Virus record (IMG/VR): IMGVR_UViG_3300045125_000085
Span: 80,007-144,006 of that record
From: a virus
DNA length: 64,000 nucleotides
Reading direction: 5' to 3' (one strand)
Shown here: one piece after another, positions 1 to 64,000 of the stretch
How the letters are laid out: each line of letters begins with the position of its first letter
How positions within the stretch are numbered: position 1 is the stretch's first letter
Notes under the pieces: model-generated
Database searches by the model: none
Seen by the model: the letters and a program-made list of their open reading frames with translations, nothing else
Told to the model about the DNA's origin: nothing
Translations under genes and position numbers: made by a program

Positions 1-905
1 GGTCCAGGCGGTATTTGAAAGTTACCAATAAACTGCTGGCTGACATTCGGTGCATTACTACTGACATAAGGGTGACCAGCATCACTATTCGCTATTTCCA
101 TCATGCCGTTGACACTACCGTTCCTAGAGGCAGCATTAGCTAAAGCTCCACCGAGCTGATAGCGCTGACCAGGATTCTCTACCTGACTACTGACGGACTG
201 ATAGACATTAGGTAAATTAGCTCGCATGCCTAGATTACCCATAGAGTATAAGGCTCGTTGTTGATTAGCAGGACTGTAGACTTTCCTAGGACTATCGCTA
301 TTATCGCCGCCTGTGAAACTATCGAGCAGACTAGAGACATCACTGCCGCCCATCATACTACCAGCTACACTAGCTAGCTCTTTACCTTGGCTGATGAGGT
401 TACTGATACCTTCTTTACCACCGAAGCTATCGAGTAATCCGCCACCACCAGCACCTTCTAAGAAGTCGAGCTTGACAGCGCCGGAGAGTTCTTTAAAAGC
501 ACCTATGTCGAAGTTCCCACTCATTAAGCTAGAGCCGATCTTATCTAAGTTGAGATCAGACAGCTTATCGAAATCAATCACACTAGAGAGCTGATCCTTA
601 GCGCCACGGATCATCTCACCGACACTGCCTAAGCTATCTAAGCTAAAGCCGCCTTCACCGCCCAACATGCCTTTGACGCTATCCATGATCCCAGTAGACT
701 CAGCGAGACTCACTGAGGCTACCCATGATATCGCCGCCATTCATTATAGATGAGACGGCTTCACCTAGACCACCTAAAGCACCGGAGTGCGCCACCACCC
801 ATGGCTTGGCTAAACACACCGGAGTCAGCGGCGGCTCAGAAAGTCCATACTCGGTATATTAGTCTCTTTGTCTAAAAACTCAAAACGATTCGCTGCTATA
901 GCCAT
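1..905 (-). CDS. Gly/Ser-rich virion-type protein, 3' end cut by window edge
   Basis: The gene starts at ATG 905 (MAIAANRFEFLDKE) behind a GAGGT ribosome site and runs off the left edge. About 25 codons in, the frame breaks; from about position 670 down to 1 one frame is open without a stop. The readable part is low-complexity, rich in Gly, Ser, Asp and Leu, with repeats such as GGGGLLDSFGG, and ends within the window at QFIGNFQIPPG. I do not recognise the family. Composition and context suggest a structural or tail protein. A plus-strand frame over 313-594 is its antisense shadow. Confidence 0.6.
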
Positions 906-962
906 AGCTACCTCGATAAAAAAAAACATCACAGCATTAAGCAAAAAATAATCCACATCCTA

Positions 963-1037
963 GAGGAGCCCGTAAGCCCCTCCAAGATGCAGACTATTTA
1001 GAGCTTACTTATCAGCGAGATCGCCGTAAAAGCTCTA
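963..1037. terminator. two hairpins between convergent/tandem genes
   Basis: GAGGAGCC-CGTA-AGCCCCTC at 963-982, and TAGAGCTT (999-1006) paired with AAGCTCTA (1030-1037). The first is nearly the same as the hairpin at 37633-37653. Likely terminator of the small gene at 1051-1460. Confidence 0.45.
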
Positions 1038-1050
1038 GTTGTCTCGGCCG

Positions 1051-1460
1051 TCAAGGCCGTAAAATCCTCCACATATTTCTCGTCAAATATGTGGTAACGT
1101 CTTCCTTACGACTTAAGCCATCCTTGGCCATACGGCGATCCAGCTTCCATGCCAGACGGAAGATTTTCATCCATGAGGTCAAACCGCTCTGCAGTTTGCT
1201 AAAGAAACGGTAGCAAGATTCATGGTGCCAAACCATGAATTTGATATACCGATTCACCGCATGTACTACAGATGACTTGATGCTGTCTGCTGCGGCATCT
1301 ATCTCACGGCATTTTGCCAGTACTTTCATACCTTCTACGGTACTGGTCAAGCTGTCCTTTTTGCCGGTTTTCCATCCAAGCATGAATGCATCCCGCATTG
1401 CTTTACAACCATGATTACGAAAATGAAGACCTTGCGAACGAAAGCGAAGAAACTGTTCAT
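1051..1460 (-). CDS. small early-type protein, unknown
   Basis: About 137 aa, basic and rich in Lys, Arg and Trp, no recognised domain. The best ribosome site (AGGAGGTGTGCT) points to ATG 1460, but the long open frame is entered one base away from it, so one indel lies close to the start; an in-frame GTG at 1467 overlaps the ribosome site and is unlikely. The gene is preceded by the two-hairpin early leader at 1487-1575, which groups it with the small-gene islands at 37, 52, 56 and 63 kb. Confidence 0.55.
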
Positions 1461-1486
1461 AGCACACCTCCTAAGGTATGGTAATA

Positions 1487-1575
1487 AGTCCATACAGCTG
1501 AACGACCGTATAGACTGGAAAGGGTGAATGATCTAGCCACCAGTAGGCTAAGATCATCTTTAATATATGGGATTA
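1487..1575 (-). promoter_or_regulatory. early promoter plus two-hairpin 5' leader
   Basis: Reading on the minus strand: CCCATATATTAAAGATG (promoter core, about 1575-1556), then hairpin 1 GATCTTAGCC-TACTGGT-GGCTAGATC (1555-1530, one bulge), then hairpin 2 AGTCTATAC-N12-GTATGGACT (1516-1487, one G:T pair), then the AGGAGGTGT ribosome site. Hairpin 1 has the same sequence as the copy at 53.1 kb. Hairpin 2 here lacks the GCTC loop seen in other copies. Confidence 0.65.
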
Positions 1576-1611
1576 TGTTTTTCTGCACTTTAAACTAGAG
1601 CTTTAGCTAGT

Positions 1612-1971
1612 TTACTCCACATAAATGCCTTTACCGATATCGATAAACTGCAGCAACTCTCGCATCTGGTCATACGTAGCAGTCAGGTTAAATAGCGTCT
1701 CATCCATAGTCTCGTCTAGGACTAGTACGCGTATCCACATAGATCATCCATGCTGATGCGGTATAAGTCTTTACTATCAGGAAACCGAAATAGCTTAAAG
1801 CCATGATACTGCTTAGCGACACATTCTTTTAAACAACTACTTAAAGCCGCCATGATCGTCCACGGCAATGACCAGACTGCATACTGCGTACCAGTCTGTT
1901 TTACTTTAAACTCTACGCCATGACTGATCTATACGTAGAGTATGCTGACGGTGCTTAATAATCGTTTTCAT
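1612..1971 (-). CDS. hypothetical protein, frameshifted
   Basis: Starts MKTIIKHRQHTLRI at 1971 and ends IDIGKGIYVE at 1612 after two frame changes (near 1920 and 1735). Joined length is about 118 aa. Readable stretches include KQTGTQYAVWSLPWTIM and FRFPDSKDLYRISMDDL. No family recognised. Codon use is like its neighbours. It is followed downstream by the small early-type gene and its leader. Confidence 0.5.
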
Positions 1972-2013
1972 AGGTAAAGGCTCCGGATGGTCTATAAATA
2001 AAAAAGTGGCATA

Positions 2014-2126
2014 GCAGAGAGTGCTATCACAGCACTCTCTGCATCTCATTTTAAGGTGCTACTTCAGCACCGTGATCTCAACTCATCCTGATAACGCATC
2101 CTAGCAGAGCTCGATCAGCTCTGCTC
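2014..2126. terminator. cluster of three hairpins
   Basis: GCAGAGAGTGCT-ATCAC-AGCACTCTCTGC (2014-2042, 12 bp), GGTGCT-ACTTC-AGCACC (2055-2071) and AGCAGAGCT-CGATC-AGCTCTGCT (2104-2126, 9 bp). They lie just past the end of the gene that stops at 2131, as expected for transcription termination. No long T run follows. Confidence 0.55.
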
Positions 2127-2130
2127 CTCA

Positions 2131-2802
2131 TTATCCTGCAGACTGACAGCCTAGCTTAGGTTTAGGAAACTTTAAGCAATCAAGTATGCTCAGATTCAGC
2201 CTATTCTTGAGGAACTCAAAACTAGGTAAGCGATCCTCACGTAATGCTTTCCTGATTTCATCAAAGCCTAGTATTAACCAAGGCCCGCAGTCTGGACGTA
2301 TCCGTACGCCATCTTCACGCTTATAGATGTAGTAACATTCTAGCTTTGAGCTCACAGTCCTTAAGAGCCTCAGCCCATTGCGGATACTGCTGGAGCTTTT
2401 GCCAGTTTGCATCCATGATGATTTCTCTGAAGTTAAATACTTCAGCTCTAGTCAGCTTACGTTCAAAGTTACGTAAGCGTCTGCCCACTAGACAGACTCC
2501 TTATCTCATCACAGCGTTCTGCTGATAAGACGTATTTCCAAAAGGTCTCGATAGAGCAGAATCTACCTAAGACATTATGGACAAACGGAGCTTGTGTACG
2601 CTGATCCAGAAACTGGCCGAGATCAGTACTACCGCGGTTCCAAATATTCAAGTGATCGACGCCGTCTTCACCCAAGGTCATCGGTGACGGCATCGGTGTC
2701 CTTATAAGGGTTATGGCGTCGAGTACGACGCTGTCCAGACCCTCTAAAGTCTGCTATTTGCCCCAGACCCTTGAAGTCTGGAGTATAAAGTTCATTTCGC
2801 AT
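2131..2802 (-). CDS. possible NADAR-fold protein, frameshifted
   Basis: Starts MRNELYTPDFKGLGQ at 2802 (GGAG ribosome site) and joins three frame pieces into about 223 aa. The core reads STDLGQFLDQ, APFVHNVLGRFCSIETFWKY, then a helical part and CGPWLILGFDEIRKAL near the C terminus. The arrangement Pro-Phe, Gly-x-Phe-x-Ser-Ile-Glu, aromatic, and a late Trp-Leu-Ile-Leu-Gly block resembles the NADAR/YbiA fold, some members of which remove ADP-ribose from guanine. That match is by eye only. An in-frame ATG at 2693 (MPSPMTLGEDG) is a shorter alternative start. Real gene: likely; NADAR: tentative. Confidence 0.5.
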
Positions 2803-2834
2803 AATTAAGCTCCAGGTAAGTCACACGATATCCC

Positions 2835-3072
2835 TTATGGCTCAGGCATTTCTTGCTGGTAAGTATATGCGTCAGAGAGGTGAAAGAACAGATAGATCAT
2901 TACCAATACTAGCAACCAGTGATTTTGTTTCAGCAAGGCGTCGCAGTATTCGTACTCTACTCGTAATTGCTCCTGGATAGGCTGAGGTATCAAGCAGGTG
3001 TCGGTGTCCTTATTGTCCTCGGGTTCAAAATACAGCCCGCCGGGCTAATACGCCACGTAACTGTATCATCAT
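2835..3072 (-). CDS. small single-pass membrane protein, frameshifted
   Basis: About 78 aa. It starts MMIQLRGVLARRAVYF at 3072, just after the stop of the gene upstream, with one frame change near 3025. The C-terminal half carries one hydrophobic segment, HWLLVLVMIYLFFHL, flanked by Asp/Glu on the N-terminal side. Function unknown. Confidence 0.5.
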
Positions 3073-3082
3073 GCCATTCCAA

Positions 3083-3379
3083 TTAGGACAGATTGATCTG
3101 TACCTGCTTAGTGAGATTCAGCACAAAGTCTCTCAATATCTCATCTTGGAAGATCTGCTCAGTCGTCCTTAATAAACTATCCGGCATGAGCAGCTGGTAT
3201 AGTCTATTACCGTAATACCACTGATAGAGAAAATCCATGACGTGTTCTTTATCATCTCTACCGCTAGGGAGTACACGCATGAGCTCTCTATCTAGTAACG
3301 CGATGATCAACTCACCGGCTTCAGCGAAACTAGGAGCCTGGGTAGTGACGCTATAGATGTAATTATTTTTCTCAGTCAT
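3083..3379 (-). CDS. hypothetical protein, 98 aa
   Basis: Intact 98-aa frame starting MTEKNNYIYSVTT with ribosome site GGAGCACCATC. Its ATG overlaps the TGA of the gene upstream (ATGA), which suggests translational coupling. Acidic and helical (ALLDRELMRVL, DFLYQWYYGNRL). No family recognised. Confidence 0.65.
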   Translation of the reverse strand: MTEKNNYIYSVTTQAPSFAEAGELIIALLDRELMRVLPSGRDDKEHVMDFLYQWYYGNRLYQLLMPDSLLRTTEQIFQDEILRDFVLNLTKQVQINLS

Positions 3380-3821
3380 GATGGTGCTCCCTCATCGGTC
3401 GTATCAGTGGTGTCGGGTGTAGAGCATCTCTTCATCGCTCATGATGTCTAAAGCGACGACGATATCATGCTCCGTGATAGTCTTTGTTATGGTGGTGGAG
3501 TCGTATCACCAGCTCGAACTTAGGGATATTCAGAAAGCGCATCGCTTTAATAAATACCCGCCAAGTCTATAGTGCTCTTAAACAGTTCCTTCTTTAAATT
3601 CCCTCTAGCTCGTGACCTATCCTTGACATCGCCGATTCTGGCGTTGCGAGGATTCATCAGAAAAGACTCCATCAGCCTATGAAACTGATTTTCTTCTTAT
3701 TCGCAGATCAAACAAGATCTTCTGGAATAAAGCTGCTAAGACACTATCGACACCGCCACTCTGAGGTACGGTACCGATTTGATGTGCCTTATCGCCGTAA
3801 GGTATGTTTATGAAATGACAT
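3376..3821 (-). CDS. conserved-looking phage protein, frameshifted
   Basis: Starts MSFINIPYGDKAHQIG (one base repaired) at 3821 and ends TDTTDEGAPS at 3376. At least four frame changes. The joined protein is about 145 aa with GGVDSVLAALFQKILFDL, then a basic block (NPRNARIGDVKDRSRARG) and FKSTITWRVFIKAMRFL, ending in an acidic/Thr tail. The middle block looks like proteins seen in several large phages but I cannot name it. Coupled by a 4-base overlap to the gene at 3083-3379. Confidence 0.5.
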
Positions 3822-3914
3822 ACTTAACTCCTAGGTCGAAGACTACTCTTAAGGTAGTCGGGTCGTGATATGTGCTCTTTAAATAAAGAGCACGGCCAGT
3901 GATAGGTCGTTATA

Positions 3915-4413
3915 TTAGACTGCTTCAAACAGCGCTAATAATGAGACCGTGTTGTTTAATAAGACATCGAGGACTTGCAGCGTATGGGCTTGACGACTAC
4001 CGACGACTGCTTCACAACTACGATACTGCACGATAAAGGCAGTAGCGGCAGTCTGCCATTCTTCTATAGCTCGGACAGGATCGATATACTGACCATATGC
4101 ATCTAAGAAGAACTCCCACAACGCTATAGATTGCAGAGAGTTATTATAGACATGCGGCATGAGTCCGATATCGTCACTGAGCGCCGTCGTCGCTATTTCT
4201 AAATGGAACGTATATGCTTCTATAGTAGTGAATAATACACTTGCATCGCCAGAGCCTATACTCAGGATCATAGATCCGGCTGAAATGATCAGCACGGATA
4301 CTTTCTACACTGTACAGACCTTGATCGGTCAGGTGCGGTAAAGCGAGTAGTGGTGGAGTGGATTTACCCACCCACTGCAGACATCGCTTTAAGAGTCGAT
4401 GAGCCATGCACAT
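3915..4413 (-). CDS. hypothetical protein, frameshifted
   Basis: Starts MCMAHRLLKRCLQWVG at 4413 behind TTGAGGATATAGCC. One frame change near 4280 joins it to a clean frame ending LLALFEAV at 3915, about 165 aa. The second part is helical and rich in Ala, Thr and Ile (FLDAYGQYIDPVRAIEEW). Unknown; possibly structural. Confidence 0.5.
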
Positions 4414-4469
4414 GGCTATATCCTCAAGATTACTATATAAGTTTGATTTTTTTAGGAGCTGTCTTTTTA

Positions 4470-4861
4470 TGACTACTGATACACTCTACGCAGACGATGA
4501 TGCGCTCATCCTGCAGCACACCAAAAACATACGCTTTAAAGATCGTCGATCACTTTACTAGCGAAAATGGCTCATTGCCGCGTAATCAAGGTGAATGGGC
4601 TGCACTGCATCCAAGCCCTAGATGGCTTAGATCGTACTGTGTTTACTAAAGCTAAACTCAAGTCAGACGAACAAAACCAACAACAACGCCAGCAAGTACT
4701 CGACGTAGTCTGCTGTAGCTCCAGCGTACGGAAGTACAGGCATCGTTGCCACCTGTCCGTACGCAGGATTTACCCGATCTACCTACTGACTATACAGTAG
4801 TACCTGTACCGGGTGAGACCGATATCGGCTTACATGACTTAAACTACATGAGCAGTTCATG
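4470..4861 (+). CDS. hypothetical protein, heavily frameshifted
   Basis: Starts MTTDTLYADDDALILQ at 4470 behind TAGGAGCTG and ends TDIGLHDLNYMSSS at 4861. At least three frame changes. A middle piece reads LDGLDRTVFTKAKLKSDEQ, a polar, Gln-rich helix; the end is acidic and Pro-rich. About 130 aa after joining. It is a lone plus-strand gene between minus-strand genes. Unknown. Confidence 0.5.
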
Positions 4862-4897
4862 AGTGCTCAAGAATAAATCTTAGCAGAGGTAGACTCC

Positions 4898-5676
4898 TTA
4901 AGTGGAGTCTCCCTTAGGCGTAGACTCAGGCTGTGGAAAACCATCGGCTTTTTCCATGACCGCCATCGTCTCTTCAAACGCTATTGAGAAATAGCGCACG
5001 GGTAATAATGTCAGCTGAATTAGCGGTCCTGCTATTTGCTCCATCGCTTCAAACGGTGACATCTTTAAAGCCTGTGACTCAGCTACCGCCGTATCACTAG
5101 GGCGGTCCATTAAAGTACAGAGCAGGACCCATCAAAGTCACTTCAGGGCAAGTCGTCTTTTTCCACTGACCATTTAAGCTGTGGTGTTCTAACCACTCTG
5201 GATAACGGTACAGGACTAAGACGCTACATTCTTTTGACCCAAGCGGGATTCAGCTGATCGTAGTCATAGCGAACGATCTGTATATCACAGACTTGCTTGA
5301 CCGCACTAGCGACTGCACGCACTATGATTTCTTGCTCAGTATCCGTCAGCTCGTACGGATACATATTGATCATGATCTTAGGCGTGTATTGATAAGGTCC
5401 TTGTACGCCTTGCTTTAAGGTCTCGTGTACAAACTCTTTACATAACCGTACCATCGGTGTCAGTACACTATTCTTTAAAGTCTGTCTATCCCTAGAGCGA
5501 TAAACTTTCTCAAAGAGCTCTTGATTGACAGGAAACTCATCGGTCCAGCGATCTAAGTAACCTTTGCGTAAGACAGTCTCAGCGGTTTCTGAATCTATCA
5601 GAAATAAAGTCGCTAAACGTGTATCGAGCAGACAATCTAGCTCGATGCATAGTAAAGAAGTAAAGGTGTCAGACAT
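4898..5676 (-). CDS. hypothetical protein, frameshifted
   Basis: Starts MSDTFTSLLCIELDCLL at 5676 (TGAGG ribosome site). A clean frame to 5224 is followed after one indel by LVLYRYPEWLEHHSLNGQW and MGPALYFNGPP, then after a second by AESQALKMSPFEAMEQIAG, ending ESTPKGDST at 4898; about 260 aa. The mid part KIMINMYPYELTDTEQEI has an alternating pattern like the wedge-type proteins of tails. No firm family. Confidence 0.55.
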
Positions 5677-5714
5677 ATCAGCCTCATGGTAATGACAGTG
5701 ACCCCACACATCAC

Positions 5715-5748
5715 AGGCCCCTGAGCAGTATCGACTGCTCAGGGGCCT
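5715..5748. terminator. 14-bp perfect hairpin
   Basis: AGGCCCCTGAGCAG-TATCGA-CTGCTCAGGGGCCT, between two minus-strand genes. Strong stem, no T run on either side. Confidence 0.6.
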
Positions 5749-5835
5749 TATGCGCTACAGGGTGTTAGAGAGATGCATTGCCTTTAAAAAGGTACTGGAC
5801 CGTCCGGGTGGATTCGACTCCTCCGGCATAATGAC

Positions 5836-6441
5836 TTAAAAGTCTTCTAGGTTAGCGCTACCGTGCCGATTGATCATGGCATTGAGCGCACGTCGCCCTT
5901 TTCGTATCACCGCCTCTATACTTAAATAGCTCAGTGACCGATTTGTCCAGACCCATAGCCGTCATTACTTGTAGCTCTGGGAAAGAGATCTTAGCACCAC
6001 GTCTGGCTTCACCTGTGGGTTGGCCTGAGAGTATGTCTGAAGTCTTATCGGACTCTTGTACTGATAACTTCTTGACTAGCATCTGAGAGGCACGTCGTAA
6101 CGGCATGTCGATCACCATGTACTTGACAGGTGTCAGATGGGTAGGGATGCCATCATGCTCACCTATCCATAGCCTCTGAAAGAAATCATGACCTAACTTT
6201 TTAGCGACTGCTATATTCCTCTCTAAAGTCGGTGAAGCTCCGAAGTTAGGCATCGTTAAAGTCAGGCACTTTTACCAGTCGCTAGATCATCGATGAACTG
6301 TTTAAACTCAGCTTCACTGATTTTATCAAAGTAAGCTTTATACAACTCAGTCGTAGGTCCTTTCGGTACCATAGCTTCTAAGCATTGCAGGATAAACTGT
6401 TCAGTCTTTTGTCTAGCAGGAGATTTAGCTATGGTGCTCAT
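5836..6441 (-). CDS. RNA polymerase beta C-terminal-like protein, frameshifted
   Basis: Starts MSTIAKSPARQKTEQ at 6441, overlapping the end of the upstream gene, and ends NRHGSANLEDF at 5836; about 200 aa with two frame changes. Near the C terminus the order HLTPVKYMVIDMPLRR, then SGQPTGEARRGAKISFPEL, then ELFKYRGGD matches the order of conserved blocks at the end of bacterial RpoB (GYMYMLKLNHL, then [20 protein letters not shown], then TVKSDD). phiKZ-like phages encode split RNAP beta subunits, so a beta C-terminal piece is plausible. At 200 aa it is short for a full C-terminal subunit. Confidence 0.5.
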
Positions 6442-6803
6442 GGCCTAAAGCCTTCGGTAAACGATGCAAAGCAGCGAATGGCAGTACCGTATCGCCTACT
6501 AACTTTTGCCAGTCATTGATTTCACCTTGGTAGATCAAGCAATAACGCTCATTGATAGATACAGCAGGACACGCCATCAGTTGCAGGTTCCAAAACTGAT
6601 TCAGCATATGCCAGCTGCACCCGACTGTTCTTATCTCTGGCCTCGATGATGTAATGGCTAGTATCGTAGTTATTGACGACCTCGTCAGCTAGACCTGCCT
6701 CTAGCAATCGGTCTCGCATCCAGCTCACCAGATCGACCTCCTCAGGGGTACGTGGAGCATGGTAGTCCTGTACTCCTTGAATATACTGCGCATTAGAAAG
6801 CAT
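6427..6803 (-). CDS. hypothetical protein, frameshifted
   Basis: Starts MLSNAQYIQGVQDYHA at 6803; after one frame change near 6605 it ends KALGHEHHS at 6427, about 125 aa. Acidic N-terminal helix (EEVDLVSWMRDRLLEAG) then YDTSHYIIEARDKNS and a Cys-containing C-terminal part. It sits between the ATPase gene and the RNAP-like gene and overlaps the latter, so all three probably form one transcript. Unknown. Confidence 0.5.
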
Positions 6804-6849
6804 AAAGCTAAATCCTCACACTTAAAGAAACATAGAAAGAGCACGCCTA

Positions 6850-8284
6850 GCGCGCTCTCGGTAATTTATCATCGCCAGCCCAGTACGGTGAGTACAGGCC
6901 CTTACGCATACGGAGTAAATCCATAGTGCTTAAAAATGGCACAGGGTGCTGATCATTATTGACAGTCCACCAGCCTCTAGTACTCAAGAGTACGTCCCAG
7001 TCCCAGCCGAGCTTAATCAAATCCTCAAATAATTGCTGAGGTGTGCACAGTATGTCTTCATCTTTTAAGTAGCGCCAGTAGTGATGCATCTGAGCCAGCT
7101 CTGCCGTGATATTCATGGCACGCCTTAATTTAGCATCTTGATTAAGCTTACTGCGGACACTCGGACGTGAGAGCTTGAGTGACGGATAGAGATCCAAACT
7201 ATAATTGGAGTTACTGCCACTGATACCCGAAGCGATCGCACTGATCTTTCAGGTAATGAAACTCACTCAAGCTAGGTAATACGCCTTCAGTCTGACTAAC
7301 GATGAGGTTAAGTACAAAGCCCGTCATACCGGATTTACCACGCAGCTGCCGTAAGCTGACTTGATTTAAATCTAAGTCACCCGGCATCTGGTCGTCAGCA
7401 GTCGAGAGGATACTCAGGGCCTTTAGTGCTTTGATTCAGTAAAGGTGAGGCATTATACGCATGCCAGCAATTACTCATCAAAAAGAAAAACTGATCAGTG
7501 ACGCCTTTGATCTTATCACCATTCTTTAAATGCTGTAACTTCTTAACTGGTGCTTGTGGGATAGGACCGGTAGCGATATTCAGGTCTTTACCCATATGAG
7601 CTGTCAGCAGCACATAATGCTGCGCTCTCGCAGCGTGTAGCAGGGATCTCCATCATGAACCTAGTCTTAGCTAAGCCTTGACGCATGTGGATCACATTGC
7701 CACCACTATCACCTAACAGATTATCTTCTTGGATCTTAGCGATATTCTCAGTTTCAAACAAAGTAAAACTGTCAATGCTAGTATAGGTAGGTACGAGTAT
7801 TTCAAACAGCTTACCATTCTTAGCAAGAAACGGAGTAGGGACTGTGAGCTTCTTAGCGTTATCGCGCTTATCCCTAAGAAATTGTTTTAAGATCTCGTAC
7901 CAAGGATCAGCATAGTATTGCGTCTTATCGCTCAGTAGCCAGGTACCTTCTTCGACTATGTCTTTATCTTTAAAGCTCTCGAACTTCTGTGAGATACGCA
8001 GCCATGCGTGACGGCTGACGATTTAACTCTGTATCGTACGTCGTCCCTGAGGTCTCAGTGCTACAGGCGATCCTATCCATAGCTGATAGCATCATGTAAT
8101 CCATCACAGTAGATTTGAAGTTATTGCCGATACCGACGACTCCCGTCAGTAAGCTGAGTCCGCCATTGATGATGCTTTCACCGTGGATACCGAGGACACT
8201 GTGGCCGGTCGGGATATCGAGTCCTGCGCCGACATTGATCATGACTTTGTATTCAGGGGCGGGATCGAATTTTGGTCGTAACAT
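6850..8284 (-). CDS. RecA/DnaB-superfamily P-loop ATPase, frameshifted
   Basis: Starts MLRPKFDPAPEYKVMIN at 8284 behind GGAGCATATTT. About 478 aa after joining five or more frame pieces. Residues 20-50 contain the Walker A motif GIGNNFKST after LSLLTGVV; further on are ETSGTTYDTE (Walker B/catalytic region), VLLTAHMGKDLN and GDKIKGVTDQFFFLMSN (sensor-like). This is the layout of RecA/UvsX and DnaB-type ATPases used in recombination or replication, and such an ATPase is usual in phiKZ-like genomes. I cannot tell recombinase from helicase. The C-terminal third (LLRMRKGLYSPYW) is phage-specific. Confidence 0.65.
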
Positions 8285-8429
8285 AAATATGCTCCGTCGA
8301 GTGAGTATGGGGGTCACACTATCAGTCTCCACCCAGACTATTTTATATGTGTATGCCTGAGGCGGCGTTTAATGCTATGATTACTCTGGCCGCTTAGGTC
8401 ATCGTCTTTACACGGCACACGAGGTCCGT

Positions 8430-9442
8430 ATGAAACCTACTTTATTTTCGGCCGATTCGGTGTCGGTGTCGCTGGAAACCCAGATGGCACAGCTCGCCTT
8501 AGAGGCACAGTTTATGCAGAATGTGACGGATCTGTTCCGGAACATAGTCCCGTCTTTTAAAGCTAGATTGCAGCAGCTGCATCAGCAGCTCACTGGTTTT
8601 ACTCAGAAAGATGCAGCGCAAGATCTCATAGCTAACTATGACAATAAGATGGCTTATGCCCATCGCTTCGATAAACGTACTCAGACGGCTTTAGATAATG
8701 CCAAGCACTTAGATCTACTGATCTTTGGCGAACACATCATCACTATCCCTGAGAACTTCAAAGGCAGCCTGCCCGTATACACGACTACCTCTGAGACAGA
8801 CTGTTAGAGACTGGCTTACGGCATCAGTCTTTACTCGATACTTTCAATCAGCAACTCTCAGCTTTCATTAACAACCCAGAGCAACGCAGCTCCGTCACTG
8901 GTAATGTGAGCTTCGCTGAATCGAGTAATCAAAGCGCCGTCTTAAAGGAATACCGTGAGCAGTCTACTAAGACTTTAAAGACTTTCTTCGGTAAGGATAC
9001 TGGCATCTCTAAAGCACCTTTGAAAAATGTCCTAGAGCGTTTCGCTGATTTAGAAGCACTCATCGTGCAGATGCAGATGATGGCTCACTTCTTAGATGTG
9101 AAAATACTCCACAGCTATCAAGAAAAGATCCAGCAGATGATCCAGCTACTCGACATCATCATGGATCAGTACCGTAAAGGTACGGTCACTACTGTCTCGC
9201 CTAAAGTCGCTATGACTCTTTCGCAAAATGTCTACGATGTCGCTCAGTATGTAGAGTTCGTAGCACTACTCCAGTATGACGGTAGAGTCTGCTTAAACGT
9301 CGTCGATAGGATCATAGAAGGTCTAGCTAAACCCGATGAATGGAAAGCAGCTAATCCACGACAAGGCTTTGATGAACCTAAGCAATCTAAATGGTTCGTA
9401 GGCTTACAGAATCTCTGGCAGTACGTCCACCAGGGCGCATGA
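8430..9442 (+). CDS. virion-type helical protein, frameshifted once
   Basis: Starts MKPTLFSADSVSVSLETQ at 8430 behind CGAGGTCC. One indel near 8807 joins SLPVYTTTSE to ETGLRHQSLLDTFNQQ; the rest is clean to 9442. About 337 aa. Long amphipathic helices rich in Gln and Leu (LEAQFMQNVTDLFRN, FLDVKILHSYQEKIQQM), no catalytic motif. The pattern is like the inner-body or abundant structural proteins of phiKZ-like virions. It is divergent from the ATPase gene, with about 145 bp between starts. Confidence 0.55.
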
Positions 9443-9465
9443 TCGTATACTTAGTCGGCATAAAG

Positions 9466-9507
9466 ACACTGTGAGTCTACTCTAGCTTTTGAGCAGACTC
9501 ACAGTGT
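9466..9507. terminator. 17-bp hairpin between convergent genes
   Basis: ACACTGTGAGTCTACTC pairs with GAGCAGACTCACAGTGT (one mismatch), loop TAGCTTTT. It separates the plus-strand virion gene from the minus-strand gene ending at 9532. Confidence 0.65.
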
Positions 9508-9531
9508 GATAGGGGCATGTATGCTATCGTC

Positions 9532-10093
9532 TTATCCAGCTAGCGGACTAGCTGTTTTTTGATCTAAGATACTACGATAGAGTACTTGTAGATCACCGGC
9601 TACTTCATCAGTAGATCCATAGACCATGTAGTCAGGCGCGCTCTTAATCAGGTTCCTCGCTAAATTATAAAAGTCAGGCGGACCATCAGTCTGGCTGACA
9701 GTAACAGGCAACCTGCCGCCACATCCATTGGTACTTGACTAAAGGAAACTCAATAGCTGCAGGATCGTGAGCTAAATTGAGTACTTCGTTGACTTGCTCT
9801 AAAGCAGTTTTATCAGGCTCTTTCATCCAATCCAAGACACCTAACGTCGAAGCAATAAAGATCAACCTCTTAAAGCGTTTAGGTAAGTAACTGTGTAAAG
9901 CTTGGCTTAACCATTGCTTCCAACGTGGTAGCGGTTGATTATAATCAATGGGCTCGACTAAGACATTCATGACTGAGACCTCAGGTAGAAGAAAGACAGC
10001 GATATCGCATAAAGGCTGTAACAGCGACGATACCGGCGTAGGATGAAAGACTGTAGGAGTCCTTTTTTGCTAAGAAAGTATCCGCATAGTCAT
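9532..10093 (-). CDS. hypothetical protein, frameshifted
   Basis: The open frame contains PVSSLLQPLCDIAVFLLPE, VEPIDYNQPLPRWKQWL and KRFKRLIFIASTLGVLDW, then after one indel near 9680 PPDFYNLARNLIKSAPDY, ending LDQKTASPLAG at 9532. An upstream ATG at 10093 needs one more repair; the internal ATG at 9970 is the shorter choice. About 146-186 aa. Unknown function; it lies in the RNase H-ATPase block. Confidence 0.5.
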
Positions 10094-10108
10094 AAGACAC
10101 TACAGTCT

Positions 10109-11025
10109 TTAAGACTCTTCGGTCGGTAGTATATTACGGTTTGCAAAAAAGTTCGACCAGATGCCGACCCCTGACAGGGTTTCGATAACGCAAGCGTACC
10201 GAAGGCTGTAGGGTGATTCAAACCACGTCAACAGCGTGACCTTCGGTTCGAGCGTTTCCAAGTTCTTAAGATGATTACGCGATGGTAGATCCGCACCTAG
10301 TAATAGAGGGATCTGGATCGAGAGTGACTTTATAGCTGTCTGGATAGCTATGGTCACAGAGACATCACGATGACCGACTGCATAGTCTGATTTTAAAGTC
10401 ATCGTGGCCGGTTTCGATTTCGTCGCAGGGACAGGTGTGTAAAACACCTCAGTCAGATCATGGCATTGTAAGCCGGTCGCAGTCACTGCATCCTGTAGCT
10501 CAGGGTTAGCAGCTATAGCCAAATAACGATCTAACAATTCGTCTAAAGAGCCGAAGTTTTCGATCGCACGCAAGGACAGACCGCCGAGCCTTAGCTCGAT
10601 GGTGAGTGGTTCGTCATCAACGAGTTGATACCGAGAGATCCGCGATTATTATTCAGTAAGGCATATTTGCCATGCTCTTCAATATAGTGATGGACATCGC
10701 GGTTATAGAGTTTATCCAGCCGCATGAGCATGACTGTATTGACGCTTTGCGATACATCGTACTGATACTGGCGTACAGCCTCGATCACGGGATCGAGTAC
10801 TTTCAGTCTTACTATAGAGTAAGCTGCTTCCGGACTCTTACTACCTATGTACTGATCATCTACCTTAACACCGGGTTCAGCTATATAGTAGTGGCCTAAA
10901 GTGTTATGGTTAGGGTTAGAGTTGAAGTAGAGACGCTTGAAGGCTATCATGGGATGACGCGGGATTTCATGCTTTCCAGTAACTCTTCTCAGCTCTGACT
11001 TTACACTTGGAGACATAGTAGGCAT
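10109..11025 (-). CDS. hypothetical protein after RNase H, frameshifted once
   Basis: Starts MPTMSPSVKSELRRVTG at 11025, directly after the stop of the RNase H gene (likely coupled). A frame change near 10590 joins LLNNNRGSLGINSL to LTIELRLGGLSLRAIENFG; ends NRNILPTEES. About 305 aa. The second half has LGADLPSRNHLKNLETLEP and a hydrophobic end. No motif recognised. Its position suggests a nucleic-acid role, but that is guilt by association. Confidence 0.55.
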
Positions 11026-11027
11026 CT

Positions 11028-11608
11028 CTAAGCATAGAGTACGCCTATCACCGAGAGTTTATGTGCGAGCTCGTTACCTAGTATCCCTGCATGCCCTCGT
11101 ATCCATTCTACGTGTAAATGGACTCCATTGTCCTTTAAGGTCGTCATAGCCGCCAAGATAGCTAACCAAGTCTCTTGATTAGAGACAGGACTGCCATCTT
11201 GCTTACGCCAATTAGATCGTATCCAGATCGGCAACCAATCCATTACGCCACGGCGTAAGTACTCGCTGTCGGTATAGACTTTGACGTTGCGGACATTATC
11301 GAAGTTGATATGAGTGAGGGCGTAAAGTAATGCATCGATCTCAGCGGCATTATTAGTGACACTGTGCTCATCGGCACCATAGAGATCGTAGTACCTCTTA
11401 AAGTCTTGACTGGTTTATGGACTTGAGTCAACTTATCCGTAGCGATATATCCGGACTCAGTCGTCACATAGCGTCCTGACAATACTTTACTGCCGTCGTA
11501 GTGAGTCGTATAGCGATATCCATGAGCACCCCAGCCAGTCTTACCTGGATTCGGACGTGCAGCACCATCGGTATAGAGGACTATCCCCTCATATTGCGTC
11601 GTAGACAT
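11028..11608 (-). CDS. rnhA: ribonuclease HI, frameshifted
   Basis: RNase HI cuts the RNA strand of RNA-DNA hybrids, for example replication primers. Start ATG 11608 (MSTTQYEGIVLYTDG). Motifs in order: LYTDGAARPNPG (first Asp), NNAAEIDALLYAL (Glu), VYTDSEYL (second Asp), EWIRGHAGILGNELAHKL (His and the last acidic position). About 190 aa, normal for the family plus a short insert; two frame changes near 11400 and 11240. Odd point: the fourth catalytic acid, usually Asp in NExAD, reads His (codon CAT, one base from GAT). Confidence 0.85.
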
Positions 11609-11670
11609 TCTATTCCCCATTCTTGTTGTTACGGCTAGTATCGTGTAATGATCTTTTTTACATGAGCCTA

Positions 11671-11802
11671 TCAGCACAGCATCCGCTCCGTCAATCCAGC
11701 TTGCATCTCTGTAATCTGATAGCAAAAAAAGAATGTTCCCTGTGCACTCCAATTTGCACAACATAATATAAAGCCAAGAACAAATATAGGCCGTGTGAGC
11801 AT
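11671..11802 (-). CDS. tiny exported-type peptide, spanin-like position
   Basis: A 43-aa frame starting MLTRPIFVLGFILCC at 11802, 4 nt after the stop of the membrane-protein gene upstream. The N terminus is a short signal-like hydrophobic stretch ending in Cys-Cys. An inner-membrane coiled-coil gene followed by a small Cys-anchored gene is the arrangement of Rz/Rz1 spanins, but the lipobox is not canonical (FILC). Low confidence. Confidence 0.3.
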   Translation of the reverse strand: MLTRPIFVLGFILCCANWSAQGTFFFCYQITEMQAGLTERMLC

Positions 11803-11806
11803 AGGT

Positions 11807-12122
11807 TCATTTAACCGATTCTGAAGTAGCTGGTTCGTTGCTGCAGCGATTGACTGTAGTCTCTAACTCGTATATCTTACTTTTGCTGTAAGACTGACTG
11901 GTTTTGTAACAGCTCGTAGTTTTGCTGCAGTTGTACGTACTTATAACTGACATGCAGTAAAGCACGTCCAGTCATGACGAGCACTAGTACTAAGACTACC
12001 GTAATGAAGACCTGGATCCAACGTATAGCGTTAAACTGTGGGCTATAGAAATCGAGCTCTGCCTTTTTATTGATGATCAGCTCGGTGATAAAAGGTATGA
12101 TTAGTTTGATTAACTTAAGCAC
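11807..12122 (-). CDS. single-pass membrane protein with coiled-coil tail
   Basis: Starts MLKLIKLIIPFITELII at 12122. A 38-residue N-terminal part is followed by one strong membrane span (VFITVVLVLVLVMTG) and a Gln/Leu heptad tail (VSYKYVQLQQNYELLQ). One frame change near 11880 adds SKIYELETTVNRCSNE, ending TSESVK at 11807; about 105 aa. Topology would fit an i-spanin, but the long N-terminal stretch is unusual. Confidence 0.5.
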
Positions 12123-12170
12123 GACACCTCACTAATAGTATCCTACACGATTTCGTAAAAGAGAGCTCTT

Positions 12171-14226
12171 ATGTATATTTTAAAAGGATTCGTGACGATC
12201 CAGGACTTTATCAGCAATGATCCAGGAGTCGTATCCTCAGTAGGCGAGATCAGTACCTGGTCTTTGACTTACACTAAATCGCCTAGTGAGATATATACTC
12301 CCAGGCATACCTGGCTATAGGCTAGTCAGTATGCTCAGTAAGGATACGAGCACTGGTGCTATCCCAGTACCTACTAATATAGTCAATGATGTCTTATCTG
12401 TAGTGCGTAGTATCGTCACCTATGCTCAGACTCACTTTATGCCGTATACGCTGAGTGATTTTAGAGATACGATCATGGCTAACTATAGGACGCAGATATC
12501 TCTCAGTTTAAGATGGGGCCTTTAGTCGATCATGGCGAGATCGCTCTACCTGAGTACATCGAGTGGATCAGCTCTACTGTAGCAGGAGCTAAGATACGGA
12601 TATGGTTAGCGGATACAGCTTTCTACAGCAGTATGATGAGTGCTGAGATAGAAGTCATAGCACCTGTGACTAATTTAGACGATCTGTTCGCTAATCCAGC
12701 TACTGCGTATAAAGCCTTAGCTGAATGGCCTATAGATGCACTGATTAAGAAAGCTCAAGTCGTCAAAGCGAGTCATCCAGAGACATTGACGCGTATACTC
12801 TCCTCATCCGTACATCTTTACGGATATAGATACGCCGCTCTATGACTATCCACTGGCCGTTATTGATTTACGGTCAGGCGGGTGATACTATCGACGCTAT
12901 GAAAGAAGCCGTCAATCAGTATGCATTAAATCACTCCACTCATACTCACGATCAGCGGGCACTACGCTCGCCTGAGCTATTTAAGCGGACTGAGTTCATG
13001 ATTTTGCCTAGATGGGATAAGTACAGTATCCCTGATCTAGCCGTAGAGACGGGACTCCATAGCAGCTTAGCTGATCCTTTTGAAGCCGTCAACTTCGCTC
13101 AGCGTGAACTGACCTTCTATCCTAGAGAGTGGATACCTCAGCATCTGACATTTGCACCGCACTTCTATAAGTCATTGATGCTAGTAATAGTCGATGGTCC
13201 TGATAACTTAGCCACTAAAGAACGCTTTAGTGCTTTGTTTCCGACTATCTGCCTATCGCTACTACATCTTTAGACTTTAATCGCATGCAGAAAAATACTA
13301 GGGACTGGTCATTAAAGCTACACGAGATGATCCTCATCTGTAGAAACTATAGACGAGTATACCGTAGTGCCTGAGCAGTATCGTAAACTCCATCGTGATA
13401 ATAAACTTTACCTGGCTTACCTCTATCAGGGTGTCAACTACCTGGTCGCTGCGAAGTCGAACTACCGATAAGAGGGCGTCAGTGGCCGAGTACATCATCC
13501 CCACGATCGGGAGTCAAGGGTATTACCAGATCGCTACTCCATTCGATCGTCTCGTAGCACCTAGTATCAGGTATACCTGTCAAGCAGTACGTACACTCAA
13601 GCATTATCTAGCTGAAGGTCAAGATCCGTTTACCTTGTTCTATAGCCCTAATGGCTTAACCCGAGCTGATTTCGATGCTGACTTCTTAGAGAACATGAGC
13701 ATCGTCGGCTTACAAGCAGAGACGGGTCCTCTGATCTACGTACCGGCACGCTACATCCTGACGTATCCATTACTGGATGGAGTAGCCTATAGGGAGATGA
13801 TGCTCGGTGTCGCATTAGGCAGCGTCCCTGAGGCTTTAGATCTATCTGCTATCAGTACCCGTATCAGTAATGTAGTCCAAGAGAGTCTAGGCATAGCTCC
13901 AGTCATCACGCCAGTACAGATATCAGCTACGGCTATCGTCAGTACTGAGACCGATGCTAGATTAGTAGCTGCTAGACAGGCTCTGATCAGTATGCAGATG
14001 TCAGATAGCACTAGGAGTGACATGTCTACAGTCTATCATCGATCAGCAAGCCCAAGTCATAGCTGAGTTAGAAAAGTACATCATCAGGCACTATGTGAGA
14101 GATACTACCTTTAATGCGGAAGGTGGTTATTACTATGGTAGTAAACCTAAGAGCCGGTATATGAAACAAATGCCTGAAGCTTTACCACCTGAAGTCATGT
14201 TTAAGCTCAGACTTAAACACTCTTAA
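12171..14226 (+). CDS. large virion structural protein, frameshifted
   Basis: One protein of about 685 aa starting MYILKGFVTIQDFISND at 12171 and ending MFKLRLKHS at 14226, broken by at least six indels. Pieces include MPYTLSDFRDTIMANYR, LPEYIEWISSTVAGAK, LTFYPREWIPQHLTFAP, KLYLAYLYQGVNYLVA, PARYILTYPLLDGV and a C-terminal helix SIIDQQAQVIAELEK. The alternating beta-rich style is that of phiKZ-type virion or baseplate proteins; no catalytic motif. It diverges from the RNase H cluster. In phiKZ a large virion gene also follows RNase H, from memory. Confidence 0.55.
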
Positions 14227-14250
14227 TAACGCCATCACTAATAGAGAGAT

Positions 14251-14604
14251 ATGGTAATGATCGCTGATGAGTTTATCGCTAAAATGGCCCATGAGGTCAA
14301 TCGTACGTATTGTGCGATGCTAGGAGACGATAGCCAAGTCAGCTGGGAAGATGCACCTGAATGGCAGAGGACTAGTGCTATCAACGGTGTGACTTTTCAT
14401 AGAGCGAATCCAGATGCTAGAGCTGAAGATAGCCATGCGAATTGGTTGAAAGAGAAGTTAGCGGATGGCTGGCAGTACGGGCCTGTCAAGGACGTAGAGA
14501 AGAAAGAACATCCGTGCTGTGTAGAGTATCATGAGTTACCTGTTGAACAGCAGATCAAGGATAGTCTGTTTAAATCAGTCGTCACGGCTTTGCTAACGCA
14601 CTGA
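14251..14604 (+). CDS. RyR-domain protein
   Basis: Intact 117-aa frame. The core matches the RyR (ryanodine receptor) domain: AHEVNRTYCAMLGDDSQ, WEDAPEWQRTSAINGV, SHANWLKEKLADGWQYG, VKDVEKKEHPCCVEYHEL, ending SLFKSVVTALL. Stand-alone RyR-domain proteins occur in bacteria and many large phages, where the role is not settled (a ligand-binding role has been proposed). The start could be 14251 or the ATG two codons later. It probably shares a transcript with the virion gene 24 nt upstream and ends at the hairpin 14609-14648. Confidence 0.8.
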   Translation: MVMIADEFIAKMAHEVNRTYCAMLGDDSQVSWEDAPEWQRTSAINGVTFHRANPDARAEDSHANWLKEKLADGWQYGPVKDVEKKEHPCCVEYHELPVEQQIKDSLFKSVVTALLTH

Positions 14605-14608
14605 GCGT

Positions 14609-14648
14609 CATAGTGCCCTGAGAGCTCTATAGCTCTCAGGGCACTATG
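14609..14648. terminator. 18-bp perfect hairpin
   Basis: CATAGTGCCCTGAGAGCT-CTAT-AGCTCTCAGGGCACTATG. Member of a family of near-identical inverted repeats also at 19192, 48986 and 58068. Confidence 0.7.
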
Positions 14649-14737
14649 CTGGGTAAAAAAAAAGGGCACGTACCTGTGCCCAAGAGAGGAGATTACACAC
14701 TAACAAAATCAGTGGAGTTGCTTAGATCTAGCGATCG

Positions 14738-15694
14738 TTAGAGCATTCCATCTTCTCTAAGCAGCTTGAGGTAATAGCAGACCGAACTAGGTGATAAGTT
14801 CATCTGCTTAAGCTATCTCAGGCGGTGAAACCGCGCTGGTACAGAGAGTACACCTGCTGACGCTTACTTTGAAAGTAAGCAGTCGGATTATCTACGATGC
14901 CATCCAGCTCATCCCAACCAGCAGTAATGTCAATAGGGGCAGTCTCTATGTCACCCTACCTTTATAGCCAAGGATGATACGATCACCTATCTGACGGCTA
15001 TACTCAGCACGCTTCTGATGTGCTTCGAATACTCTGTAGAGATCTCTTCGCGCAGGTTTTCGGTCTAGGGTGAAGATGACGTCTTCACCTTTCTGCACAA
15101 TTATCGTACCATCAGGCCAGTTGACGATGTAATGACCGTCACCGCATTCTCAAACGACCGGCTCATTAGAGATAATATCAGCATCGAGATCGAGCCTTAG
15201 TCCAGCTTTTCCTGAAGGACTTGCTTGAGCTTAGGGCACTATGTCGGTGATCTCTAAGCGTGTATCGTCATCGGCTATCCAAACTTTGCCATGCTAACAG
15301 TAGATGCATTACTGCTCTAACTGACAAAATACCTCCTGAGATGAATAGGCGAAATAGACTCGACATAGCTGAGTACTTTATGGACTTCCTTGTAGCTCAG
15401 CATGAAGCGTCCACCATTCGGTGGCAGGATGTCTATACCTATAGGCTTTACAATAAGTAAGCCATTGTTTTCTTCCATCATAGGCGCAGAGATCTTTTTG
15501 TTGAATAGTTCTTGCTGTTTGCTATGGTTCATCAGCCTTTCCTTCTTAAGATAATAAGTGATAGTAGGCCCAGTGACGCCGAGCCTCTTGGCGATCTCAG
15601 TCATGCTGTATCCAGAGTTATAAAGCTGGACTATGACTTTGCTGCGAGATTCAGCATAGTTGTTAGCATCAAACTTATTGGTATTGTGGCTCAT
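14738..15694 (-). CDS. DNA-binding protein with N- and C-terminal HTH, frameshifted
   Basis: Starts MSHNTNKFDANNYAESR at 15694. Residues 15-50 hold a resolvase/Hin-type helix-turn-helix: VIVQLYNSGYSMTEIAKRL then TGPTITYYLKKERL. The clean frame ends at 15317. Beyond several indels the same strand reads KVWIADDDTRLEITDIVP, GDGHYIVNWPDGTIIVQKG, YRVFEAHQKRAEYSRQIG, and at the end a second HTH, QVYSLYQRGFT, KQMNLSPSSVCYYLKLLRE, stopping at 14738. Total about 318 aa if one gene. Two adjacent genes cannot be excluded, since an AGGAGGT lies inside near 15340. Transcription factor or DNA-targeting protein. Confidence 0.5.
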
Positions 15695-15742
15695 GAGGTA
15701 TCCCCTATTATTGATTGAAAATAGTGAGTAGTACGGTATACT

Positions 15743-15760
15743 CAGTGTAAGTATATATCG
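15743..15760 (-). promoter_or_regulatory. possible early-type promoter
   Basis: Minus-strand CGATATATACTTACACTG about 50 nt upstream of the start of the double-HTH gene shares the ATATACTTA core with the early cassettes but lacks the hairpins. Confidence 0.35.
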
Positions 15761-15811
15761 CTCTATTCACTTTGAATCTATACTGCTGTTAGACTCAAGC
15801 AGCTGTTGACC

Positions 15812-18307
15812 TTAAACAGGTTTCAGCTTCAAGCAGCTGTTAAAACTAGCTCCAGGTGCTAACTCCACATTAGCACTACAAAGTATGGTAATATCGCTAT
15901 GTTTCATACTGCCATAAGTCTCGTAGTGATGGCTAACTATGAAGATCTGTGAGAACTGGCTATCGTCGATTAGCTCCTGAATGACTTGATAAGCGGACCG
16001 ACGATGCGCTGGATCCATTCTAGTAGAGAACTCATCCAGCACGAGTGGATAATCGCTCAGACCTAAGTACTGCATCGCTACGACTTTAAACGCTAGATCG
16101 ATGATCTCCTGCATACCAGAGCTAGTCTTAGCGATATCAGGTATGCTGATACTCTCATTGATCTGTACTTGAAACTTATAGTCTAGCTCTAAGCTATCTT
16201 CATCTTCCGGTAAAGTAGCGAGTAGTCGCATAGGGTAGAGCCAGCCTCTAGCGATAAAATGATTCATCTGCTCTACGTAATGACTGATGAATCCCATTAA
16301 GCTTTGAGCAATGAGGCCGCTAGTCGGTGAGAGTTCTTGGGTGAGTTGTTTTAAGGCTTGGCTTTCATGAGTGAGGGTCTCGACTTGTTGTTGGAGGTTA
16401 GCGGCTAAGGCTCTTTGAATGTGGACTTGTGAGAGCGTGCGTTCAGCATTACTGAGTTCTAGGCGTAGAGTCTGGATAGCCTCGTTGAGATGATCGCGGA
16501 TGAGGAGTTGGTTCCAGGCTTCTAGCTGTTGATTACGTTGGCTGAGTAGTCGTGTGAGCGTCTCCTCAATCGACAATAAACGCTGAGCGCTAGTCTTGTA
16601 TTGCTGATAGCGTTTTAAGCGCTGCTGGGCGTTCTGCAGGCTGTTACTGTAGTGCTGATAATCAGCCTGGAGTTGATTATACTCAGTTTGTAAGCGTTGT
16701 AGGAATCCAGCTTCTTGATTTTGCGTGAGTTGCTGTAAAGCAGTTAGTCGAATTATCTCTTGCTCTAAATGTTGGATCTCACAGAGTGCTAGTAGATCTT
16801 GCTCTACGAGTTGCAGTTTACTAGCTATCAGTAAAGGCTGAGATCTTAACCAAGCTTCTTGCTTGATCCATTGCCAGAGTGGAGCTAGTACAGGCCAGCG
16901 AGTGACATAAGTTTGATAAGTCTGACTGCATTGCAGATAAGTCGCTAAGATCTCTAGTTCAGCTTGGAGTGTAGTGAGTTCTTTCGTATAGTTAAAGTGT
17001 TGCTGATTCAGTGACTGGATGTTAGCCTCTAGTCTAGCTACCTTAGCGGGCTGATAGCCTATAGACCATTGATGATTGCATTGCGGGCATTGAGTTTTAC
17101 CGTGGTCTTTATAGTGGAGTTGTTCTTTTAGTAAGAGAGATTGTTTTTGGGTAGACTGCTCTATCTCAGCTAGATACTGCTGGAGTGTGGTTAAATGTTG
17201 TTGTTTAGCCTGATGTTGCTCACGGTTATACGGTACATCGAGTACTGGGATACTGCTACAGAGTTCGATTAAAGGGGTAGTGATAGTCTGTAGGGCTTGT
17301 AGTGCCGAGTCAGGTGAAGGCCAGACTAAAGTAGTCTGACACTGTTGACGGAGTCTCTGCTGTCTAGTCTTAAGCTCCTGTAGCCGCTGTTGTACATCTT
17401 TACTATCCGTGACCGTATTACTCTGAGCTGTATCGACTGCGATCTGAGTCGTCTCTAATTGTAAAGCGAGTTTCTCTAGCAGGATTTGTTGACTGCGACT
17501 CGTGACTTCGGCTTCTTGTATGGCTTGATCGATAGCAGTAAGATCAGTGAATCCTTCTAAGTTAAGAAACTGCTTACGTAAGCTAGGATATTCTTTCAAA
17601 CATTGCTTGAGTTGTAGATCTAGTTGACTGAGTTGCTGCGTATAACTCTGGGTAGTGCCAGTGATATTAGGCTTTCTAGCTAGCAGAGTATCTAAGGCAT
17701 ATCTGAGTACATCGACTTCACTTTGCAGTAGTAATTCTTGCTCTTCAGTCAAGCATTTACTAGCTTCTTGTACGGCCTGAGTCTGAGCTATCTTTAAAGC
17801 ACCTTGCACATCTCTGGCTTGCTCTTTCAGTTTCTGAAACACATTAAGTGCATACGTGTAGCTAATATCAGACAACTTAGTAAACCATTGCCGTCTGTCA
17901 TTAGGACTCATGCTGGTAAAGCGAGTCGTACCGAGTAATAAGCTATGGACTTCTTGGCTTAAGCCAAATAACTGCTTGACTAATTCTTTTTGTTCAGCCA
18001 ACGTACTACTTTGATTTAGCTCTTCACCATCATCCTTAATCAAGCTATGGACTGCGGGTTGGGTAAACTGATTCAGTAAGGTATAGCGTGATTTACCATG
18101 ACTGATTACGACACGCTTATAGCCATCTTTGTAAAAGTCCTGTGATAAAGCTGGCCACGGTGAGAGCTCTTGCAGTAAAGACGATTTACCGCTACCATTC
18201 GTACCGAGTATCTGGTGCACTTTCTTATCAAAGTCAATTTTCAAATAAGCGATTTCACGTAAAGCAAAGCGCTTATAGCCGACGAGTTCGATGCTGTGTA
18301 TTTTCAT
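15812..18307 (-). CDS. sbcC: SbcC/Rad50/T4 gp46-like recombination ATPase
   Basis: Intact 831 aa. Residues 1-50: MKIHSIELVGYKRF and Walker A LGTNGSGKSSLLQEL. Long coiled-coil arms (Gln/Leu-rich, about residues 190-390 and 430-660) flank the zinc hook GKTQCPQCNHQW near residue 410. C-terminal lobe: signature TSSGMQEIIDLAFK, Walker B YPLVLDEFSTRMD and the His switch IFIVSHHYE. This is the ABC-type ATPase that works with an SbcD/gp47 nuclease on DNA ends in recombination-dependent replication. No nuclease partner is visible in this window. The clean frame over 2.5 kb contrasts with the broken genes around it. Confidence 0.93.
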   Translation of the reverse strand: MKIHSIELVGYKRFALREIAYLKIDFDKKVHQILGTNGSGKSSLLQELSPWPALSQDFYKDGYKRVVISHGKSRYTLLNQFTQPAVHSLIKDDGEELNQSSTLAEQKELVKQLFGLSQEVHSLLLGTTRFTSMSPNDRRQWFTKLSDISYTYALNVFQKLKEQARDVQGALKIAQTQAVQEASKCLTEEQELLLQSEVDVLRYALDTLLARKPNITGTTQSYTQQLSQLDLQLKQCLKEYPSLRKQFLNLEGFTDLTAIDQAIQEAEVTSRSQQILLEKLALQLETTQIAVDTAQSNTVTDSKDVQQRLQELKTRQQRLRQQCQTTLVWPSPDSALQALQTITTPLIELCSSIPVLDVPYNREQHQAKQQHLTTLQQYLAEIEQSTQKQSLLLKEQLHYKDHGKTQCPQCNHQWSIGYQPAKVARLEANIQSLNQQHFNYTKELTTLQAELEILATYLQCSQTYQTYVTRWPVLAPLWQWIKQEAWLRSQPLLIASKLQLVEQDLLALCEIQHLEQEIIRLTALQQLTQNQEAGFLQRLQTEYNQLQADYQHYSNSLQNAQQRLKRYQQYKTSAQRLLSIEETLTRLLSQRNQQLEAWNQLLIRDHLNEAIQTLRLELSNAERTLSQVHIQRALAANLQQQVETLTHESQALKQLTQELSPTSGLIAQSLMGFISHYVEQMNHFIARGWLYPMRLLATLPEDEDSLELDYKFQVQINESISIPDIAKTSSGMQEIIDLAFKVVAMQYLGLSDYPLVLDEFSTRMDPAHRRSAYQVIQELIDDSQFSQIFIVSHHYETYGSMKHSDITILCSANVELAPGASFNSCLKLKPV

Positions 18308-18374
18308 GATGCTTGCTCTAATACAATAGACCTACAGCATAGCCTTCTTTCCTTGTTTTTTATGAGCCGTCAAT

Positions 18375-19181
18375 ATGAGCGATCAATTAGAAAGTCAACT
18401 CCGCCTTTATTCCTTAGGTATCGTCGTAGCCGATAAAGCCCGTGATAGTGAAGATATACAAGTACACCCTACTGAGATATTGCCTTTAGTCCACGGCCCA
18501 TTGACTGATAAAAAGACTGATGTCAAAAGCGAAGTACCGGATGCTAGTGCCGTACCGCGTAAGAGTGAAACTAAAGTAGCTGACGTACTCACAGCTAAAT
18601 GGCTACCAGGTGATAGTACTAACCGCATGACCGCACCCGATGTCATGGCCGGTGAGACTGTCTTGATCTTTAGGTTCGCGGACAGTGACGAGTATTACTG
18701 GCGTACCGTGTTTCGTGAACCCACTATCCGTAGGCTAGAGACAGTCTATTATGTCTACGGCAATGTCACTGAGCCTTTAAAGGAAATAGGCAAAGAAAAC
18801 TCCTATTGGTTTCAGGTCAGTACGCATGATAAAATCATCAAGCTGCATACGACTAAATGTGATAAAGACCCTAAGGAGCCTTACACGTATGACATAGAGC
18901 TCGATACGGGTAGAGGTATATTGACGATTACAGATGATGTCAAAAACACCATAGTGCTCACCAGTAAAGATGGAGAGCTCAAGATCACGACTAATAAGAA
19001 AGTAGTAGTGAAGAGCAAAGATATCGAGATAGAAGGCAAAGTCTCTATCAAAGGTGATACTAGCATCAAAGGTAATGTCAAACTAGATGGTGCAGTAGAG
19101 ACTACGTCTAACGTAGAGATCAAAGGCAAGATGAACGCCAAAGTAGTCTCCTTTGGTGGTACGACCATGATAGTCCCGTAA
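18375..19181 (+). CDS. baseplate spike protein (gp5/gpV/VgrG-like)
   Basis: Intact 268 aa. Starts MSDQLESQLRLYSLG. The middle (residues 80-150) is OB-fold-like with an EYYWRTVFREPTIRR stretch; the last 90 residues form a regular beta-helix pattern of short Val/Ile-Lys repeats (KVVVKSKDIEIEGKVSIKGD, TSIKGNVKLDGAVETT), ending FGGTTMIVP. This is the C-terminal spike of contractile-tail puncturing devices. There is no lysozyme domain. It opens the tail cluster and ends at the hairpin 19192-19231. Confidence 0.8.
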   Translation: MSDQLESQLRLYSLGIVVADKARDSEDIQVHPTEILPLVHGPLTDKKTDVKSEVPDASAVPRKSETKVADVLTAKWLPGDSTNRMTAPDVMAGETVLIFRFADSDEYYWRTVFREPTIRRLETVYYVYGNVTEPLKEIGKENSYWFQVSTHDKIIKLHTTKCDKDPKEPYTYDIELDTGRGILTITDDVKNTIVLTSKDGELKITTNKKVVVKSKDIEIEGKVSIKGDTSIKGNVKLDGAVETTSNVEIKGKMNAKVVSFGGTTMIVP

Positions 19182-19191
19182 AGCGAGTCAG

Positions 19192-19231
19192 CATAGCGCC
19201 CTGAGAGCACTATGGCTCTCAGGGCGCTATG
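19192..19231. terminator. 17-bp hairpin between convergent genes
   Basis: CATAGCGCCCTGAGAGC-ACTATG-GCTCTCAGGGCGCTATG, between the plus-strand spike gene and the minus-strand virion gene. Confidence 0.7.
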
Positions 19232-19264
19232 ATTGCTACAGACTATCTCGATAAGCTCCGATTT

Positions 19265-20506
19265 CTAGTAGCCATCCCTAGAGTGATCGAACGTATGCAT
19301 AGGTGTCATGCCGCTAGTCACAGTCGTCAAAGCTGGATCAGCTACTGTGTTAAAGACATGATGCTTGTAGAAACTATCCTGTACAGTCAATGACCATTGT
19401 CCATCTTCTAAGCTAGACCAATATTCACCGAGCTTACCTTGACCTATGATCAGGGGATAGATAGGCTTTTGATAGCTGATAAACATACCTGGTAAAGCTG
19501 GGGTCATGAGTCCTCTACGTACCGTAAATAAATGCGGCGTATCGACCACGATCCAAAACGACTGTGGTAAAGTCAAATACTGCTTGACTACCGTATCGGA
19601 ATAGAGTTCAGTCACACTGACGCGCTCAGGATGGAGTACGCTATTTGACAGACTTAAGCTACTGAGATCTAAGTTGACTATAGACTCAAAATAGCGCTCT
19701 ACGTAAGGTAAGTGCTCTAATGACAAAGCATAGCTCGTATCACTGATTTGCCAAAACACCTGAGGATCCGGTAAGACTAGATAGCCGCCTATAGACAGCA
19801 ACACCGTCTGATTAGGCGTAGTAGTCGGTATCGTTAAATACGCTTTGCTATGTAAAGATACATCAGGATTACTAGCGGTAATCTGACTCTCAGTAATAGG
19901 CAGCATAGTCAGCTTACCTATATTAGCGAAACTATATAAGCCGAGTTGATTATTTCTACTTTGTCTAAAGCTCCTACCGCCTTCTTTGACATAGAGTCCA
20001 TCATCGTCATAGTCAGTAGGATGCAGGTAGCCGTTGACGGATACTAAGCAATATGAGTAGAGTTGCTCATAGACTACTGGTGTGCCAGGTCTGATGATAC
20101 GGATATCGTTACGAGCTTCCTGCTCAGCGATCGTGCTATCGGGTCTACCGATGATGGTCAGATCGGCTAGATAGCCTGCTTGAAAGGCGTCTCTGTACTG
20201 CACATAATCGACTCTAGTAGTCGGTAGAGCCGGGATAGTAGGTAGTGCTCTAGTCCCTAGGTCTATGAACCAATTCGCTAAAGTACCTAGATAACCATTA
20301 TACTCAGTGCGTAAGGGTTCTAGGTCTACGTAGACAGTGGCCGCTAAAGCGGTATTACTGAGGGTCAGGATGATGCGTCTATAGGTACTAAAGATAGTAC
20401 TGAGACTCTGGGTCGAGAGGTCGGCATTAGACCACTGTGCCTGTAGGCTGCGATCGAGCACTAAAGCGGAAAGATACTGGTACATAATAGCCTCTGGACT
20501 AGACAT
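19265..20506 (-). CDS. virion structural protein, probably tail
   Basis: Intact 413 aa, starting MSSPEAIMYQYLSALVLD. Beta-rich, with many Thr, Ser, Leu and Tyr; segments include YCLVSVNGYLHPTDYDDDGL and VLLSIGGYLVLPDPQVFW, typical of jelly-roll or tail-wedge proteins. No enzyme motif. It is divergent from the tail fibre gene and convergent with the spike, which supports a tail role. Confidence 0.6.
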   Translation of the reverse strand: MSSPEAIMYQYLSALVLDRSLQAQWSNADLSTQSLSTIFSTYRRIILTLSNTALAATVYVDLEPLRTEYNGYLGTLANWFIDLGTRALPTIPALPTTRVDYVQYRDAFQAGYLADLTIIGRPDSTIAEQEARNDIRIIRPGTPVVYEQLYSYCLVSVNGYLHPTDYDDDGLYVKEGGRSFRQSRNNQLGLYSFANIGKLTMLPITESQITASNPDVSLHSKAYLTIPTTTPNQTVLLSIGGYLVLPDPQVFWQISDTSYALSLEHLPYVERYFESIVNLDLSSLSLSNSVLHPERVSVTELYSDTVVKQYLTLPQSFWIVVDTPHLFTVRRGLMTPALPGMFISYQKPIYPLIIGQGKLGEYWSSLEDGQWSLTVQDSFYKHHVFNTVADPALTTVTSGMTPMHTFDHSRDGY

Positions 20507-20597
20507 AATGATAAATCAGATGACACATTCACGCTGGCATTTATGCCAGCTTTCCAGGCATTTTTTGCCCCTATACCATTAAATTCGGGAGCCGAAT

Positions 20598-23500
20598 ATG
20601 GCAGTGCTGTATCCATTCGACCCCACGGGGATGGCGGCGGACAACCTCGTGTTCGAGGAGCCGCACGCTGTTACGGAAGCCCATTACCGTGACTACCATT
20701 TCATTATTCCAGATGTCGCACCGTTCTACGCAGAAGGGCTAGTGATTACCTTAGCAGGCAGTGAGCCTACTCCAGGTACTCACAGCTGGCGTCGACTATT
20801 TTGAAGTACTGCCTTATGAAGCGGCTACCCGATCGATCGGGAAGCCGATTTATGGCGCGATCGCTTTGAACAGTCGATGGACGAGTGGCGTACTCTTACT
20901 GACGTACCAGACCTTAGGTGGTCAATGGGTAGCCGATCGCAGCTATGTGTATAAAGCCTTAGCTGAGAAAGCCTATAACCCACGGACCACGGTATGGGAC
21001 GTATTGACGGAATGTCGCTGAGATCTTTCCGCCAATTAACCACACGCAGAACTTTAGCGATTATTACGACGAAGGTCAGCTGATCCAAGCTATCACTCGT
21101 CTAGGTACGGATATCGCTAGAGAAGCCGATAGTCTGCCTATAGTAAGACATCTTAGGAATTTCGACAATCCGCATAAGACCACGAAAGCACAAGTCGGTC
21201 TGCCATTAGTAGAAAACTACCCGATGGCTACGACCGAGCAAGCGCTATCAGGTCAGATACCAAGAAGCCTATATTAGTCCTAAGACATTAGGTGATGTAA
21301 GGACTGCGATTAAGACTGAGTTTAGTACTGGAATCAATGGCGCTATGCGCTGGATCTCTAGTCTGCTCGATCAGCTGAATCGTCATAAAGCTGATCTAAG
21401 CAATCCTCACCAAGTCACTAAAGACCAACTCGGCTTAGATCTGGTCGGTAATTGGCGGATGGCTGAGTCAACTGAAGTCAAAGTCAGTACGTCTGATCCT
21501 GACTTTATGCCGGCGACTGACATTATCGTCAATCCGCAAACTTTAGAACTAGTCCGTCTGTCAGTGCTAGATAACTTAGCCACGGCAGTGACTAATTTAA
21601 ATACTACTATCCGGGTGCTGACTGACCATGTCGATGCCCATAAAGCTAATGAGAATAATCCGCATAAAGTCACCGCTACTCAACTCGGCTTATCAAAGCT
21701 CGGTAACTGGGGCATGGCTACGACTGAAGAAGCGATCACAGGTACGGCTACTGATAGTCTGATTAATCCTAGCACACTAAGGTCAGTACGTAACGAGATC
21801 ACTAAGGATATCGATGCTGCGGGCGATACTATTTATAACCATATTACTGAGACTGTGACCACCATCACGAAGTACATTAATGAAGGTGGTACTGCACTCG
21901 ATACGCATACTGTAGATTATACTAACCCACACCGAGTCACTGCTACGCAAGTTGGATTAGGCAATGTCGCTAATCTACCTTTAGCTACTGATCTCGAAGT
22001 AGCCAATGGTGAATCGCTAGATAAGTACGTCACCCTTAGACAGATCACTACGTATCTGACGGCCAGAGCTGGCTTACTTTACAGCATTGCTATTGCTACT
22101 GAAGTCGTAGAAGGTGAGTCGATAGAAGCTACATTGACTACAGCTAGAGTAGTCTCAGGGACGCAGTACTATTGGAGTATCGTGCATGGGACGACTACTA
22201 CTGCTAACTTTACTGAGAATAGTGGGGTAGTGTACGTTACAGATAATACTGTTGTCTGGAGTATTACAGCTACCTTACAGTCTGAATTTAACCCAGATCG
22301 TAGCTTTAGCCTAATGGTGCGAGAAGATAGCATTGATGGTAGAGTAGTAGCTATCTCAGATCCAGTCACGTTGATCAACGTGACACGCTTACCGGATTAT
22401 CAGTTTAATATAGCACATACGGATGTAATGCTGAGTAAGTCTTGCAGCATGCCGATCTCGCTGACCGTATCGAATACGCCTATTGGTACGACACTGTATT
22501 GGGAAGTAGCACCATTGACGGCTATAGCTGCCAACTTTAAGCAAAAAGCTGGTGAAGTCATAGTCAGCGGTAACGTAGTCAACTGGACGATAGAAGCCTA
22601 TTCGACGATGGCTAACCGCTATCTATCTACCTTTAAGATTAAGCTACGGCGTGGTGCTGCTGACGGTGAAATCGTCGCTATGTCAGAACTACTGACATTC
22701 GTAGGTACTTTATCAGCGGCGCAGGTGGTGACGGCGACGAGTCTATTCGCACCGGGCGTCTCACTGAACGCGGATAACTATTATAAAGTCACGACCTTCC
22801 CACGTGCCGTCAGTAATAATTACGATACGCGTCAAGTGGCGCCGTATAAAGGACGCGCACTGCGTAGACAAACAGGTAGTATGGCTACCTTTAGCTTAGT
22901 ACCATCAGTCAAAATACTGAACGAAGGTGACGGCTTAAGAGTCAACGTAACGACTAGTCGCGATGTAGGCTATCAGACAGTATACTGGAAAGTAATCCAT
23001 ACAGGTACGACGGCGGGTGACTTCGTCCATGATAGCGGTATCTTAGAGATCATCGGTACTAATGGTCATATAGACCTGACGACTATCTTTAAGACGACCG
23101 ATGTAGGTGAGCGTAGCTTTAAAATAGGACTGATGGCATCTAGCTATACAGAAGCACCTTTTGCTACGACTATACCGATCACACTGCTGAATATAGATAC
23201 AGCTACGTTATACCGCATCAGTACTACGAACTGGTCTATCGCTACTAAGCTGACTAAGACATTAAACTTTATAGCTTCTACGAGTAAGTTAGTCAACGGT
23301 ACGAATCTGCGCTGGAAGATCAACCACATCAATACACTCAGTACTGACTTTACGTCAGATGTCGGTGTAGCTATAGTGCAGAATGATGCGACTAGCTTTA
23401 TAGTCAACGTATCTGATCTGATCAAGCGCTTATCAGTCGCTCAGTTTAGAGTCCAGCTATATGAAGGCATTAACCTGTTAGTGACTTCAGCTCTAGTGAC

Positions 23501-24749
23501 CGTCTACTCTGATCTGCAAGCTGCTGGTATCATGCAACTAGAAACACTGTATGATCCGTATGTGACCGCTACCGCACGTAACTACTACTGGGTGAATAAT
23601 GTCGGTAGACGTAGTCTAGTCGATCAGCCCATAGTGCCGCATGACTATCCAGCTCAGTGTGACGAGTGCTACAGTCAGTGAAGGTAGTAGTCTGACAGCT
23701 AGTCTGACTGCTATCAATATCACTGATCCTACTAACTTCTACTGGAGCATAGAGCACGGTACGACGACTGCGAGTGACTTTACCGCTACGAGTGGTACGG
23801 TCGTAATGACAGCCGGTAGAGCAGACTGGACGATCTCTACTATTTATAGTAGTGTGAATAGTGCTGATAAGACTTACTCGATCGTAGTACGGCCTTTACC
23901 AGAGCACTACAGTCACACCTATCGCATGTAAGGATAATCTGACTATAGGTAATATTTATTATTACGAGCCTACGTATGCTATCAGTAGCAGTCAGTCTAC
24001 ATATGACAGCATGACGGTCACTAGCATCCCAGTCACAGTGACTACGACACATCTGTCGGATACGACGCTGTACTGGAAAGTGATACCGATTACGAGTGGC
24101 TTAGGTAATGGTAGCTTTACTCTGATCCAAGGTAGTGTAGCTGTAAATTCAGGTACAGGTAGTATTGCGGTAGGGATAAAGAGTACGATACAGGCGATTA
24201 ATCCTGCTCAGTTTATCGTGAAGCTATTTAGTGATAGCAGTTACACGACGCAGGTCGCTGTGACAGCTACGATCATAGTGAAGGATCTGACCGTCTACCC
24301 GACTTATAGTTTGACGGTTGGAGTGAGTACGTTAGCTGAAGGCCAATCCTGGCCTCTGAGCCTAGCCACGACGAGCGTCAATAACGACACGACTCTGTAC
24401 TGGACGATACTGCTAGATACAGCTTTAGCTACACAGTTTAAAGCAGTCAGCGGTACTATCCGTACGACGGGTGATACGACGAGCTGGACGATCGCTACTA
24501 ATGCTAGCTTACTCAAAGATATGGTTAGGACCTTTAGAGTCCAGATCCATACAGGTAGTACTAGTGGTACGGTAGTCGCTACGTCCGCTAGCTTAACGAT
24601 CAGTGATATCGTCGGGATAGTGCTCGACATCCATCACGTCATGCCGTGTTGTCTCTACGAGGCGACTAAGCCGATAGATGCTGCCGATTACTATGTGATC
24701 GGTGTCCATACCCCTTACGTCGCTAATCGAGGAGACTCTCCGTGTCTAA
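20598..24749 (+). CDS. large tail fibre with Calx-beta-like repeats,frameshifted
   Basis: Starts MAVLYPFDPTGMAADNL at 20598 and ends at TAA 24749, about 1380 aa; breaks near 20780, 21010, 21265, 23670 and 23930. N-terminal part: attachment domain, then four repeats of the fibre motif NPHKVTATQLGL-x-NWGMAT (near 21170, 21395, 21660 and 21930). The rest, from 22085, holds about seven 95-residue beta domains with the core EGESIEATLTTA, YYWSIVHGTTTTANF, SGVV, resembling Calx-beta domains. A short capping motif (NYYWVNNVGRR or NYYKV) appears at about 22770 and 23580. Host recognition fibre. Its stop overlaps the start of the next gene. Confidence 0.75.
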
Positions 24750-25143
24750 AAATCAAGCGTATTTTCATCGCGTCAATCGACTGCCTGCGCAGTGTGAACC
24801 TTCAGCTATATATTTCCTGAAAGGTGAGCATGAGCACGACATGGACATGTATGCTGCAGGTAGTGATCCGAATGAGCTACTGCGAGTCATGACGGCGAAG
24901 GACGTCTTAGCCGCTATCATCCAGCGCTTCTCCAGCATCATGCAGATCGTAGTGGTGATCCCGACTCAAAAAGCTGAGATCTCTTACTACAAGTCGTTAT
25001 ATATGAAACGTGTCCATATCGACGCTCGTAGCTACTATTGGGTCAATAACCTAGGTAAGCGTAGACTGCGGTATGGCGGTACTGCTATCATGTATGGCAT
25101 ACGCGTACCGTCTGCCAACGAGATGGAAAATGCTAACTGGTAG
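24742..25143 (+). CDS. fibre-associated small protein
   Basis: Intact 133 aa, GTG start at 24742 with GAGGAG 8 nt upstream, overlapping the end of the fibre gene. N-terminal part FHRVNRLPAQCEPSAIYFLKG is shared in pattern with the protein at 53924-54148 (ERVNQLPDQLDPDTMYFVAS). C-terminal part carries DARSYYWVNNLGKRRL, the same capping motif as the preceding fibre. Probably a fibre tip, connector or chaperone-like partner. Confidence 0.65.
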   Translation: MSKNQAYFHRVNRLPAQCEPSAIYFLKGEHEHDMDMYAAGSDPNELLRVMTAKDVLAAIIQRFSSIMQIVVVIPTQKAEISYYKSLYMKRVHIDARSYYWVNNLGKRRLRYGGTAIMYGIRVPSANEMENANW

Positions 25144-25213
25144 TAGCTAGGATGTAAGGCGATCTGACTAATCAGATGGAAGATGAGCGAGGGACTGCGT
25201 CGACGCAGCATAT

Positions 25214-25240
25214 AGCCCGGTAGTAGCTACCGGGCTTTTT
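25214..25240 (+). terminator. rho-independent terminator
   Basis: AGCCCGGTAG-TAG-CTACCGGGCT followed by TTTT. Confidence 0.8.
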
Positions 25241-25272
25241 CTTTGTCTTTTATACTCATGAGGTAATTTACC

Positions 25273-25680
25273 ATGGCTCAATTTGGCACTTTTGGCACTG
25301 TGATGACTACTGCCAACACCTATGTACTGGCTGGTGCTGTTAATACTGGTATAGCGTATGCCACTATTTCTGTCAATCTGGTCAATACTAGTGCTACGGC
25401 TGATACTACTGTAAGAATCGCTATCGTACCTACTGGCGTCACTGTGACCCAGCTGACTACTGATTTAGCGTCTTATAAGAAGTACCATATTGAATTTGGT
25501 GCTAATCTGACTGCTAATGGCGGTGTACTGGAACGTACCTGCATCCCAGTCTCTCCGGGTGAGCAGGTATTTGTGTGGGCTGCAAGTGGTGATGTCGCTG
25601 CTACGCGTATTCGGTCTGGAACAAGCATCTGCCTAACAAGCACCAGCTATATAGCTCTGGCTTTTAATTTAACTCAATAA
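25273..25680 (+). CDS. virion surface/fibre protein, 135 aa
   Basis: Intact, starting MAQFGTFGTVMTTANTYV after ATGAGGTAATTTACC. All-beta, with alternating Thr/Val, and the segment GGVLERTCIPVSPGEQVFVW. Similar short beta proteins lie among the tail fibre genes of many jumbo phages and coat or decorate the fibre. No enzyme motif. Confidence 0.6.
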   Translation: MAQFGTFGTVMTTANTYVLAGAVNTGIAYATISVNLVNTSATADTTVRIAIVPTGVTVTQLTTDLASYKKYHIEFGANLTANGGVLERTCIPVSPGEQVFVWAASGDVAATRIRSGTSICLTSTSYIALAFNLTQ

Positions 25681-25695
25681 CAAAGATGACCTCCT

Positions 25696-26037
25696 ATGGC
25701 ACGTTTCACGTATTTTCCCGGCAGTTCGGGTGTTTCACATAGCGGCATATACACGATCAGTGAGGGCGGTACGGGTGTGACTACACTAGCTAGCGCAATT
25801 ACGACCTTAGGGGTATCGCCAAGTCTACGATAGGCAACCCAGGCGGACCTGTCAAAATGAGCCCAACTGCGGCAGTAGTAGATCCGGCCCATTATCCTAC
25901 TGGTGCAGGTACTAGCTATACGCTGAATGGCGTCACTAGCTTAACAGGTGGTACGAGTGATAATGCGACTAAAAGGTATTTATTTGGGTGGATGATATCC
26001 TAGTAGTCACACGTGCCTTTGGTTTAGAACGAGGCTA
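25696..26037 (+). CDS. short fibre protein, frameshifted
   Basis: Starts MARFTYFPGSSGVSHSG at 25696. The segment ISEGGTGVTTLASAITTLG is the GGTG motif of phage collar/fibre proteins; then KSTIGNPGGPVKMSPTA and YPTGAGTSYTLNGVTSLT; ends VVTRAFGLERG at 26037. Two frame changes, about 113 aa. The first residues resemble the start of the next fibre gene (MARYYYSPG). Confidence 0.55.
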
Positions 26038-26049
26038 AAATAAGCGTCA

Positions 26050-26082
26050 TATAGCCCGGCTAAATAGCCTGGCTATTTTTTT
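26050..26082 (+). terminator. rho-independent terminator
   Basis: ATAGCCCGGC-TAAATA-GCCTGGCTAT (one mismatch) followed by a run of nine T. Confidence 0.7.
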
Positions 26083-26111
26083 TTCATTACCACAATAAAT
26101 GGTGATCACTA

Positions 26112-27711
26112 ATGGCACGTTATTATTATAGTCCAGGGATGGAATTAATCACACAGAAATCACTAGACGATGTCAAAATCGTGTCAGTGAAAATTAATCC
26201 TTCCATCATAGATAAGGATATCACGCTAGCTAGCGGGCATAATGGTAACTCAGTCGGCCCTATCGCTATTAAAAAGACACTACCGTCAAAATAGAAAAGG
26301 GTGCTTATTGGCTAATTGCTGGTACATCTAATACAGGTACTGCCGATACAGCAATCGGTACTTCTACTGATGCAGCTCACGCTGACCATGTGTGCATCCG
26401 GTACAGACTAGTGTATCTGGTAATGCCGGTACGGCTACTAAGCTGGCTACTGGTCGCTCGATCAGCGCATGACTGGTGATGTCGCTTGGTTGTTACTGGC
26501 TTCGATGGTAGTGGTGATGCCGCTGCAGGAACGGCTACTTTAGCTAGCGTCGTGAACGGACTTTCTGACTACTAATACCGGTACTAAGACTTACCTTTAA
26601 TGCTAAGGGCTTAGTGACTGGTAGTGCTTGGCTTTGGCTGCTAGCCGATATCCCTGATCTGGATTGGTCTAAGATCACTACCGGTGTGCCGACGATCATC
26701 ACCAGTTACTAGTAGCGATAGTAGTCCTTTACCGGCGTGCAGCTGATACGGCTAGCTAGTCAGGTACCTCGGCTGATGCCAGCTCGCGCCGATCACGTGC
26801 ACCCATTACCGGCTATTACGACTAATCCTTCCATCATAGATAAGGATATCACGCTAGCTAGCGGGCATAATGGTAACTCAGTCGGCCCTATCGCTATTAA
26901 AAAAGGCACTACCGTCAAAATAGAAAAGGGTGCTTATTGGCTAATTGCTGGTACATCTAATACAGGTACTGCCGATACAGCAACCAGTGCAGATCATTGC
27001 TTATCAGGTATACGACCAGCCGACGATCTCGCCTCTCACTAGCAGCGTGATTCCTAAAGCATTAGGATCAGCTGCCGTCGGTACTTCTACTGATGCAGCT
27101 CGCGCTGATCACGTGCATCCGATGCAGAAGCAGTATCGGCACGACGGTGATGAGAGTAGCTTTAGCTGTATCAACACTATGCGTTCAGGTAGCTTATGCT
27201 AATAATCAATTAGCTTTAGTGGATACTTTAGGCTTATTCGGATTTGATACGGCTAATACATTACCGGACGATGGCGAAACATGTATAGTGCTGACAGCTG
27301 GTGGTGGTGGCTGGGTATTAGAGTGCCCGCATTGGGAGTTTATCAATTCTAACCTTCTGTTAGAGGATTGGTCTAAAGATATAGAAACTCGCTTCACTAA
27401 TTTTTCTAATAGAATTTTTGAATGGGTATTTCGATATATACCTAGCGCCACTACCACTTTAGACGCGCTAATGGTTATACAACTTTCGATGTAATCTTAG
27501 TTGGCGCGGTGCTAATGATTTTAAGTATTTGTATCGCGAGCTCCTGGACTTAAAAGTATATCCGCACATTAACATAACGGCACATATTACTGCTACTGAT
27601 ACTGTAACCGTTACATTATTTAACCATTATACTGCTTCTTCAGCCAGTGTTCCTAGTGTGCGTTTATTACTGCAAGTTATTAAATTAGATGCTTCATTTG
27701 GCTTCTATTAA
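26112..27711 (+). CDS. tail fibre with ADHVHP repeats, frameshifted
   Basis: Starts MARYYYSPGMELITQKS at 26112 and ends LLQVIKLDASFGFY at 27711, about 530 aa with eight or more frame changes. Repeated fibre motif GTSTDAARADHVHP occurs near 26360, 26770 and 27085, a well-known collagen-like/fibre shaft marker. A 160-bp segment (INPSIIDKDITLASGHNG through YWLIAGTSNTGTAD) is present twice. The C-terminal part LKVYPHINITAHITATDTV is beta-rich and may be the tip. Adjacent to other fibre genes. Confidence 0.65.
26195..26354 (+). repeat. 160-bp near-identical direct repeat, copy 1
   Basis: From AATCCTTCCATCATAG to GCCGATACAGCAA. The second copy is at 26823-26983. They differ by about two bases and one or two single-base gaps in an A run. 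Confidence 0.85.
26823..26983 (+). repeat. 160-bp near-identical direct repeat, copy 2
   Basis: Second copy of the segment at 26195-26354, 628 bp downstream, in the same fibre gene. Both copies are followed by the same type of ADHVHP-bearing sequence. Confidence 0.85.
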
Positions 27712-27780
27712 TAATTATTATTATTGGTTGTTTTAGTCACCGTCTCGATCCTCTTTTAAAAGCACTGTTAGGAGTTTTTT

Positions 27781-29361
27781 ATGCCTGATTTATACACCGT
27801 GCGTTTAATTAAACGCCTAGTAAAGGGAGTGAGCGGAGTCTCTACCCTTGACACATCTTCGACACCATTATATCGTCTACGACAGATAAAGCGACTTTTA
27901 AATCTTTGATCGAAGATAAAAAAGGGATGTTGCTTTTAGCTAAGACAGCTAATCAGGCTGTCTTTACAGCGATTACTAAGTCGGCTACGGCTATGGGTTA
28001 TATTGCCAATAGTCCATCTGCTTTAGATTTTTTTACTAATAATACTACCCTTAATAATTTACTTTATGACGGCGTAGGTAGTGTGGGCATAGTCGCTAAT
28101 TACAATATAACTAAATATGGAAGAGTAGGCGATAATGCTACGTTAAAGGCACTACCTACCTTTAATGACGTGGTAAATAATTCGCCAGTAATGGCAGCTA
28201 TTACAGCTAGTACTACTGGGATGATCGCTATATCGAACAGCTCGATTGCTCTGAATAAGTTTCTATCATCATCTACGTCTGATTTGCTTTATAGTGCCGC
28301 TAGTAATGTAGGCAGCATTTTGAATAAATCGTTAATAAATAACGGCGGTGTAGGAAATAGCACTTTGGCCGGTTTAGCTACTTTTCAAGACGTGGTAAAT
28401 AACGCGACTGCTTTTTCTGCTTTAATAAATGACAAAACTACTATTTCGACAATATTAGGAAGCACTGCAGCTATAAATAAAATAACGAGTTATCCAAATT
28501 GGATGAATAGTGCTGCAATGCTACTAGTAACGCTGGTTATATGCTGAATGTAATTAATGTGGCTAACGGTGGAGTTAGAGACGATATGTTAGCTGCTAAA
28601 GCTACTGCTGCCTTAGTTGTTAATGATTTAACCACATTCACTGCTATATCTGCTACAAAGGCAATAACTACGATAGTATATTAAATTCGTCTACTTTAAT
28701 GAATGTTCTTGAAGAAAATAAAAGCATTCTAAAAACTGTAATATGGAATAGTGAAAGTTTGCTAACAGACACTAAAAAATAACACAACAGCTAAAAATTC
28801 ATTAGCCAGTTCTTCATTAGTTGTTACTATATCTAATATAGTTAAAAGCAAGACGCAGTCTGTATCTGTAAAAACTGGTTTTTCTATTTTACTACAGATG
28901 TCTCAATCAGTCAATACCGTCGATGTTGAGCTACTGTTAAATTCTCACGGCTATTCAAGTTGGTATGTCAGAGGTACTATTATTATCGGCCTAGCTGAAC
29001 AGTAGTTACGGTCTAGCCGTAATAACCTGGGCTGGATGATGGATATCTATGGGTGGGGCGTCACAAAATTATACGATGAAAATAGATTTACTAGAAAGTA
29101 AATATAGTCCAGTTTTTCAAGTGCACGATGTAGAATATAAAGATAAATCTATAACTAACAGTGATCCCATTTATTTAATAGGGAGAAGTATAAGATGGTA
29201 TTGATATAGGTATTAATACAGTAGTAATGTGTAAATATGTTTCTAATATACCGGCAGCTACCGACTGTTATCAATCTTACTATGGTTTGAAAGTAGACGC
29301 AGCTGGTTATAATTGGAGTAGTAATGGCGTACTTACATTTAAGCTTTTAAATCTTGTCTAA
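27781..29361 (+). CDS. repetitive fibre-type protein, frameshifted, AT-rich
   Basis: Starts MPDLYTVRLIKRLVKGV at 27781 behind GTTAGGAGTTTTTT and ends NGVLTFKLLNLV at 29361, about 525 aa. Residues 40-260 contain two to three copies of an Asn/Ser/Ala-rich unit: ATLKALPTFNDVVNNSPVMA and STLAGLATFQDVVNNATAFS, each followed by MIAISNSSIALNKF-type text. The end has KVDAAGYNWSSNG, like the fibre capping motif. Base composition is visibly more AT-rich than the neighbouring fibre genes, which suggests recent acquisition. Confidence 0.55.
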
Positions 29362-29373
29362 TAGGTGACATTC

Positions 29374-29829
29374 ATGCAAACATACACTCACGTTGTAGTA
29401 TTGTCTGATGATAAAATCATTGGTTTTTCTACAGTAGCTGCTTCAGAATATTCTGATCGTAACCATGTTGCGTTGGATAAAGCAATAACACCTTTTATCG
29501 ACGATCATCTTCATTATCAATATAAGAATGGTGAGGTAGTTTATTCACCAAATAGTGATATTAATGACTCACTAGACATCTACTCTTACGCGGCAGTGGA
29601 GACTGGAGTGGAGACTGGTGATAGTTTGATATCTGGATTAGTTAGGCGTTCAGATAGCGCAGAGTTTTTCGACACACCGGTAACAATAGTGCCGCTGACT
29701 ACTACTATCAATACTAATTACGACGATATAACTAATTTTGTCTATGTCGATGGCGTGGTTAAGTATGATGTAGAGGCAGCAAGATTAGCACTTCAAGCTA
29801 AGTTAGCTCAAGAAGATCAAGCGATATAA
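29374..29829 (+). CDS. small fibre-cluster protein, 151 aa
   Basis: Intact. Start ATG 29374 (MQTYTHVVVLSDDKIIG) with AGGTGAC 5 nt upstream. Acidic, with a C-terminal helix RLALQAKLAQEDQAI. Position at the end of the fibre cluster, just before a strong terminator, is that of a tail-fibre assembly or adhesin protein, but I see no diagnostic motif. Confidence 0.55.
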   Translation: MQTYTHVVVLSDDKIIGFSTVAASEYSDRNHVALDKAITPFIDDHLHYQYKNGEVVYSPNSDINDSLDIYSYAAVETGVETGDSLISGLVRRSDSAEFFDTPVTIVPLTTTINTNYDDITNFVYVDGVVKYDVEAARLALQAKLAQEDQAI

Positions 29830-29831
29830 GT

Positions 29832-29886
29832 ATAGCCTATACGGCATAAGGGGGGGTTTTAGCCCCCCTTATGCCGTATAGGCTAT
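29832..29886. terminator. 24-bp perfect hairpin
   Basis: ATAGCCTATACGGCATAAGG and GGGG, loop TTTT, then the exact complement ending at 29886. Sits between convergent genes; T run inside the loop only. Confidence 0.75.
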
Positions 29887-29894
29887 TTATCTCA

Positions 29895-30190
29895 TTAGCT
29901 AGTGACGATCAATTTAGCTAATTCCACTACATCTCCCACCATATCACCTACTAGTCCTTCAGGCAACTCCACACCCATCACTATCATCACTAGTATAGCC
30001 GCGATCATTAAAGTCCCAGTCACTACTGCATATTTAAAAAACCAAGCACGTAAATGAATCAATGCTAATCGGTTTTTCACCTCTACATGCACTAATGTAG
30101 GACAGTCCATATCCTTACAATCCCGCATATCGCATACGTCTTTACCACACTGCTCCTTAGGATCTACGTAGATAGGAAAGTGTTTACGCC
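29895..30190 (-). CDS. Cys-rich membrane protein
   Basis: The clean frame from 30128 down to 29895 gives a membrane span (YAVVTGTLMIAAILVMIVMG) and a C-terminal tail. Upstream the same frame continues with KHFPIYVDPKEQCGKDVC and DMRDCKDMDC, a cluster of four Cys in an acidic setting before the span; the start probably lies at GTG about 30190 behind one indel. About 97 aa. A possible metal-binding or disulfide-linked domain tethered to the membrane. Unknown function. Confidence 0.5.
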
Positions 30191-30205
30191 CTCCACCAGC
30201 TCAGC

Positions 30206-30439
30206 TTAGCCTTTACCTTCATACAGTTCAGACTCTACTGCATCTAATGCTAGCAGTATCAGCCGTGTCCGCACAGGTGCAGGTAGCTCACCAAACATAT
30301 CCAGTATCTTCCAAAACTCACTATCGTGCGCATTGATCAAATCACTAAAGCTACTGATGATATCGGTATTCTTAATATGCAATAGCTTCTTTACTTCTTT
30401 ATGATACTCTTTAAGAGCATCTTCTTCTCTGACTGCCAT
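30206..30439 (-). CDS. hypothetical protein, 77 aa
   Basis: Intact, starting MAVREEDALKEYHKEVK behind GAGGTAGCTAAA. Helical and charged; no domain recognised. Lies between the resolvase and the membrane protein and is probably cotranscribed with them. Confidence 0.6.
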   Translation of the reverse strand: MAVREEDALKEYHKEVKKLLHIKNTDIISSFSDLINAHDSEFWKILDMFGELPAPVRTRLILLALDAVESELYEGKG

Positions 30440-30467
30440 TTTAGCTACCTCGCTCTTGTTAAAATGC

Positions 30468-31013
30468 TCACGTCACTACTAGTCTCCTTAATTTAAGTAG
30501 ATGTGTATAAGCGACTGCGATACTATCCACACCGTGCTCATCATACCCGCTCAGTACCTCTGCATCTAGCACGCTCATTAGCTCACTCACACTCCCCACT
30601 GCAGTCTTGACCGCTACTTTATTACCATGCGCTGTAGCCCCCACCAATTTCTTCACTATAGCGGGTTCATAGGTGATGAACTTCACATTAGCGTCATACG
30701 CTTTCACTGCTAATCGCATCGCATACACACATTCGACTAAAGCTGCATAAGCACTCGGCCTGAACCGATTTGTAAAACGGAGACTCGCAGCAGACTATCC
30801 AGGGCTGATAGACTTCTAATAAATGCAGTACGGCATCGTGCTGATAGCCTATCCGCCCCCATCTATCTAGCTCCTCCCTACATCTACCACGCCTGTATGC
30901 GCAGGTGCTTTGATCGTCCTAGCCTCCACACTTACCACACTGTAATCCTCCCACCGTATCGTCAGCATACATATCCCTAAGTGCTGTGAGCCAGGGTCTA
31001 TCCCACAGATCAC
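30468..31013 (-). CDS. ruvC: RuvC-type Holliday junction resolvase, frameshifted
   Basis: Cuts four-way junctions in recombining or branched phage DNA. Likely GTG start 31013 (VICGIDPGSQHLGI). Motifs: first Asp in GIDPG, Glu in CCESPFY, and the C-terminal pair in YDEHGVDSIAVAYTH; also VKKLVGATAHGNKVAVK typical of RuvC. About 182 aa, normal size, with two frame changes near 30870 and 30755. The reading frame of the upstream virion gene runs straight into it without a stop, so the two appear fused in this sequence. Confidence 0.8.
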
Positions 31014-31022
31014 TCCTGTCTC

Positions 31023-31913
31023 TACTCCACCCTCTGGCTCGACGCAGTGCCATAGCTCTACTCCTTTATACACTCGTGACGAGGTAAAAGGCTCGACTGC
31101 CCCTATGTCCATGATCATGTCGATACCAGTGCTATTAAACTGCGTAGTATAAAAGTCCTGGATAAAGTGCGTCACCTGCACAGCTACTGCATCGGTATAA
31201 TTGACCACCGTACCGTTAAAGTTACCGGGTACTGCTCTGTCGATACCGCTACAGACGGCTGGTTCACTGATGATCATACCGGCATTAGGGTCGTCATACA
31301 AGATAGCTGCTACATTAGTCGGTTCTTGCATATCGGGTTCAGTCATAGTGAAACGTACCTGAGCTGTCACTGATAGATAATCACCGGTAGTGCTCAGTAC
31401 TCCAGTACTACTCAAAGCAGGAGCTGTAGGATTTAAATCCGCTACTGTCGGTGCGAACGGCATACTCGTCACTGCCCCACTACGTTCCGTCATATAGGTC
31501 ATTTGCGGTACGGTCTCATCCAGCTTAAGCATCTTCAGATAGTAAGCGATATAGGTCACACCGTGATGCGTCTCTAGTACTCTTAACCTATAGTTAATAC
31601 GCTCGGCAGCCGTCAGGTCATTCTCAGGTGTACGCAGTATGAAAGGTACCTGGTGATATAAAGCAGCATGTCGTGGTAAGTGCGGTACTGCTACGATCTG
31701 CGTGATACCGTCAGCGCCGACCTGCGCTTTATGACCGCCATTACCTATACCCATGTAGCTGACTTTAGGGGTCTCAGCTACACCTAAGATCACACCGCGG
31801 TTGACATTATACTTTTCGTTTAAAGTGCTGTTCTCAGCTAATGCGACCGGCATGTTGAGAAACTGACACGATTGCAAATAAGCACCGTAGATAGTACGGA
31901 CATTGTTCTTCAT
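31023..31913 (-). CDS. virion structural protein upstream of RuvC
   Basis: Starts MKNNVRTIYGAYLQSCQ at 31913. About 295 aa clean, beta-rich with Asn, Thr, Val and Tyr (TYIAYYLKMLKLDET, YTDAVAVQVTHFIQDFY). The frame passes into RuvC; in another frame a TAG at 31023 would end it as GTASSQRVE, so the true end may be there with one indel. Position beside portal-side genes suggests a head or tail protein. Confidence 0.55.
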
Positions 31914-31929
31914 AGCGTTTTACTCTGCT

Positions 31930-32782
31930 TTAAATGGTAGAAGGATGACGGAGCCAAAAGTTTATTTGCTCTTTAGGTACCTGACTATTACGCATATCGT
32001 CCAGATTCAAATGTAGATCGTAGGTAATAGCAGTACGTGTTGACGATTGATCGAGTACATAGCTTTGATAGTCTGCTCATTACTTAGCTGGACTTTAGCT
32101 AGCTTACGATTACGACTCAACGTCAGTGGTGGTAACTCATGCTTTAGACGTACGACTGCACTATTAAGACTACTGATAGTCAAAGGGTGAGTGCCATACT
32201 TTAATCCTAGCATGCTATCGATGTGCGTACTGATATCGCCTACACGTAAACTAGCCCATTCGAGCTAGGCGTACTGGTTTTTCATTGACCTGAGCGATCG
32301 TTTGGATGCTGTAGCTGAGTCAGTTGACTCATGACGGCTAGCATAGCACTGCTGGATATTAGCAGCTGATTTAGTCAGGATCGAAGCGATAGCCCGTACC
32401 TGCTGTAAACACAGTCTGAATTAATAGCTGTAGTTCAGTACTAGTATAGGTACTCTCAGGTAAATGCTGCGAGCGTAGCCATTCCTGATAGTCCATGCCG
32501 AGTCTCAGGTAACTCTATTAAAGGATCGCAATGTAATTGCTCAAAGATCCTCGCATAGAAAGCTCGTAGCTGCTGATCCTCTATCCGTGATACAGTATAC
32601 CAATACTGCTGCTCTAGCCCAAATGCCGCTACGCCCCATTGATAGAACGCAGTCTTAGCATATAAAGCTCCGTAGTCTAGGCACAGTACGCAGTATAGTC
32701 CGTACTACATCCACATGTAATCGCTTACTATCTATGCCACTCATGACTTCCTCTAAGCTAGGACACGGCCATCTAAAGACAT
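31930..32782 (-). CDS. hypothetical protein, heavily frameshifted
   Basis: Text on the minus strand joins into about 275 aa: MSLDGRVLA, SGIDSKRLHVDVVRTI, LDYGALYAKTAFYQWG, WYTVSRIEDQQLRAFYAR, MDYQEWLRSQHLPEST, LGLKYGTHPLTISSLNS, YDLHLNLDDMRNSQVP, ending NFWLRHPSTI at 31930. At least seven frame changes. No family recognised; probably structural given neighbours. Confidence 0.45.
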
Positions 32783-32797
32783 GGTTTAGCCTGTAGC

Positions 32798-34090
32798 TTA
32801 GGGATAGTGAGGCATAGGTGTGCCGTACTGCTGATAGGTCAGATAGACTAGATAGATGTACGCAGCCCGACTACTCAGACTACGCTGTTCGCCAGTGATA
32901 GGATCTCTAAAGTTGACGATCACCGGATAGCGGTCCTGGCTGATAAAATACAGCCAATGGTTTAATAACACATCAGTCAGCTTATACGGTACAGCATCAG
33001 TATAGTCTATCAGTGATGACTCTAAGTCTTTAGTCTGCACTACACCTGAGATAGACGTCTTAAATGCTAGATCTATCTCACTATATTCTTCTACACTGAC
33101 GACGGCATTAGCGGGTGCTAGTTTAGCTTCACGCTTCAATATCTCCGCTAAAGTAAACGTATCTTTCCTAGGCATGTTATACATGCCATTGATAGAACGT
33201 TTCCTAAAATGGTAGTCAGGATATAAGCTTTGATCAAAAACAGTGAGCTGGTTCATGGTATAGTCGGCTATCGGAATATAGCGACGCGACAATAAATGCT
33301 CGATCAATTCTAGTAAAGTCGTCTGCTGACCTACATTATGCTTTAAGCTATCGACATTACGATACAGATACAGAGCTTGCTCTAGCGTATAGTAATCCCA
33401 GTACTTATCTAAACGACCTCTACACGCTAAAAACTGTTTGATATGAAAGCTATGGGCTTCAGCTGTCTTACAGCGTTTTAGCCATAGATTCATGATCGTA
33501 GGTACGAGCTGTGAGACCATACTCGCCCACTGACTCGCTGCGTACAGCGTATCTGAATGGATGAAAGCGCGTACATGCCACCTAGCAAAAATAGCGCTGG
33601 ATCCATCCCTCTAGCTCGTGTACTAATGTCGCTTCTTGTGGCTCTATTAGCTCACTCGGATAGCTCAAAATAGCGCCATTCTTCGCATTGACGGCATAAT
33701 GTAAATCGGCGGGGTACAGGATGCCCAGGATCAGATTTTCTTGATCTGGATATGCCTGCACCAACGCCTGGTAATATCAGAACTGCCGTACTGATATGCG
33801 ATAGCTGTAGCCGTATGACTACTCAGATTCTCCTTAGTAAAGCCTATGGTCTCTAGCGTATCTAAGCTAGTCACCACCATAGCACTATCGAGCGAATGGT
33901 ATTCACCAGCTAGGTTTAAGTAATACTTCCAGCTGTAAGGATTATTGTTATCGACATAGCTAGCGCCATACTGCTCCATGATGCCGGTATTCATTAAGGT
34001 CGCGGCATCTTCAGACTTAATGATTAAAGTCTTGGCTAAGAGTAGCGTCATATCTAAATAGATACGGTACTCGTCTAATGGGGTGGCCAT
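32798..34090 (-). CDS. virion structural protein beside portal, frameshifted
   Basis: Starts MATPLDEYRIYLDMTLL at 34090 and ends YLTYQQYGTPMPHYP at 32798, about 430 aa. Breaks near 33775 and 33590. The last 240 residues are clean. No catalytic motif; aromatic-rich text like YWDYYTLEQALYLYRNVD. Divergent from the portal gene with 50 bp between starts. Probably a head completion or neck protein, by position. Confidence 0.55.
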
Positions 34091-34140
34091 ACTCAGTTTA
34101 CCCTTGTTTCTACTATACTTTAAATAGGATACATTGCACC

Positions 34141-36906
34141 ATGAAAAAACCTAATGATACCCCGCACAGCAATCAGCGCGGGTCTACTGTACGTCAGCTC
34201 ATAGATCTCGTCAATAGCCGTAAGTCATATCCCGCTTTACGAGTCATAGGCGATGCCCCTGAGATGGCAGCACTCGTATCGAAACTAGTCCGCACCCCGC
34301 TCCAGCATCGGACTAGTCCTGAACTAGGTCCGACGGGGCGGGGGTTGACACAGACCCGTATGCAGCAGATTTCTCAAGGCGTCAAAGAGCGCATTGGGGA
34401 TGCAGAAAACATGATGCAACTGTTTCCGGATTTGGAACTTTCGGCCCAAATCCTGGTCAGCTCAGTGCTTTCTCCAAAGGATATGGTGAACTACGACCTT
34501 ATTTTCTCGAACCAAGATGCTCGATTTCCAGCTGAATTAAGTATGAAAATGCTAGATGCTATCAAGGAAGATTTGGATAAGGAATACGACCTCAAAGCTC
34601 AGCTTCCACTTATTTTAAGACAAGTCTTATTCGAGACTGGTAGCTATGTCAGAGCCGTCATCCCTGAGTCTGCAGTCGATGATCTTATCAATAGAGGTAA
34701 GCTCGTCGGTATGGAACATCTATCAGAACTCTTCGATAAGCAAGAACAACCTAAGTCACTCGGTATCCTCGGTAGACCTAAGATCGCTACAGCTAAGACG
34801 GCGCCGCGTACTGCATTAGAGTCCTTTAAGTTTCAGCGTATCCCTTACCAGACGTACGATGCTACTAATGTAGCAGTAGAGTCACCGCAGTCTAGCTACT
34901 TACCTGAAGTCACTGATAACTTCACTGCTACTGAAGCTACCGCGTATCCAGCAGGCTAATAACCGTGCTAAGATCCGTGGTGTCATCAATGGCCTTAAGC
35001 AATCTGCCTTTAGACCTGCTACTGAAGCTACTGCTAATAAAGGTAGTAAGACAGTACTCAATCATCAAGAGCTAGAAGCATTAGTCTATAAAGGTCATGC
35101 GACTAAAGCCGTACCTTTCGTCTCTATCCCTAATGCTACTCAGACGAGTCGTAAATCCGTAGGTAAGCCACTCGTCATGAAGCTCCCTTCTGAATCTATC
35201 ATACCGGTACACGTACCAGGTGATGAGCGTGATCATATCGGCTACTTCGTACTCATAGATGAGGACGGCAATCCAGTCACCCGTCATAGTCAAGCTGCTT
35301 ATACTGATACACTCAACACCCAGCTGAGTAATCCGAGTCACTCCATGACCAGCTTCCTCTTAGAGAAAGCTAGGCATAACCTCAGTAATGACTTTAGGAA
35401 TAACCTCACTCTCGATCAAGCCGCTAAGATCTATACCGATCTCGTCGAAAACGATCTAATCGAGCGACTCCGTAACGGTATCTATGGTAGTAACTTCGCA
35501 CTCGCACGTACTAATGAAGTCTATCGCGTCATGCTAGCTCGTACTTTCATGAACCAATATACGCGACTCGTCTATATCCCAGCTGAACTCGTCACGTATT
35601 TTGCTCATGATTACCATGCGAACGGTATCGGTAAGTCATTACTCGATGATCTGAATATGCTCATCAGTCTCAGAGGTATCTTACTCTTCGCCCAAGTCAT
35701 GGCTTTGACTAAATCAGCCATAGCTCTGACTCATGTCAATATGACATTAGATCCTAATGACGCTGATCCACAAAAGACGATCGAGATGGCGGTACATGAC
35801 ATCATTAGATGCGTCAGCAGTACTTCCATTAGGTGTCAATACGCCTATCGATCTAGTCGATTGGGTGCAACGTGCAGGCTTTGAGTTTACCTTTGAAGGC
35901 CATCCGGGTTTACCACAAACCAAGTTTGACTTTGAGACTAAGAACCTCCAGCATACTGTACCAGATACAGACTTTATGGAGCAGCTACGTAAGCAGACCA
36001 TCATGGCACATAGCCTGTCACCAGAAGTCGTAGACTCAGGATTTAGTGCTGAGTTCGCTACGACTGTCGTAGCGAATAACATCCTGCTATCTAAGCGCGT
36101 CCTGCAGATCCAGGAGAAGTTTACCCCACAGCTGACGGATTTCGCCCGTAAGCTGCTCCAGCATGATGAGGAATCTACGTAGTAAGCTCCTAGCGATCAT
36201 AGACGAGCATAAAGGACTACTCGGTGCCCATATACCGGATGATGAGAAAACACGCCTTACAGAGCATCCTGGAGGCGTATTTCTCGTCGAACTCCTTAAC
36301 GGCTTTATTGAATCCCTAGCGATAGACCTACCACGTCCCGATATCACTACGCTAGAGAACCAATCACAAGCCTTCCAACACTACTCAGAAAGCTTAGATG
36401 CCGCACTAGAAGCTTGGATCAATAGTGACATTTTAAACGATGTGACTTCAGGTGAACTAGGCAGTCATACCGACATGCTCAAAGCTACGTATAAGTCATA
36501 CTTCTTACGTAAGTGGATGGCTGAGAACGGCTATATGACTGAGCTGACTGATATAGTAATGGCTGATGAGGATGGCAACGCCATGATCGACTTAGCAGCT
36601 ATTATGAAAGACCATATCGAAGGACTGACTCGCTCAGGTGTAGAGTATATCGCTGCTTTGAAACCAATGATAGATGCAGCTAATATGGACTTAAATAACC
36701 TGAACGTAGAGGAAGGTAGCTCTAGTCCTAGTGATAGTGGTAGCAGTGATGATAGCGGCGGTGGTGATGATGGTGGCTTTGATTTCGGCGGAGGGGACGA
36801 CATGGGGGGTGATGAAGCAGGTGGTGAAGAGGCTGGTGGCGATACTGGCGGAGAAGAAAAGGGTGCAGGCGATGATGGTGGTTTAAGGTTTTTAAGCTAC
36901 GCTTAA
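34141..36906 (+). CDS. portal protein, frameshifted
   Basis: Starts MKKPNDTPHSNQRGSTV at 34141; about 920 aa, breaks near 34960, 35820 and 36170. The core PAELVTYFAHDYHANGIGKS followed by LLDDLNMLISLRGILLF and ALTHVNMTLDPNDAD is the pattern of myovirus portal wings and stem (T4 gp20 class and the phiKZ-like equivalents). The N-terminal 150 residues are polar; the C terminus is a long Asp/Gly/Glu tail (GGGDDGGFDFGGGDD). It forms the ring through which DNA enters and leaves the head. Confidence 0.7.
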
Positions 36907-36928
36907 GTGTTAAGCTACGCTTAAGTGT
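36893..36928 (+). repeat. tandem 18-bp repeat over portal stop codon
   Basis: TAAGCTACGCTTAAGTGT occurs twice head to tail. The stop codon of the portal frame (SYA then TAA) lies inside the first copy. Each copy also contains TTAAGC-TAC-GCTTAA. Confidence 0.8.
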
Positions 36929-36951
36929 TAAGCAATAAAAGGTACTAAGTA

Positions 36952-37080
36952 ATGAAAGACAATGATAAATGGCATGGCTTAAATAGTGGACTCTTCGCTA
37001 TCACCTTTGGCTTTGGCGTCATGCTGATGGCCGATGCTCTCTGGAGTTTGTTTAAAATGGTCTATGAGCATGTGAAGTAA
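36952..37080 (+). CDS. small membrane protein, 42 aa
   Basis: MKDNDKWHGLNSGLFAITFG followed by FGVMLMADALWSLF and a short basic end; one membrane span. It follows the portal gene on the same strand and ends just before the hairpin 37094-37134. Unknown. Confidence 0.55.
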   Translation: MKDNDKWHGLNSGLFAITFGFGVMLMADALWSLFKMVYEHVK

Positions 37081-37093
37081 AAAAAAGAGTGAG

Positions 37094-37134
37094 CATATAG
37101 CCCAGAAGAGCCATAGTGCTCTCTGGGCTATATG
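37094..37134. terminator. hairpin, CATATAGCCC family
   Basis: CATATAGCCCAGA(A)GAGC-CATAGT-GCTCTCTGGGCTATATG, between convergent genes. Nearly the same sequence occurs at 38527, 57147 and 62881. Confidence 0.7.
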
Positions 37135-37141
37135 TCGATCT

Positions 37142-37475
37142 TTACCAGTAGCTCTCTGAGCTGGCTGGTATCGACATGGCTTCAATGCGGGCGTCCTCCA
37201 GTCCTTTATAGACGCATAATACACCTTCCCAGTTGATTCTTTTGAAAGGGCTTCGAAAGACGATGTTGCCATCGTCTCTGACTTCTATGACAGCCTCACC
37301 ATCCTCGCGTTTCTCCACGATGACTTCTACGCCATCCTTGGCATAGACGACGCGAGTAGGAATTACAGCATTGCCAGACGCCAGCCGAGCTAACTCAACG
37401 ATGGTAGTTTTGGGAACAGCCATAATGTTCCAGTCGTCCAAAAAGAGATCAGTGGTCAATGTCACTTTTGCTCAT
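37142..37475 (-). CDS. small early protein, paralog of 62929-63257
   Basis: Start ATG 37475 (MSK) directly after GGAGGTGTATC; one extra A makes a frame slip, then VTLTTDLFLDDWNIMAVP continues clean to 37142. About 110 aa. It shares order and many residues with the protein at 62929-63257: LFLDDWN, VPxxxIVEL, LASG, VIYAKDGIEV, LKRINWE, EAMSI. No known domain. It has its own cassette with both hairpins. Confidence 0.7.
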
Positions 37476-37501
37476 GATACACCTCCAAAGATGTTACATT
37501 A

Positions 37502-37583
37502 CTCTAACAACCGAGCAGATTGTTAGAGCAGAAAGGAGGTTTATGATCTCAGCAGTAGGCTAAGATCATTCTAAGTATATGGG
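37502..37583 (-). promoter_or_regulatory. early promoter plus two-hairpin leader
   Basis: Minus strand: CCCATATACTTAGAATG (37583-37568), hairpin 1 GATCTTAGC-CTACT-GCTGAGATC (37567-37545), hairpin 2 CTCTAACAATC-TGCTC-GGTTGTTAGAG (37528-37502, 11 bp with two G:T or G:C closing pairs), then GGAGGTGTATC and ATG. Confidence 0.75.
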
Positions 37584-37629
37584 ACTGTAAAAACTGCACT
37601 ATAAAGAAAGCAAAAAAGAAGAGTGGTAT

Positions 37630-37699
37630 AGAGGAGCCCGTAGGCCCCTCAGTGCTACTCTTTCCTATCAAAAGAAAGCGATGCTCCTAGCGTCGCTTT
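37630..37699 (-). terminator. two terminator hairpins
   Basis: AAAGCGATGCT-CCT-AGCGTCGCTTT (37674-37699, one G:T) and GAGGAGCC-CGTA-GGCCCCTC (37633-37653). They end the four-gene operon 38391-37699 and lie just ahead of the next early cassette. Confidence 0.65.
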
Positions 37700-37800
37700 C
37701 ACTGAGCCTCCGGCCTTCTTTCTATTAAGCTCCTTCTTACTTCATTCTTCCTTGAAGTGATTTCGCCTTCCGTGGCGTTATATGCGGTTAGCTCATCCAT
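37699..37800 (-). CDS. 33-aa peptide, last gene of tiny-gene operon
   Basis: MDELTAYNATEGEITSRK then a basic end RRSLIERRPEAQ. Its ATG overlaps the TGA of the preceding gene (ATGGATGA), implying coupling. Unknown. Confidence 0.5.
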   Translation of the reverse strand: MDELTAYNATEGEITSRKNEVRRSLIERRPEAQ

Positions 37801-38011
37801 GATCTTCCACATCCTTAAATAACTCTACACCCAAGGCGTAGAGCTCTGGATCACCTTCCTTGGTGATCAGCACTTCCCATGCACCACCCGTCCAACCTCC
37901 TTGGTCGGACGAACTGTAGAGTGGCGCCATTCCTTTCAATGGCGCCACCGTATTCATACGACGCTTCCACGTCGTAACGAAGTCTGCCAAACTTCCTTGT
38001 TTTTGGTCCAC
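37793..38011 (-). CDS. 72-aa early-island protein
   Basis: GTG start 38011 behind AAAAGGAATTCTCT. Text MDQKQGSLADFVTTWKRRM, QGGWTGGAWEVLITKEG, ELYALGVELFKDVED. Third gene of the operon. No domain recognised. Confidence 0.55.
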   Translation of the reverse strand: MDQKQGSLADFVTTWKRRMNTVAPLKGMAPLYSSSDQGGWTGGAWEVLITKEGDPELYALGVELFKDVEDHG

Positions 38012-38029
38012 AGAGAATTCCTTTTCTTT

Positions 38030-38218
38030 TCAGCGATCCTTGCTTCTTCTTCGCTCATCCTTGCGAATATTTTCATCCTTCATCCTGAACGCTTGCTCCT
38101 CGTCCTTGAAGGGTTTTAACGCTTCCTTGCATAATTCCCTGAAATCCTTTTCAAGAATATCCTTGGCCTCCCTGGCCTTTTTCTTCTCCATGAATTCCTT
38201 TTCCTCTTGCTCCCTCAT
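38030..38218 (-). CDS. 62-aa highly charged helical protein
   Basis: MREQEEKEFMEKKKAREAKD onward is almost wholly Lys, Arg, Glu and Asp, so a single long charged helix or coiled coil. It starts 11 nt after the stop of the first operon gene. Unknown; such small charged proteins are typical of early phage regions. Confidence 0.5.
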   Translation of the reverse strand: MREQEEKEFMEKKKAREAKDILEKDFRELCKEALKPFKDEEQAFRMKDENIRKDERRRSKDR

Positions 38219-38229
38219 CGGGAGCGTTA

Positions 38230-38391
38230 CTAAAAGACATCCCTTTCTATTTCACGTCCTTGTTTAAGTGAATAAACCACCCCTTCCATAGGGGTTTTTC
38301 CTCTGTCAAGGACATACATGGTTTCCCATGTATGTCCGGCCACCCAAGCCTTCTTCCGAGAAAGAAAGCTAAAAGACTTCTGAATGCTCAT
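38230..38391 (-). CDS. 53-aa first gene of the 38-kb early operon
   Basis: Start ATG 38391 right after GGAGGTGTATT. MSIQKSFSFLSRKKAWV, HTWETMYVLDRGKTPMEG, ending REIERDVF. Small basic protein, unknown. It has promoter and both hairpins upstream. Confidence 0.6.
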   Translation of the reverse strand: MSIQKSFSFLSRKKAWVAGHTWETMYVLDRGKTPMEGVVYSLKQGREIERDVF

Positions 38392-38413
38392 AATACACCT
38401 CCTTGGGTGTTGG

Positions 38414-38490
38414 CTCTAAGCCCGAGCAGACCTAGAGTATTGATGGATAGCCTGCTTATGCAGGCTTTGGTTCATGCTTACTATGTGGGA
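38414..38490 (-). promoter_or_regulatory. early promoter plus two-hairpin leader
   Basis: Minus strand: CCCACATAGTAAGCATG (38490-38473), hairpin 1 AGCCTGC-ATAA-GCAGGCT (38466-38449), hairpin 2 CTCTAGG-TCTGCTCGGG-CTTAGAG (38437-38414), then GGAGGTGTATT. Hairpin 1 here has a sequence unrelated to the other copies yet sits at the same place. Confidence 0.7.
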
Positions 38491-38526
38491 TTATAGCTTT
38501 TTGCATTTCAAAAAGAAAAGTAGAAG

Positions 38527-38566
38527 CATATAGCCCAGATAGCTTTAGTGCTCTCTGGGCTATATG
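38527..38566. terminator. hairpin, CATATAGCCC family
   Basis: CATATAGCCCAGA...TCTGGGCTATATG around a partly paired centre; just upstream of the 38-kb early promoter. Confidence 0.6.
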
Positions 38567-38616
38567 TCAGCTTAATTTACTATTCGTCATCGCACATAGT
38601 ACACCTCGGTATAAAG

Positions 38617-38648
38617 GCGCCAGTAGAGCGATTAGGCTCTACTGGCGC
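38617..38648. terminator. 13-bp hairpin
   Basis: GCGCCAGTAGAGC-GATTAG-GCTCTACTGGCGC, just past the end of the minus-strand gene stopping at 38662. Confidence 0.65.
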
Positions 38649-38661
38649 TATGCTGATTAGT

Positions 38662-39907
38662 TTAGCGACTGATGAGATAGCTACCACTCATGAGGTAGCC
38701 TTTATGCAGTCTATAGATCTGATCATCTCTAGTAATGATCAGATTATTCACTGACATATAGGGCCAGGCTTCCATTTGGGTGAACAAGCTACTAGCTAAC
38801 TCATACAGCATCGGTGTTTGCCGCTCATCTATCCTCAGTGGCTCCATATCACCGATCTCTATCGCTAACTCACTGCCGAGTATATCGACATAAGTCAAGC
38901 TATAGTTGATAGGAATAAATGACATATTAGCACTACCATGCATCTCGTCATCACTATCGCTCTCATCATCCTTAATATCAAAGCTTTCCTGATATCAGCT
39001 CGTACGACTTTATCTAGCGGACTGATCATGCGGTTCCCGAGCATTTCCATCTCGAACCTATCGTAAGCAGCTGAGTAATTACCATCATAGTTCTCACGCA
39101 GGTAATCTTTCAGGCTATCGATATCGCTAGTAAAGCTATCGATACTGATACGTCCCAGCGACAAGTTATACGTCAGAAACTGGTTAATGACGCTAGTCAG
39201 CCAGCTATCGATCTCGTTACAATAGAGTACGAGATCAGTCGCATCTTCGCCATCGGTGTCTTTCTGACTGCTGCAGGCTGTACCGATGCTCCTGAGCTTC
39301 TTAGCCATGTCGGTAAATCTACGCATGCTAAAGATCTGATCGTAGACGTTATCATAGCTCTCATCCGTCACGATAGGTTTAGCTATCAGTGACGAAGCTA
39401 CGATACAGACCACAAGCTCCTTTGACACGCTGCTGTCTACGGCACTCCAGCTTGACTCTAAAGATAGCATCTTCCAGGAATGAGCCTACGCTCCACTTCT
39501 TATCAATGTAGGTATTGATGAGGTCGAGGTTTTCGGCTTCGGGTTCAGTACCATCTACCGATATAGCGGCTTCGAGGTTCTCCCTACTGATAGCAGCCAT
39601 ATCTCGACTGGCATTAGTGATCTGCTCATTACGCAGTACGCCATCCAGCGTGTAAGAGTGATCCAAGAAAGTGATAGCGTGTATAGTTACGGTTCATCTG
39701 TGATTTCTCCAATGGTTTAACGACCTCGTAGACGCGATCGTTTCTTTTCTGATAGTAGACGTCGAACGCCGATTTATCGATCAACGTCCGGTAGGGTTGG
39801 CTGCTGCTAGGGATCCAGTCAGCTGCAGTGAGCGCCATTTCTAGCTGAGTGCTGTCCATAATAGGCTCCATGTCAGGGACTACACTAGGTGCAGCATCGG
39901 ACGACAT
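38662..39907 (-). CDS. virion structural protein, frameshifted
   Basis: Starts MSSDAAPSVVPDMEPIMD at 39907 and ends HKGYLMSGSYLISR at 38662; about 415 aa, with breaks near 39660, 39410 and 38960. Text includes DWIPSSSQPYRTLIDKSAF, DLINTYIDKKWSVGSF, FEMEMLGNRMISPLDKVV. No enzyme motif. Located between portal and RNAP-like genes; likely a virion protein. Confidence 0.5.
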
Positions 39908-39953
39908 ATAGCGCGTATAGCTATTTTCATAATAGCTCGACGCCTGTAGTCCA

Positions 39954-40808
39954 TTACCACCAGGTCTTCCCTAGAGTAGCCGGTCCTGTGGGTGGGGTCG
40001 GTGGTGGTGTAGGCTGCCCATACTGAGCAGGTGGTGGCGGTGCCGCGTTCTGACTAGTGTACTTATTGACGGCACCTTGCGTCTGCGAATAAGGAGGAGG
40101 GTAGCCCATCCCCATCCCCATCGGCGACTGCATCGGTCGTCCCAGAGTAGCACCACCAGGATACTGCGGTGCTCCCATACTCGGCTGCCCGTACGGCTGT
40201 GACCCGTACGGCTGCTGATATCCTTGTTGAGGCGAGTACCCATGTTGAGGATACTGCGGCTGGTACTGTGGAGGATATCCCGGTGACTGAGCAGGGTACT
40301 GTGGCTGATACTGAGGAGGAGCGAATCCTCCCATCCCCATCTGCGCCTTCAGATTAGCGATCTCTTGCCGTCTCGCATTTAAGAAGGCTAAGTTCTCCAT
40401 CGTGCCATTGATCAGCTGCGGCGTCACCATGCCTTTCAGATCAGGAAACTGATGTAGCTTCTCCGAGATCCAAAGTACATAAGTGTTGCTAGCTACTTCA
40501 GCCAGTATCTGACGCGGATCCTGCGCCATGCCTTTACGTAGATCGACTGCGATACTAAACGCAGCAGTCGAGACTACATCAGCAAAATCAGCATTCTGCC
40601 AATTGTTAGCAGCCAACAAGTTGAAGCAGAACATCCTTAACGGTGACTGACCTGAACGAGCCGATGCTTCGTTCGCAATTACCGTAGCAATGTCTGCTAG
40701 AAATGGATAGACCTCAGGTGGGACTTGCACCTGAGGGATAGTGGGAGGCGATCCAGGTGGGTACTGGACCGCTTGATGCTCGTAGGCATCGGCTCTGTGA
40801 GGCAGCAT
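39954..40808 (-). CDS. Pro/Gln-rich protein, 284 aa
   Basis: Intact. Starts MLPHRADAYEHQAVQYPP. Residues 30-160 are a folded helical domain (VYPFLADIATVIANEASA, LRKGMAQDPRQILAEVA); residues 165-284 are disordered, with repeats of QYQPQYP, QPYGSQPYG and PPPPAQYG. Likely a virion or assembly protein with a flexible tail. Clean frame. Confidence 0.65.
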   Translation of the reverse strand: MLPHRADAYEHQAVQYPPGSPPTIPQVQVPPEVYPFLADIATVIANEASARSGQSPLRMFCFNLLAANNWQNADFADVVSTAAFSIAVDLRKGMAQDPRQILAEVASNTYVLWISEKLHQFPDLKGMVTPQLINGTMENLAFLNARRQEIANLKAQMGMGGFAPPQYQPQYPAQSPGYPPQYQPQYPQHGYSPQQGYQQPYGSQPYGQPSMGAPQYPGGATLGRPMQSPMGMGMGYPPPYSQTQGAVNKYTSQNAAPPPPAQYGQPTPPPTPPTGPATLGKTWW

Positions 40809-40833
40809 AGATTATACTCCTATTTGATGCCCT

Positions 40834-42450
40834 TTAACATACCTTCCGTATGCTCCACAAAGACTGGAACTTCGGATTACCGACGATCTCGCCGTTCGCT
40901 AAGTTCACGTGCATGTACGGATTCGCACGGATCATAGGTGTCGGATTGCTCTTGGGTAAGAACAATATCGAACCAGCTTCGATCATGCTGCTATGCAGTC
41001 GTTTACTAGCGTCTACCGTAGTACGAGTACGGCGACCACGTCTAGCTCCGACTACACTCTGCTGCTGCCCGATGACGCTCGTTAGTTTGAAGTACTTATT
41101 ATCACCCGAATAGCTGACGCTACCCGCAGCGATATTAGCTCTCGTCAAACCAAAGATACTACCAGGCTTCAGCAGCTTATTAAACACACCCATGACATCA
41201 TCCGCTGTTAGCGTCATACCTTTCTCTTGCTTCTTAGTATTTTGCTTAGCTAGTTGAAAAAGCTGTCTTAAATATACTAGTCTTAATATCGAACAGAGCA
41301 TAGTACAAGACTTCTAAGTTCTTACCGTAGACGGACTGGGTGACGTCCGATGAAGCTAATGTCCATTGGTTAAACTCCTTTAAGATGTAAGCCATCAGCT
41401 CGTAAAAGTCTGAGACTTCACAGCCGATTTCAGCGAGCTTTCTAGCGATGATGGGGTCGACATACTCATTTAAACTACCGAAGTGCTCTTGGATCTTCGT
41501 GTAGTTGACACCCATGCGGCTATTACCGAGAAGATGACTTCACCTAGCAGTATGATCCATAGCCTAGCATCCGTAATCGTCTCGATCGCTATACGCTGAG
41601 GAAAGTGATCGATGACGTAGAAAGCAACCTGCCATCAATGCCTGCGTCATCGCATTCCAATCTGACTTAGGCACCGCTACGAATAACTTGCTAGGGAAGT
41701 ATATGGGATCCATATACGTCTTGGGTTTAATCTGCAAAGACGTACAGACGACCCAATCGCTCGCTGGATAATCGCGCTCCGTATGCTCACCATACTCTCC
41801 GACTATAGGTGTCGTATTAGCGAACTTCTGGAAATGTCTCCATAAAGCCATACCGAGCAAACAAGTAATGCGCTACACAACTCTTCGCTTTAGTCGTAGG
41901 CGGTACTTTCTTCATTTCGGTGCTCTTTCTGAAGATTTCGCTCCAGACTACATACGTCTGCTCTCTACCTTGATTCGTTACGAACGAGACAGGCAAGCGA
42001 TAGAAGTTGACCTTATCGCGTTCGAGCCGTACGAATACGGATTGTCCTGTCGCCGATACACACTTATCCGTCAGTACGGGATGGATGTGATAGCAGGTGC
42101 CGCCTAGATGAATGATCCCCGCATCATCTACGAACGGCAAATACAAATACCTATCGAACTTACGGCCTTGATACTGGAACCAGAAGCGGACTTGATAGAT
42201 GTCGCTCCTAGCTAGATTAAGGATACGTCTGCCATTCCTGGCTTTTGTGACTTCTTCAAACTCTTCCTTAGGTGTACAGCGTTGATATCCTAGATACTCT
42301 AGCTCAGGTACTGAGCGTATCGCACCACCTAAATAGCTCGTCGATATATCGCTCTGCTAGAGGGATATACGTAGTAGCTAGTCCGTCACACACTGCCCGG
42401 TTCGGATACGGGACGTGCTTGTCTATCAGCTCCCTAAATGCTTTCTCCAT
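40834..42450 (-). CDS. RNA polymerase beta N-terminal-like subunit, frameshifted
   Basis: Starts MEKAFRELIDKHVPYPN at 42450, about 540 aa, six or so breaks. YLPFVDDAGIIHLGGTCYH followed by PVLTDKCVSATGQSVFVRL parallels RpoB PLMTDKGSFIINGTERV and what follows; the C-terminal part NKYFKLTSVIGQQQSVVGAR, RTRTTVDASKRLHSS parallels RpoB NNPLSEITHKRRISALG then the VRDVHPTHYGR block. phiKZ-like phages carry two multi-subunit RNAPs with beta split in two genes; this reads as the N-terminal half. Which of the two enzymes (virion or non-virion) cannot be said. Confidence 0.6.
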
Positions 42451-42531
42451 CTTAGACTCCTATTGTAGTTAGTTTATGGATATCCTAGCCTTTTAAGGCC
42501 AGGACATCCTATATTTGCCATGATTATTTTT

Positions 42532-43661
42532 TCATGACGACAGCGGCCACCCTAGCCCTGCGACTAGCGCCCCCGTAATGAACTTAAACCAGTCGTGGTT
42601 GTCCTTACAGATCGTAGAGAGCGTTGCTCGTAGTACGATTCACGCTCTAACTTCTGAGAATCAAACTTAGCTTTGAGTCTCTGGGCTTCGGCTTCCATGT
42701 CGAACTTCTCCTTCGCTAACTCCGCTTCCCGTTCTTTCATCTTCGCTTCCCGTGCATGTTGCTCAGCACGGATGCGTTCAGCTTCTTCTCTGAGCTTTTG
42801 TTCTAGCTGCTTGATCTTCTAGCTGCTTGATACTGAAGCGATGATTCATCTCAGCGACTTGCTCTTGCCTTAACGTCTTAACATCCCCACCCGAGATAGC
42901 TTCTTCACGTGTCTTAAATAGACCGAGCTTTTCTTCTGCTTCCTCTAGCTCGAACCTACCGACATTGATGATAGGCTTGCCGTACTGATCTTGATCCGTG
43001 ATACCGACATAGACTCCACTAGCACGTAAAGGATCTACCCGTGGCTTCAGCTGCAGTAGCTGCTTAGCTAGATAGATAAATCGCTCACCGATCTGATGCT
43101 CATTATCTATTAACTCTATAGAAAACGTCAAGCCATGTATCGTCTTCGCCATCTCCTGATAGCGCTCCTGTAAGAGCACTGAGTAAGAGTGCGGATGATC
43201 CGGTGCCTGGCTCGGATGATCGAGCGTGACGACGATATCACGATTCGCTATGTATAAAGAACGATGCTCCTCTAAACGCTCTTCCTTGACTACGCAGTCC
43301 AAGATGACTTGAATCGGTGTAAAGCGATGATCCTCATATTGGCGAAAGAACGATTCCTTAAAGATGCGAAAGTCAGCATAATCATTATCTTCCGAACGCT
43401 CTAAGAACAAACGCTGTAAATCCGAAATGCACTTACAGGCACCATGTACTCATCCCTGATAATAAACTCCTGCGAGTATGTGTCAGGAGTACTATCGATA
43501 CGATGCTTGGATATTGCTCCTATCTACTACCGTGATTTGATAGCGTGTGTGGTTGATATACACGGTACGTCGTTGTATACCACTCACGTGCTGATTAGGC
43601 ATCTCATACGGGCCATGGATCTTAGCGCGTACGAGACCGATTAAATGCTCAATGTCTAGCA
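42532..43661 (-). CDS. coiled-coil protein with C-terminal membrane anchor
   Basis: Start ATG 43661 after AGGAGGTATCT (MLDIEHLIGLVRAKIHG). Frame changes near 43490, 43430, 42815 and 42625. Middle: YADFRIFKESFFRQYEDH and a clean 210-aa stretch. Then a charged coiled coil (REAKMKEREAELAKEKFD) and finally FKFITGALVAGLGWPLSS, a hydrophobic end. About 375 aa. Preceded by an early-type promoter. Could tether something to a membrane; unknown. Confidence 0.55.
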
Positions 43662-43683
43662 TAGATACCTCCTATTGCTGCAT

Positions 43684-43698
43684 TATTAGTATATGGGG
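43684..43698 (-). promoter_or_regulatory. early-type promoter
   Basis: Minus strand CCCATATACTAATAATG, matching the promoter core of the small-gene cassettes, 25 nt upstream of ATG 43661. No hairpin follows here. The hairpin terminator 43721-43759 is just upstream. Confidence 0.6.
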
Positions 43699-43720
43699 AC
43701 ATACTGCATTCGACTAGACG

Positions 43721-43759
43721 GCATAGACAGAGGAGCTACTGTAGCTCCTCTGTCTATGC
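43721..43759. terminator. 19-bp near-perfect inverted repeat
   Basis: GCATAGACAGAGGAGCTAC-T-GTAGCTCCTCTGTCTATGC. Confidence 0.7.
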
Positions 43760-43763
43760 TGGC

Positions 43764-44171
43764 TTATGCATGGATGATTCCTAAATTGTAAGCTTCTTGT
43801 AGTCTAGCCTCAATCTCAATCATCAAGTAATGACCGAAAGCGTTCAGTATCGGAGTAGGCTGCTCTTCATTGACATACTGTCTAATAAACAATACGTTAC
43901 GACAATCCAGCTTGTGTAAATGATAGCCTAAATCCTACTACTGTCTGCAGCTCTTCAGGTACAGGCTGTACTCTCATACGGGTGCAGTAGCTGTAAATCA
44001 TCAGCTACATCCCCGCCTAGATAACCATCGAGGTAGATCTTAGCGATCTTAGTATCTGCTTGCAATATACCTTTCTGCTGAGTACCGTCGTATTCGACTA
44101 AGTGTAACTTAAGGTAGCGTTTCGCATACAGTGCTGAGTGGTATAGGTCTACGTGCAGCAGCAGTAGTCAT
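43764..44171 (-). CDS. hypothetical protein, frameshifted
   Basis: Starts at ATG 44171; joined text VDLYHSALYAKRYLKLHLVE, TKIAKIYLDGYLGGDVADD, RVQPVPEELQTVVGF, NVLFIRQYVNEEQPTP, ending LQEAYNLGIIHA. About 130 aa. No family recognised. Confidence 0.5.
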
Positions 44172-44227
44172 GGTATACTCGGTAAAATACGAGCACCTAT
44201 CGCTAGATGCTCGTAGAGTGCTGTTAA

Positions 44228-45070
44228 TTATCTATGGAGTTCTCTGAGATAACTACAGAATGCCATCCCTGCAGCTGTCTCGTAATCCATATCGTCCGTC
44301 TTAGCGATACGGATCACCATGTCAGGATGGTCTAGGCGCTTGATGCCGAACATCCAGGCATTTTCTTCTTTCTTAAAGCAGCTTAACATCAGCCACAGAT
44401 TAAAGCGCTTAAACACTTTATTCATAGCCTTGTTATTCCAAGCTCTAATGAAAGGTGCTACGGGTTGGTCTTTGAAGATAGGCGACATCATCATCGCCTG
44501 AAAGCCTTCTTCAGTCACTAAGAAGCTCTTAGCCATTGCATCCATGAGTGTCTGACTGACATCGTAGCGATTCAACCAAGCTTTGACGTTCTTACGTGAA
44601 ACGACCTGCTCATTATCTATCGGGTTTTGCAGGTTCTCGTAGTTCTTCAGCGTTTCATCGAGGTTGCCTTCACCGCTAGTGTTTTCAGCGAGCTTCTGAG
44701 CTGAGAGACTGTTCAGGAAGTCTATGAGGACTTGATTAGTCAGCGTATCGCCTTCAGTAGATTCCAGCAAAGCAGCCGCTACGTCTGCTGGCAACTGCAT
44801 CTGACCTGGCATCTGCGGTGGCATCTGCGGTGGCATCTCCATGCCTTCAGGTATTTCTTGAGCTATACCTTCGGCCACAATCTCAGGTACTTCCAGTACG
44901 TCAGACTCGCTAGCAGTAGACTCGGCTTTCTCCATAGGTACTTCGACAAATTCAGCATCAATGATTTCTTCATCAGGGCGGTAGGACATTATAGTAGACT
45001 CCTCTAGGGTCGTATGGTCGGTGTCGACAGATGGTCGTTTAGGGGTGAGACGGATGCGGTTAGGCTCCAT
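44228..45070 (-). CDS. acidic protein with Met/Pro/Gln linker, 280 aa
   Basis: Intact. Starts MEPNRIRLTPKRPSVDT behind AGGAGTCCTA. Residues 30-80 acidic, residues 80-100 a Met-Pro-Gln repeat (MPPQMPPQMPGQMQLP), residues 100-280 helical (LMDAMAKSFLVTEEGF, KVFKRFNLWLMLSCFKKEE). Possibly a scaffold or virion protein; unknown. Confidence 0.6.
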   Translation of the reverse strand: MEPNRIRLTPKRPSVDTDHTTLEESTIMSYRPDEEIIDAEFVEVPMEKAESTASESDVLEVPEIVAEGIAQEIPEGMEMPPQMPPQMPGQMQLPADVAAALLESTEGDTLTNQVLIDFLNSLSAQKLAENTSGEGNLDETLKNYENLQNPIDNEQVVSRKNVKAWLNRYDVSQTLMDAMAKSFLVTEEGFQAMMMSPIFKDQPVAPFIRAWNNKAMNKVFKRFNLWLMLSCFKKEENAWMFGIKRLDHPDMVIRIAKTDDMDYETAAGMAFCSYLRELHR

Positions 45071-45193
45071 TAGGACTCCTTAGTTTAAAAGCACTCATTA
45101 GCATATACAGCTTACCTAAAAATAAGGCAGCATAATACGCATCAACGCTGAGCCGACACTCAGTGCTATGCGTAAGTAATTCCAGCGTGGAAA

Positions 45194-45220
45194 AAAGGAG
45201 GCACCACGTAGGCACCTCCT
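45194..45220. terminator. weak hairpin in the 45.1-45.3 kb gap
   Basis: AAGGAGG...CCTCCTT around CACCACGTAGGCA, with an A run upstream on the plus strand (T run on minus). The rest of 45071-45289 holds only a possible 40-codon membrane-like frame (YLRIALSVGSALMRIM) that I could not confirm. Confidence 0.45.
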
Positions 45221-45289
45221 TAAGATTTCCCTTTTCTCAGAAGAAGGTAATAGCAGTAAACGTGAGCACATCTACCACTATACGATACC

Positions 45290-45929
45290 TTAGATAAAAG
45301 TAGCCATATCAAAGCCGACGATAGTGCCGCCTTCAAACGGTATCTCGGCTCCATCAGCAGCGATCGCATGGACGCCATTGATCTCTAGCTTAAAGGTATC
45401 GTCATTATAGTTAATGACGCCTGAGATATCTAAGCTCAGTTCGATATACCACATGTTCTCATGATACTGGAGTGGGCCAGGTATCTCTTCTTCTAAGAAG
45501 ACTTGATCGCCTTCCACGGTCATACTAGCTTGACTGATAGTAGTACGTACTGAGAGATCATAGCGATACTCCCAGCTCTCTGGCTGATCATTATCGACCG
45601 AGTCATGCCAGTGATCTGGTGCAGAGAAACTGTTGCTGACCCTGATGACATAGGTATTCCCTTTATCAGTCTGTACCTGCAGATAGAGAGCTGAGTAGGA
45701 GATCAGCATCTTTCTGAGTGCATCAGGATCCAGCTCGACGATCTTCTCGATCGGTATATCTAAGTTGACTTTCAGCGGACTGGTATAAGGTGCATCTTCC
45801 GGGATACTGCCTCGCCTGCAGCGGTCGTGGTTCCAACACCATGCTATCTACGAAATAATCCGCCATGTCTTCCTGGAATACAGGGTAGCAGAAAGTCAAA
45901 GCAGAAGTCTTGTAAGCGATTGTTCTCAT
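45290..45929 (-). CDS. beta-rich virion-type protein, frameshifted once
   Basis: Starts MRTIAYKTSALTFCYPV at 45929 behind AGAGAGTAATACTC. After an indel near 45810 it reads GSIPEDAPYTSPLKVNLD and DPDALRKMLISYSALYLQV, then clean to GGTIVGFDMATFI at 45290. About 213 aa, beta-strand rich, acidic. No motif. Divergent from nrdA. Confidence 0.55.
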
Positions 45930-46109
45930 GAGTATTACTCTCTTGTGGATTAAAAGGAATGAGCAGTAGGGTATGCTCATAAGTAATATATGCGTCCCTG
46001 TTTTATTTCAATATAGCACTATTTTTAAGTCAGGAACTAATGGTGTGCGACCTCATTAGTGAGGCATATTACTCATTTGTTTTCATCACGATCACATTAG
46101 GCTACACCC

Positions 46110-48956
46110 ATGTCGACACCTACTGCATACGTCATTCGCCGCAACCACACTATCGCTGAATTCGATAGTAATAAAATCTACACCGCCATAATGAAAGCCT
46201 TCTTAGCCGTAGAAGGTGATCACGCTAACGATAGCAGTCGTATCCATGACACAGTCACACGACTGACTGTAGCGATTACTGATAATCTCTTTATAGCAGC
46301 TAAAGCTTCAGTCATCACGCATAACAACCTGCCTCTCTTCGCTATCGAAGATATCCAAAACCACGTAGAACGCCAACTGATGCATAGTGACTACTACACA
46401 GTCGCTAAAGCTTATATCCTTTACCGTGAAGCCAGACATCAAGAAAGACAAGACCAACCCACATCACGCTCTTTACCGATCATACTACATACAGGTGAGC
46501 ATGCTATCTGGACTGAGCAAGATCTACATAGTAAGTTCGATAGCTTAGCAGCTGATCTTAATGACGTAGATGCTGACTGGCTGCATGAACATACTCTAGC
46601 GACTACGTTCGAGTGGATCACTGAGAAAGAACTCTACACGGCTATCATCATGCTAGCGCGTTCACGTATAGAAGTAGAACCTCAATATAGCTACGTAGCT
46701 GCGCGTGTACTCTTACTCCTGCTCCAACAAGAAGCAGTCGAGCGTGTAGTCTCAATAGAAGCTGCATCATTTTTTACAAGCCTACCTACGGCGGCTTTAC
46801 ATTATACGGCTTACTTTAGAGCGTATATTAAGCAAGCTGTAGAAAAACAACTCTTGCATCCTCGCATGCTAGAAGTCTATGGTAGTGAACTCACTAGACT
46901 AGGCGACGCTTTAAACCCTAAACGCGATCTATCCTTTACTTACCTAGGCTTACAGACACTGTACGATCGCTACTTCATCCACGATGGTGATACTCGCATA
47001 GAGTTACCACAAGCCTTCTTCATGCGTGTAGCTATGGGTCTATCGCTCAATGAGCAAGAACCAGTAGAACGTGCTATTGAGTTTTATCACTTACTCTCAC
47101 AGTTCGACTACATGACCTCTACACCCACACTCTTTAATAGTGGGACATTACGCCCTCAGCTCTCTTCATGCTTTCTTTCTACAGTACCAGATGACTTAGA
47201 TAGCATCTATGAAGCCATCAAAGATAATGCACTCTTATCTAAATATGCTGGAGGTCTCGGTAATGACTGGACATCTGTCAGAGCACTAGGTTCACATATC
47301 GTCGGTACTAATGGTAAATCGCAAGGCGTAGTACCTTTCCTTAAAGTCGTCAACGATAGTGCTATCGCTGTCAATCAAGGTGGTAAACGTCTAGGTGCGG
47401 CATGTGTCTATTTAGAAAGTTGGCACTTAGATATAGAAGAGTTCTTAGAACTCAAGAAGAATACTGGTGATGAGCGTAGACGTACTCATGACATCAATAC
47501 TGCGAATTGGATCCCCGACCTACTGATGCAGCGTGTCATGGAAGAAGGCATGTGGACATTATTTAGTCCTAGTGACGTACCTGATCTGCATGATCTCTAC
47601 GGTGCTGCTTTTAAAGCTCGCTATGAGGAGTACGAAGCTTTAGCTGAGTCAGGTCAACTCCATCATAAGCGCCTACCTGCCTTACAGTTATGGCGTAAGA
47701 TGCTGACCATGCTGTATGAAACAGGCCATCCGTGGATCACGTTTAAAGATCCTTGCAACATACGCTACACGAATCAACATGTAGGTGTAGTACATAGTAG
47801 CAACTTATGTACCGAAATTTGCTTGCATACTAATGCCGAAGAGATACGCAGTCTGCAACTTAGGTTCAGTCAATCTAGCACGTCATATACTTGAAGACGG
47901 CGGTATAGACTATAAGAAGCTAGCTAATACCGTCAAGCTCGCTATACGTATGCTGGATAATGTCATCGACCTGAACTACTACAGCGTCGATAAAGCTAGA
48001 CATTCCAATATGCAGCATAGACCTATAGGTCTAGGTATCATGGGCTTTCAAGATGCACTGTATCTAGAAAGACTTCTTATAGTTCACAAGCCGCAGTAGA
48101 CTTCAGCGATGAGATCATGTCGTACATCAGCTACTGTGCGATAGAAGCCTCCTGTAATCTCGCTCGTGAACGTGGTCCGTACAGTACCTTCGATGGCTCA
48201 CTCTGGAGCCAAGGTATCTTACCGATCCACAGCCAGCGTTTACTCATGGAGGATCGTCAGCTGACAGCAGGTGCTGACAACTGTCGTTTCAATGACGACA
48301 TCACTGACGCGAAAGCTTATGCACAGCTACTTAAATTAAGGAGACTGCCAGTGGACTGGGAGCACTTAGCGAGTAAAGTACTCCAGTACGGTATGCGTAA
48401 TAGCAATGTCATGGCTATAGCACCTACCGCTACGATCTCTAATATCTGCGGTGTCTCGCAATCCATCGAGCCTACTTATCAGAACTTGTTCGTTAAGTCG
48501 AATCTGTCTGGTGAGTTCACTATTATCAACCCGTACTTAGTAGCGGATCTAAAAGCAGTAGGTCTGTGGGATGAAGTCATGCTAAATGACCTCAAGCATT
48601 ATGATGGCAGTGTGCAATCTATAGAGCGCATTCCTGCTGATCTTAAAGCTATCTACATGACGGCATTTGAGCATGATCAGTTCTGGCTCATCAGTGCAGC
48701 ATCAGCACGCCAGAAGTGGATAGATCAAGCCCAGTCACTCAACCTCTATTTAGTGAATCCTACAGGCGTCAAGTTAGATGCACTGTATAGATTTGCGTGG
48801 CTGTGTGGTCTTAAGACTACTTACTACTTAAGGACTATGGGTGCTACACATGTGGAGAAGTCTACAGCTATGCAGCATTCTATCACTACAGTAGAGACAG
48901 AAGAGCCAGTCAAGATGTGTCTGATTAACGACCCTACGTGTGAAGCATGTCAATAA
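46110..48956 (+). CDS. nrdA: class I ribonucleotide reductase large subunit, 2 breaks
   Basis: Makes deoxynucleotides from ribonucleoside diphosphates. Start MSTPTAYVIRRNHTIAEF at 46110. N-terminal ATP-cone (residues 5-95), then GLSLNEQE, FDYMTSTPTLFNSGT, LSSCFLSTVPDDLDS (active-site Cys), AGGLGNDWTSVRALGSHI, SNLCTEI, AVCNLGSVNLARHI (second conserved Cys), and the tail NDPTCEACQ with CxxC. About 948 aa. Two single-base errors, near 47851 (extra base in GAGATCGCA) and near 48074, break the frame. The partner nrdB is not in the window. Confidence 0.93.
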
Positions 48957-48985
48957 ATTAAAATAGACTACTCGGCATAAAGCAG

Positions 48986-49024
48986 CATAGTGCCCTGAGA
49001 GCCTAGAGCTCTCAGGGCACTATG
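48986..49024. terminator. 17-bp hairpin after nrdA
   Basis: CATAGTGCCCTGAGAGC-CTAGA-GCTCTCAGGGCACTATG; same family as 14609 and 19192. Confidence 0.7.
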
Positions 49025-49034
49025 TCGACTGCTT

Positions 49035-49154
49035 TCATGCGGCCTTCTTTCTCGCTCTATTGATGCGATCGATAAGATCCAAGACGTTGGCTTCGATCTT
49101 ATCTAACAGTTTCCATGCTTCTTTAATAAGACGCTTGCGAGTGATCTCGTCCAT
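49035..49154 (-). CDS. 39-aa helical basic peptide
   Basis: MDEITRKRLIKEAWKLLDK then IEANVLDLIDRINRARKKAA. Ribosome site GAGGTCTAGGCA before ATG 49154. One amphipathic helix. It lies between the tRNA and the nrdA terminator. Unknown. Confidence 0.55.
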   Translation of the reverse strand: MDEITRKRLIKEAWKLLDKIEANVLDLIDRINRARKKAA

Positions 49155-49177
49155 TGCCTAGACCTCTATAAGAGTGA

Positions 49178-49265
49178 TGGTACCCTCAGGCCGGACTCGA
49201 ACCGGCACGCTCGTAAAAGCAAGGGATTTTAAGTCCCTGATGTCTACCAATTTCATCACTGAGGC
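49178..49265 (-). tRNA. tRNA-Leu(UAA)
   Basis: Minus strand: GCCTCAGTGATGAAATTGG, D loop TTGGTAGAC, anticodon stem CAGGGAC-TTAAAAT-CCCTTG (anticodon TAA), long variable arm GCTTTTACGAGC, T arm GCCGG-TTCGAGT-CCGGC, acceptor 3' strand CTGAGGGTA and encoded CCA. The 5' acceptor strand has one C fewer than needed (GCC-CTCA expected), a probable sequencing gap in a C run. Confidence 0.9.
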
Positions 49266-49372
49266 AGAAATAATGGGGCTACAAAATAAGTAGCCCCGAC
49301 TGACCGGGAGTGCTAATGCAGTAGTGGTGTGGCCGACTGACGTATTAGTTAAAAATACCCGCGTCTATACTA

Positions 49373-49999
49373 TTATGCACTGACATGATCTTTAGCAGAC
49401 TCACGTGCTACGGCGTTCAGCATCATCGCTACCATGCGATCTTTAGTAAACCACAGTAAGTCAGCAGGCAGAGTCTCAGCTGTCCAGGTGCTACACCAGC
49501 CGTGACGATCATACAGGCTGATGACATTACCGGCTTTACGTACATAGACTCTTACGATGCCGTCATCGTCCGTATGCCATGACCATAGATACTGCTCTGT
49601 GACGTGGTCTAAGATATGCTCACGACAGATAGCAAAGACTTTAGTCATAAGGTCTTCTTCTTTACTGACGCCGTGGTTGACGGCGTTATTGGTGCCTTGA
49701 TTATAGTTACTAAATAAATCAGGCTTATGAAAGACGCCGCAGTAATAATCAGTCGGACGGATATAGCGGGGCTGTGCCCATTTTTCTAAGTATGGAGTCA
49801 TGGTCGTATACGGTGCAAAAGTAATGGTGGTGTAATGCGTAGGTACTTTTTCTACTTTAGAGCGAGTGAGGACTTCTTCTAACATAAAGCGTTTCCTGAT
49901 TTCTAGGAGCTTGAGTCCTAAGGTAGTCTTAGGCTTATAGTCAGCTAGTTTACCGTACAGGGCATAACCAGTTTGGTAGAGTAGGTTAGGGTATCTCAT
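49373..49999 (-). CDS. hypothetical protein, 208 aa
   Basis: Intact. Starts MRYPNLLYQTGYALYGK; its ATG overlaps the TGA of the upstream small membrane gene. Text includes THYTTITFAPYTTMTPYL and WSWHTDDDGIVRVYVRKAG. Many Tyr and Trp; no family recognised. Confidence 0.65.
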   Translation of the reverse strand: MRYPNLLYQTGYALYGKLADYKPKTTLGLKLLEIRKRFMLEEVLTRSKVEKVPTHYTTITFAPYTTMTPYLEKWAQPRYIRPTDYYCGVFHKPDLFSNYNQGTNNAVNHGVSKEEDLMTKVFAICREHILDHVTEQYLWSWHTDDDGIVRVYVRKAGNVISLYDRHGWCSTWTAETLPADLLWFTKDRMVAMMLNAVARESAKDHVSA

Positions 50000-50186
50000 A
50001 ACGAGACACCTGTACCACAGAGTCTGCTTAGTGAAGCGATTACATACGGCATAAGTATTGGCTTCAGTATGAAGAGATAAACATAGATGCCGAATACACT
50101 AGCAGTTATAGCCAATGTGACAGCTTGCATAAATAAACAGGCAGTGTGTTGAAGTGGTCGATGTGTTTGTTATGGGTGGGTGGCAT
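49996..50186 (-). CDS. small membrane protein, frameshifted once
   Basis: Starts MPPTHNKHIDHFNTLPVY at 50186, one frame change, then QAVTLAITASVFGIYVYLF and ILKPILMPYVIASLSRLCG. About 62 aa with one or two membrane spans. Stop overlaps the next start. Confidence 0.5.
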
Positions 50187-50202
50187 TATGTATCTCTGAG
50201 AA

Positions 50203-50577
50203 TTAAAAGACTAAGGAAAGCTGTAGCTGGTTAGCATCAGCGAGCATCCGTCGCTGTTCCATGATAAGGTAAGAGATGGCAGGAAAGTATTCTTGATTAG
50301 CATCGATTAAATTTGCCAGACTCCGCCCTTTAAATACAGGTGCATGGAGTAATTTTAGCGGTTCTACGATATTAGCGTCTTTGAAACGTATGGTTGCCAT
50401 ATGGAACGCCTCGATGCGCCAATAGATCTTTAGACATGGTAAAGATTTACCGTCACGCCAGCGATGCATAGCTTGACGCGATATACCTAGTAGGACAGCT
50501 AGTTGAGAGATGTTAAGGTTAAAGTAGCTACGAATTTCATCGAGCTTAATATTGATGATCCGTGTCGTGTACGCCAT
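50203..50577 (-). CDS. XRE-type helix-turn-helix protein
   Basis: Intact 124 aa. Residues 10-45: DEIRSYFNLNISQLAVLLG then SRQAMHRWRDGKSLP, a Cro/CI-type HTH. The rest (LKLLHAPVFKGRSLANL, YFPAISYLIMEQRRML) is helical. Probably a transcription regulator of the early small genes around it. Confidence 0.75.
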   Translation of the reverse strand: MAYTTRIINIKLDEIRSYFNLNISQLAVLLGISRQAMHRWRDGKSLPCLKIYWRIEAFHMATIRFKDANIVEPLKLLHAPVFKGRSLANLIDANQEYFPAISYLIMEQRRMLADANQLQLSLVF

Positions 50578-50650
50578 AGGGATACTCTACGGTAAGTAAA
50601 GGTGGAAAGGAAAAGGCCCCATATGGTATCCGTATGCATGGAGATAAAAA

Positions 50651-50668
50651 AAGAGCACTCATAGTGAG
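50651..50668. terminator. short hairpin
   Basis: CACTCA-TAG-TGAGTG downstream of the minus-strand gene ending at 50680, near an A run. Confidence 0.4.
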
Positions 50669-50679
50669 TGATCTATAGT

Positions 50680-50838
50680 TCAGTGATCGCACACTAGGCG
50701 CAAAGCGTGCTCTTCATCGCAGTACTTCATAACGACCTTCCCGTGACGAAAGTCGACTGCTTCTTTTTGCCAGATCAAGCCTGTGTTGTTATCGAGGACA
50801 CCTTGCTCGGTTTCTACATAACGCATAATTAAACCCAT
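50680..50838 (-). CDS. 52-aa protein with short Lcl-like motif
   Basis: MGLIMRYVETEQGVLDNNTG then LIWQKEAVDFRHGK and DEEHALRLVCDH. The VLDNNTGLIWQ phrase occurs at the start of Lcl/DUF1566 domains, but the rest of that domain is absent. The start may also be ATG 50826. No clear ribosome site. Confidence 0.5.
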   Translation of the reverse strand: MGLIMRYVETEQGVLDNNTGLIWQKEAVDFRHGKVVMKYCDEEHALRLVCDH

Positions 50839-50887
50839 GCTGAAAAGAAAAAAAGACCGCCCCTAAGGAGCGGTCTCTGTGACTAGC

Positions 50888-51473
50888 TTAGATACGCCAG
50901 TGATTTACCTCCACAGTCACTGTATCTATTAGACTAGTCAGACCTAGAGTATTGAGCAACATCTGACATAGTTGCTGGACTGCTTCCAGTAGTTCAGCTG
51001 ACTCATACTCGACATACTCACGATCGCCGTAGTAAGGATCCTCTACCAGTTCACGCAAAGACACTAAATTATCCGGCATGATCCTAACGTGAATGAAGCG
51101 AGAATCCTCTAGGCTCACTAACTCCTTTACTCGCTTATATGCACGGACGATAGTCTCGTCTCTATACCACTGCGGATTTGAACCCATCCATGCCCTCACA
51201 TCCAGCATGAGATTATTTAAAGGAGTAGGTGAGTGGCCAGTATACCACACGGGTGACAGTCCTTACACACTTGTCAAACACTGGCAAGCGTGCCGGCATA
51301 TCGGCGATCGTCCGCACTATCCACCGTGACACGATGATCACGTCAGCTATCTCACCCATAGCCACCAGTTTATCCAGACTGGACTGCTGAAAGACATATC
51401 CTTTCTTAATTACTGAGCGGTTTCCTATGACTCGGTCTACGGTGACGGGCTCACGGTCTATAATATGAACCAC
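50888..51473 (-). CDS. hypothetical protein, frameshifted once
   Basis: GTG start 51473 (VHIIDREPVTVDRVIGN), frame change near 51240, then LNNLMLDVRAWMGSNPQ and TSLIDTVTVEVNHWRI. About 195 aa. Start lies 13 nt inside the end of the upstream small gene. Unknown. Confidence 0.55.
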
Positions 51474-51641
51474 GGATCCACCGCCATTTCACTAGACATA
51501 TCGAGAGTGGCTACAGTCCCGTCTGAAAAGACAAAGATTCAAGTTAGCCCTTGCATTCGTAAGCTGTAATTCGGTACGGGCCAAGCACATCACACGAGTG
51601 CCGTCTCTCAAAGTGATGACGGGGGCAGTTTTACCAGACAT
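51458..51641 (-). CDS. small protein of about 60 aa, frameshifted once
   Basis: MSGKTAPVITLRDGTRVM behind GAGGTAATACC, then ARTELQLTNARANL, one indel, SDGTVATLDMSSEMAVDP, ending at TAG 51458. Beta-rich; unknown. Confidence 0.5.
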
Positions 51642-51748
51642 GGTATTACCTCTTCCTGCGATTAAAAGAGAGAGCTCGGTTAAGAACTCCCGTTAAGAAC
51701 TCTCGATGATTCACCAGCTGCAATTACACGCTACAGCAGTGAGATGAC

Positions 51749-52399
51749 TCAGGCAGCGAGTGCTGCCTTCAAGTCCGCCAAGCTGACAGTTTTCCCTTTA
51801 CCGAGCACGGCCTTGGCTGCCGATACTTCGTTGAGCCGACTCCTTGGCTTCACTGTTCCGCTGCCTCAGCAGCTTCGCGTGCCTGGATTTCCTTTTCCAG
51901 GCTGACCTTTACAGCGGCTTCTTCTTCCTGAATCGCAGCCAATTCCTTTTGCGCCGCGAACAATTGAGCCAGCGTATCCTCGCTAGCTGAGAACTTAGAC
52001 TCCTCGGCATCCAGCCGAGATGCCGTGTCCTTGAACTCCGCCCTTGATCCAGGTAACTATCATGCTCATCCGTGATCTGGTCGATCAATTCCTTTGGCTG
52101 GATACGCCGCCTTACTTCCTGTAAGGTGGCCTCCCATGTCTGGGTGGGGAACCATTTGCCGTTACCCCAGTCCTGACTCCATGTCAGGACGTCATAACCT
52201 GGAGCCAGCTCCACCGTCCAGGTGGTGTGGCTCCATTTGCCTCTCTTGCTATAGCTCTCATCCAACACCCGCAATACTGGCGGTATGGATACCCTGATGA
52301 ACGGGAGTATGCCCTGCCCTGGGCACAGTATGTAATTCCGATGGTGTCGGCCACGGTGGCCCATTTGGTTGTTCAGGCGGTGGTCTTTACTTCGCTCAT
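51749..52399 (-). CDS. early-island protein with coiled-coil tail, frameshifted
   Basis: Start ATG 52399 after AGAGGTGTATC (MSEVKTTA). Joined text PFIRVSIPPVLRVLDESYS, TTWTVELAPGYDVLTWSQD, EVRRRIQPKELIDQITDE, then a coiled coil AEFKDTASRLDAEESKFSA, KELAAIQEEEAAVKVSLEK, ending SLADLKAALAA. About 217 aa. Preceded by a hairpin of the early type at 52426-52453. Confidence 0.55.
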
Positions 52400-52425
52400 G
52401 ATACACCTCTTTAGTGTAAGAAATA

Positions 52426-52453
52426 CCCTACGCATCGAGCTAGATACGTAGGG
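52426..52453 (-). promoter_or_regulatory. leader hairpin before ribosome site
   Basis: CCCTACGTATC-TAGCTC-GATGCGTAGGG (11 bp with one G:T), 27 nt upstream of ATG 52399. The loop contains GCTC like the other leader hairpins. Confidence 0.6.
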
Positions 52454-52463
52454 CGGGAGGTGG

Positions 52464-52677
52464 TCAGTGGCTGCGTAGAATCATCGAAGATGATGTGCCG
52501 CAGTCGGGATGGCCGCTGCCACCACAGTAGCCTCCGACCTGGAGGCAGGTCGGGCAGCCGTCTTCCGTGACCAGTGCCATCCTTGGCTTTACCATCGGCC
52601 TTCTGGCCAGGGCAGCGACACTGCCCTTGATGGGGTTGAGATGTCGATATTTCGACGCGTGCGGTGATAGCGCTCAT
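52464..52677 (-). CDS. small Cys-rich zinc-ribbon-like protein, frameshifted
   Basis: Start ATG 52677 (MSAITARVEISTSQPHQ) after GGAGGTAATC. Reads CRCPGQKADGKAKDG, then after one indel ALVTEDGCPTCLQVGGYCGG and GHPDCGTSSSM. Cys pairs CPTC and C-x-GHPDC suit a zinc site. About 71 aa. Second gene of the 53-kb early operon. Confidence 0.55.
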
Positions 52678-52702
52678 GATTACCTCCAAAGGTAAGAGTG
52701 GA

Positions 52703-52726
52703 CTCTAGGCCCGAGCAGACCTAGAG
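52703..52726 (-). promoter_or_regulatory. leader hairpin before ribosome site
   Basis: CTCTAGG-TCTGCTCGGG-CCTAGAG, between the first and second genes of the 53-kb operon, so this element is not tied to a promoter. Confidence 0.65.
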
Positions 52727-52762
52727 CCAAGAAAAGTTTAATCCCGTTGTTCCTTACGGTAG

Positions 52763-53052
52763 CTAGGCATCCAGCCATTTGTTTACTTCCGTATATACTT
52801 CTCCTTCTGTCATGTGGGCTTCCATGCACGGTCTCCAGTTTTGCTGGAGGTTGGGGGAGAACATCTTCTCCTCGTTATGCAGAGGTACCTCTGTACCTCT
52901 TCATTCAGCTCGAATGTCCATAACTCAATGCCTCCTCCGAGGCGTTTCTCATTACTCCGTCTATTAAATACCCATATGTCAATAGACGTAGGTGCATCTA
53001 CGTCTGAAGAGGAAGAGAATGAAGTATATTGGCCGATGATTGCGTAGCACAT
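52763..53052 (-). CDS. small early-island protein, frameshifted once
   Basis: Start ATG 53052 right after TAGGAGGTTACC (MCYAIIGQYTSFSSSSD). After an indel near 52880 it reads VPLHNEEKMFSPNLQQNW and EGEVYTEVNKWLDA, about 97 aa. First gene of the operon driven by the cassette at 53075-53160. Unknown. Confidence 0.6.
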
Positions 53053-53074
53053 GGTAACCTCCTAGGGTTAAATG

Positions 53075-53160
53075 AGTATAGATAGCTGTGTGACTTTCTA
53101 TACTAGAAAAAGTGAGTAATCTAGCCACCAGTAGGCTAAGATCATAGTAAGTATGTATAG
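53075..53160 (-). promoter_or_regulatory. early promoter plus two-hairpin leader
   Basis: Minus strand: CTATACATACTTACTATG (53160-53144), hairpin 1 ATCTTAGCC-TACTGGT-GGCTAGAT (53142-53119), hairpin 2 AGTATAGA-N14-TCTATACT (53104-53075), then CCTAGGAGGTTACC. Confidence 0.7.
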
Positions 53161-53194
53161 CTATATATCTTTTCAATCCAAGTTAAGTCGAGCA

Positions 53195-53224
53195 TATAGG
53201 CTAGTGCTTTCACACTCAGCCTAT
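53195..53224. terminator. hairpin upstream of the 53-kb cassette
   Basis: Minus strand ATAGGCTGAGTG-TGAAAG-CACTAGCCTAT with one bulge. Confidence 0.55.
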
Positions 53225-53281
53225 TGCTAAGTTATTCTAGTAGACCCCTAGGCCGTACATTAGTAGGCCCGGTAGAGTGCC

Positions 53282-53671
53282 TTAATAGGCCCAATTATGG
53301 ATATCTATGACCTTCTGATCAGCAGGAGCACGCACCGTCTCACGGGTCACAGTAAAGGCTACACAGTTTACAAAATCATCCCGTACACCTTGCTCTCTCA
53401 ATGCCGTCAGTATAGGAAACGGCAAGATCACTATGTCGGCACTATCGGCCAGTTCTTGCAGAAAAGCGATCTGATCATCCGACATCTGCATACGAGTCTC
53501 ATTGATATGCATGCCATTGACTACAGCTACTTTTCTAAACTTACGATATAGCGTCAACTTCTCTAGGACTTCTTTATCCTGGCCCTCAGACACCGTACCG
53601 TCGTTAAAGCGTAACGGCTGAGTCGTCAAAGTAATGACACGGCTACCATTATTCAGCAAATGAATTTTCAT
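53282..53671 (-). CDS. hypothetical protein, about 129 aa
   Basis: Intact. Likely start MKIHLLNNGSRVITLTT at 53671 (an in-frame start three codons earlier is possible). Text DKEVLEKLTLYRKFRKVAVV, MQMSDDQIAFLQELADSAD, ILPFPILTALREQGVRDD. No family recognised. Confidence 0.6.
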   Translation of the reverse strand: MKIHLLNNGSRVITLTTQPLRFNDGTVSEGQDKEVLEKLTLYRKFRKVAVVNGMHINETRMQMSDDQIAFLQELADSADIVILPFPILTALREQGVRDDFVNCVAFTVTRETVRAPADQKVIDIHNWAY

Positions 53672-53879
53672 GCGATACACACTCGTTTTATTAAAAAGAA
53701 AAAAGGACTGGAGCGCTAGCTAGGACTCCATACGAGTATCGCTTTATTTTCTTTATTTATAGTATGGATTTTCGTACGATGTGCTCAGCATGGTAGCAGT
53801 ACTTATAACAGACTGCTGCATGGTTAGCTGCAATGGTTGATGTATGAGCACTCGTAATGAAGTCTTCCAAAAGCAAAGG

Positions 53880-53919
53880 CATAGCCCCCTAGGCGCAATA
53901 GCTCGCCTAGGGGGCTATG
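53880..53919. terminator. 16-bp perfect hairpin
   Basis: CATAGCCCCCTAGGCG-CAATAGCT-CGCCTAGGGGGCTATG, just past the gene ending at 53924. The interval 53672-53879 otherwise holds only AT-rich sequence with a possible promoter (ATCCATACTATAAATAAAG on the minus strand). Confidence 0.7.
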
Positions 53920-53923
53920 TCGC

Positions 53924-54148
53924 CTATGCATTCGTTACAGTACCGAGACTGACTGTAGTCGGAGCCATCAGGTCATTACTAGAGATATTGAGACTATCAG
54001 TATTACTAGCAGTACCTACAGCAGTATTATCATTACCTGTCACGAACAGATTAAAGTGCACACCATCCGGAGATGCTACGAAGTACATCGTATCAGGATC
54101 GAGCTGATCCGGGAGTTGGTTAACGCGTTCCATTTTTAAGAAGCTCAT
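53924..54148 (-). CDS. small fibre-type protein, 74 aa
   Basis: Intact. MSFLKMERVNQLPDQLDPDT then MYFVASPDGVHFNLFVTGND. Same N-terminal pattern as the protein at 24742-25143 in the fibre cluster, and as short virion proteins in other phages. Placed 29 kb from the fibres. Probably virion-associated. Confidence 0.6.
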   Translation of the reverse strand: MSFLKMERVNQLPDQLDPDTMYFVASPDGVHFNLFVTGNDNTAVGTASNTDSLNISSNDLMAPTTVSLGTVTNA

Positions 54149-54161
54149 AGTAGCTTAGACC

Positions 54162-54353
54162 TCATTTGAAAAAACAATGATACCAGAATAGCCAGAGTCG
54201 CTCAAAGCCATCTTCACAGTACCAGATATAGATTTGATAGTAGATATACCGACCGATGATACAGCTGATTATAGCCAGCACTATCAGAAGTAAAAACTCT
54301 ATGCCCTCTAACCAAATAGGCAGTGAGTCTTTATGATCGTGGATATTAGGCAT
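54162..54353 (-). CDS. small membrane protein, 63 aa
   Basis: MPNIHDHKDSLPIWLEGIEF then a strong span LLLIVLAIISCIIGRYIYY and an aromatic end (ERLWLFWYHCFF). Starts 1 nt after the stop of the large gene upstream. Unknown. Confidence 0.6.
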   Translation of the reverse strand: MPNIHDHKDSLPIWLEGIEFLLLIVLAIISCIIGRYIYYQIYIWYCEDGFERLWLFWYHCFFK

Positions 54354-54354
54354 C

Positions 54355-55522
54355 TTAACTCACCACAGCTTCACTGAAGCTGATCGTGGCGTCTACGATA
54401 TCGCGGTAGAGTTTAAAGATGATTTTGAAATAAACAAAGCCTGCTGTCTGTGTAGCTAGATAGAGCAACCAGCTAAAGCGAGGCATAGTCTGGTATAGCT
54501 TAGGCATGTAGCGCAAATAATGTTCCATGCTATTCAAATACTCACCCATGGTGCGTAATATAGTCTCTATGTCGCTTTTCAATATACGCTCAAATACTAA
54601 TGGCGATTTATCAAAACTAGTGAGCTTAGTGTCAGTGATCTCGATTGCAGTTATTATCCAGATACAGCTTATCTCTAATAGAAGATTCAGGCAGGTTGAA
54701 GTTAAAGATAATGCCTTGGCCAGTAGGATAATAGACTGACTCTATCGTAATAGCGACTTTATCTTTCTTTACAGTTTTGCTAAACTCCCAGTTACCCGGC
54801 GTAAAAGGGTTACTGTGCTTATCAGCGTTGCTTTCGATCTCATCCACGATCTCAGCTAAGATCTTATCAAACCGATCATCAGACTCAGCTGTACTGATAG
54901 TCAAGAAATAATTAAGCATACCGCCACAGTTCGTACTAATGTCTTCATTAGCTCTCATGATAGCGCTGATGAAGTCTTTAATAGTGTCTACTCGGTTCTT
55001 AGTCGTAATGCCTTTGTAGCTAGTGTGGAATAATACCGGATCAGCTACCTTGATATTATCGAAACTATCCACTGGTGATGATCGCAGTTGTTTTAAAATA
55101 GCATCTATTTGCTTTTAGAAACCTTGGATGCCGCCATTGACTTCATTTTGCCAGCTTAGAAACTCCTCATGTAGTTTACCGAAGGCTTTTTTAAAGTCGG
55201 CTTCATTCTTACCTATTTGAATACCGAGCTTCATCAGCATGGAGTCGATGCCTTCTAAACTCGGTACGACTGAATCAGGTCGACAGGCGGTACCGGCGAC
55301 AGCCATGTTCGCTGCTATCCGGCATAATGTGCGGACTTCTGGGTTGTTTAAGCTTTCCTGACTGATAGATGCCTGTATCGCTTTCTGTTGTTCGATGATG
55401 AAGCCAGATCGCTTAATATCGGCTGTTAAATTTTCAATACGTTGCTCAGCCTCTAATGCAGCTACCCAGTGTGAGAGTGGGCTAGCTATCTGTAAGGCTG
55501 GCGTACGACGTGCTCGACGCAT
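54355..55522 (-). CDS. virion-type helical protein, frameshifted
   Basis: Starts MRRARRTPALQIASPLSH at 55522 (TTGAGGATACACCT). Three clean pieces, 55522-55115, 55072-54632 and 54630-54355, read as one protein of about 390 aa: LHEEFLSWQNEVNGGIQGF, KQIDAILKQLRSSPVDSF, EITDTKLTSFDKSPLVF, ending SFSEAVVS with a hydrophobic patch FSWLLYLATQTAGFVYF. Long helices, no catalytic motif; resembles inner-head or virion proteins of jumbo phages. Confidence 0.55.
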
Positions 55523-55563
55523 AGGTGTATCCTCAAAGGTGGGTAGATGTATCAAAAGCATTT

Positions 55564-55603
55564 GAAAAAAAAAGCAAGCGATCCAGAGCCCCGAAGGACT
55601 CTG
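55564..55603 (-). terminator. rho-independent terminator with UUCG loop
   Basis: Minus strand CAGAGTCC-TTCG-GGGCTCTG followed 11 nt later by a run of nine T. Ends the 57-kb early operon. Confidence 0.8.
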
Positions 55604-55791
55604 AAGGCTCACTCTCTGGAGTGCTAGATCTCGGGTTGGGCACTCAATAGGGCTTCCTTGTCCAGGCCCGTGGACCTGCAGATGTTCCGACTTGTCGCAG
55701 CGAGCACCCTGCCCAGTTTCCGCACACATCCAGATTACCTTCCAGATAACCTTACCACAAAACCCGGCCAAGGAATTTCACCTTAGCCATA
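55600..55791 (-). CDS. small Cys-containing early-island protein, frameshifted
   Basis: MAKVKFLG at 55791, one indel, then GFCGKVIWKVIWMCAETGQG and ARCDKSEHLQVHGPGQG. Possible C-x-C/C-x-H zinc site (WMC, ARCDKSEH). The exact end before the terminator is uncertain. About 60 aa. Confidence 0.4.
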
Positions 55792-55958
55792 TCGAGACAG
55801 ACCTTTTCCAGCTTCTAACACGCGGACGTTGCTCCTGCCAGACACCTCCAAGGATGCCGGTTGATCTCCGAAAACCCACCGAGCGAAGATAGGTAGAGCT
55901 GAGAAAATACCGATAAATTAGCTAGGGCGTCCGTGCCCCCTGAAAGCTCCGCCAGCCC

Positions 55959-56397
55959 CTATCTCTTTATCCAAAGCAGGCTGATTCCCTCAATCCCTTT
56001 CTGGGAAGGGGTCCTCGGGGGTGCCAATCTTGCAAGGCTCTTTACTCTCCGATACTGCTTCCCCACATACTTTCCATCCTTGCTGCACCGTATAGGCAGC
56101 TTTCTCCATATTCCCTCGTTTATCCAGCCGTACTCCGGCAGGATTTCTTCGGGTGCGGCTAATCGCCACTCCGAGGACTCCAAACCTTCTACCGGAGTAT
56201 CAAAATCCACAGGTCCTACCTTCCCTGTTATCTAAAGCATCCTTGTCCTTCCTTCGTCTAGCCATTTTAACGAGCCGTACCACTTAGGCTCGTACTTTGG
56301 CCTGCAGCCGTAGCCGCTGCCATCGACTAGCCCATACTCCCATCCTTGGAATCTGGTGGTATTCAATATTTCCTCTAATGTTAAAACTGTGCGTCAT
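55959..56397 (-). CDS. early-island protein(s), frameshifted
   Basis: Start ATG 56397 directly after TAGGAGGTGACT (MTHSFNIRGNIE). Joined text FQGWEYGLVDGSGYGCRPK, KWYGSLKWLDEGRTRML, then VDFDTPVEGLESSEWRLAAP and ILPEYGWINEGIWRKLPIR, ending ISLLWIKR at 55959. One gene of about 145 aa with two breaks, or two adjacent genes. Second gene of the operon that starts with the metallopeptidase. Unknown. Confidence 0.5.
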
Positions 56398-56423
56398 AGT
56401 CACCTCCTATTTAGGTGCTGACC

Positions 56424-57001
56424 TCATGCCCGAGCAGCAGCGGTATTGAAAAGTTGATTGATATACACCCTACAACCGCCTTCCATGTAGTACGGCTTAC
56501 TGGCCTTCCTTGACGCATAAGCATCCGATACCGGATTACCCCCAAACCAACTAACCGTGACTTCTCTGTAAAGCAGTTGGAATATCCTTGGCCATAACTG
56601 AAAATATACGTTCAGCACGACAGTCGGCCATAACTCCACAGGTTGTCTAATGGCCGACCCCCACCAACACCTGAGTATCGCCGTGATCGCATCCTTGGTC
56701 GATACCCCGTTCTCAACAGAGTATAGATCTGCCATACATTCCCTTACCGACGGCAGTAATCTCTCCAATCCCTGCGGCTTCTCTCCATGGTGACCGAGCA
56801 ACTTATGCCCGATCTCGTGGAGAATAACGAATCTAAACTGCTCTTCCGTGAGTCTTTCTAAAGCCTCGCGTGAATTGTCACGCTGCCGTCTGAATTAAGG
56901 GCACCCCCTCCGCTTTCCTTAATGAAATCAATATCGTCCGTGACCGTAACATTGAGGTTAAGCATATTTACCAGTGATGCCAATACTTGAACATTGCTCA
57001 T
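56424..57001 (-). CDS. HExxH zinc metallopeptidase-like protein, frameshifted once
   Basis: Start ATG 57001 right after GGAGGTGTATT (MSNVQVLASLVNMLN). One indel near 56880 joins GSVTIHAR to LTEEQFRFVILHEIGHKLLG. HEIGH gives the two zinc His and the catalytic Glu; ECMADLYSVENGV about 25 residues on gives the third ligand, as in IrrE/ImmA and related gluzincins. Then two further helical segments, ending FNTAAARA. About 192 aa. First gene of an early operon. Might cleave a host regulator or defence protein; target unknown. Confidence 0.75.
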
Positions 57002-57029
57002 AATACACCTCCAAAGGGCATATGTTAAC

Positions 57030-57110
57030 TCTACCAACTTGAGCAGTCTGGTAGAATAGAAAAAGGTTTACGATCTCAGCAGTAGGCTAAGATCATAAGT
57101 AGTATGTAGT
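57030..57110 (-). promoter_or_regulatory. early promoter plus two-hairpin leader
   Basis: Minus strand: CTACATACTACTTATG (57110-57094), hairpin 1 GATCTTAGC-CTACT-GCTGAGATC (57095-57073), hairpin 2 TCTACCA-GACTGCTCAAGT-TGGTAGA (57055-57030), then GGAGGTGTATT. Confidence 0.75.
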
Positions 57111-57146
57111 GCTGTAAAAAACTCCAATGTAAGCAAAAAGCATAAG

Positions 57147-57176
57147 AGCCCAGAGAGCACGATGGCTCTCTGGGCT
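57147..57176. terminator. 12-bp hairpin, CATATAGCCC family
   Basis: AGCCCAGAGAGC-ACGATG-GCTCTCTGGGCT, between the gene ending at 57220 and the 57-kb early promoter. Confidence 0.7.
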
Positions 57177-57219
57177 ATATGATCGATTAGCTTATGCTGC
57201 CATCTCCAGCTCAAAGTGA

Positions 57220-57694
57220 TCAGACTGGTTCGTTTTCTTTACGTGCATTCCTTCGCTGTCTACGTAGCTGGTTCATGTACGTAGTGATCCTTTTCATGGG
57301 CGACTTTAGACTGCGATCCTGCAGTACTTCCCTAGGGATAATACCCCAGTGAGTGTAGTCTGGCTCACCATCGATCTCCCTGACTTGGATCGATACGCCG
57401 ATATCACTGACCTCCGCCACGACATCATTGTCGTAAAACGCGGAAGTACATAGTACCTATCTCCACTAGCAGATGACTGCTGTCATAGAGTCTTCTTTTA
57501 TTGAGCTGAAATCTTTGGTAGATTAGTCTACCGATAGGGATCAGCACATCCCACTTAAAGTGATATTGAAAGAAGTTCCTTTCTACTACGAGCCCTTCAG
57601 GACTCAGATGAAAGTGCATTCCGTCGCAATCGAACTCTAAGTCCCTGAGTATAAACTCCTTAGTTTCTACTGCATTGATTTCTTGGTTTGACAT
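57220..57694 (-). CDS. hypothetical protein, frameshifted once
   Basis: Starts MSNQEINAVETKEFILRD at 57694; near 57430 one indel joins VEIGTMYFRV to FYDNDVVAEVSDIGVSIQV; ends RRNARKENEPV. About 158 aa. A beta-rich first half and a basic C-terminal helix (MNQLRRQRRNARK). Unknown. Confidence 0.55.
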
Positions 57695-57741
57695 GACTGC
57701 TATGCTCCGCTATTATTACGGTTTAAGGAAAAGCTAGATAC

Positions 57742-57961
57742 TTACAAAGGAAAGCTGTGAGTATCTAATACGTTACCATGAGCATCCAGCCTTTGGATGA
57801 TCAGACTATTTGCACTATACTCATTCCGCCATCTAGCATCTCTAATGAGATCAGTGATGACGTCACGATTGCGCTCGAAGCAGGCTTTATACTTCAGTCG
57901 TTCTTTAACGACGTTGGCGACTAAAGCACTGTCTTCTCTGCTTTAAAGAGTATCTGGACAT
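57742..57961 (-). CDS. small protein of about 73 aa, frameshifted once
   Basis: MSRYSLKQR at 57961 (GAGGTAGTTT), one indel, then SALVANVVKERLKYKACFE, NRDVITDLIRDARWRNEY and LDAHGNVLDTHSFPL. Preceded by an early-type promoter. Unknown. Confidence 0.5.
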
Positions 57962-58002
57962 AAACTACCTCATGGTAAAAAGGTGCTACGCTCATTCGGT
58001 AG

Positions 58003-58018
58003 CATTAAAAGTATATGC
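58003..58018 (-). promoter_or_regulatory. early-type promoter
   Basis: Minus strand GCATATACTTTTAATGC, 40 nt upstream of ATG 57961. No leader hairpins. Confidence 0.5.
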
Positions 58019-58067
58019 ACTTGTAATTAAATGCATTCCATACTAACATAGCGTAAAAAATATCCAG

Positions 58068-58105
58068 CATATAGCCCTGAGAGCACGATGGCTCTCAGGG
58101 CTATG
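58068..58105. terminator. hairpin after capsid gene
   Basis: CATATAGCCCTGAGAGC-ACGATG-GCTCTCAGGGCTATG. Confidence 0.7.
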
Positions 58106-58159
58106 TGGCGGCTAGCCTAGATTACTAGTAGTCTTACGGCACTACGTGGTAGACGTGGC

Positions 58160-60344
58160 TTAAGGTACCACGTGGTTATTCACAGACAGCGGTACCTTGT
58201 TGAGTACATCAGGTACATTTTCTACCGTCAGTACAGCCATGATAGGCAGATGACTCACGTGCAGGAAGCGCGGACTGACCGCGATTTCACGAGAGATCTG
58301 ACCGTCACGTGAGATCGGCAGTACCAGAGTCAGTTCAGGACTCCACGCCATGTTACCGAAGTTCAACGGATTCGGCTCTACGTTACGGTTTTCATCGAAT
58401 ACGCCAAAGGTAATGAAGATCTTACCTGAGACGCGATGATCCAGCGTAGATACGATACGTACGTCGAACTGACCACCCAGCGTACGCAGATCGCCAGTCA
58501 CCGTCAGGTAACGAGCCAGTACCGGATCAGTACCGATGATGACGGTGGGTACCGGAGAGATACCGCCATTCAGAGCATCAGCTGCCGCTTTGTATTCAGA
58601 ATCCCGATACAGGCGATAGGCATGGTCACGGATCTTATTGATGATAGCGTTCTGCAGATCTTCTACACGGCTGGTCGAAGTCAATGAATCGACGATGGCA
58701 GACATGTCCAAGAGTTTCTTCAGAGAACTTAGGCAGCACGTAGAAGCGACCTACACCGAGTACGTCCGGCGGAGTGTTGTTGCCATCTCTAGCGTCGATA
58801 TAAGTACGCAGGATGTTAGCGGTATTGATCAGAGCGCCTACAGCCATATTCGAGGTACGAATACGAGTAGCGGTAATCAAGCTAGCCAGATCACCAGCAT
58901 CCGACTGACCGTCCATAGTCATGGGGTGGATAGCCGTAATCGGCGAACGCATCTGCACGTTGTACAACTGAGTGTAGTACGTGGTGTCGATCAGCTGACC
59001 GCGTTGACGACGGTTGATGTTGGTACGATAGGCTTGGAGTTCATAACCTATCACTTTACCACCGTTAGCAAACAGATCAGCCAGAGTCTTGCCTACGCCA
59101 GACTTCAGATCCAACTGGTTGCCAGCAGCATCAGAGACGCTGTGGATAGATACGTCATTGCCATAGACTGCGCAATCACCGAGTTCGATGTTGACTTGGC
59201 CAGACAGTACCAGCTTCAGACGTACGATCAGGTCGCCAGACTTGACGCCACCCAGAGCAGCCAGAGCACTACCGTCGAAGTTCTTAGTATCTTTGTTCAC
59301 CAGCACCGAAGTGGTAGAGAAGTTCAGATACATAATGCGATAGTTGTTTTGCTGTGCGTAAGCAAAAGTAGCCAGCGGCAGTTCATTCGTCATGAACTTC
59401 AGCACGTCAGTATGACCAGCGCCATCATCGACAGATACATACACGGTCGACAGGCGGATAGCCGGATCGATCGAGTCAGTAATGTCCATCAGACCTGAGG
59501 CCAGCAGAGTATCAGTCTGGCTGATACCCAGCAGTGACAGCGACTTACCTACTGCCAGAGGAGCAGTCGGAATGGTTTCGCCTTCCAGGTTCAGGTTATA
59601 AGGAGCTACCAGAGCGCTGTCTACAAACATCGCTTCAGATTCCGGACGATGTACCGGGATCAAGCGAGTCATTTCGTTCTTCAACAGAGTGTAGTCTGCG
59701 ATAGCACGAATGATGTTTTTCTTGTTGTAGTTATCCAGCGCACCAGAGATCTGACGATGCAGACCATTGTACACCATCATTAAACGGACAGTCACGCCGA
59801 AGCCGACGTTATCCGGAGTCACTACGATGGTGGGGAAGAAGGTTTCGCCAAATTCGTCCTGACGAGCCGCTTGCATGTTGTAAGCGATCGAGTAGACGGC
59901 AGCGTTACGGTTTTCCCGTTCGTCATAAGCTTCAAATGAAGGACGGACACCGACTACGTCATCCATGCCTAATCCAGTCATATTGACGATAGACATGTTT
60001 TCAGCAGCGATAGCAGGCATCTTCAGCCTTATGTGACAGGAACTGACGTACGTCACCTGCTAACAGACCTGCTGCAGTAGCTGCATCTTTCTGAGCCTGA
60101 GTCATTTCACCGCGCATACCGAGTTGGTCTGCGATTTGTTCTACGGCGATAGACAGACCTTCAGCTGCAGTGTTCAGCATATCTACTTGGTCGCTACGGA
60201 TAGATTCCATCGCCAGCGCAGCTGCTGGTTACAGCCGGGTTAGCATACTGATGGGTATCCAGGGATCTGACGCAGTGACTGCACTACCGTCTGCAACGGA
60301 GTCGGTGCACTGTGTCCTTGCAATTTCTTTTGGAAAAAAGACAT
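58160..60344 (-). CDS. major capsid protein candidate, frameshifted
   Basis: Starts MSFFQKKLQGHSAPTPLQ at 60344 (GAGGACTACAC) and ends PLSVNNHVVP at 58160, about 725 aa, which is the size of phiKZ-type capsid precursors. Breaks near 60240, 60010 and 58690. N-terminal 100 residues are helical (DMLNTAAEGLSIAVEQIAD), a likely cleaved propeptide with A-x-E sites. Core: GVRPSFEAYDERENRNAAV, GETFFPTIVVTPDNVGFGV, MTRLIPVHRPESEAMF, LKLVLSGQVNIELGDCAVY. Clean 1.4-kb frame in the middle and the smaller head gene directly upstream support the call. Confidence 0.65.
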
Positions 60345-60440
60345 GTGTAGTCCTCGTAAGTTATAAAAGAGAAGAGTAGTGTGCTACATAGAGTATGAAC
60401 ACATATGGCCGTGAGTGGGTCGTGATGGATACCCTGCAGG

Positions 60441-61136
60441 CTATTTAAAGCTAATGTCAGGTAATCTATAAATACCGGCGTATGACAGACGTCACCCACT
60501 GGTACGAAGCCGTAGAGCGCTTTCAGGTAATCCGAGACGAAGCGGAGTGCGTACGTCCTATCCTGAAGCGCGTTCAGTATGCCCGGTTTAATATGAAGAT
60601 AGTATTGACGCGTAGGCGCCAATTCAAAATGGTAGTATTCTTCGCCATCGTCGATGTCAGCTAGTACTTTAGCACTGCCGTCACCGCTGTTAGTGCTCAT
60701 GAGTTGAGCACGCGCTTCATTCTTAATAGCTTCAGTCATAGCCGCAGGACTGATGACGGTGCAGTATTCTACATCTTTATAGGCTTCACTACCGCCGACC
60801 TGACCAGCCATGCCCCAGCCATCACTCATACGCTGCGTATTCGCTAAGTATGGGCCGAAGAAGTTAATGCGTTGAAGAGCAGTCAACATGATTAAGTCAT
60901 TGACCGATAGGATTTTGCGTAAAGCCTTGTAATCACTAATGGTGTTCGTAGGGACTTTAGCTAAACGAAATGCCTCTCTTAACCAGCTAGGTATGACATA
61001 GCCGCGCGGCATAAAGCTCGCCTGCATACATCTCCATGTAAGTAGCATACGGTGCTTTTAAGAAAGGGTTGTAAATCTGCATACGCCCCGACGGACCTTT
61101 ATCGAGATACGTCGCCTGTGAGTCATGATAGGCCAT
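60441..61136 (-). CDS. head protein upstream of major capsid gene, frameshifted
   Basis: Starts MAYHDSQATYLDKGPSGR at 61136 right after GGAGGTCGCCACTT. One indel near 61030 joins ATYMEMYAGE to FMPRGYVIPSWLREAFRL; then NDLIMLTALQRINFFGPYL and YYHFELAPTRQYYLHIKPG. About 230 aa; the 3' end is uncertain (a stop at 60441 needs one indel). Paired with the capsid gene, as gp119 and gp120 are in phiKZ, from memory. Confidence 0.55.
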
Positions 61137-61331
61137 AAGTGGCGACCTCCATAGGGTCGTTCCGGTGAAAATGAGGAAAAGATAGAGTATGAGTCTATAC
61201 GATACATCCTCTGTAGAGCCTCAATCTACCGCACTCTCAGTACGATAGATAAGAAAAATTCAGGCTACTCGTTACATGGAATGACCCTTTACTCCACGAC
61301 CTTTATTATCGATTTAGAGATTCGCCCGATG

Positions 61332-62864
61332 GACAACCGACTCCTCCTCGTCAAAAGCATCACGCTCCTGTATCGCGAAAGCCAACTCATCCATAAGACG
61401 GCTAATAGTGCTGACTTAGTCCGCACTGTGTTAGAAGCCGTCACTATCCCAGGATGCAGGCATCGGTATCAGTGGTGAGCGTGAAATACTCCTCGGCCTA
61501 GGGATACGGCGATCGAGATGTGTAATAACTCACTCGATCATGAATACGCCATGGATGACTTATTACAGCGTGTCCGCTTAAATTGCGGTGATGATGAACG
61601 CTTGTATCAAGTCATTAGCGATGGCTTAAAGGACCTGAAGTCTGAAGGTCATTTAAAAGCGTGCTATCATTAACGCACAAAAGTCTTCGCATAACTTCTT
61701 CCGTGAGCAGAAGATCAATGAGATACTGAATAAAGCCAGCTATCAGTTTAAGTACCATCGTGATAAAATCACCGATGTCAATGGCTTTATTAGCGAACTC
61801 GTAAACCAGTTAGAACCTTTACAAATCGCTAATGGCGGCACTGATCCTGCTATCACTAGCGATATCGATATCGGCGATGTATCGTCATTGTCACGAGTGT
61901 TTAATAACATCCAAGATCAGTCTAGCGATATAGGTATATTGAAGACTGGTTGCAGCGCGTCAATGAGATGCTGAATGGTGGTTTTCGTAGAGGTGAGTTC
62001 GTTTGCGTACCGGCTTTACAGCATAAGTACAAGACGGGCTTTAGTCTATCATTGTTTAAGCAGTTCGCTATCTACAATAAACCACACATGCTAGACTCGT
62101 GGCAGAAGCCTTTGATCCTGCGTATCTCGTTTGAAGACGATATAGAGCTGAATATAAAGTTCATGTACCAATCGCTGATGATGGAAGAGTCGTATGAAAA
62201 AGCACTCGACCTGAAAGTCTCTACGGACGTCATGAGCAGCTATATCAAAGAACGACTGCAAGTCAATCGGCGGCCAGTGTCAAGATGATACGCGTCGATC
62301 CGTCGTTATGGACGTATAAGCACATTTGTAATAAAGTCTTAGAACTCGAAGCTCAAGGCTATGAAGTCCATGTACTGATGGTAGACTACTTGTCTAAGCT
62401 GCCGCGTACCGGCTGTAACAATAGCGGGCCTACGGGTACTGATTTGAGAGACATGTACTCTAGGATGCGTAACTTCTGTGCGCCTAGGAAGACGTTGTTT
62501 ATTACACCGCATCAGTTGTCGACGGAGTCTAAGCAGTTATTACGCTCAGGTATGCCTGAGGATCGCTTTCTGAAAGAGATGGCGTGGAAAGGTTACTTCG
62601 AGTCGAGCCGTCAGTTAGATCAAGAGTACGACGTAGGTCTGTATATGTGCATGTGTTTAAGCATAATAAGGAGAGCTGGCTTTCCGTACTGAAAGAAAAG
62701 CATAGAGGTCAAGATCACTGGTGAGGATGAGCAGTTTGCTTTGTATCAGTTTCCCTAAGGTGAAGCTGCCTATAGCTGATGATCTGTTGGGTGAGAATAC
62801 CGCCTATCTGAAACTACCGAGTGCGAGTAGTAATACGGATAGTGATCTGTTTAGCTTTAAGTAA
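61332..62864 (+). CDS. DnaB-like replicative helicase, frameshifted
   Basis: Starts MDNRLLLVKSITLLYRES at 61332 and ends ASSNTDSDLFSFK at 62864, about 510 aa; breaks near 61460, 61520, 61670, 61940, 62270, 62650 and 62745. N-terminal helical domain (AMDDLLQRVRLNCGDDERL). ATPase domain: ILKTGWQRVNEMLNGGFRRG, then Walker A region ALQHKYKTGFSLSLF with the Lys-Thr kept but the Gly pair lost, Walker B EVHVLMVDYLSKL, FITPHQLSTESKQLL and a final YDVGLYM. Order and spacing are those of DnaB-family helicases. Confidence 0.7.
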
Positions 62865-62880
62865 AAAAAAAGAGAGTGAG

Positions 62881-62920
62881 CATACAGCCCAGAGAGCACT
62901 ATGGCTCTCTGGGCTATATG
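62881..62920. terminator. hairpin, CATATAGCCC family
   Basis: CATACAGCCCAGAGAGC-ACTATG-GCTCTCTGGGCTATATG, between convergent helicase and early genes. Confidence 0.7.
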
Positions 62921-62928
62921 ACGTCTCT

Positions 62929-63257
62929 CTACCAGTCTATCTCTGACTGGTTTATTGACATGGCTTTCATGTGTAAATCGTTTAGTCCTCTACATACGGT
63001 AGAGGACTTTCTCCCAGTTAATCCGCTTAAGTGGGTGATGGAGAACGACTATGCCCTTTTCCCTAACCTCTACGACGGCCGTGTCATAAATCGATGTTCA
63101 CACTCACTTCTATGCCATCCTTGGCATAGATGACGCGCGAAGGCACCACGGCATCGCCTGATGCCAATCCGACTAATTCAACAATGATGTTTTCAGGAAC
63201 GCTCATTACGTTCCAGTCGTCCAGAAATAGATGGCCTGTCGTCAATGTCACTTTCAT
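62929..63257 (-). CDS. small early protein, paralog of 37142-37475, frameshifted
   Basis: Start ATG 63257 after AGGAGGTGTTT (MKVTLTTGHLFLDDWNVM). Clean for 57 codons, then two indels; continues YDTAVVEVREKGIVVLHHP, LKRINWEKVLY, CRGLNDLHMKAMSINQSE, ending IDW at 62929. About 110 aa. Shares LFLDDWN, VELxxLASGxAV, RVIYAKDGIEV and KRINWE with the 37-kb copy. Confidence 0.65.
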
Positions 63258-63279
63258 AAACACCTCCTAAAAAGTATAT

Positions 63280-63304
63280 GCTAGCGACCGAGCAGATCGC
63301 TAGC
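63280..63304 (-). promoter_or_regulatory. leader hairpin before ribosome site
   Basis: GCTAGCGATC-TGCTC-GGTCGCTAGC (10 bp), 23 nt upstream of ATG 63257, inside an operon. Confidence 0.75.
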
Positions 63305-63324
63305 GGTGTGAAGATCAGATAAGG

Positions 63325-63726
63325 CTATTGCCGTTTCGTATCATAAAGATGCGGGAACAACTCCTTGTCGTCTACGTCCTTAGCAATACTGGATTAATCC
63401 CTCTATGGTGTCCCAGCCTGTTTCTTTCACATCCTTTCCGACGGGACGTAATCCTCATCTTCTTCCTCAAAGAAACCAGGAAGCAAGATCTTGGCTGTAT
63501 TCCAGCCATAGCGCACGATCGCTATGGCCTTCGTAGCACTCGTCTGAGTATACATTCCGTCCGCTCCTTCCTCTCCTCCGTGTAGGTATGAGGCCAGCGC
63601 CGCCACGAGACCAGGGTCTACCCAGTCTTCCTTCAACCCAGCAGCCGCTTTCACGACGAGTTTTTGCACGGCGCATCCTGGCTCCCAGTTCATCCCTGTT
63701 TCTGCCCAATCGAGTATATGGCTCAT
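63325..63726 (-). CDS. early-island protein, frameshifted
   Basis: Start ATG 63726 after GGAGGTGTACT (MSHILDWAETGMNWEPG). A clean frame to 63440, then two breaks: VGKDVKETGWDTIEGLIQ and SIAKDVDDKELFPHLYDTK, stopping at 63325. About 133 aa, acidic toward the end (FFEEEDEDYVP). First gene of the operon driven by the 63.8-kb cassette. Unknown. Confidence 0.6.
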
Positions 63727-63751
63727 AGTACACCTCCGAAAATAGGAGTGG

Positions 63752-63837
63752 GCTCTATTAGTCTGAGCAGTCTAGTAGAGCATAAAAAGAATGAAACAAT
63801 CTCAGCAGTAGGCTAAGATCATAAGTAATATGTATAG
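63752..63837 (-). promoter_or_regulatory. early promoter plus two-hairpin leader
   Basis: Minus strand: CTATACATATTACTTATG (63837-63821), hairpin 1 GATCTTAGC-CTACT-GCTGAGAT (63820-63799), hairpin 2 GCTCTACTAGA-CTGCTC-AGACTAATAGAGC (63781-63752, two mismatches), then GGAGGTGTACT. Confidence 0.75.
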
Positions 63838-63868
63838 CCATATTTAGCTGGAATCCATGTCCGTCATA

Positions 63869-63901
63869 GAGCCTAGAGAGCGTTTAGGTTCTCTGGGCTC
63901 T
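63869..63901. terminator. hairpin upstream of the 63.8-kb cassette
   Basis: GAGCCTAGAGAGC-GTTTAG-GTTCTCTGGGCTC with two mismatches. Confidence 0.6.
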
Positions 63902-63909
63902 TATGCTCA

Positions 63910-64000
63910 TTACACTAAGTAACTCAAGCTATCTTCCATTCTATTCAAATCATGCTCAAACTGCACCATCTCACTTTTCAACACGTCCATATCCGACCAG
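63910..64000 (-). CDS. 3' end of a gene running off the right edge
   Basis: Minus-strand frame open from the edge: WSDMDVLKSEMVQFEHDL then NRMEDSLSYLV and a stop at 63910. Helical; unknown. Confidence 0.5.
   Translation of the reverse strand, partial: WSDMDVLKSEMVQFEHDLNRMEDSLSYLV

Follow-up and report, generated by a model that had tools for sequence, protein, structure and literature searches.

The window analysed here, a stretch of 64,000 nucleotides, belongs to a 144-kb viral contig whose genes include a PhiKZ_MCP match and RNA polymerase (RNAP) beta-like genes. An earlier note had placed six leaders of a common plan on its minus strand, and reading the sequence at those positions confirmed all six, each with GGAGG ahead of the ATG. 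The same note's broader proposal, of an early cassette that recurs in a phiKZ-like genome and combines a promoter with a 5' hairpin, a second hairpin and a strong Shine-Dalgarno (SD) sequence, is likewise supported. Hairpin 1 in the form GATCTTAGCCTACTG has seven exact copies in the whole contig, all on one strand. The pattern GATCTTAGCCTACTGNTG, allowing up to 3 mismatches, matched the window 6 times against an expected 0.20 and a maximum of 2 in 100 dinucleotide shuffles; five of the matches, all of them minus-strand and located at the named leaders, were exact, and the sixth was a plus-strand match with 3 mismatches. Further copies, which the note had predicted for the rest of the genome, are present in the remainder of the contig, where hairpin 1 recurs exactly two more times and a leader with its presumed +1 at contig position 1976 carries a related GATCTTAGCC..GGCTTAG form. 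The genes driven by the cassettes were described as small unknowns, which does not hold for all of them: outside the window one encodes a STIV_B116-like protein (PF08960) and another has a weak Peptidase_M48 match.

All features listed here lie on the minus strand; promoter cores were scored by PWM. In the first leader the core CATATATTAAAGAT (1556..1569, 21.6 bits) gives a presumed +1 at 1555, the GGTGGCTAGATC variant of hairpin 1 spans 1530..1555, the hairpin 2 loop CGTTCA (1487..1516) matches TGAAC of ATGAAC over 5 bp, and hairpin 3 (CATACCT-TAGG-AGGTGTG, 1463..1480) holds the SD in its loop and stem before the ATG at 1460. The leader at 37502-37583 has the core CATATACTTAGAAT (37568..37581, 23.5 bits, presumed +1 37567), hairpin 1 as GATCTTAGCCTACTGCTGAGATC (37545..37567), a hairpin 2 loop TGCTC matching GAGCA of ATGAGCA over 5 bp (37500..37530) and hairpin 3 as ACATCT-TTGG-AGGTGT (37479..37494); the cassette is there as claimed, but its ATG at 37475 opens a frame of just 8 codons. 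The sixth leader of the note, at 38414-38490, exists with a different hairpin sequence, but its hairpin 1 (AGCCTGC..GCAGGCT, 38449..38466) begins 7 nt past the presumed +1 at 38473; its core is CACATAGTAAGCAT (38474..38487, 21.0 bits), its hairpin 2 loop TGCTCG matches GAGCA over 5 bp (38414..38437), and hairpin 3 (ACACC-CAAGGA-GGTGT, 38395..38410) precedes the ATG at 38391. At the next leader the core TACATACTTACTAT (53144..53157, 18.3 bits, presumed +1 53143) is followed by the GGTGGCTAGATT variant of hairpin 1 (53118..53143), a hairpin 2 loop CACACA matching TGTG of ATGTGC over 4 bp (53075..53104), and hairpin 3 as TAACC-CTAGGA-GGTTA (53055..53070, ATG 53052). A match of 6 bp, between the loop ACTGCTCAAG and TGAGCA, is found in hairpin 2 at 57028..57057, below the core TACATACTACTTAT (57095..57108, 22.0 bits, presumed +1 57094) and hairpin 1 (57072..57094); hairpin 3 is ATATGCC-CTTTGGA-GGTGTAT (57003..57023, ATG 57001), and a terminator-like hairpin lies 5' of this promoter at 57147..57176. 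The last leader, 63752-63837, consists of the core TACATATTACTTAT (63821..63834, 19.8 bits, presumed +1 63820), hairpin 1 (63798..63820) and a hairpin 2 whose loop ACTGCTCAGA matches TGAGC over 5 bp (63752..63781, ATG 63726); hairpin 3 is unconvincing here, with a score of 3.5.

Hairpin 2 also occurs without a promoter. At 52672..52737 it is accompanied by hairpin 3 and its loop pairs over 4 bp with ATGAGCG at 52677; at 52425..52454 the loop TAGCTCGA pairs over 4 bp with ATGAGCG at 52399, the start of an 8-codon frame; and at 63280..63304 the loop TCTGCTCGG precedes a non-complementary start, ATGAAA at 63257.

Early promoters and the hairpin at the presumed transcript start

Its sequence marks the AT-rich core as an early (virion RNAP) promoter of the phiKZ type, a class with a conserved AT-rich core some 10 nt ahead of the start. 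The top 23 PWM sites (at least 12.4 bits) are without exception on the minus strand, and a G stands six bases past the element in 23/23, sites that were aligned on this G or picked by a PWM including it. In the first 50 kb of phiKZ, where the G played no part in finding the sites, 7/7 exact TATATTAC cores have a G six bases downstream. Passages of PMC5312081 and PMC7598289 describe an AT-rich core with a G six bases downstream in phiKZ-type early promoters, and PMC5312081 gives the same spacing for phiKZ, phiR1-37 and AR9; the contig's cores share both features with the early promoters of these phages. The RNAP beta-like genes of the contig fit the multisubunit RNAP expected with such a promoter system. 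Transcription is presumed to start at the G that follows the element by six bases. The core is not of the T4 type read by host sigma70, and sigma70-like matches in 52000-64000, the stretch scanned, were fewer than in shuffles (10 vs 18.1). Further early promoters in the window lie at 45979..45992, with a +1 hairpin TGAGCA..TGCTCA, and at 43682..43695, with a short leader and no +1 hairpin; two more, outside the PWM training set, are at 58004..58017 (+1 hairpin TGCTAC..GTAGCA) and at 15744..15757 (TGAGTA..TACTCA), the weakest accepted site at 12.4 bits.

The claim of a hairpin placed exactly at the transcript start survives as a hairpin near the presumed +1, with a position good to 1-2 nt, since the +1 is itself deduced and the highest stem score falls one base ahead of it. 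As a general rule for early promoters a clear +1 hairpin fails: a hairpin of varying sequence beginning at the presumed +1 G or one base earlier reaches a score of 5 at 10/17 non-redundant sites, while 4 are weak and 3 have none. This set omits six near-identical GATCTTAGCC copies, all of which have the +1 hairpin. The mean stem score at the 17 promoters was 6.56 vs 2.53 in dinucleotide shuffles, a value reached in 0/500; the count of 10/17 is not extreme against a shuffle maximum of 12, and an earlier count test was equalled by 84/1000 mononucleotide shuffles. Since the stems are unlike in sequence, a structure is favoured over a single DNA motif.

Predicted pairing of the start codon and the SD-AUG spacer

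The earlier note did not include the feature that is most telling for mechanism, namely the pairing of the hairpin 2 loop with the start codon together with a hairpin around the SD. We compared 14 leaders, chosen by eye from lists of strong SD sequences, a choice that may have passed over leaders whose SD is weak. Complementarity of the loop to the start codon and codon 2 extends over at least 4 bp in 13/14 leaders and at least 5 bp in 10/14, and the two sides covary, with changes from C-G to U-A and from U-A to A-U. Permuting loops against starts 20,000 times equalled the observed values 7 times for at least 5 bp, 14 times for at least 4 bp and 16 times for the sum. A scan of complementarity from -30 to +60 confined the signal to the start codon. 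Six leaders that were first seen after the idea of the pairing had arisen showed at least 4 bp in 5/6 and at least 5 bp in 3/6. A loop complementary to the initiation region and covarying with it is what a leader pseudoknot would be expected to leave in the sequence. Before loop costs, the duplex energies are -5.4 kcal/mol for UGCUC/GAGCA and just -3.0 for GUUCA/UGAAC. Starts in 3/14 leaders open frames of 7-8 codons, which perhaps stem from indels in the contig, where several conserved genes are split.

Hairpin 3, in which the SD lies in the loop and the SD-AUG spacer is paired, was found in 11/14 leaders vs 9/172 other SD+ATG starts, a comparison unmatched for SD strength; the permutation test gave 29/20,000. 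It was tested sequence by sequence because it is out of register in alignment A4, where 1/14 rows (c31020) is also misplaced.

The relatives offered a second, different case. Two of them, G032 and G007, carry a different but strongly covarying leader in which the 5' end of the RNA pairs with the SD-AUG spacer and the SD sits in a bulge, and a third has one identical copy of it. RNAalifold on alignment A2 missed P1, four rows having been shifted by MAFFT, and the named structure was counted instead: 90.8% of cells were paired vs 30.6-47.1% in slid controls. The structure was also recounted on a model-fitted alignment that is biased towards it and includes two weak matches. Permutation of the 5'-end-spacer helix gave 0/20,000. 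Model R1 of this leader, at E up to 1, had no match in the contig, FLC9, G011, G012 or the first 50 kb of LucasX, and +1 hairpins were not enriched in G012. Elsewhere the promoter class recurs, as does a habit of folding the early leader, with another fold in two relatives.

The leader family itself, which the note had expected in relatives, had no copy among the other records searched. The MCP search returned no relatives from a single sequence and 36 loci from a two-sequence alignment. Scripts scanned all or nearly all of G007, G032, G012 and G011 for promoters and leaders, G037 was covered by model and pattern, a single regex was run on G003 and G004 (whole) and on G001, G002, G005 and G006 (whole or partial), and the remaining relatives were covered as flanks or patterns, with 50 kb each of phiKZ and LucasX. 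The contig's own promoter pattern gave 7 one-mismatch matches in 36 relative records vs 8 for the reversed control and 15 in the contig, and its PWM found 2 sites above 8 bits in the FLC9 genome, below its shuffles (7-11). In viral_contigs the promoter pattern hit at least 118 stretches; 80 loci were scored, and none of the best 45 of 80, which were read, had this leader. A pattern of hairpin 2, SD and ATGAGC gave 36 matches there, one with a stem of at least 6, in GC-rich DNA. Three exact matches to hairpin 1 in viral_contigs were judged on reading to be chance. Rfam at the gathering threshold returned nothing but a tRNA in the window; in seven further loci (L203, L204, L210, L211 and L013-L015) it returned nothing but a group I intron.

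A putative translational gate and its alternatives

The best reading, to which we give slightly better than an even chance, is that the leaders act as a translation gate on early mRNA combined with protection of its 5' end. RNA started at the phiKZ-type virion RNAP promoter would fold at once into hairpin 1, which should guard the 5' end against 5'-end-dependent decay. Hairpin 2 would fold next, its apical loop pairing with the start codon and codon 2 as a pseudoknot, and hairpin 3 would pair the SD-AUG spacer while its loop displays the GGA of the SD. In combination these elements would form a closed ribosome-binding site (RBS), a regulon-wide gate to be opened by the 30S subunit or by a phage or host factor, and otherwise unrelated early genes could be translated with common timing or strength. 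The promoter class, the hairpins and the covarying loop-start and spacer pairings are features of the sequence; from them we infer the transcript start, the formation of these pairings in the RNA, and the roles in gating and protection. Several observations weigh against the gate. The 14 leaders are related, and their non-GAGC starts represent perhaps three or four independent events; the leader at 63257 has the loop without a matching start; the +1 stem often takes in a base that precedes the presumed +1 and would be absent from a transcript begun at G; the frames of 7-8 codons, the modest duplex energies, the unremarkable hairpin 1 counts, the unmatched comparison set for hairpin 3 and the lack of +1 hairpin enrichment in G012 count against it as well; and a strong GGAGG partly in a loop is equally compatible with efficient translation.

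That last point leads to the most serious rival, in which the structures only protect the mRNA from nucleases and hold the SD in a loop where ribosomes can be captured quickly, with no regulation. 5'-terminal stem-loops of the ompA type stabilise mRNA in E. coli, and here too a hairpin lies at or close to the +1, the SD is long and near-consensus, and both lineages place it in a loop or bulge; we regard this as possible but distinctly the less probable reading, since a specific covarying pairing of the start codon is not predicted by it. The likeness to ompA is that of a hairpin at the mRNA 5' end, and the difference is that the hairpin here is common to a set of phage early genes, with a stabilising role that we can only propose. 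In a special case of the gate, which overlaps with it, the fold would be recognised and bound by a phage factor that represses or activates translation of the early genes, functionally comparable to T4 RegA or the gene 32 pseudoknot. A single fold over many early genes speaks for it, as do precedents in T4 for control across a regulon and for control by a pseudoknot (passages of PMC3014915), but RegA sites are described in passages of the same paper as lacking apparent structure and related phages use two unrelated folds, so that we think it unlikely.

Inheritance of matching loops and start codons within a few cassette types could also produce the pairing by chance. The 14 leaders do derive from few ancestral types, and the viral_contigs searches found no homologue elsewhere; the permutation and position tests, and the independent second fold of the relatives that also involves the initiation region, leave this explanation improbable. 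We hold it very improbable that the hairpins are DNA-level elements, operators or polymerase-contact palindromes at the start site, with the leader pairings as by-products of cassette duplication: the stem reaches the base before the presumed +1 and the cassettes are plainly duplicated, but hairpin 1 sequences diverge widely while pairing is kept, and the covariation of the loop-start and spacer pairings lies well beyond the start site in the downstream direction. Least credible is transcriptional attenuation, with hairpin 1 or 2 stopping part of the early transcripts ahead of the gene. A pyrimidine-rich linker follows hairpin 1, and a simple terminator scan of 52000-64000 gave 12 matches vs 7.4 in shuffles, including hairpin 1 of the leaders with +1 at 57094 and 63820 and the promoterless hairpin 2 copies at 63280-63304 and 52425-52454. 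Against this, the T-rich tracts are short or separated from the stem, other window leaders within the stretch are missing from the matches, and the start-codon pairing is left unexplained.

The likeness to PeSL cassettes proposed by the earlier note stands as an analogy, in that early promoters with stem-loops are repeated ahead of small early genes in both. T4 PeSLs appear, by the title of a reference, as "composite conserved promoter-terminator motifs"; the promoter class differs, and here the key structures lie within the transcript and involve the start site. In a raw count, a perfect stem of at least 9 pairs lies within 140 nt 5' of the promoter in 14/23 cases, few with a long T run. The T4 gene 32 pseudoknot lies upstream of the RBS of one autoregulated gene, whereas here a family of leaders has the start codon itself in the predicted helix. 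What the two would have in common is a phage leader pseudoknot linked to translational control, as passages of PMC3014915 describe for gene 32. According to passages of PMC8545117, phiKZ p40 similarly has a 5' UTR with two predicted stem-loops, but its 180-nt RNA is treated as a non-coding RNA, with premature termination as a possibility, and concerns one gene. In the first 50 kb of phiKZ, by eye, a +1 or +2 hairpin occurs at 2/7 exact promoter sites, a difference from the contig. Early gene control in phiKZ-like phages is presented as transcriptional in the relevant passages of PMC5312081, PMC7598289 and PMC4848604. By term counts the word "hairpin" has 0 occurrences in these three papers and "stem-loop" 0 in PMC7598289 and PMC4848604.

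More tentatively, and as a possibility rather than an expectation, jumbo phages of this group may lock translation of the early regulon by folding the RBS against the leader. Different lineages would have replaced the lock with unrelated folds on similar early genes (STIV_B116-like, HExxH protease-like): a loop pseudoknot at the start codon here, and in G032 and G007 a clamp between the RNA 5' end and the SD-AUG spacer. The lock would be opened by a factor whose timing the phage sets, or by the early infection compartment. A covarying start-codon structure on many early genes would make translational control in the takeover phase directly testable. The leaders are defined RNAs for probing, and they mark early, possibly counter-defence, genes. 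Two lineages with different folds and seemingly the same job would provide a clean case for comparing how leaders evolve.

Early promoter and presumed start site

From its sequence, the contig (the whole virus record) belongs to a phiKZ-like phage, because its capsid protein matches PhiKZ_MCP, two RNAP beta-like genes match counterparts in Xanthomonas phage LucasX, and a short stretch weakly matches the phiKZ nuclear shell protein (E 7.2e-7). The record is 144,006 bases long, and the window covers its bases 80,007-144,006. By capsid protein, the nearest named phages are Burkholderia phage FLC9 (45.8%) and LucasX (39.5%). Several conserved genes are split into different frames or pieces, namely the PhiKZ capsid (window 58160-60056, minus strand), RNAP beta-like (contig 59826-64080, minus) and NrdA (window 46110-48956, plus) genes. 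Since these genes are broken across frames, indels in the assembled contig are likely, and the short leader-driven frames must therefore be read with caution; the NrdA split alternatively suggests an insertion within that gene. A tRNA gene lies at window 49182-49265 (minus).

The earlier note had described six minus-strand leaders with a promoter, a start-site hairpin, a second hairpin and a strong ribosome site, and all six were located as described. The exact 15-mer GATCTTAGCCTACTG occurs seven times in the contig, each time on the minus strand, with five copies inside the window. A promoter weight matrix was trained on 19 regex-found sites, each spanning 15 bases upstream and 2 downstream of the presumed +1. 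Its 23 top-ranked sites (at least 12.4 bits, four outside the training set) lie on the minus strand throughout. The cut was our choice; the four sites ranked next, which it excludes, score 12.0, 11.9, 11.4 and 11.3 bits, the first and the last (84431) being on the minus strand and the middle two on the plus strand. Above 8 bits the contig holds 37 sites, compared with 6-18 in mononucleotide shuffles. The consensus element is CATATACT-N6-G, and the G is the presumed +1. This predicted start is well grounded, because the same spacing is found at 7 of 7 sites with the exact core TATATTAC in phiKZ (first 50 kb), in the relative phage records G032 and G007 (within CATATACTTAACTTG), and in the published starts of phiKZ and phiR1-37 early RNAs, placed 6 nt downstream of the element (PMC5312081). 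Perfect stems of at least 9 pairs precede 14 of the 23 promoters by raw count, their ends lying 39-97 nt ahead of the presumed +1 (for example window 57147-57176, minus); often TATGC comes next, instead of a long T run.

Three hairpins in the leader

Hairpin 1 sits at or near the presumed start. Where GATCTTAGCC is missing, other palindromes are often present, including TGAGCA..TGCTCA, TGCTAC..GTAGCA, TGAGTA..TACTCA, TGAACCTA..TGGGTTCA and TGATCATGGT..GCTATGATCG. Averaged across 17 non-redundant promoters, the +1 stem score was 6.56 versus 2.53 in dinucleotide shuffles, none of 500 of which reached it, and the maximum fell one base before the presumed +1. Scores of at least 5 were found at 10 of 17 promoters, a count inside the shuffle range (mean 4.5, maximum 12); in a separate, earlier test with mononucleotide shuffles the observed value was reached in 0/1000 by score and 84/1000 by count. 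The 17 shorter leaders of G032 and G007 are also enriched (mean reached by 5/500 shuffles), and the 21 sites of the relative G012 showed no enrichment at +1 (404/500). One regex applied to whole or partial sequence of six other relatives gave eight sites; judged by eye, two sites from G003 and one from G001 show a clear +1 hairpin. The early leader of the phiKZ nuclear shell gene seems to open with a hairpin, GAATCTA..TAGGTTC (locus L322, 45582-45609), as does the leader from the promoter at contig position 25073, which lies upstream of a shell-like fragment (contig 23322-23825). Between hairpins 1 and 2 runs a pyrimidine-rich linker (CCTTTTTCT, CCTCCTTTC, CCCTTTCC; for example window 57058-57071 and 37531-37544, minus), which in one leader is predicted to pair with the Shine-Dalgarno sequence (SD).

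Hairpin 2 was found in 14 leaders, 11 with a promoter and three without. Its loops hold GCTC, GTTC or CACA, and the matching starts read ATGAGC, ATGAAC or ATGTGC. At least 5 contiguous loop-start pairs can form in 10/14 leaders and at least 4 in 13/14, the sole leader below 4 having the start ATGAAA at 63257. When starts were shuffled among leaders, these counts were reached in 7 and 14 of 20,000 permutations, and the sum measure in 16. Moved in steps of three from -30 to +60, matches of at least 5 numbered 10 at the start codon, 6 at the next step and 0-1 elsewhere. Among 324 SD-plus-start candidates on the contig, eight had such matches (permutation mean 2.4, maximum 8), seven of them known hairpin 2 leaders. 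In the alignment of the 14 leaders, hairpin 2 and the loop-start helix are paired in 80.9% of cells versus 29-38% with slid partners, and 2 of 4 loop-start pairs show both-sided changes. With so few leaders, and related ones at that, we regard pairing of the loop with the start codon region as likely. Two related genes lie at window 37142-37475 and 63084-63257 (minus); the leader ATG at 37475 lies in a different frame from the one that this gene shares with its copy at 63257.

In hairpin 3, the stretch from the GG of the SD through the spacer can pair with the bases that immediately precede the SD, so that GGA stays in the loop. At score thresholds of 5, 6, 7 and 8 it appears in 13, 12, 11 and 7 of the 14 leaders, and in 34, 20, 9 and 4 of 172 other SD-plus-ATG starts, a comparison set unmatched for SD strength. 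Permuting the two strands reached the observed value in 29/20,000 trials.

A different fold in two relatives

A capsid alignment search of viral_contigs gave 36 loci, and a relatives' matrix trained on 15 sites from capsid-found relatives picked out, above 9 bits, 19 sites from G032 and 18 from G007, 36 of the 37 on one strand of their own record. We folded 18 long leaders and aligned 17, leaving out G007 111838, which folds differently. The common fold is one extended hairpin whose outermost helix joins the 5' end of the RNA to the SD-AUG spacer; further inward come the SD as a bulge, an inner helix and an apical helix. Pairing fills 90.8% of cells versus 30.6-47.1% with slid partners, and double changes occupy 48 cells versus 18 in shuffles. 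The 5' end-spacer helix alone gave 0/20,000 in permutation for the 18 leaders, and likewise for 13 distinct ones. A covariance model found 19 good matches in 1.25 Mb (the 17 training rows, a decayed G032 copy and a G037 copy repeating a G032 sequence) plus two weak ones, 20 of these 21 rows being distinct. Searches of the contig, FLC9, G011 and G012 with it gave no match, and neither leader fold reached an Rfam gathering score in the sequence scanned, the window and seven further loci. G032 also carries a group I intron (locus L204, 5411-5703, minus).

Possible function and the genes behind the leaders

A limited literature search, with the main phiKZ transcriptome papers outside its coverage, found no description of such leaders in phiKZ-like phages. 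The available text of a jumbo-phage overview uses 'hairpin' for protein parts only (PMC7824862), and that of a T4 transcription review yielded nothing on such cassettes (PMC2988021). The account that uses every part most simply is a folded early leader that would shield the RNA 5' end and close the ribosome-binding site, which an initiating ribosome or a factor would then open. Such a leader would work like a translational pseudoknot leader. The main rival is that the fold serves mRNA stability together with efficient display of the SD, instead of gating; we favour shielding with a closed site as the simplest reading.

The Pfam scan covered six of the 14 leader-driven proteins, and four of the six had no match. 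The protein at contig 32150 weakly matches Peptidase_M48 (E 1e-4). Judged by reading of their sequences, proteins behind the other fold in G032 and G007 have motifs in common with the contig's leader-driven proteins (NAFS, GH.DTA and GPRLPEG; HE.GH). The leader-driven protein at contig 42288, outside the window, is STIV_B116-like (contig 41848-42195, minus; PF08960, E 9e-12). PF08960 includes AcrIII-1, a type III anti-CRISPR ring nuclease, and the leader-driven protein is possibly a candidate anti-CRISPR ring nuclease. The presence of such a gene behind a leader fits early counter-defence genes.

Follow-up and report, generated by a model that had tools for sequence, protein, structure and literature searches.

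Source phage and reading frame of the window gene

The stretch of DNA analysed here (64,000 nucleotides, referred to as the window) forms the final 64 kb of a virus record with 144,006 bases in total. On its minus strand, between positions 56424 and 57001, it carries a small gene with the motifs HEIGH and ECMAD, which we refer to as the window gene. The features of this gene, of the sequence preceding it and of its intact second copy, located at another place in the contig, are as follows.

57147..57176, minus strand: terminator-like hairpin AGCCCAGAGAGCCATCGTGCTCTCTGGGCT with a T-rich stretch, upstream of the window gene
57091..57110, minus strand: promoter-like AT-rich motif, consensus ATATAnTAAnnATGAnC, here ACTACATACTACTTATGATC (matrix search)
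56999..57094, minus strand: 5' leader, a repeated element that runs from GATCTTAGCC to the ATG (103 bits with covariance model R1)
57072..57094, minus strand: leader hairpin 1, GATCTTAGC CTACT GCTGAGATC (folding and alignment)
57028..57057, minus strand: leader hairpin 2, a 10-pair stem of variable sequence (covariation)
57007..57012, minus strand: Shine-Dalgarno sequence GGAGGT (sequence)
56861..57001, minus strand: N-terminal coding segment MSNVQVLASLVNMLNLNVTVTDDIDFIKESGGGALNSDGSVTIHARL, 47 codons and then a stop, with Shine-Dalgarno sequence and ATG
56862..56873, minus strand: frameshift junction, net -1, one base short compared to the collinear paralogue
56424..56873, minus strand: C-terminal coding segment, 149 aa, with HEIGH and ECMAD, in the -1 frame
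G000:C1:32048-31554 (L010:12048-11554), minus strand: intact paralogue, 164 aa, with HESGH and ELEAD (second HExxH + ExxAD match)

The window encodes a major capsid protein of the phiKZ family (Pfam PhiKZ_MCP, E 5e-126), whose closest relative is that of Burkholderia phage FLC9 (46%); close relatives were not found in the viral contigs searched with it. Near the capsid gene a phage polymerase family is encoded, and the genes at the polymerase position in FLC6 and LucasX are annotated as RNA polymerase beta subunit. The phiKZ-type capsid, FLC9 as nearest phage and the phage polymerase family together identify the record as part of the genome of a phiKZ-like jumbo phage, which fits the lytic phage assumed in the original prediction. 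Compared to the ORFs of FLC9, about 62 frame changes were counted in 65 kb of aligned sequence with 60 ORFs (~1 per kb), an approximate count that includes some antisense shadow ORFs. Hereby, the breaks affect genes, most of them essential, that FLC9 has in one piece, namely those for capsid, ribonucleotide reductase, sheath and polymerase; examples in the window are the regions 58160-61048 and 46110-48956 (capsid and ribonucleotide reductase). The contig seems to carry many small insertion/deletion errors, and at about one frame break per kb in genes that its relatives have intact, its ORF-based annotation is unreliable.

The window gene itself is divided between two frames. The ATG frame (MSNVQ...TIHARL, followed by a stop) encodes 47 residues from position 57001, while FVILHEIGHKLLG and ECMADLYSV both sit in the -1 frame (56873-56424, minus strand). 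Because the ATG frame stops and the part with the motifs is open in the -1 frame only, a single ORF of 190 aa is absent from the sequence as it stands. The protein of about 190 aa in the original prediction, which had overlooked the frameshift, is nevertheless recovered when the gene is read across the junction with one unknown residue, yielding 192 aa that are collinear with the paralogue; the N-terminal segment is likewise collinear with the N-terminus of the paralogue. Inclusion of this segment raises the Pfam M48 score from 16.5 (C-terminal part) to 20.6 bits, with a match that begins upstream of the junction, which argues that both segments belong together. As frame breaks are found throughout the contig, the capsid and ribonucleotide reductase genes included, the most likely cause of the break is that the assembled sequence lacks a base, and one break in a gene of 0.58 kb equals the number expected from the frame-change density of the contig. 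Programmed frameshifting, for which a -1 shift would be needed, was set aside: it is unlikely because a canonical slippery heptamer is not visible at the junction, and breaks occur all over the contig.

Promoter-like motif, leader and genomic setting

The window gene starts 93 bases below the promoter-like motif. Using a wider promoter matrix, 22 sites were found, all on the minus strand, compared to 0-1 in shuffled sequence, and a core matrix gave 27 minus-strand sites versus one on the plus strand. Comparable sites of the core matrix were not found in FLC9; the promoter motifs thus differ between the two phages. In phiKZ-related phages, the early promoters of the virion polymerase are conserved AT-rich motifs, with transcription starting about 6 nt downstream (PMC5312081; also PMC7598289). 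Upstream of the motif, the terminator-like hairpin sets the unit of the window gene apart from the genes on the capsid side. Further terminator-like hairpins, almost identical in stem sequence, lie between genes at record positions 117097, 118533, 138072 and 142885.

Downstream of the promoter-like motif follows a leader that is repeated in the contig. Its layout comprises the AT-rich motif, the GATCTTAGCC hairpin, a covarying second hairpin, GGAGGT and the ATG, and occurs in eight strong and six weaker copies. The strong leaders lie on the minus strand at 57094, 1555, 37567, 53143 and 63820 of the window as well as at L009:5509, L009:1976 and L011:2288. With an E value limit of 1, covariance model R1 detects 14 leaders, every one on the minus strand of the present phage; eight of these were used to build the model. 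In hairpin 2, 87.5% of the cells are paired and both sides have changed in six of the ten pairs; its covariation score amounts to 0.650, compared to 0.304 after shuffling and at most 0.143 when slid. GAGGT is invariant in all eight aligned leaders. The leader was not found in FLC9 with model R1, the exact leader 24-mer is absent from all other viral contigs searched, and an Rfam match around the window gene was not found. A leader-type promoter is also present at L010:17054 (minus strand), before an ORF starting with MPIFSKKGLLAIAMTLFASTTSASP, whose signal-peptide-like start makes an early secreted protein possible. The leader may serve the stability, translation or export of early mRNA. It moreover offers, as a repeated and covarying element, a handle for finding the early genes of this phage group from sequence alone. 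The original prediction had placed the window gene as the first one behind an early cassette; this position is borne out by the promoter-like repeat and leader immediately upstream, and early expression, a good prediction as judged from these elements, is probable.

In FLC9, a distance of about 430 bp separates the capsid gene from the next conserved gene. In the window, the homologues of the two are found at 58160 and 43569, and ~14 kb of other genes, among them the window gene, lie in between. This interval (43569-58160) stretches between the capsid gene and the RNA-polymerase region; its genes, which include ribonucleotide reductase and a tRNA-Leu, are missing at the corresponding place of FLC9. 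A counterpart of the window protein was not found when FLC9 was searched with it, nor does the inventory of HExxH ORFs in FLC9 contain a small ORF corresponding to the paralogue. The only zincin-like HExxH ORF of FLC9 encodes 438 aa (L024, minus strand, ITLHEVGHLFTGFEYL) and is unlike the window protein; it may represent the conserved zincin described for jumbo phages of group 1. Homologues of the zincins were not found in FLC9, LucasX and FLC6 or in prokaryote genomes. A tblastn search of P0001 and P0004 in phages gave chance-level matches only, and searching viral contigs with both, singly and as an alignment, did not reveal a homologue.

Zinc-site motifs, paralogue and predicted fold

The gluzincin-type site of HExxH plus ECMADLYSV, the starting point of the original prediction, was confirmed in that both motifs lie on the minus strand within 56424-57001, with 22 residues from the second His of HEIGH to the Glu of ECMAD. 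HExxH alone constitutes no evidence here, since four occurrences were seen in contig ORFs of 60 aa or more versus 2.1 expected. The combination HExxH-(8-40)-ExxAD, in contrast, exceeds chance, with two occurrences in the contig versus 0.025 expected from residue-shuffled ORFs. In the paralogue, ELEAD follows 30 residues past the second His of HESGH. Both proteins share 26% identity in a whole-length alignment, and the C-terminal segment matches the paralogue with a BLASTP E value of 8e-6 over 112 columns. Despite this low identity, both copies retain the His, Glu and His of HExxH together with the Glu of the third ligand. The paralogue is preceded by a related, diverged copy of promoter and leader, the latter matching model R1 weakly (E 0.96).

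All family scores lie near threshold: with Pfam Peptidase_M48 (PF01435; cut-off 20.3 bits) the paralogue scores 22.5 bits and the read-through window protein passes narrowly at 20.6 bits, while with Pfam M78 (IrrE/ImmA) the window protein, at 19.4 bits for its C-terminal segment and 18.9 bits when read through, remains under the cut-off of 22 bits. The C-terminal segment alone yields E values of 1e-3 (Pfam M78), 8e-3 (M48) and 1e-4 (PHROG 87, 'metallo-protease'). Matches to the SprT-like profile (E 0.14 and 0.11) and in NCBIfam were insignificant. Searching the PDB with a two-sequence profile retrieved, in register, the selecase MJ1213 (E 0.003) and projannalysin (E 0.06). Hereby, residues 44-80 of the query aligned with residues 44-80 of the selecase chain, i.e. 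with identical residue numbers. The hydrophobicity of a membrane helix is not reached by any 19-residue stretch.

The AF2 model of the paralogue, of moderate confidence (pTM 0.67), shows the order helix-strand-strand-active-site helix-glutamate helix, with strands 20-24 and 47-51 ahead of the active-site helix 60-75, which carries HExxH, and with the glutamate helix at 96-113. Foldseek comparison of this model with the PDB placed selecase at the top (probability 0.98, E 0.15), followed by projannalysin and, at lower rank, BlaR1 and ZMPSTE24; an E value of 0.001 was reached by no match. The best viral fold matches include M48 proteins, and an IrrE-like protein of PBS1 is among the weak ones. 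The model of the window protein, made from its C-terminal part, was poor (pLDDT 47, without the N-terminal strands) and was therefore left out of the fold search. We file the protein as M48/minigluzincin-like, with a tentative fold assignment, and the window gene adds to an already known kind of phage zincin.

Proposed role and comparison with known systems

Taken together, we propose, with a probability of roughly 0.6, that the window gene encodes a soluble M48/minigluzincin-like early endopeptidase, which may act on a host protein. The protein, ~192 residues long, would be a soluble zinc metallopeptidase built on a minimal gluzincin core, in which an N-terminal helix and strands precede the HEIGH active-site helix and the ECMAD glutamate helix. 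HEIGH would provide two zinc ligands and the catalytic Glu, and the Glu of ECMAD the third ligand; a lineage-specific C-terminal helical part, common to the paralogue, would end the protein. The gene would open a unit read from the class of promoter used by phiKZ-like phages for early transcription by the virion RNA polymerase, and the protein is therefore proposed to be made at the start of infection. Its most likely task would be to cut one protein, or a small number of them, in the cytoplasm of the host as part of takeover or counter-defence. Motifs, paralogue, family scores, promoter and leader repeats and, at moderate confidence, the fold of the paralogue come from the computations, while peptidase activity, early timing and a host substrate are what we infer. 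The existence of a second, diverged copy suggests two substrates. In a wider picture, put forward tentatively, the phage would produce two diverged minigluzincin proteases within the first minutes after infection, and these would contribute to host takeover by each cutting a different host protein.

The frame break invites the reading of a decaying gene, in which the frameshift would be real, the window copy dead and the function kept by the intact paralogue; the improbability of programmed shifting at a junction without a visible slippery heptamer points the same way. Since mostly essential genes that are intact in FLC9 are broken at similar density in the contig, however, the break says little about decay, and the copy still has its promoter, leader and ribosome site as well as the two zinc motifs, so that we consider decay unlikely. 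The broken frame would also be compatible with a catalytically dead zincin acting through partner binding only, which the conservation of all four zinc-site residues in two copies with 26% identity renders very improbable. A relation to IrrE/ImmA (M78), as put forward in the original prediction, would imply a protease or sensor acting on a transcription regulator. M78 does appear among the weak Pfam matches (E 1e-3), the ImmA-like PADLOC models capP and peptidase_U41 match with E 3e-4 to 2e-2, and the PBS1 protein is one of the weak fold matches. Yet the score stays under the curated M78 cut-off (18.9 versus 22 bits), whereas M48 passes, and minigluzincin/M48 proteins are the closest neighbours among solved structures and by fold. 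Moreover, the third-ligand motif of M78 is ExxAN, while that of the phage proteins is ExxAD, as in M48, and a helix-turn-helix partner beside the window gene was not found among the neighbouring ORFs, which, with their frames broken, gave no Pfam match above cut-off. The IrrE/ImmA relation thus gave way to M48, and we regard it as rather improbable.

A protease for virion maturation or head processing, as suggested for the conserved zincin of group 1 jumbo phages, would fit the position of the window gene beside the major capsid gene and the extensive processing that phiKZ-type heads undergo (cited in PMC7824862). The early-type promoter and the small size argue against this role, as do the absence from FLC9, where about 430 bp separate capsid and next conserved gene, and the different nature of the single zincin-like HExxH ORF of that phage (438 aa); we hold it to be highly improbable. 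A host-directed role fits better, because the gene is lineage-specific, duplicated and predicted to be early and its context is not virion-like. The same argument has been made by Iyer and colleagues for other jumbo-phage zincins (PMC7824862). The original prediction held that a host factor could be inactivated; for jumbo-phage zincins of patchy distribution this had already been proposed (PMC7824862).

The finding is ordinary-looking but useful, as place and promoter make an early host-directed role plausible. We know of no function for most early genes of phiKZ-like jumbo phages, nor, in this group, of an earlier demonstration of an early host-directed protease. With these two small zincins, each behind an early-type promoter, there are concrete candidates for a takeover or counter-defence by proteolysis, and the intact paralogue could be expressed directly.

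With regard to known systems, IrrE/ImmA (M78) proteins have a gluzincin-like HExxH helix in common with the window protein but differ in the third-ligand motif (ExxAN versus ExxAD). Jumbo-phage zincins, including SprT-like ones (PMC7824862), are likewise small and patchily distributed, occur in more than one copy per phage and have been proposed to cut host proteins, although the SprT-like zincins were reported in group 2.2 phages (PMC7824862), whereas the present phage is phiKZ-like. M48 proteins such as HtpX and ZMPSTE24 have the HExxH + ExxAD ligand pattern in common with the phage proteins, which, however, lack transmembrane helices and match only 42-43 of the 186 positions of the Pfam M48 profile. 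The minigluzincins selecase (MJ1213, PDB 4qhf-4qhj) and projannalysin (4jix) share the small soluble core and a matching HExxH helix context; they are the nearest solved structures both by sequence and by fold, with modest E-values, and comprise about 110 aa compared to 164-192 aa for the phage proteins, which add the C-terminal helical part.
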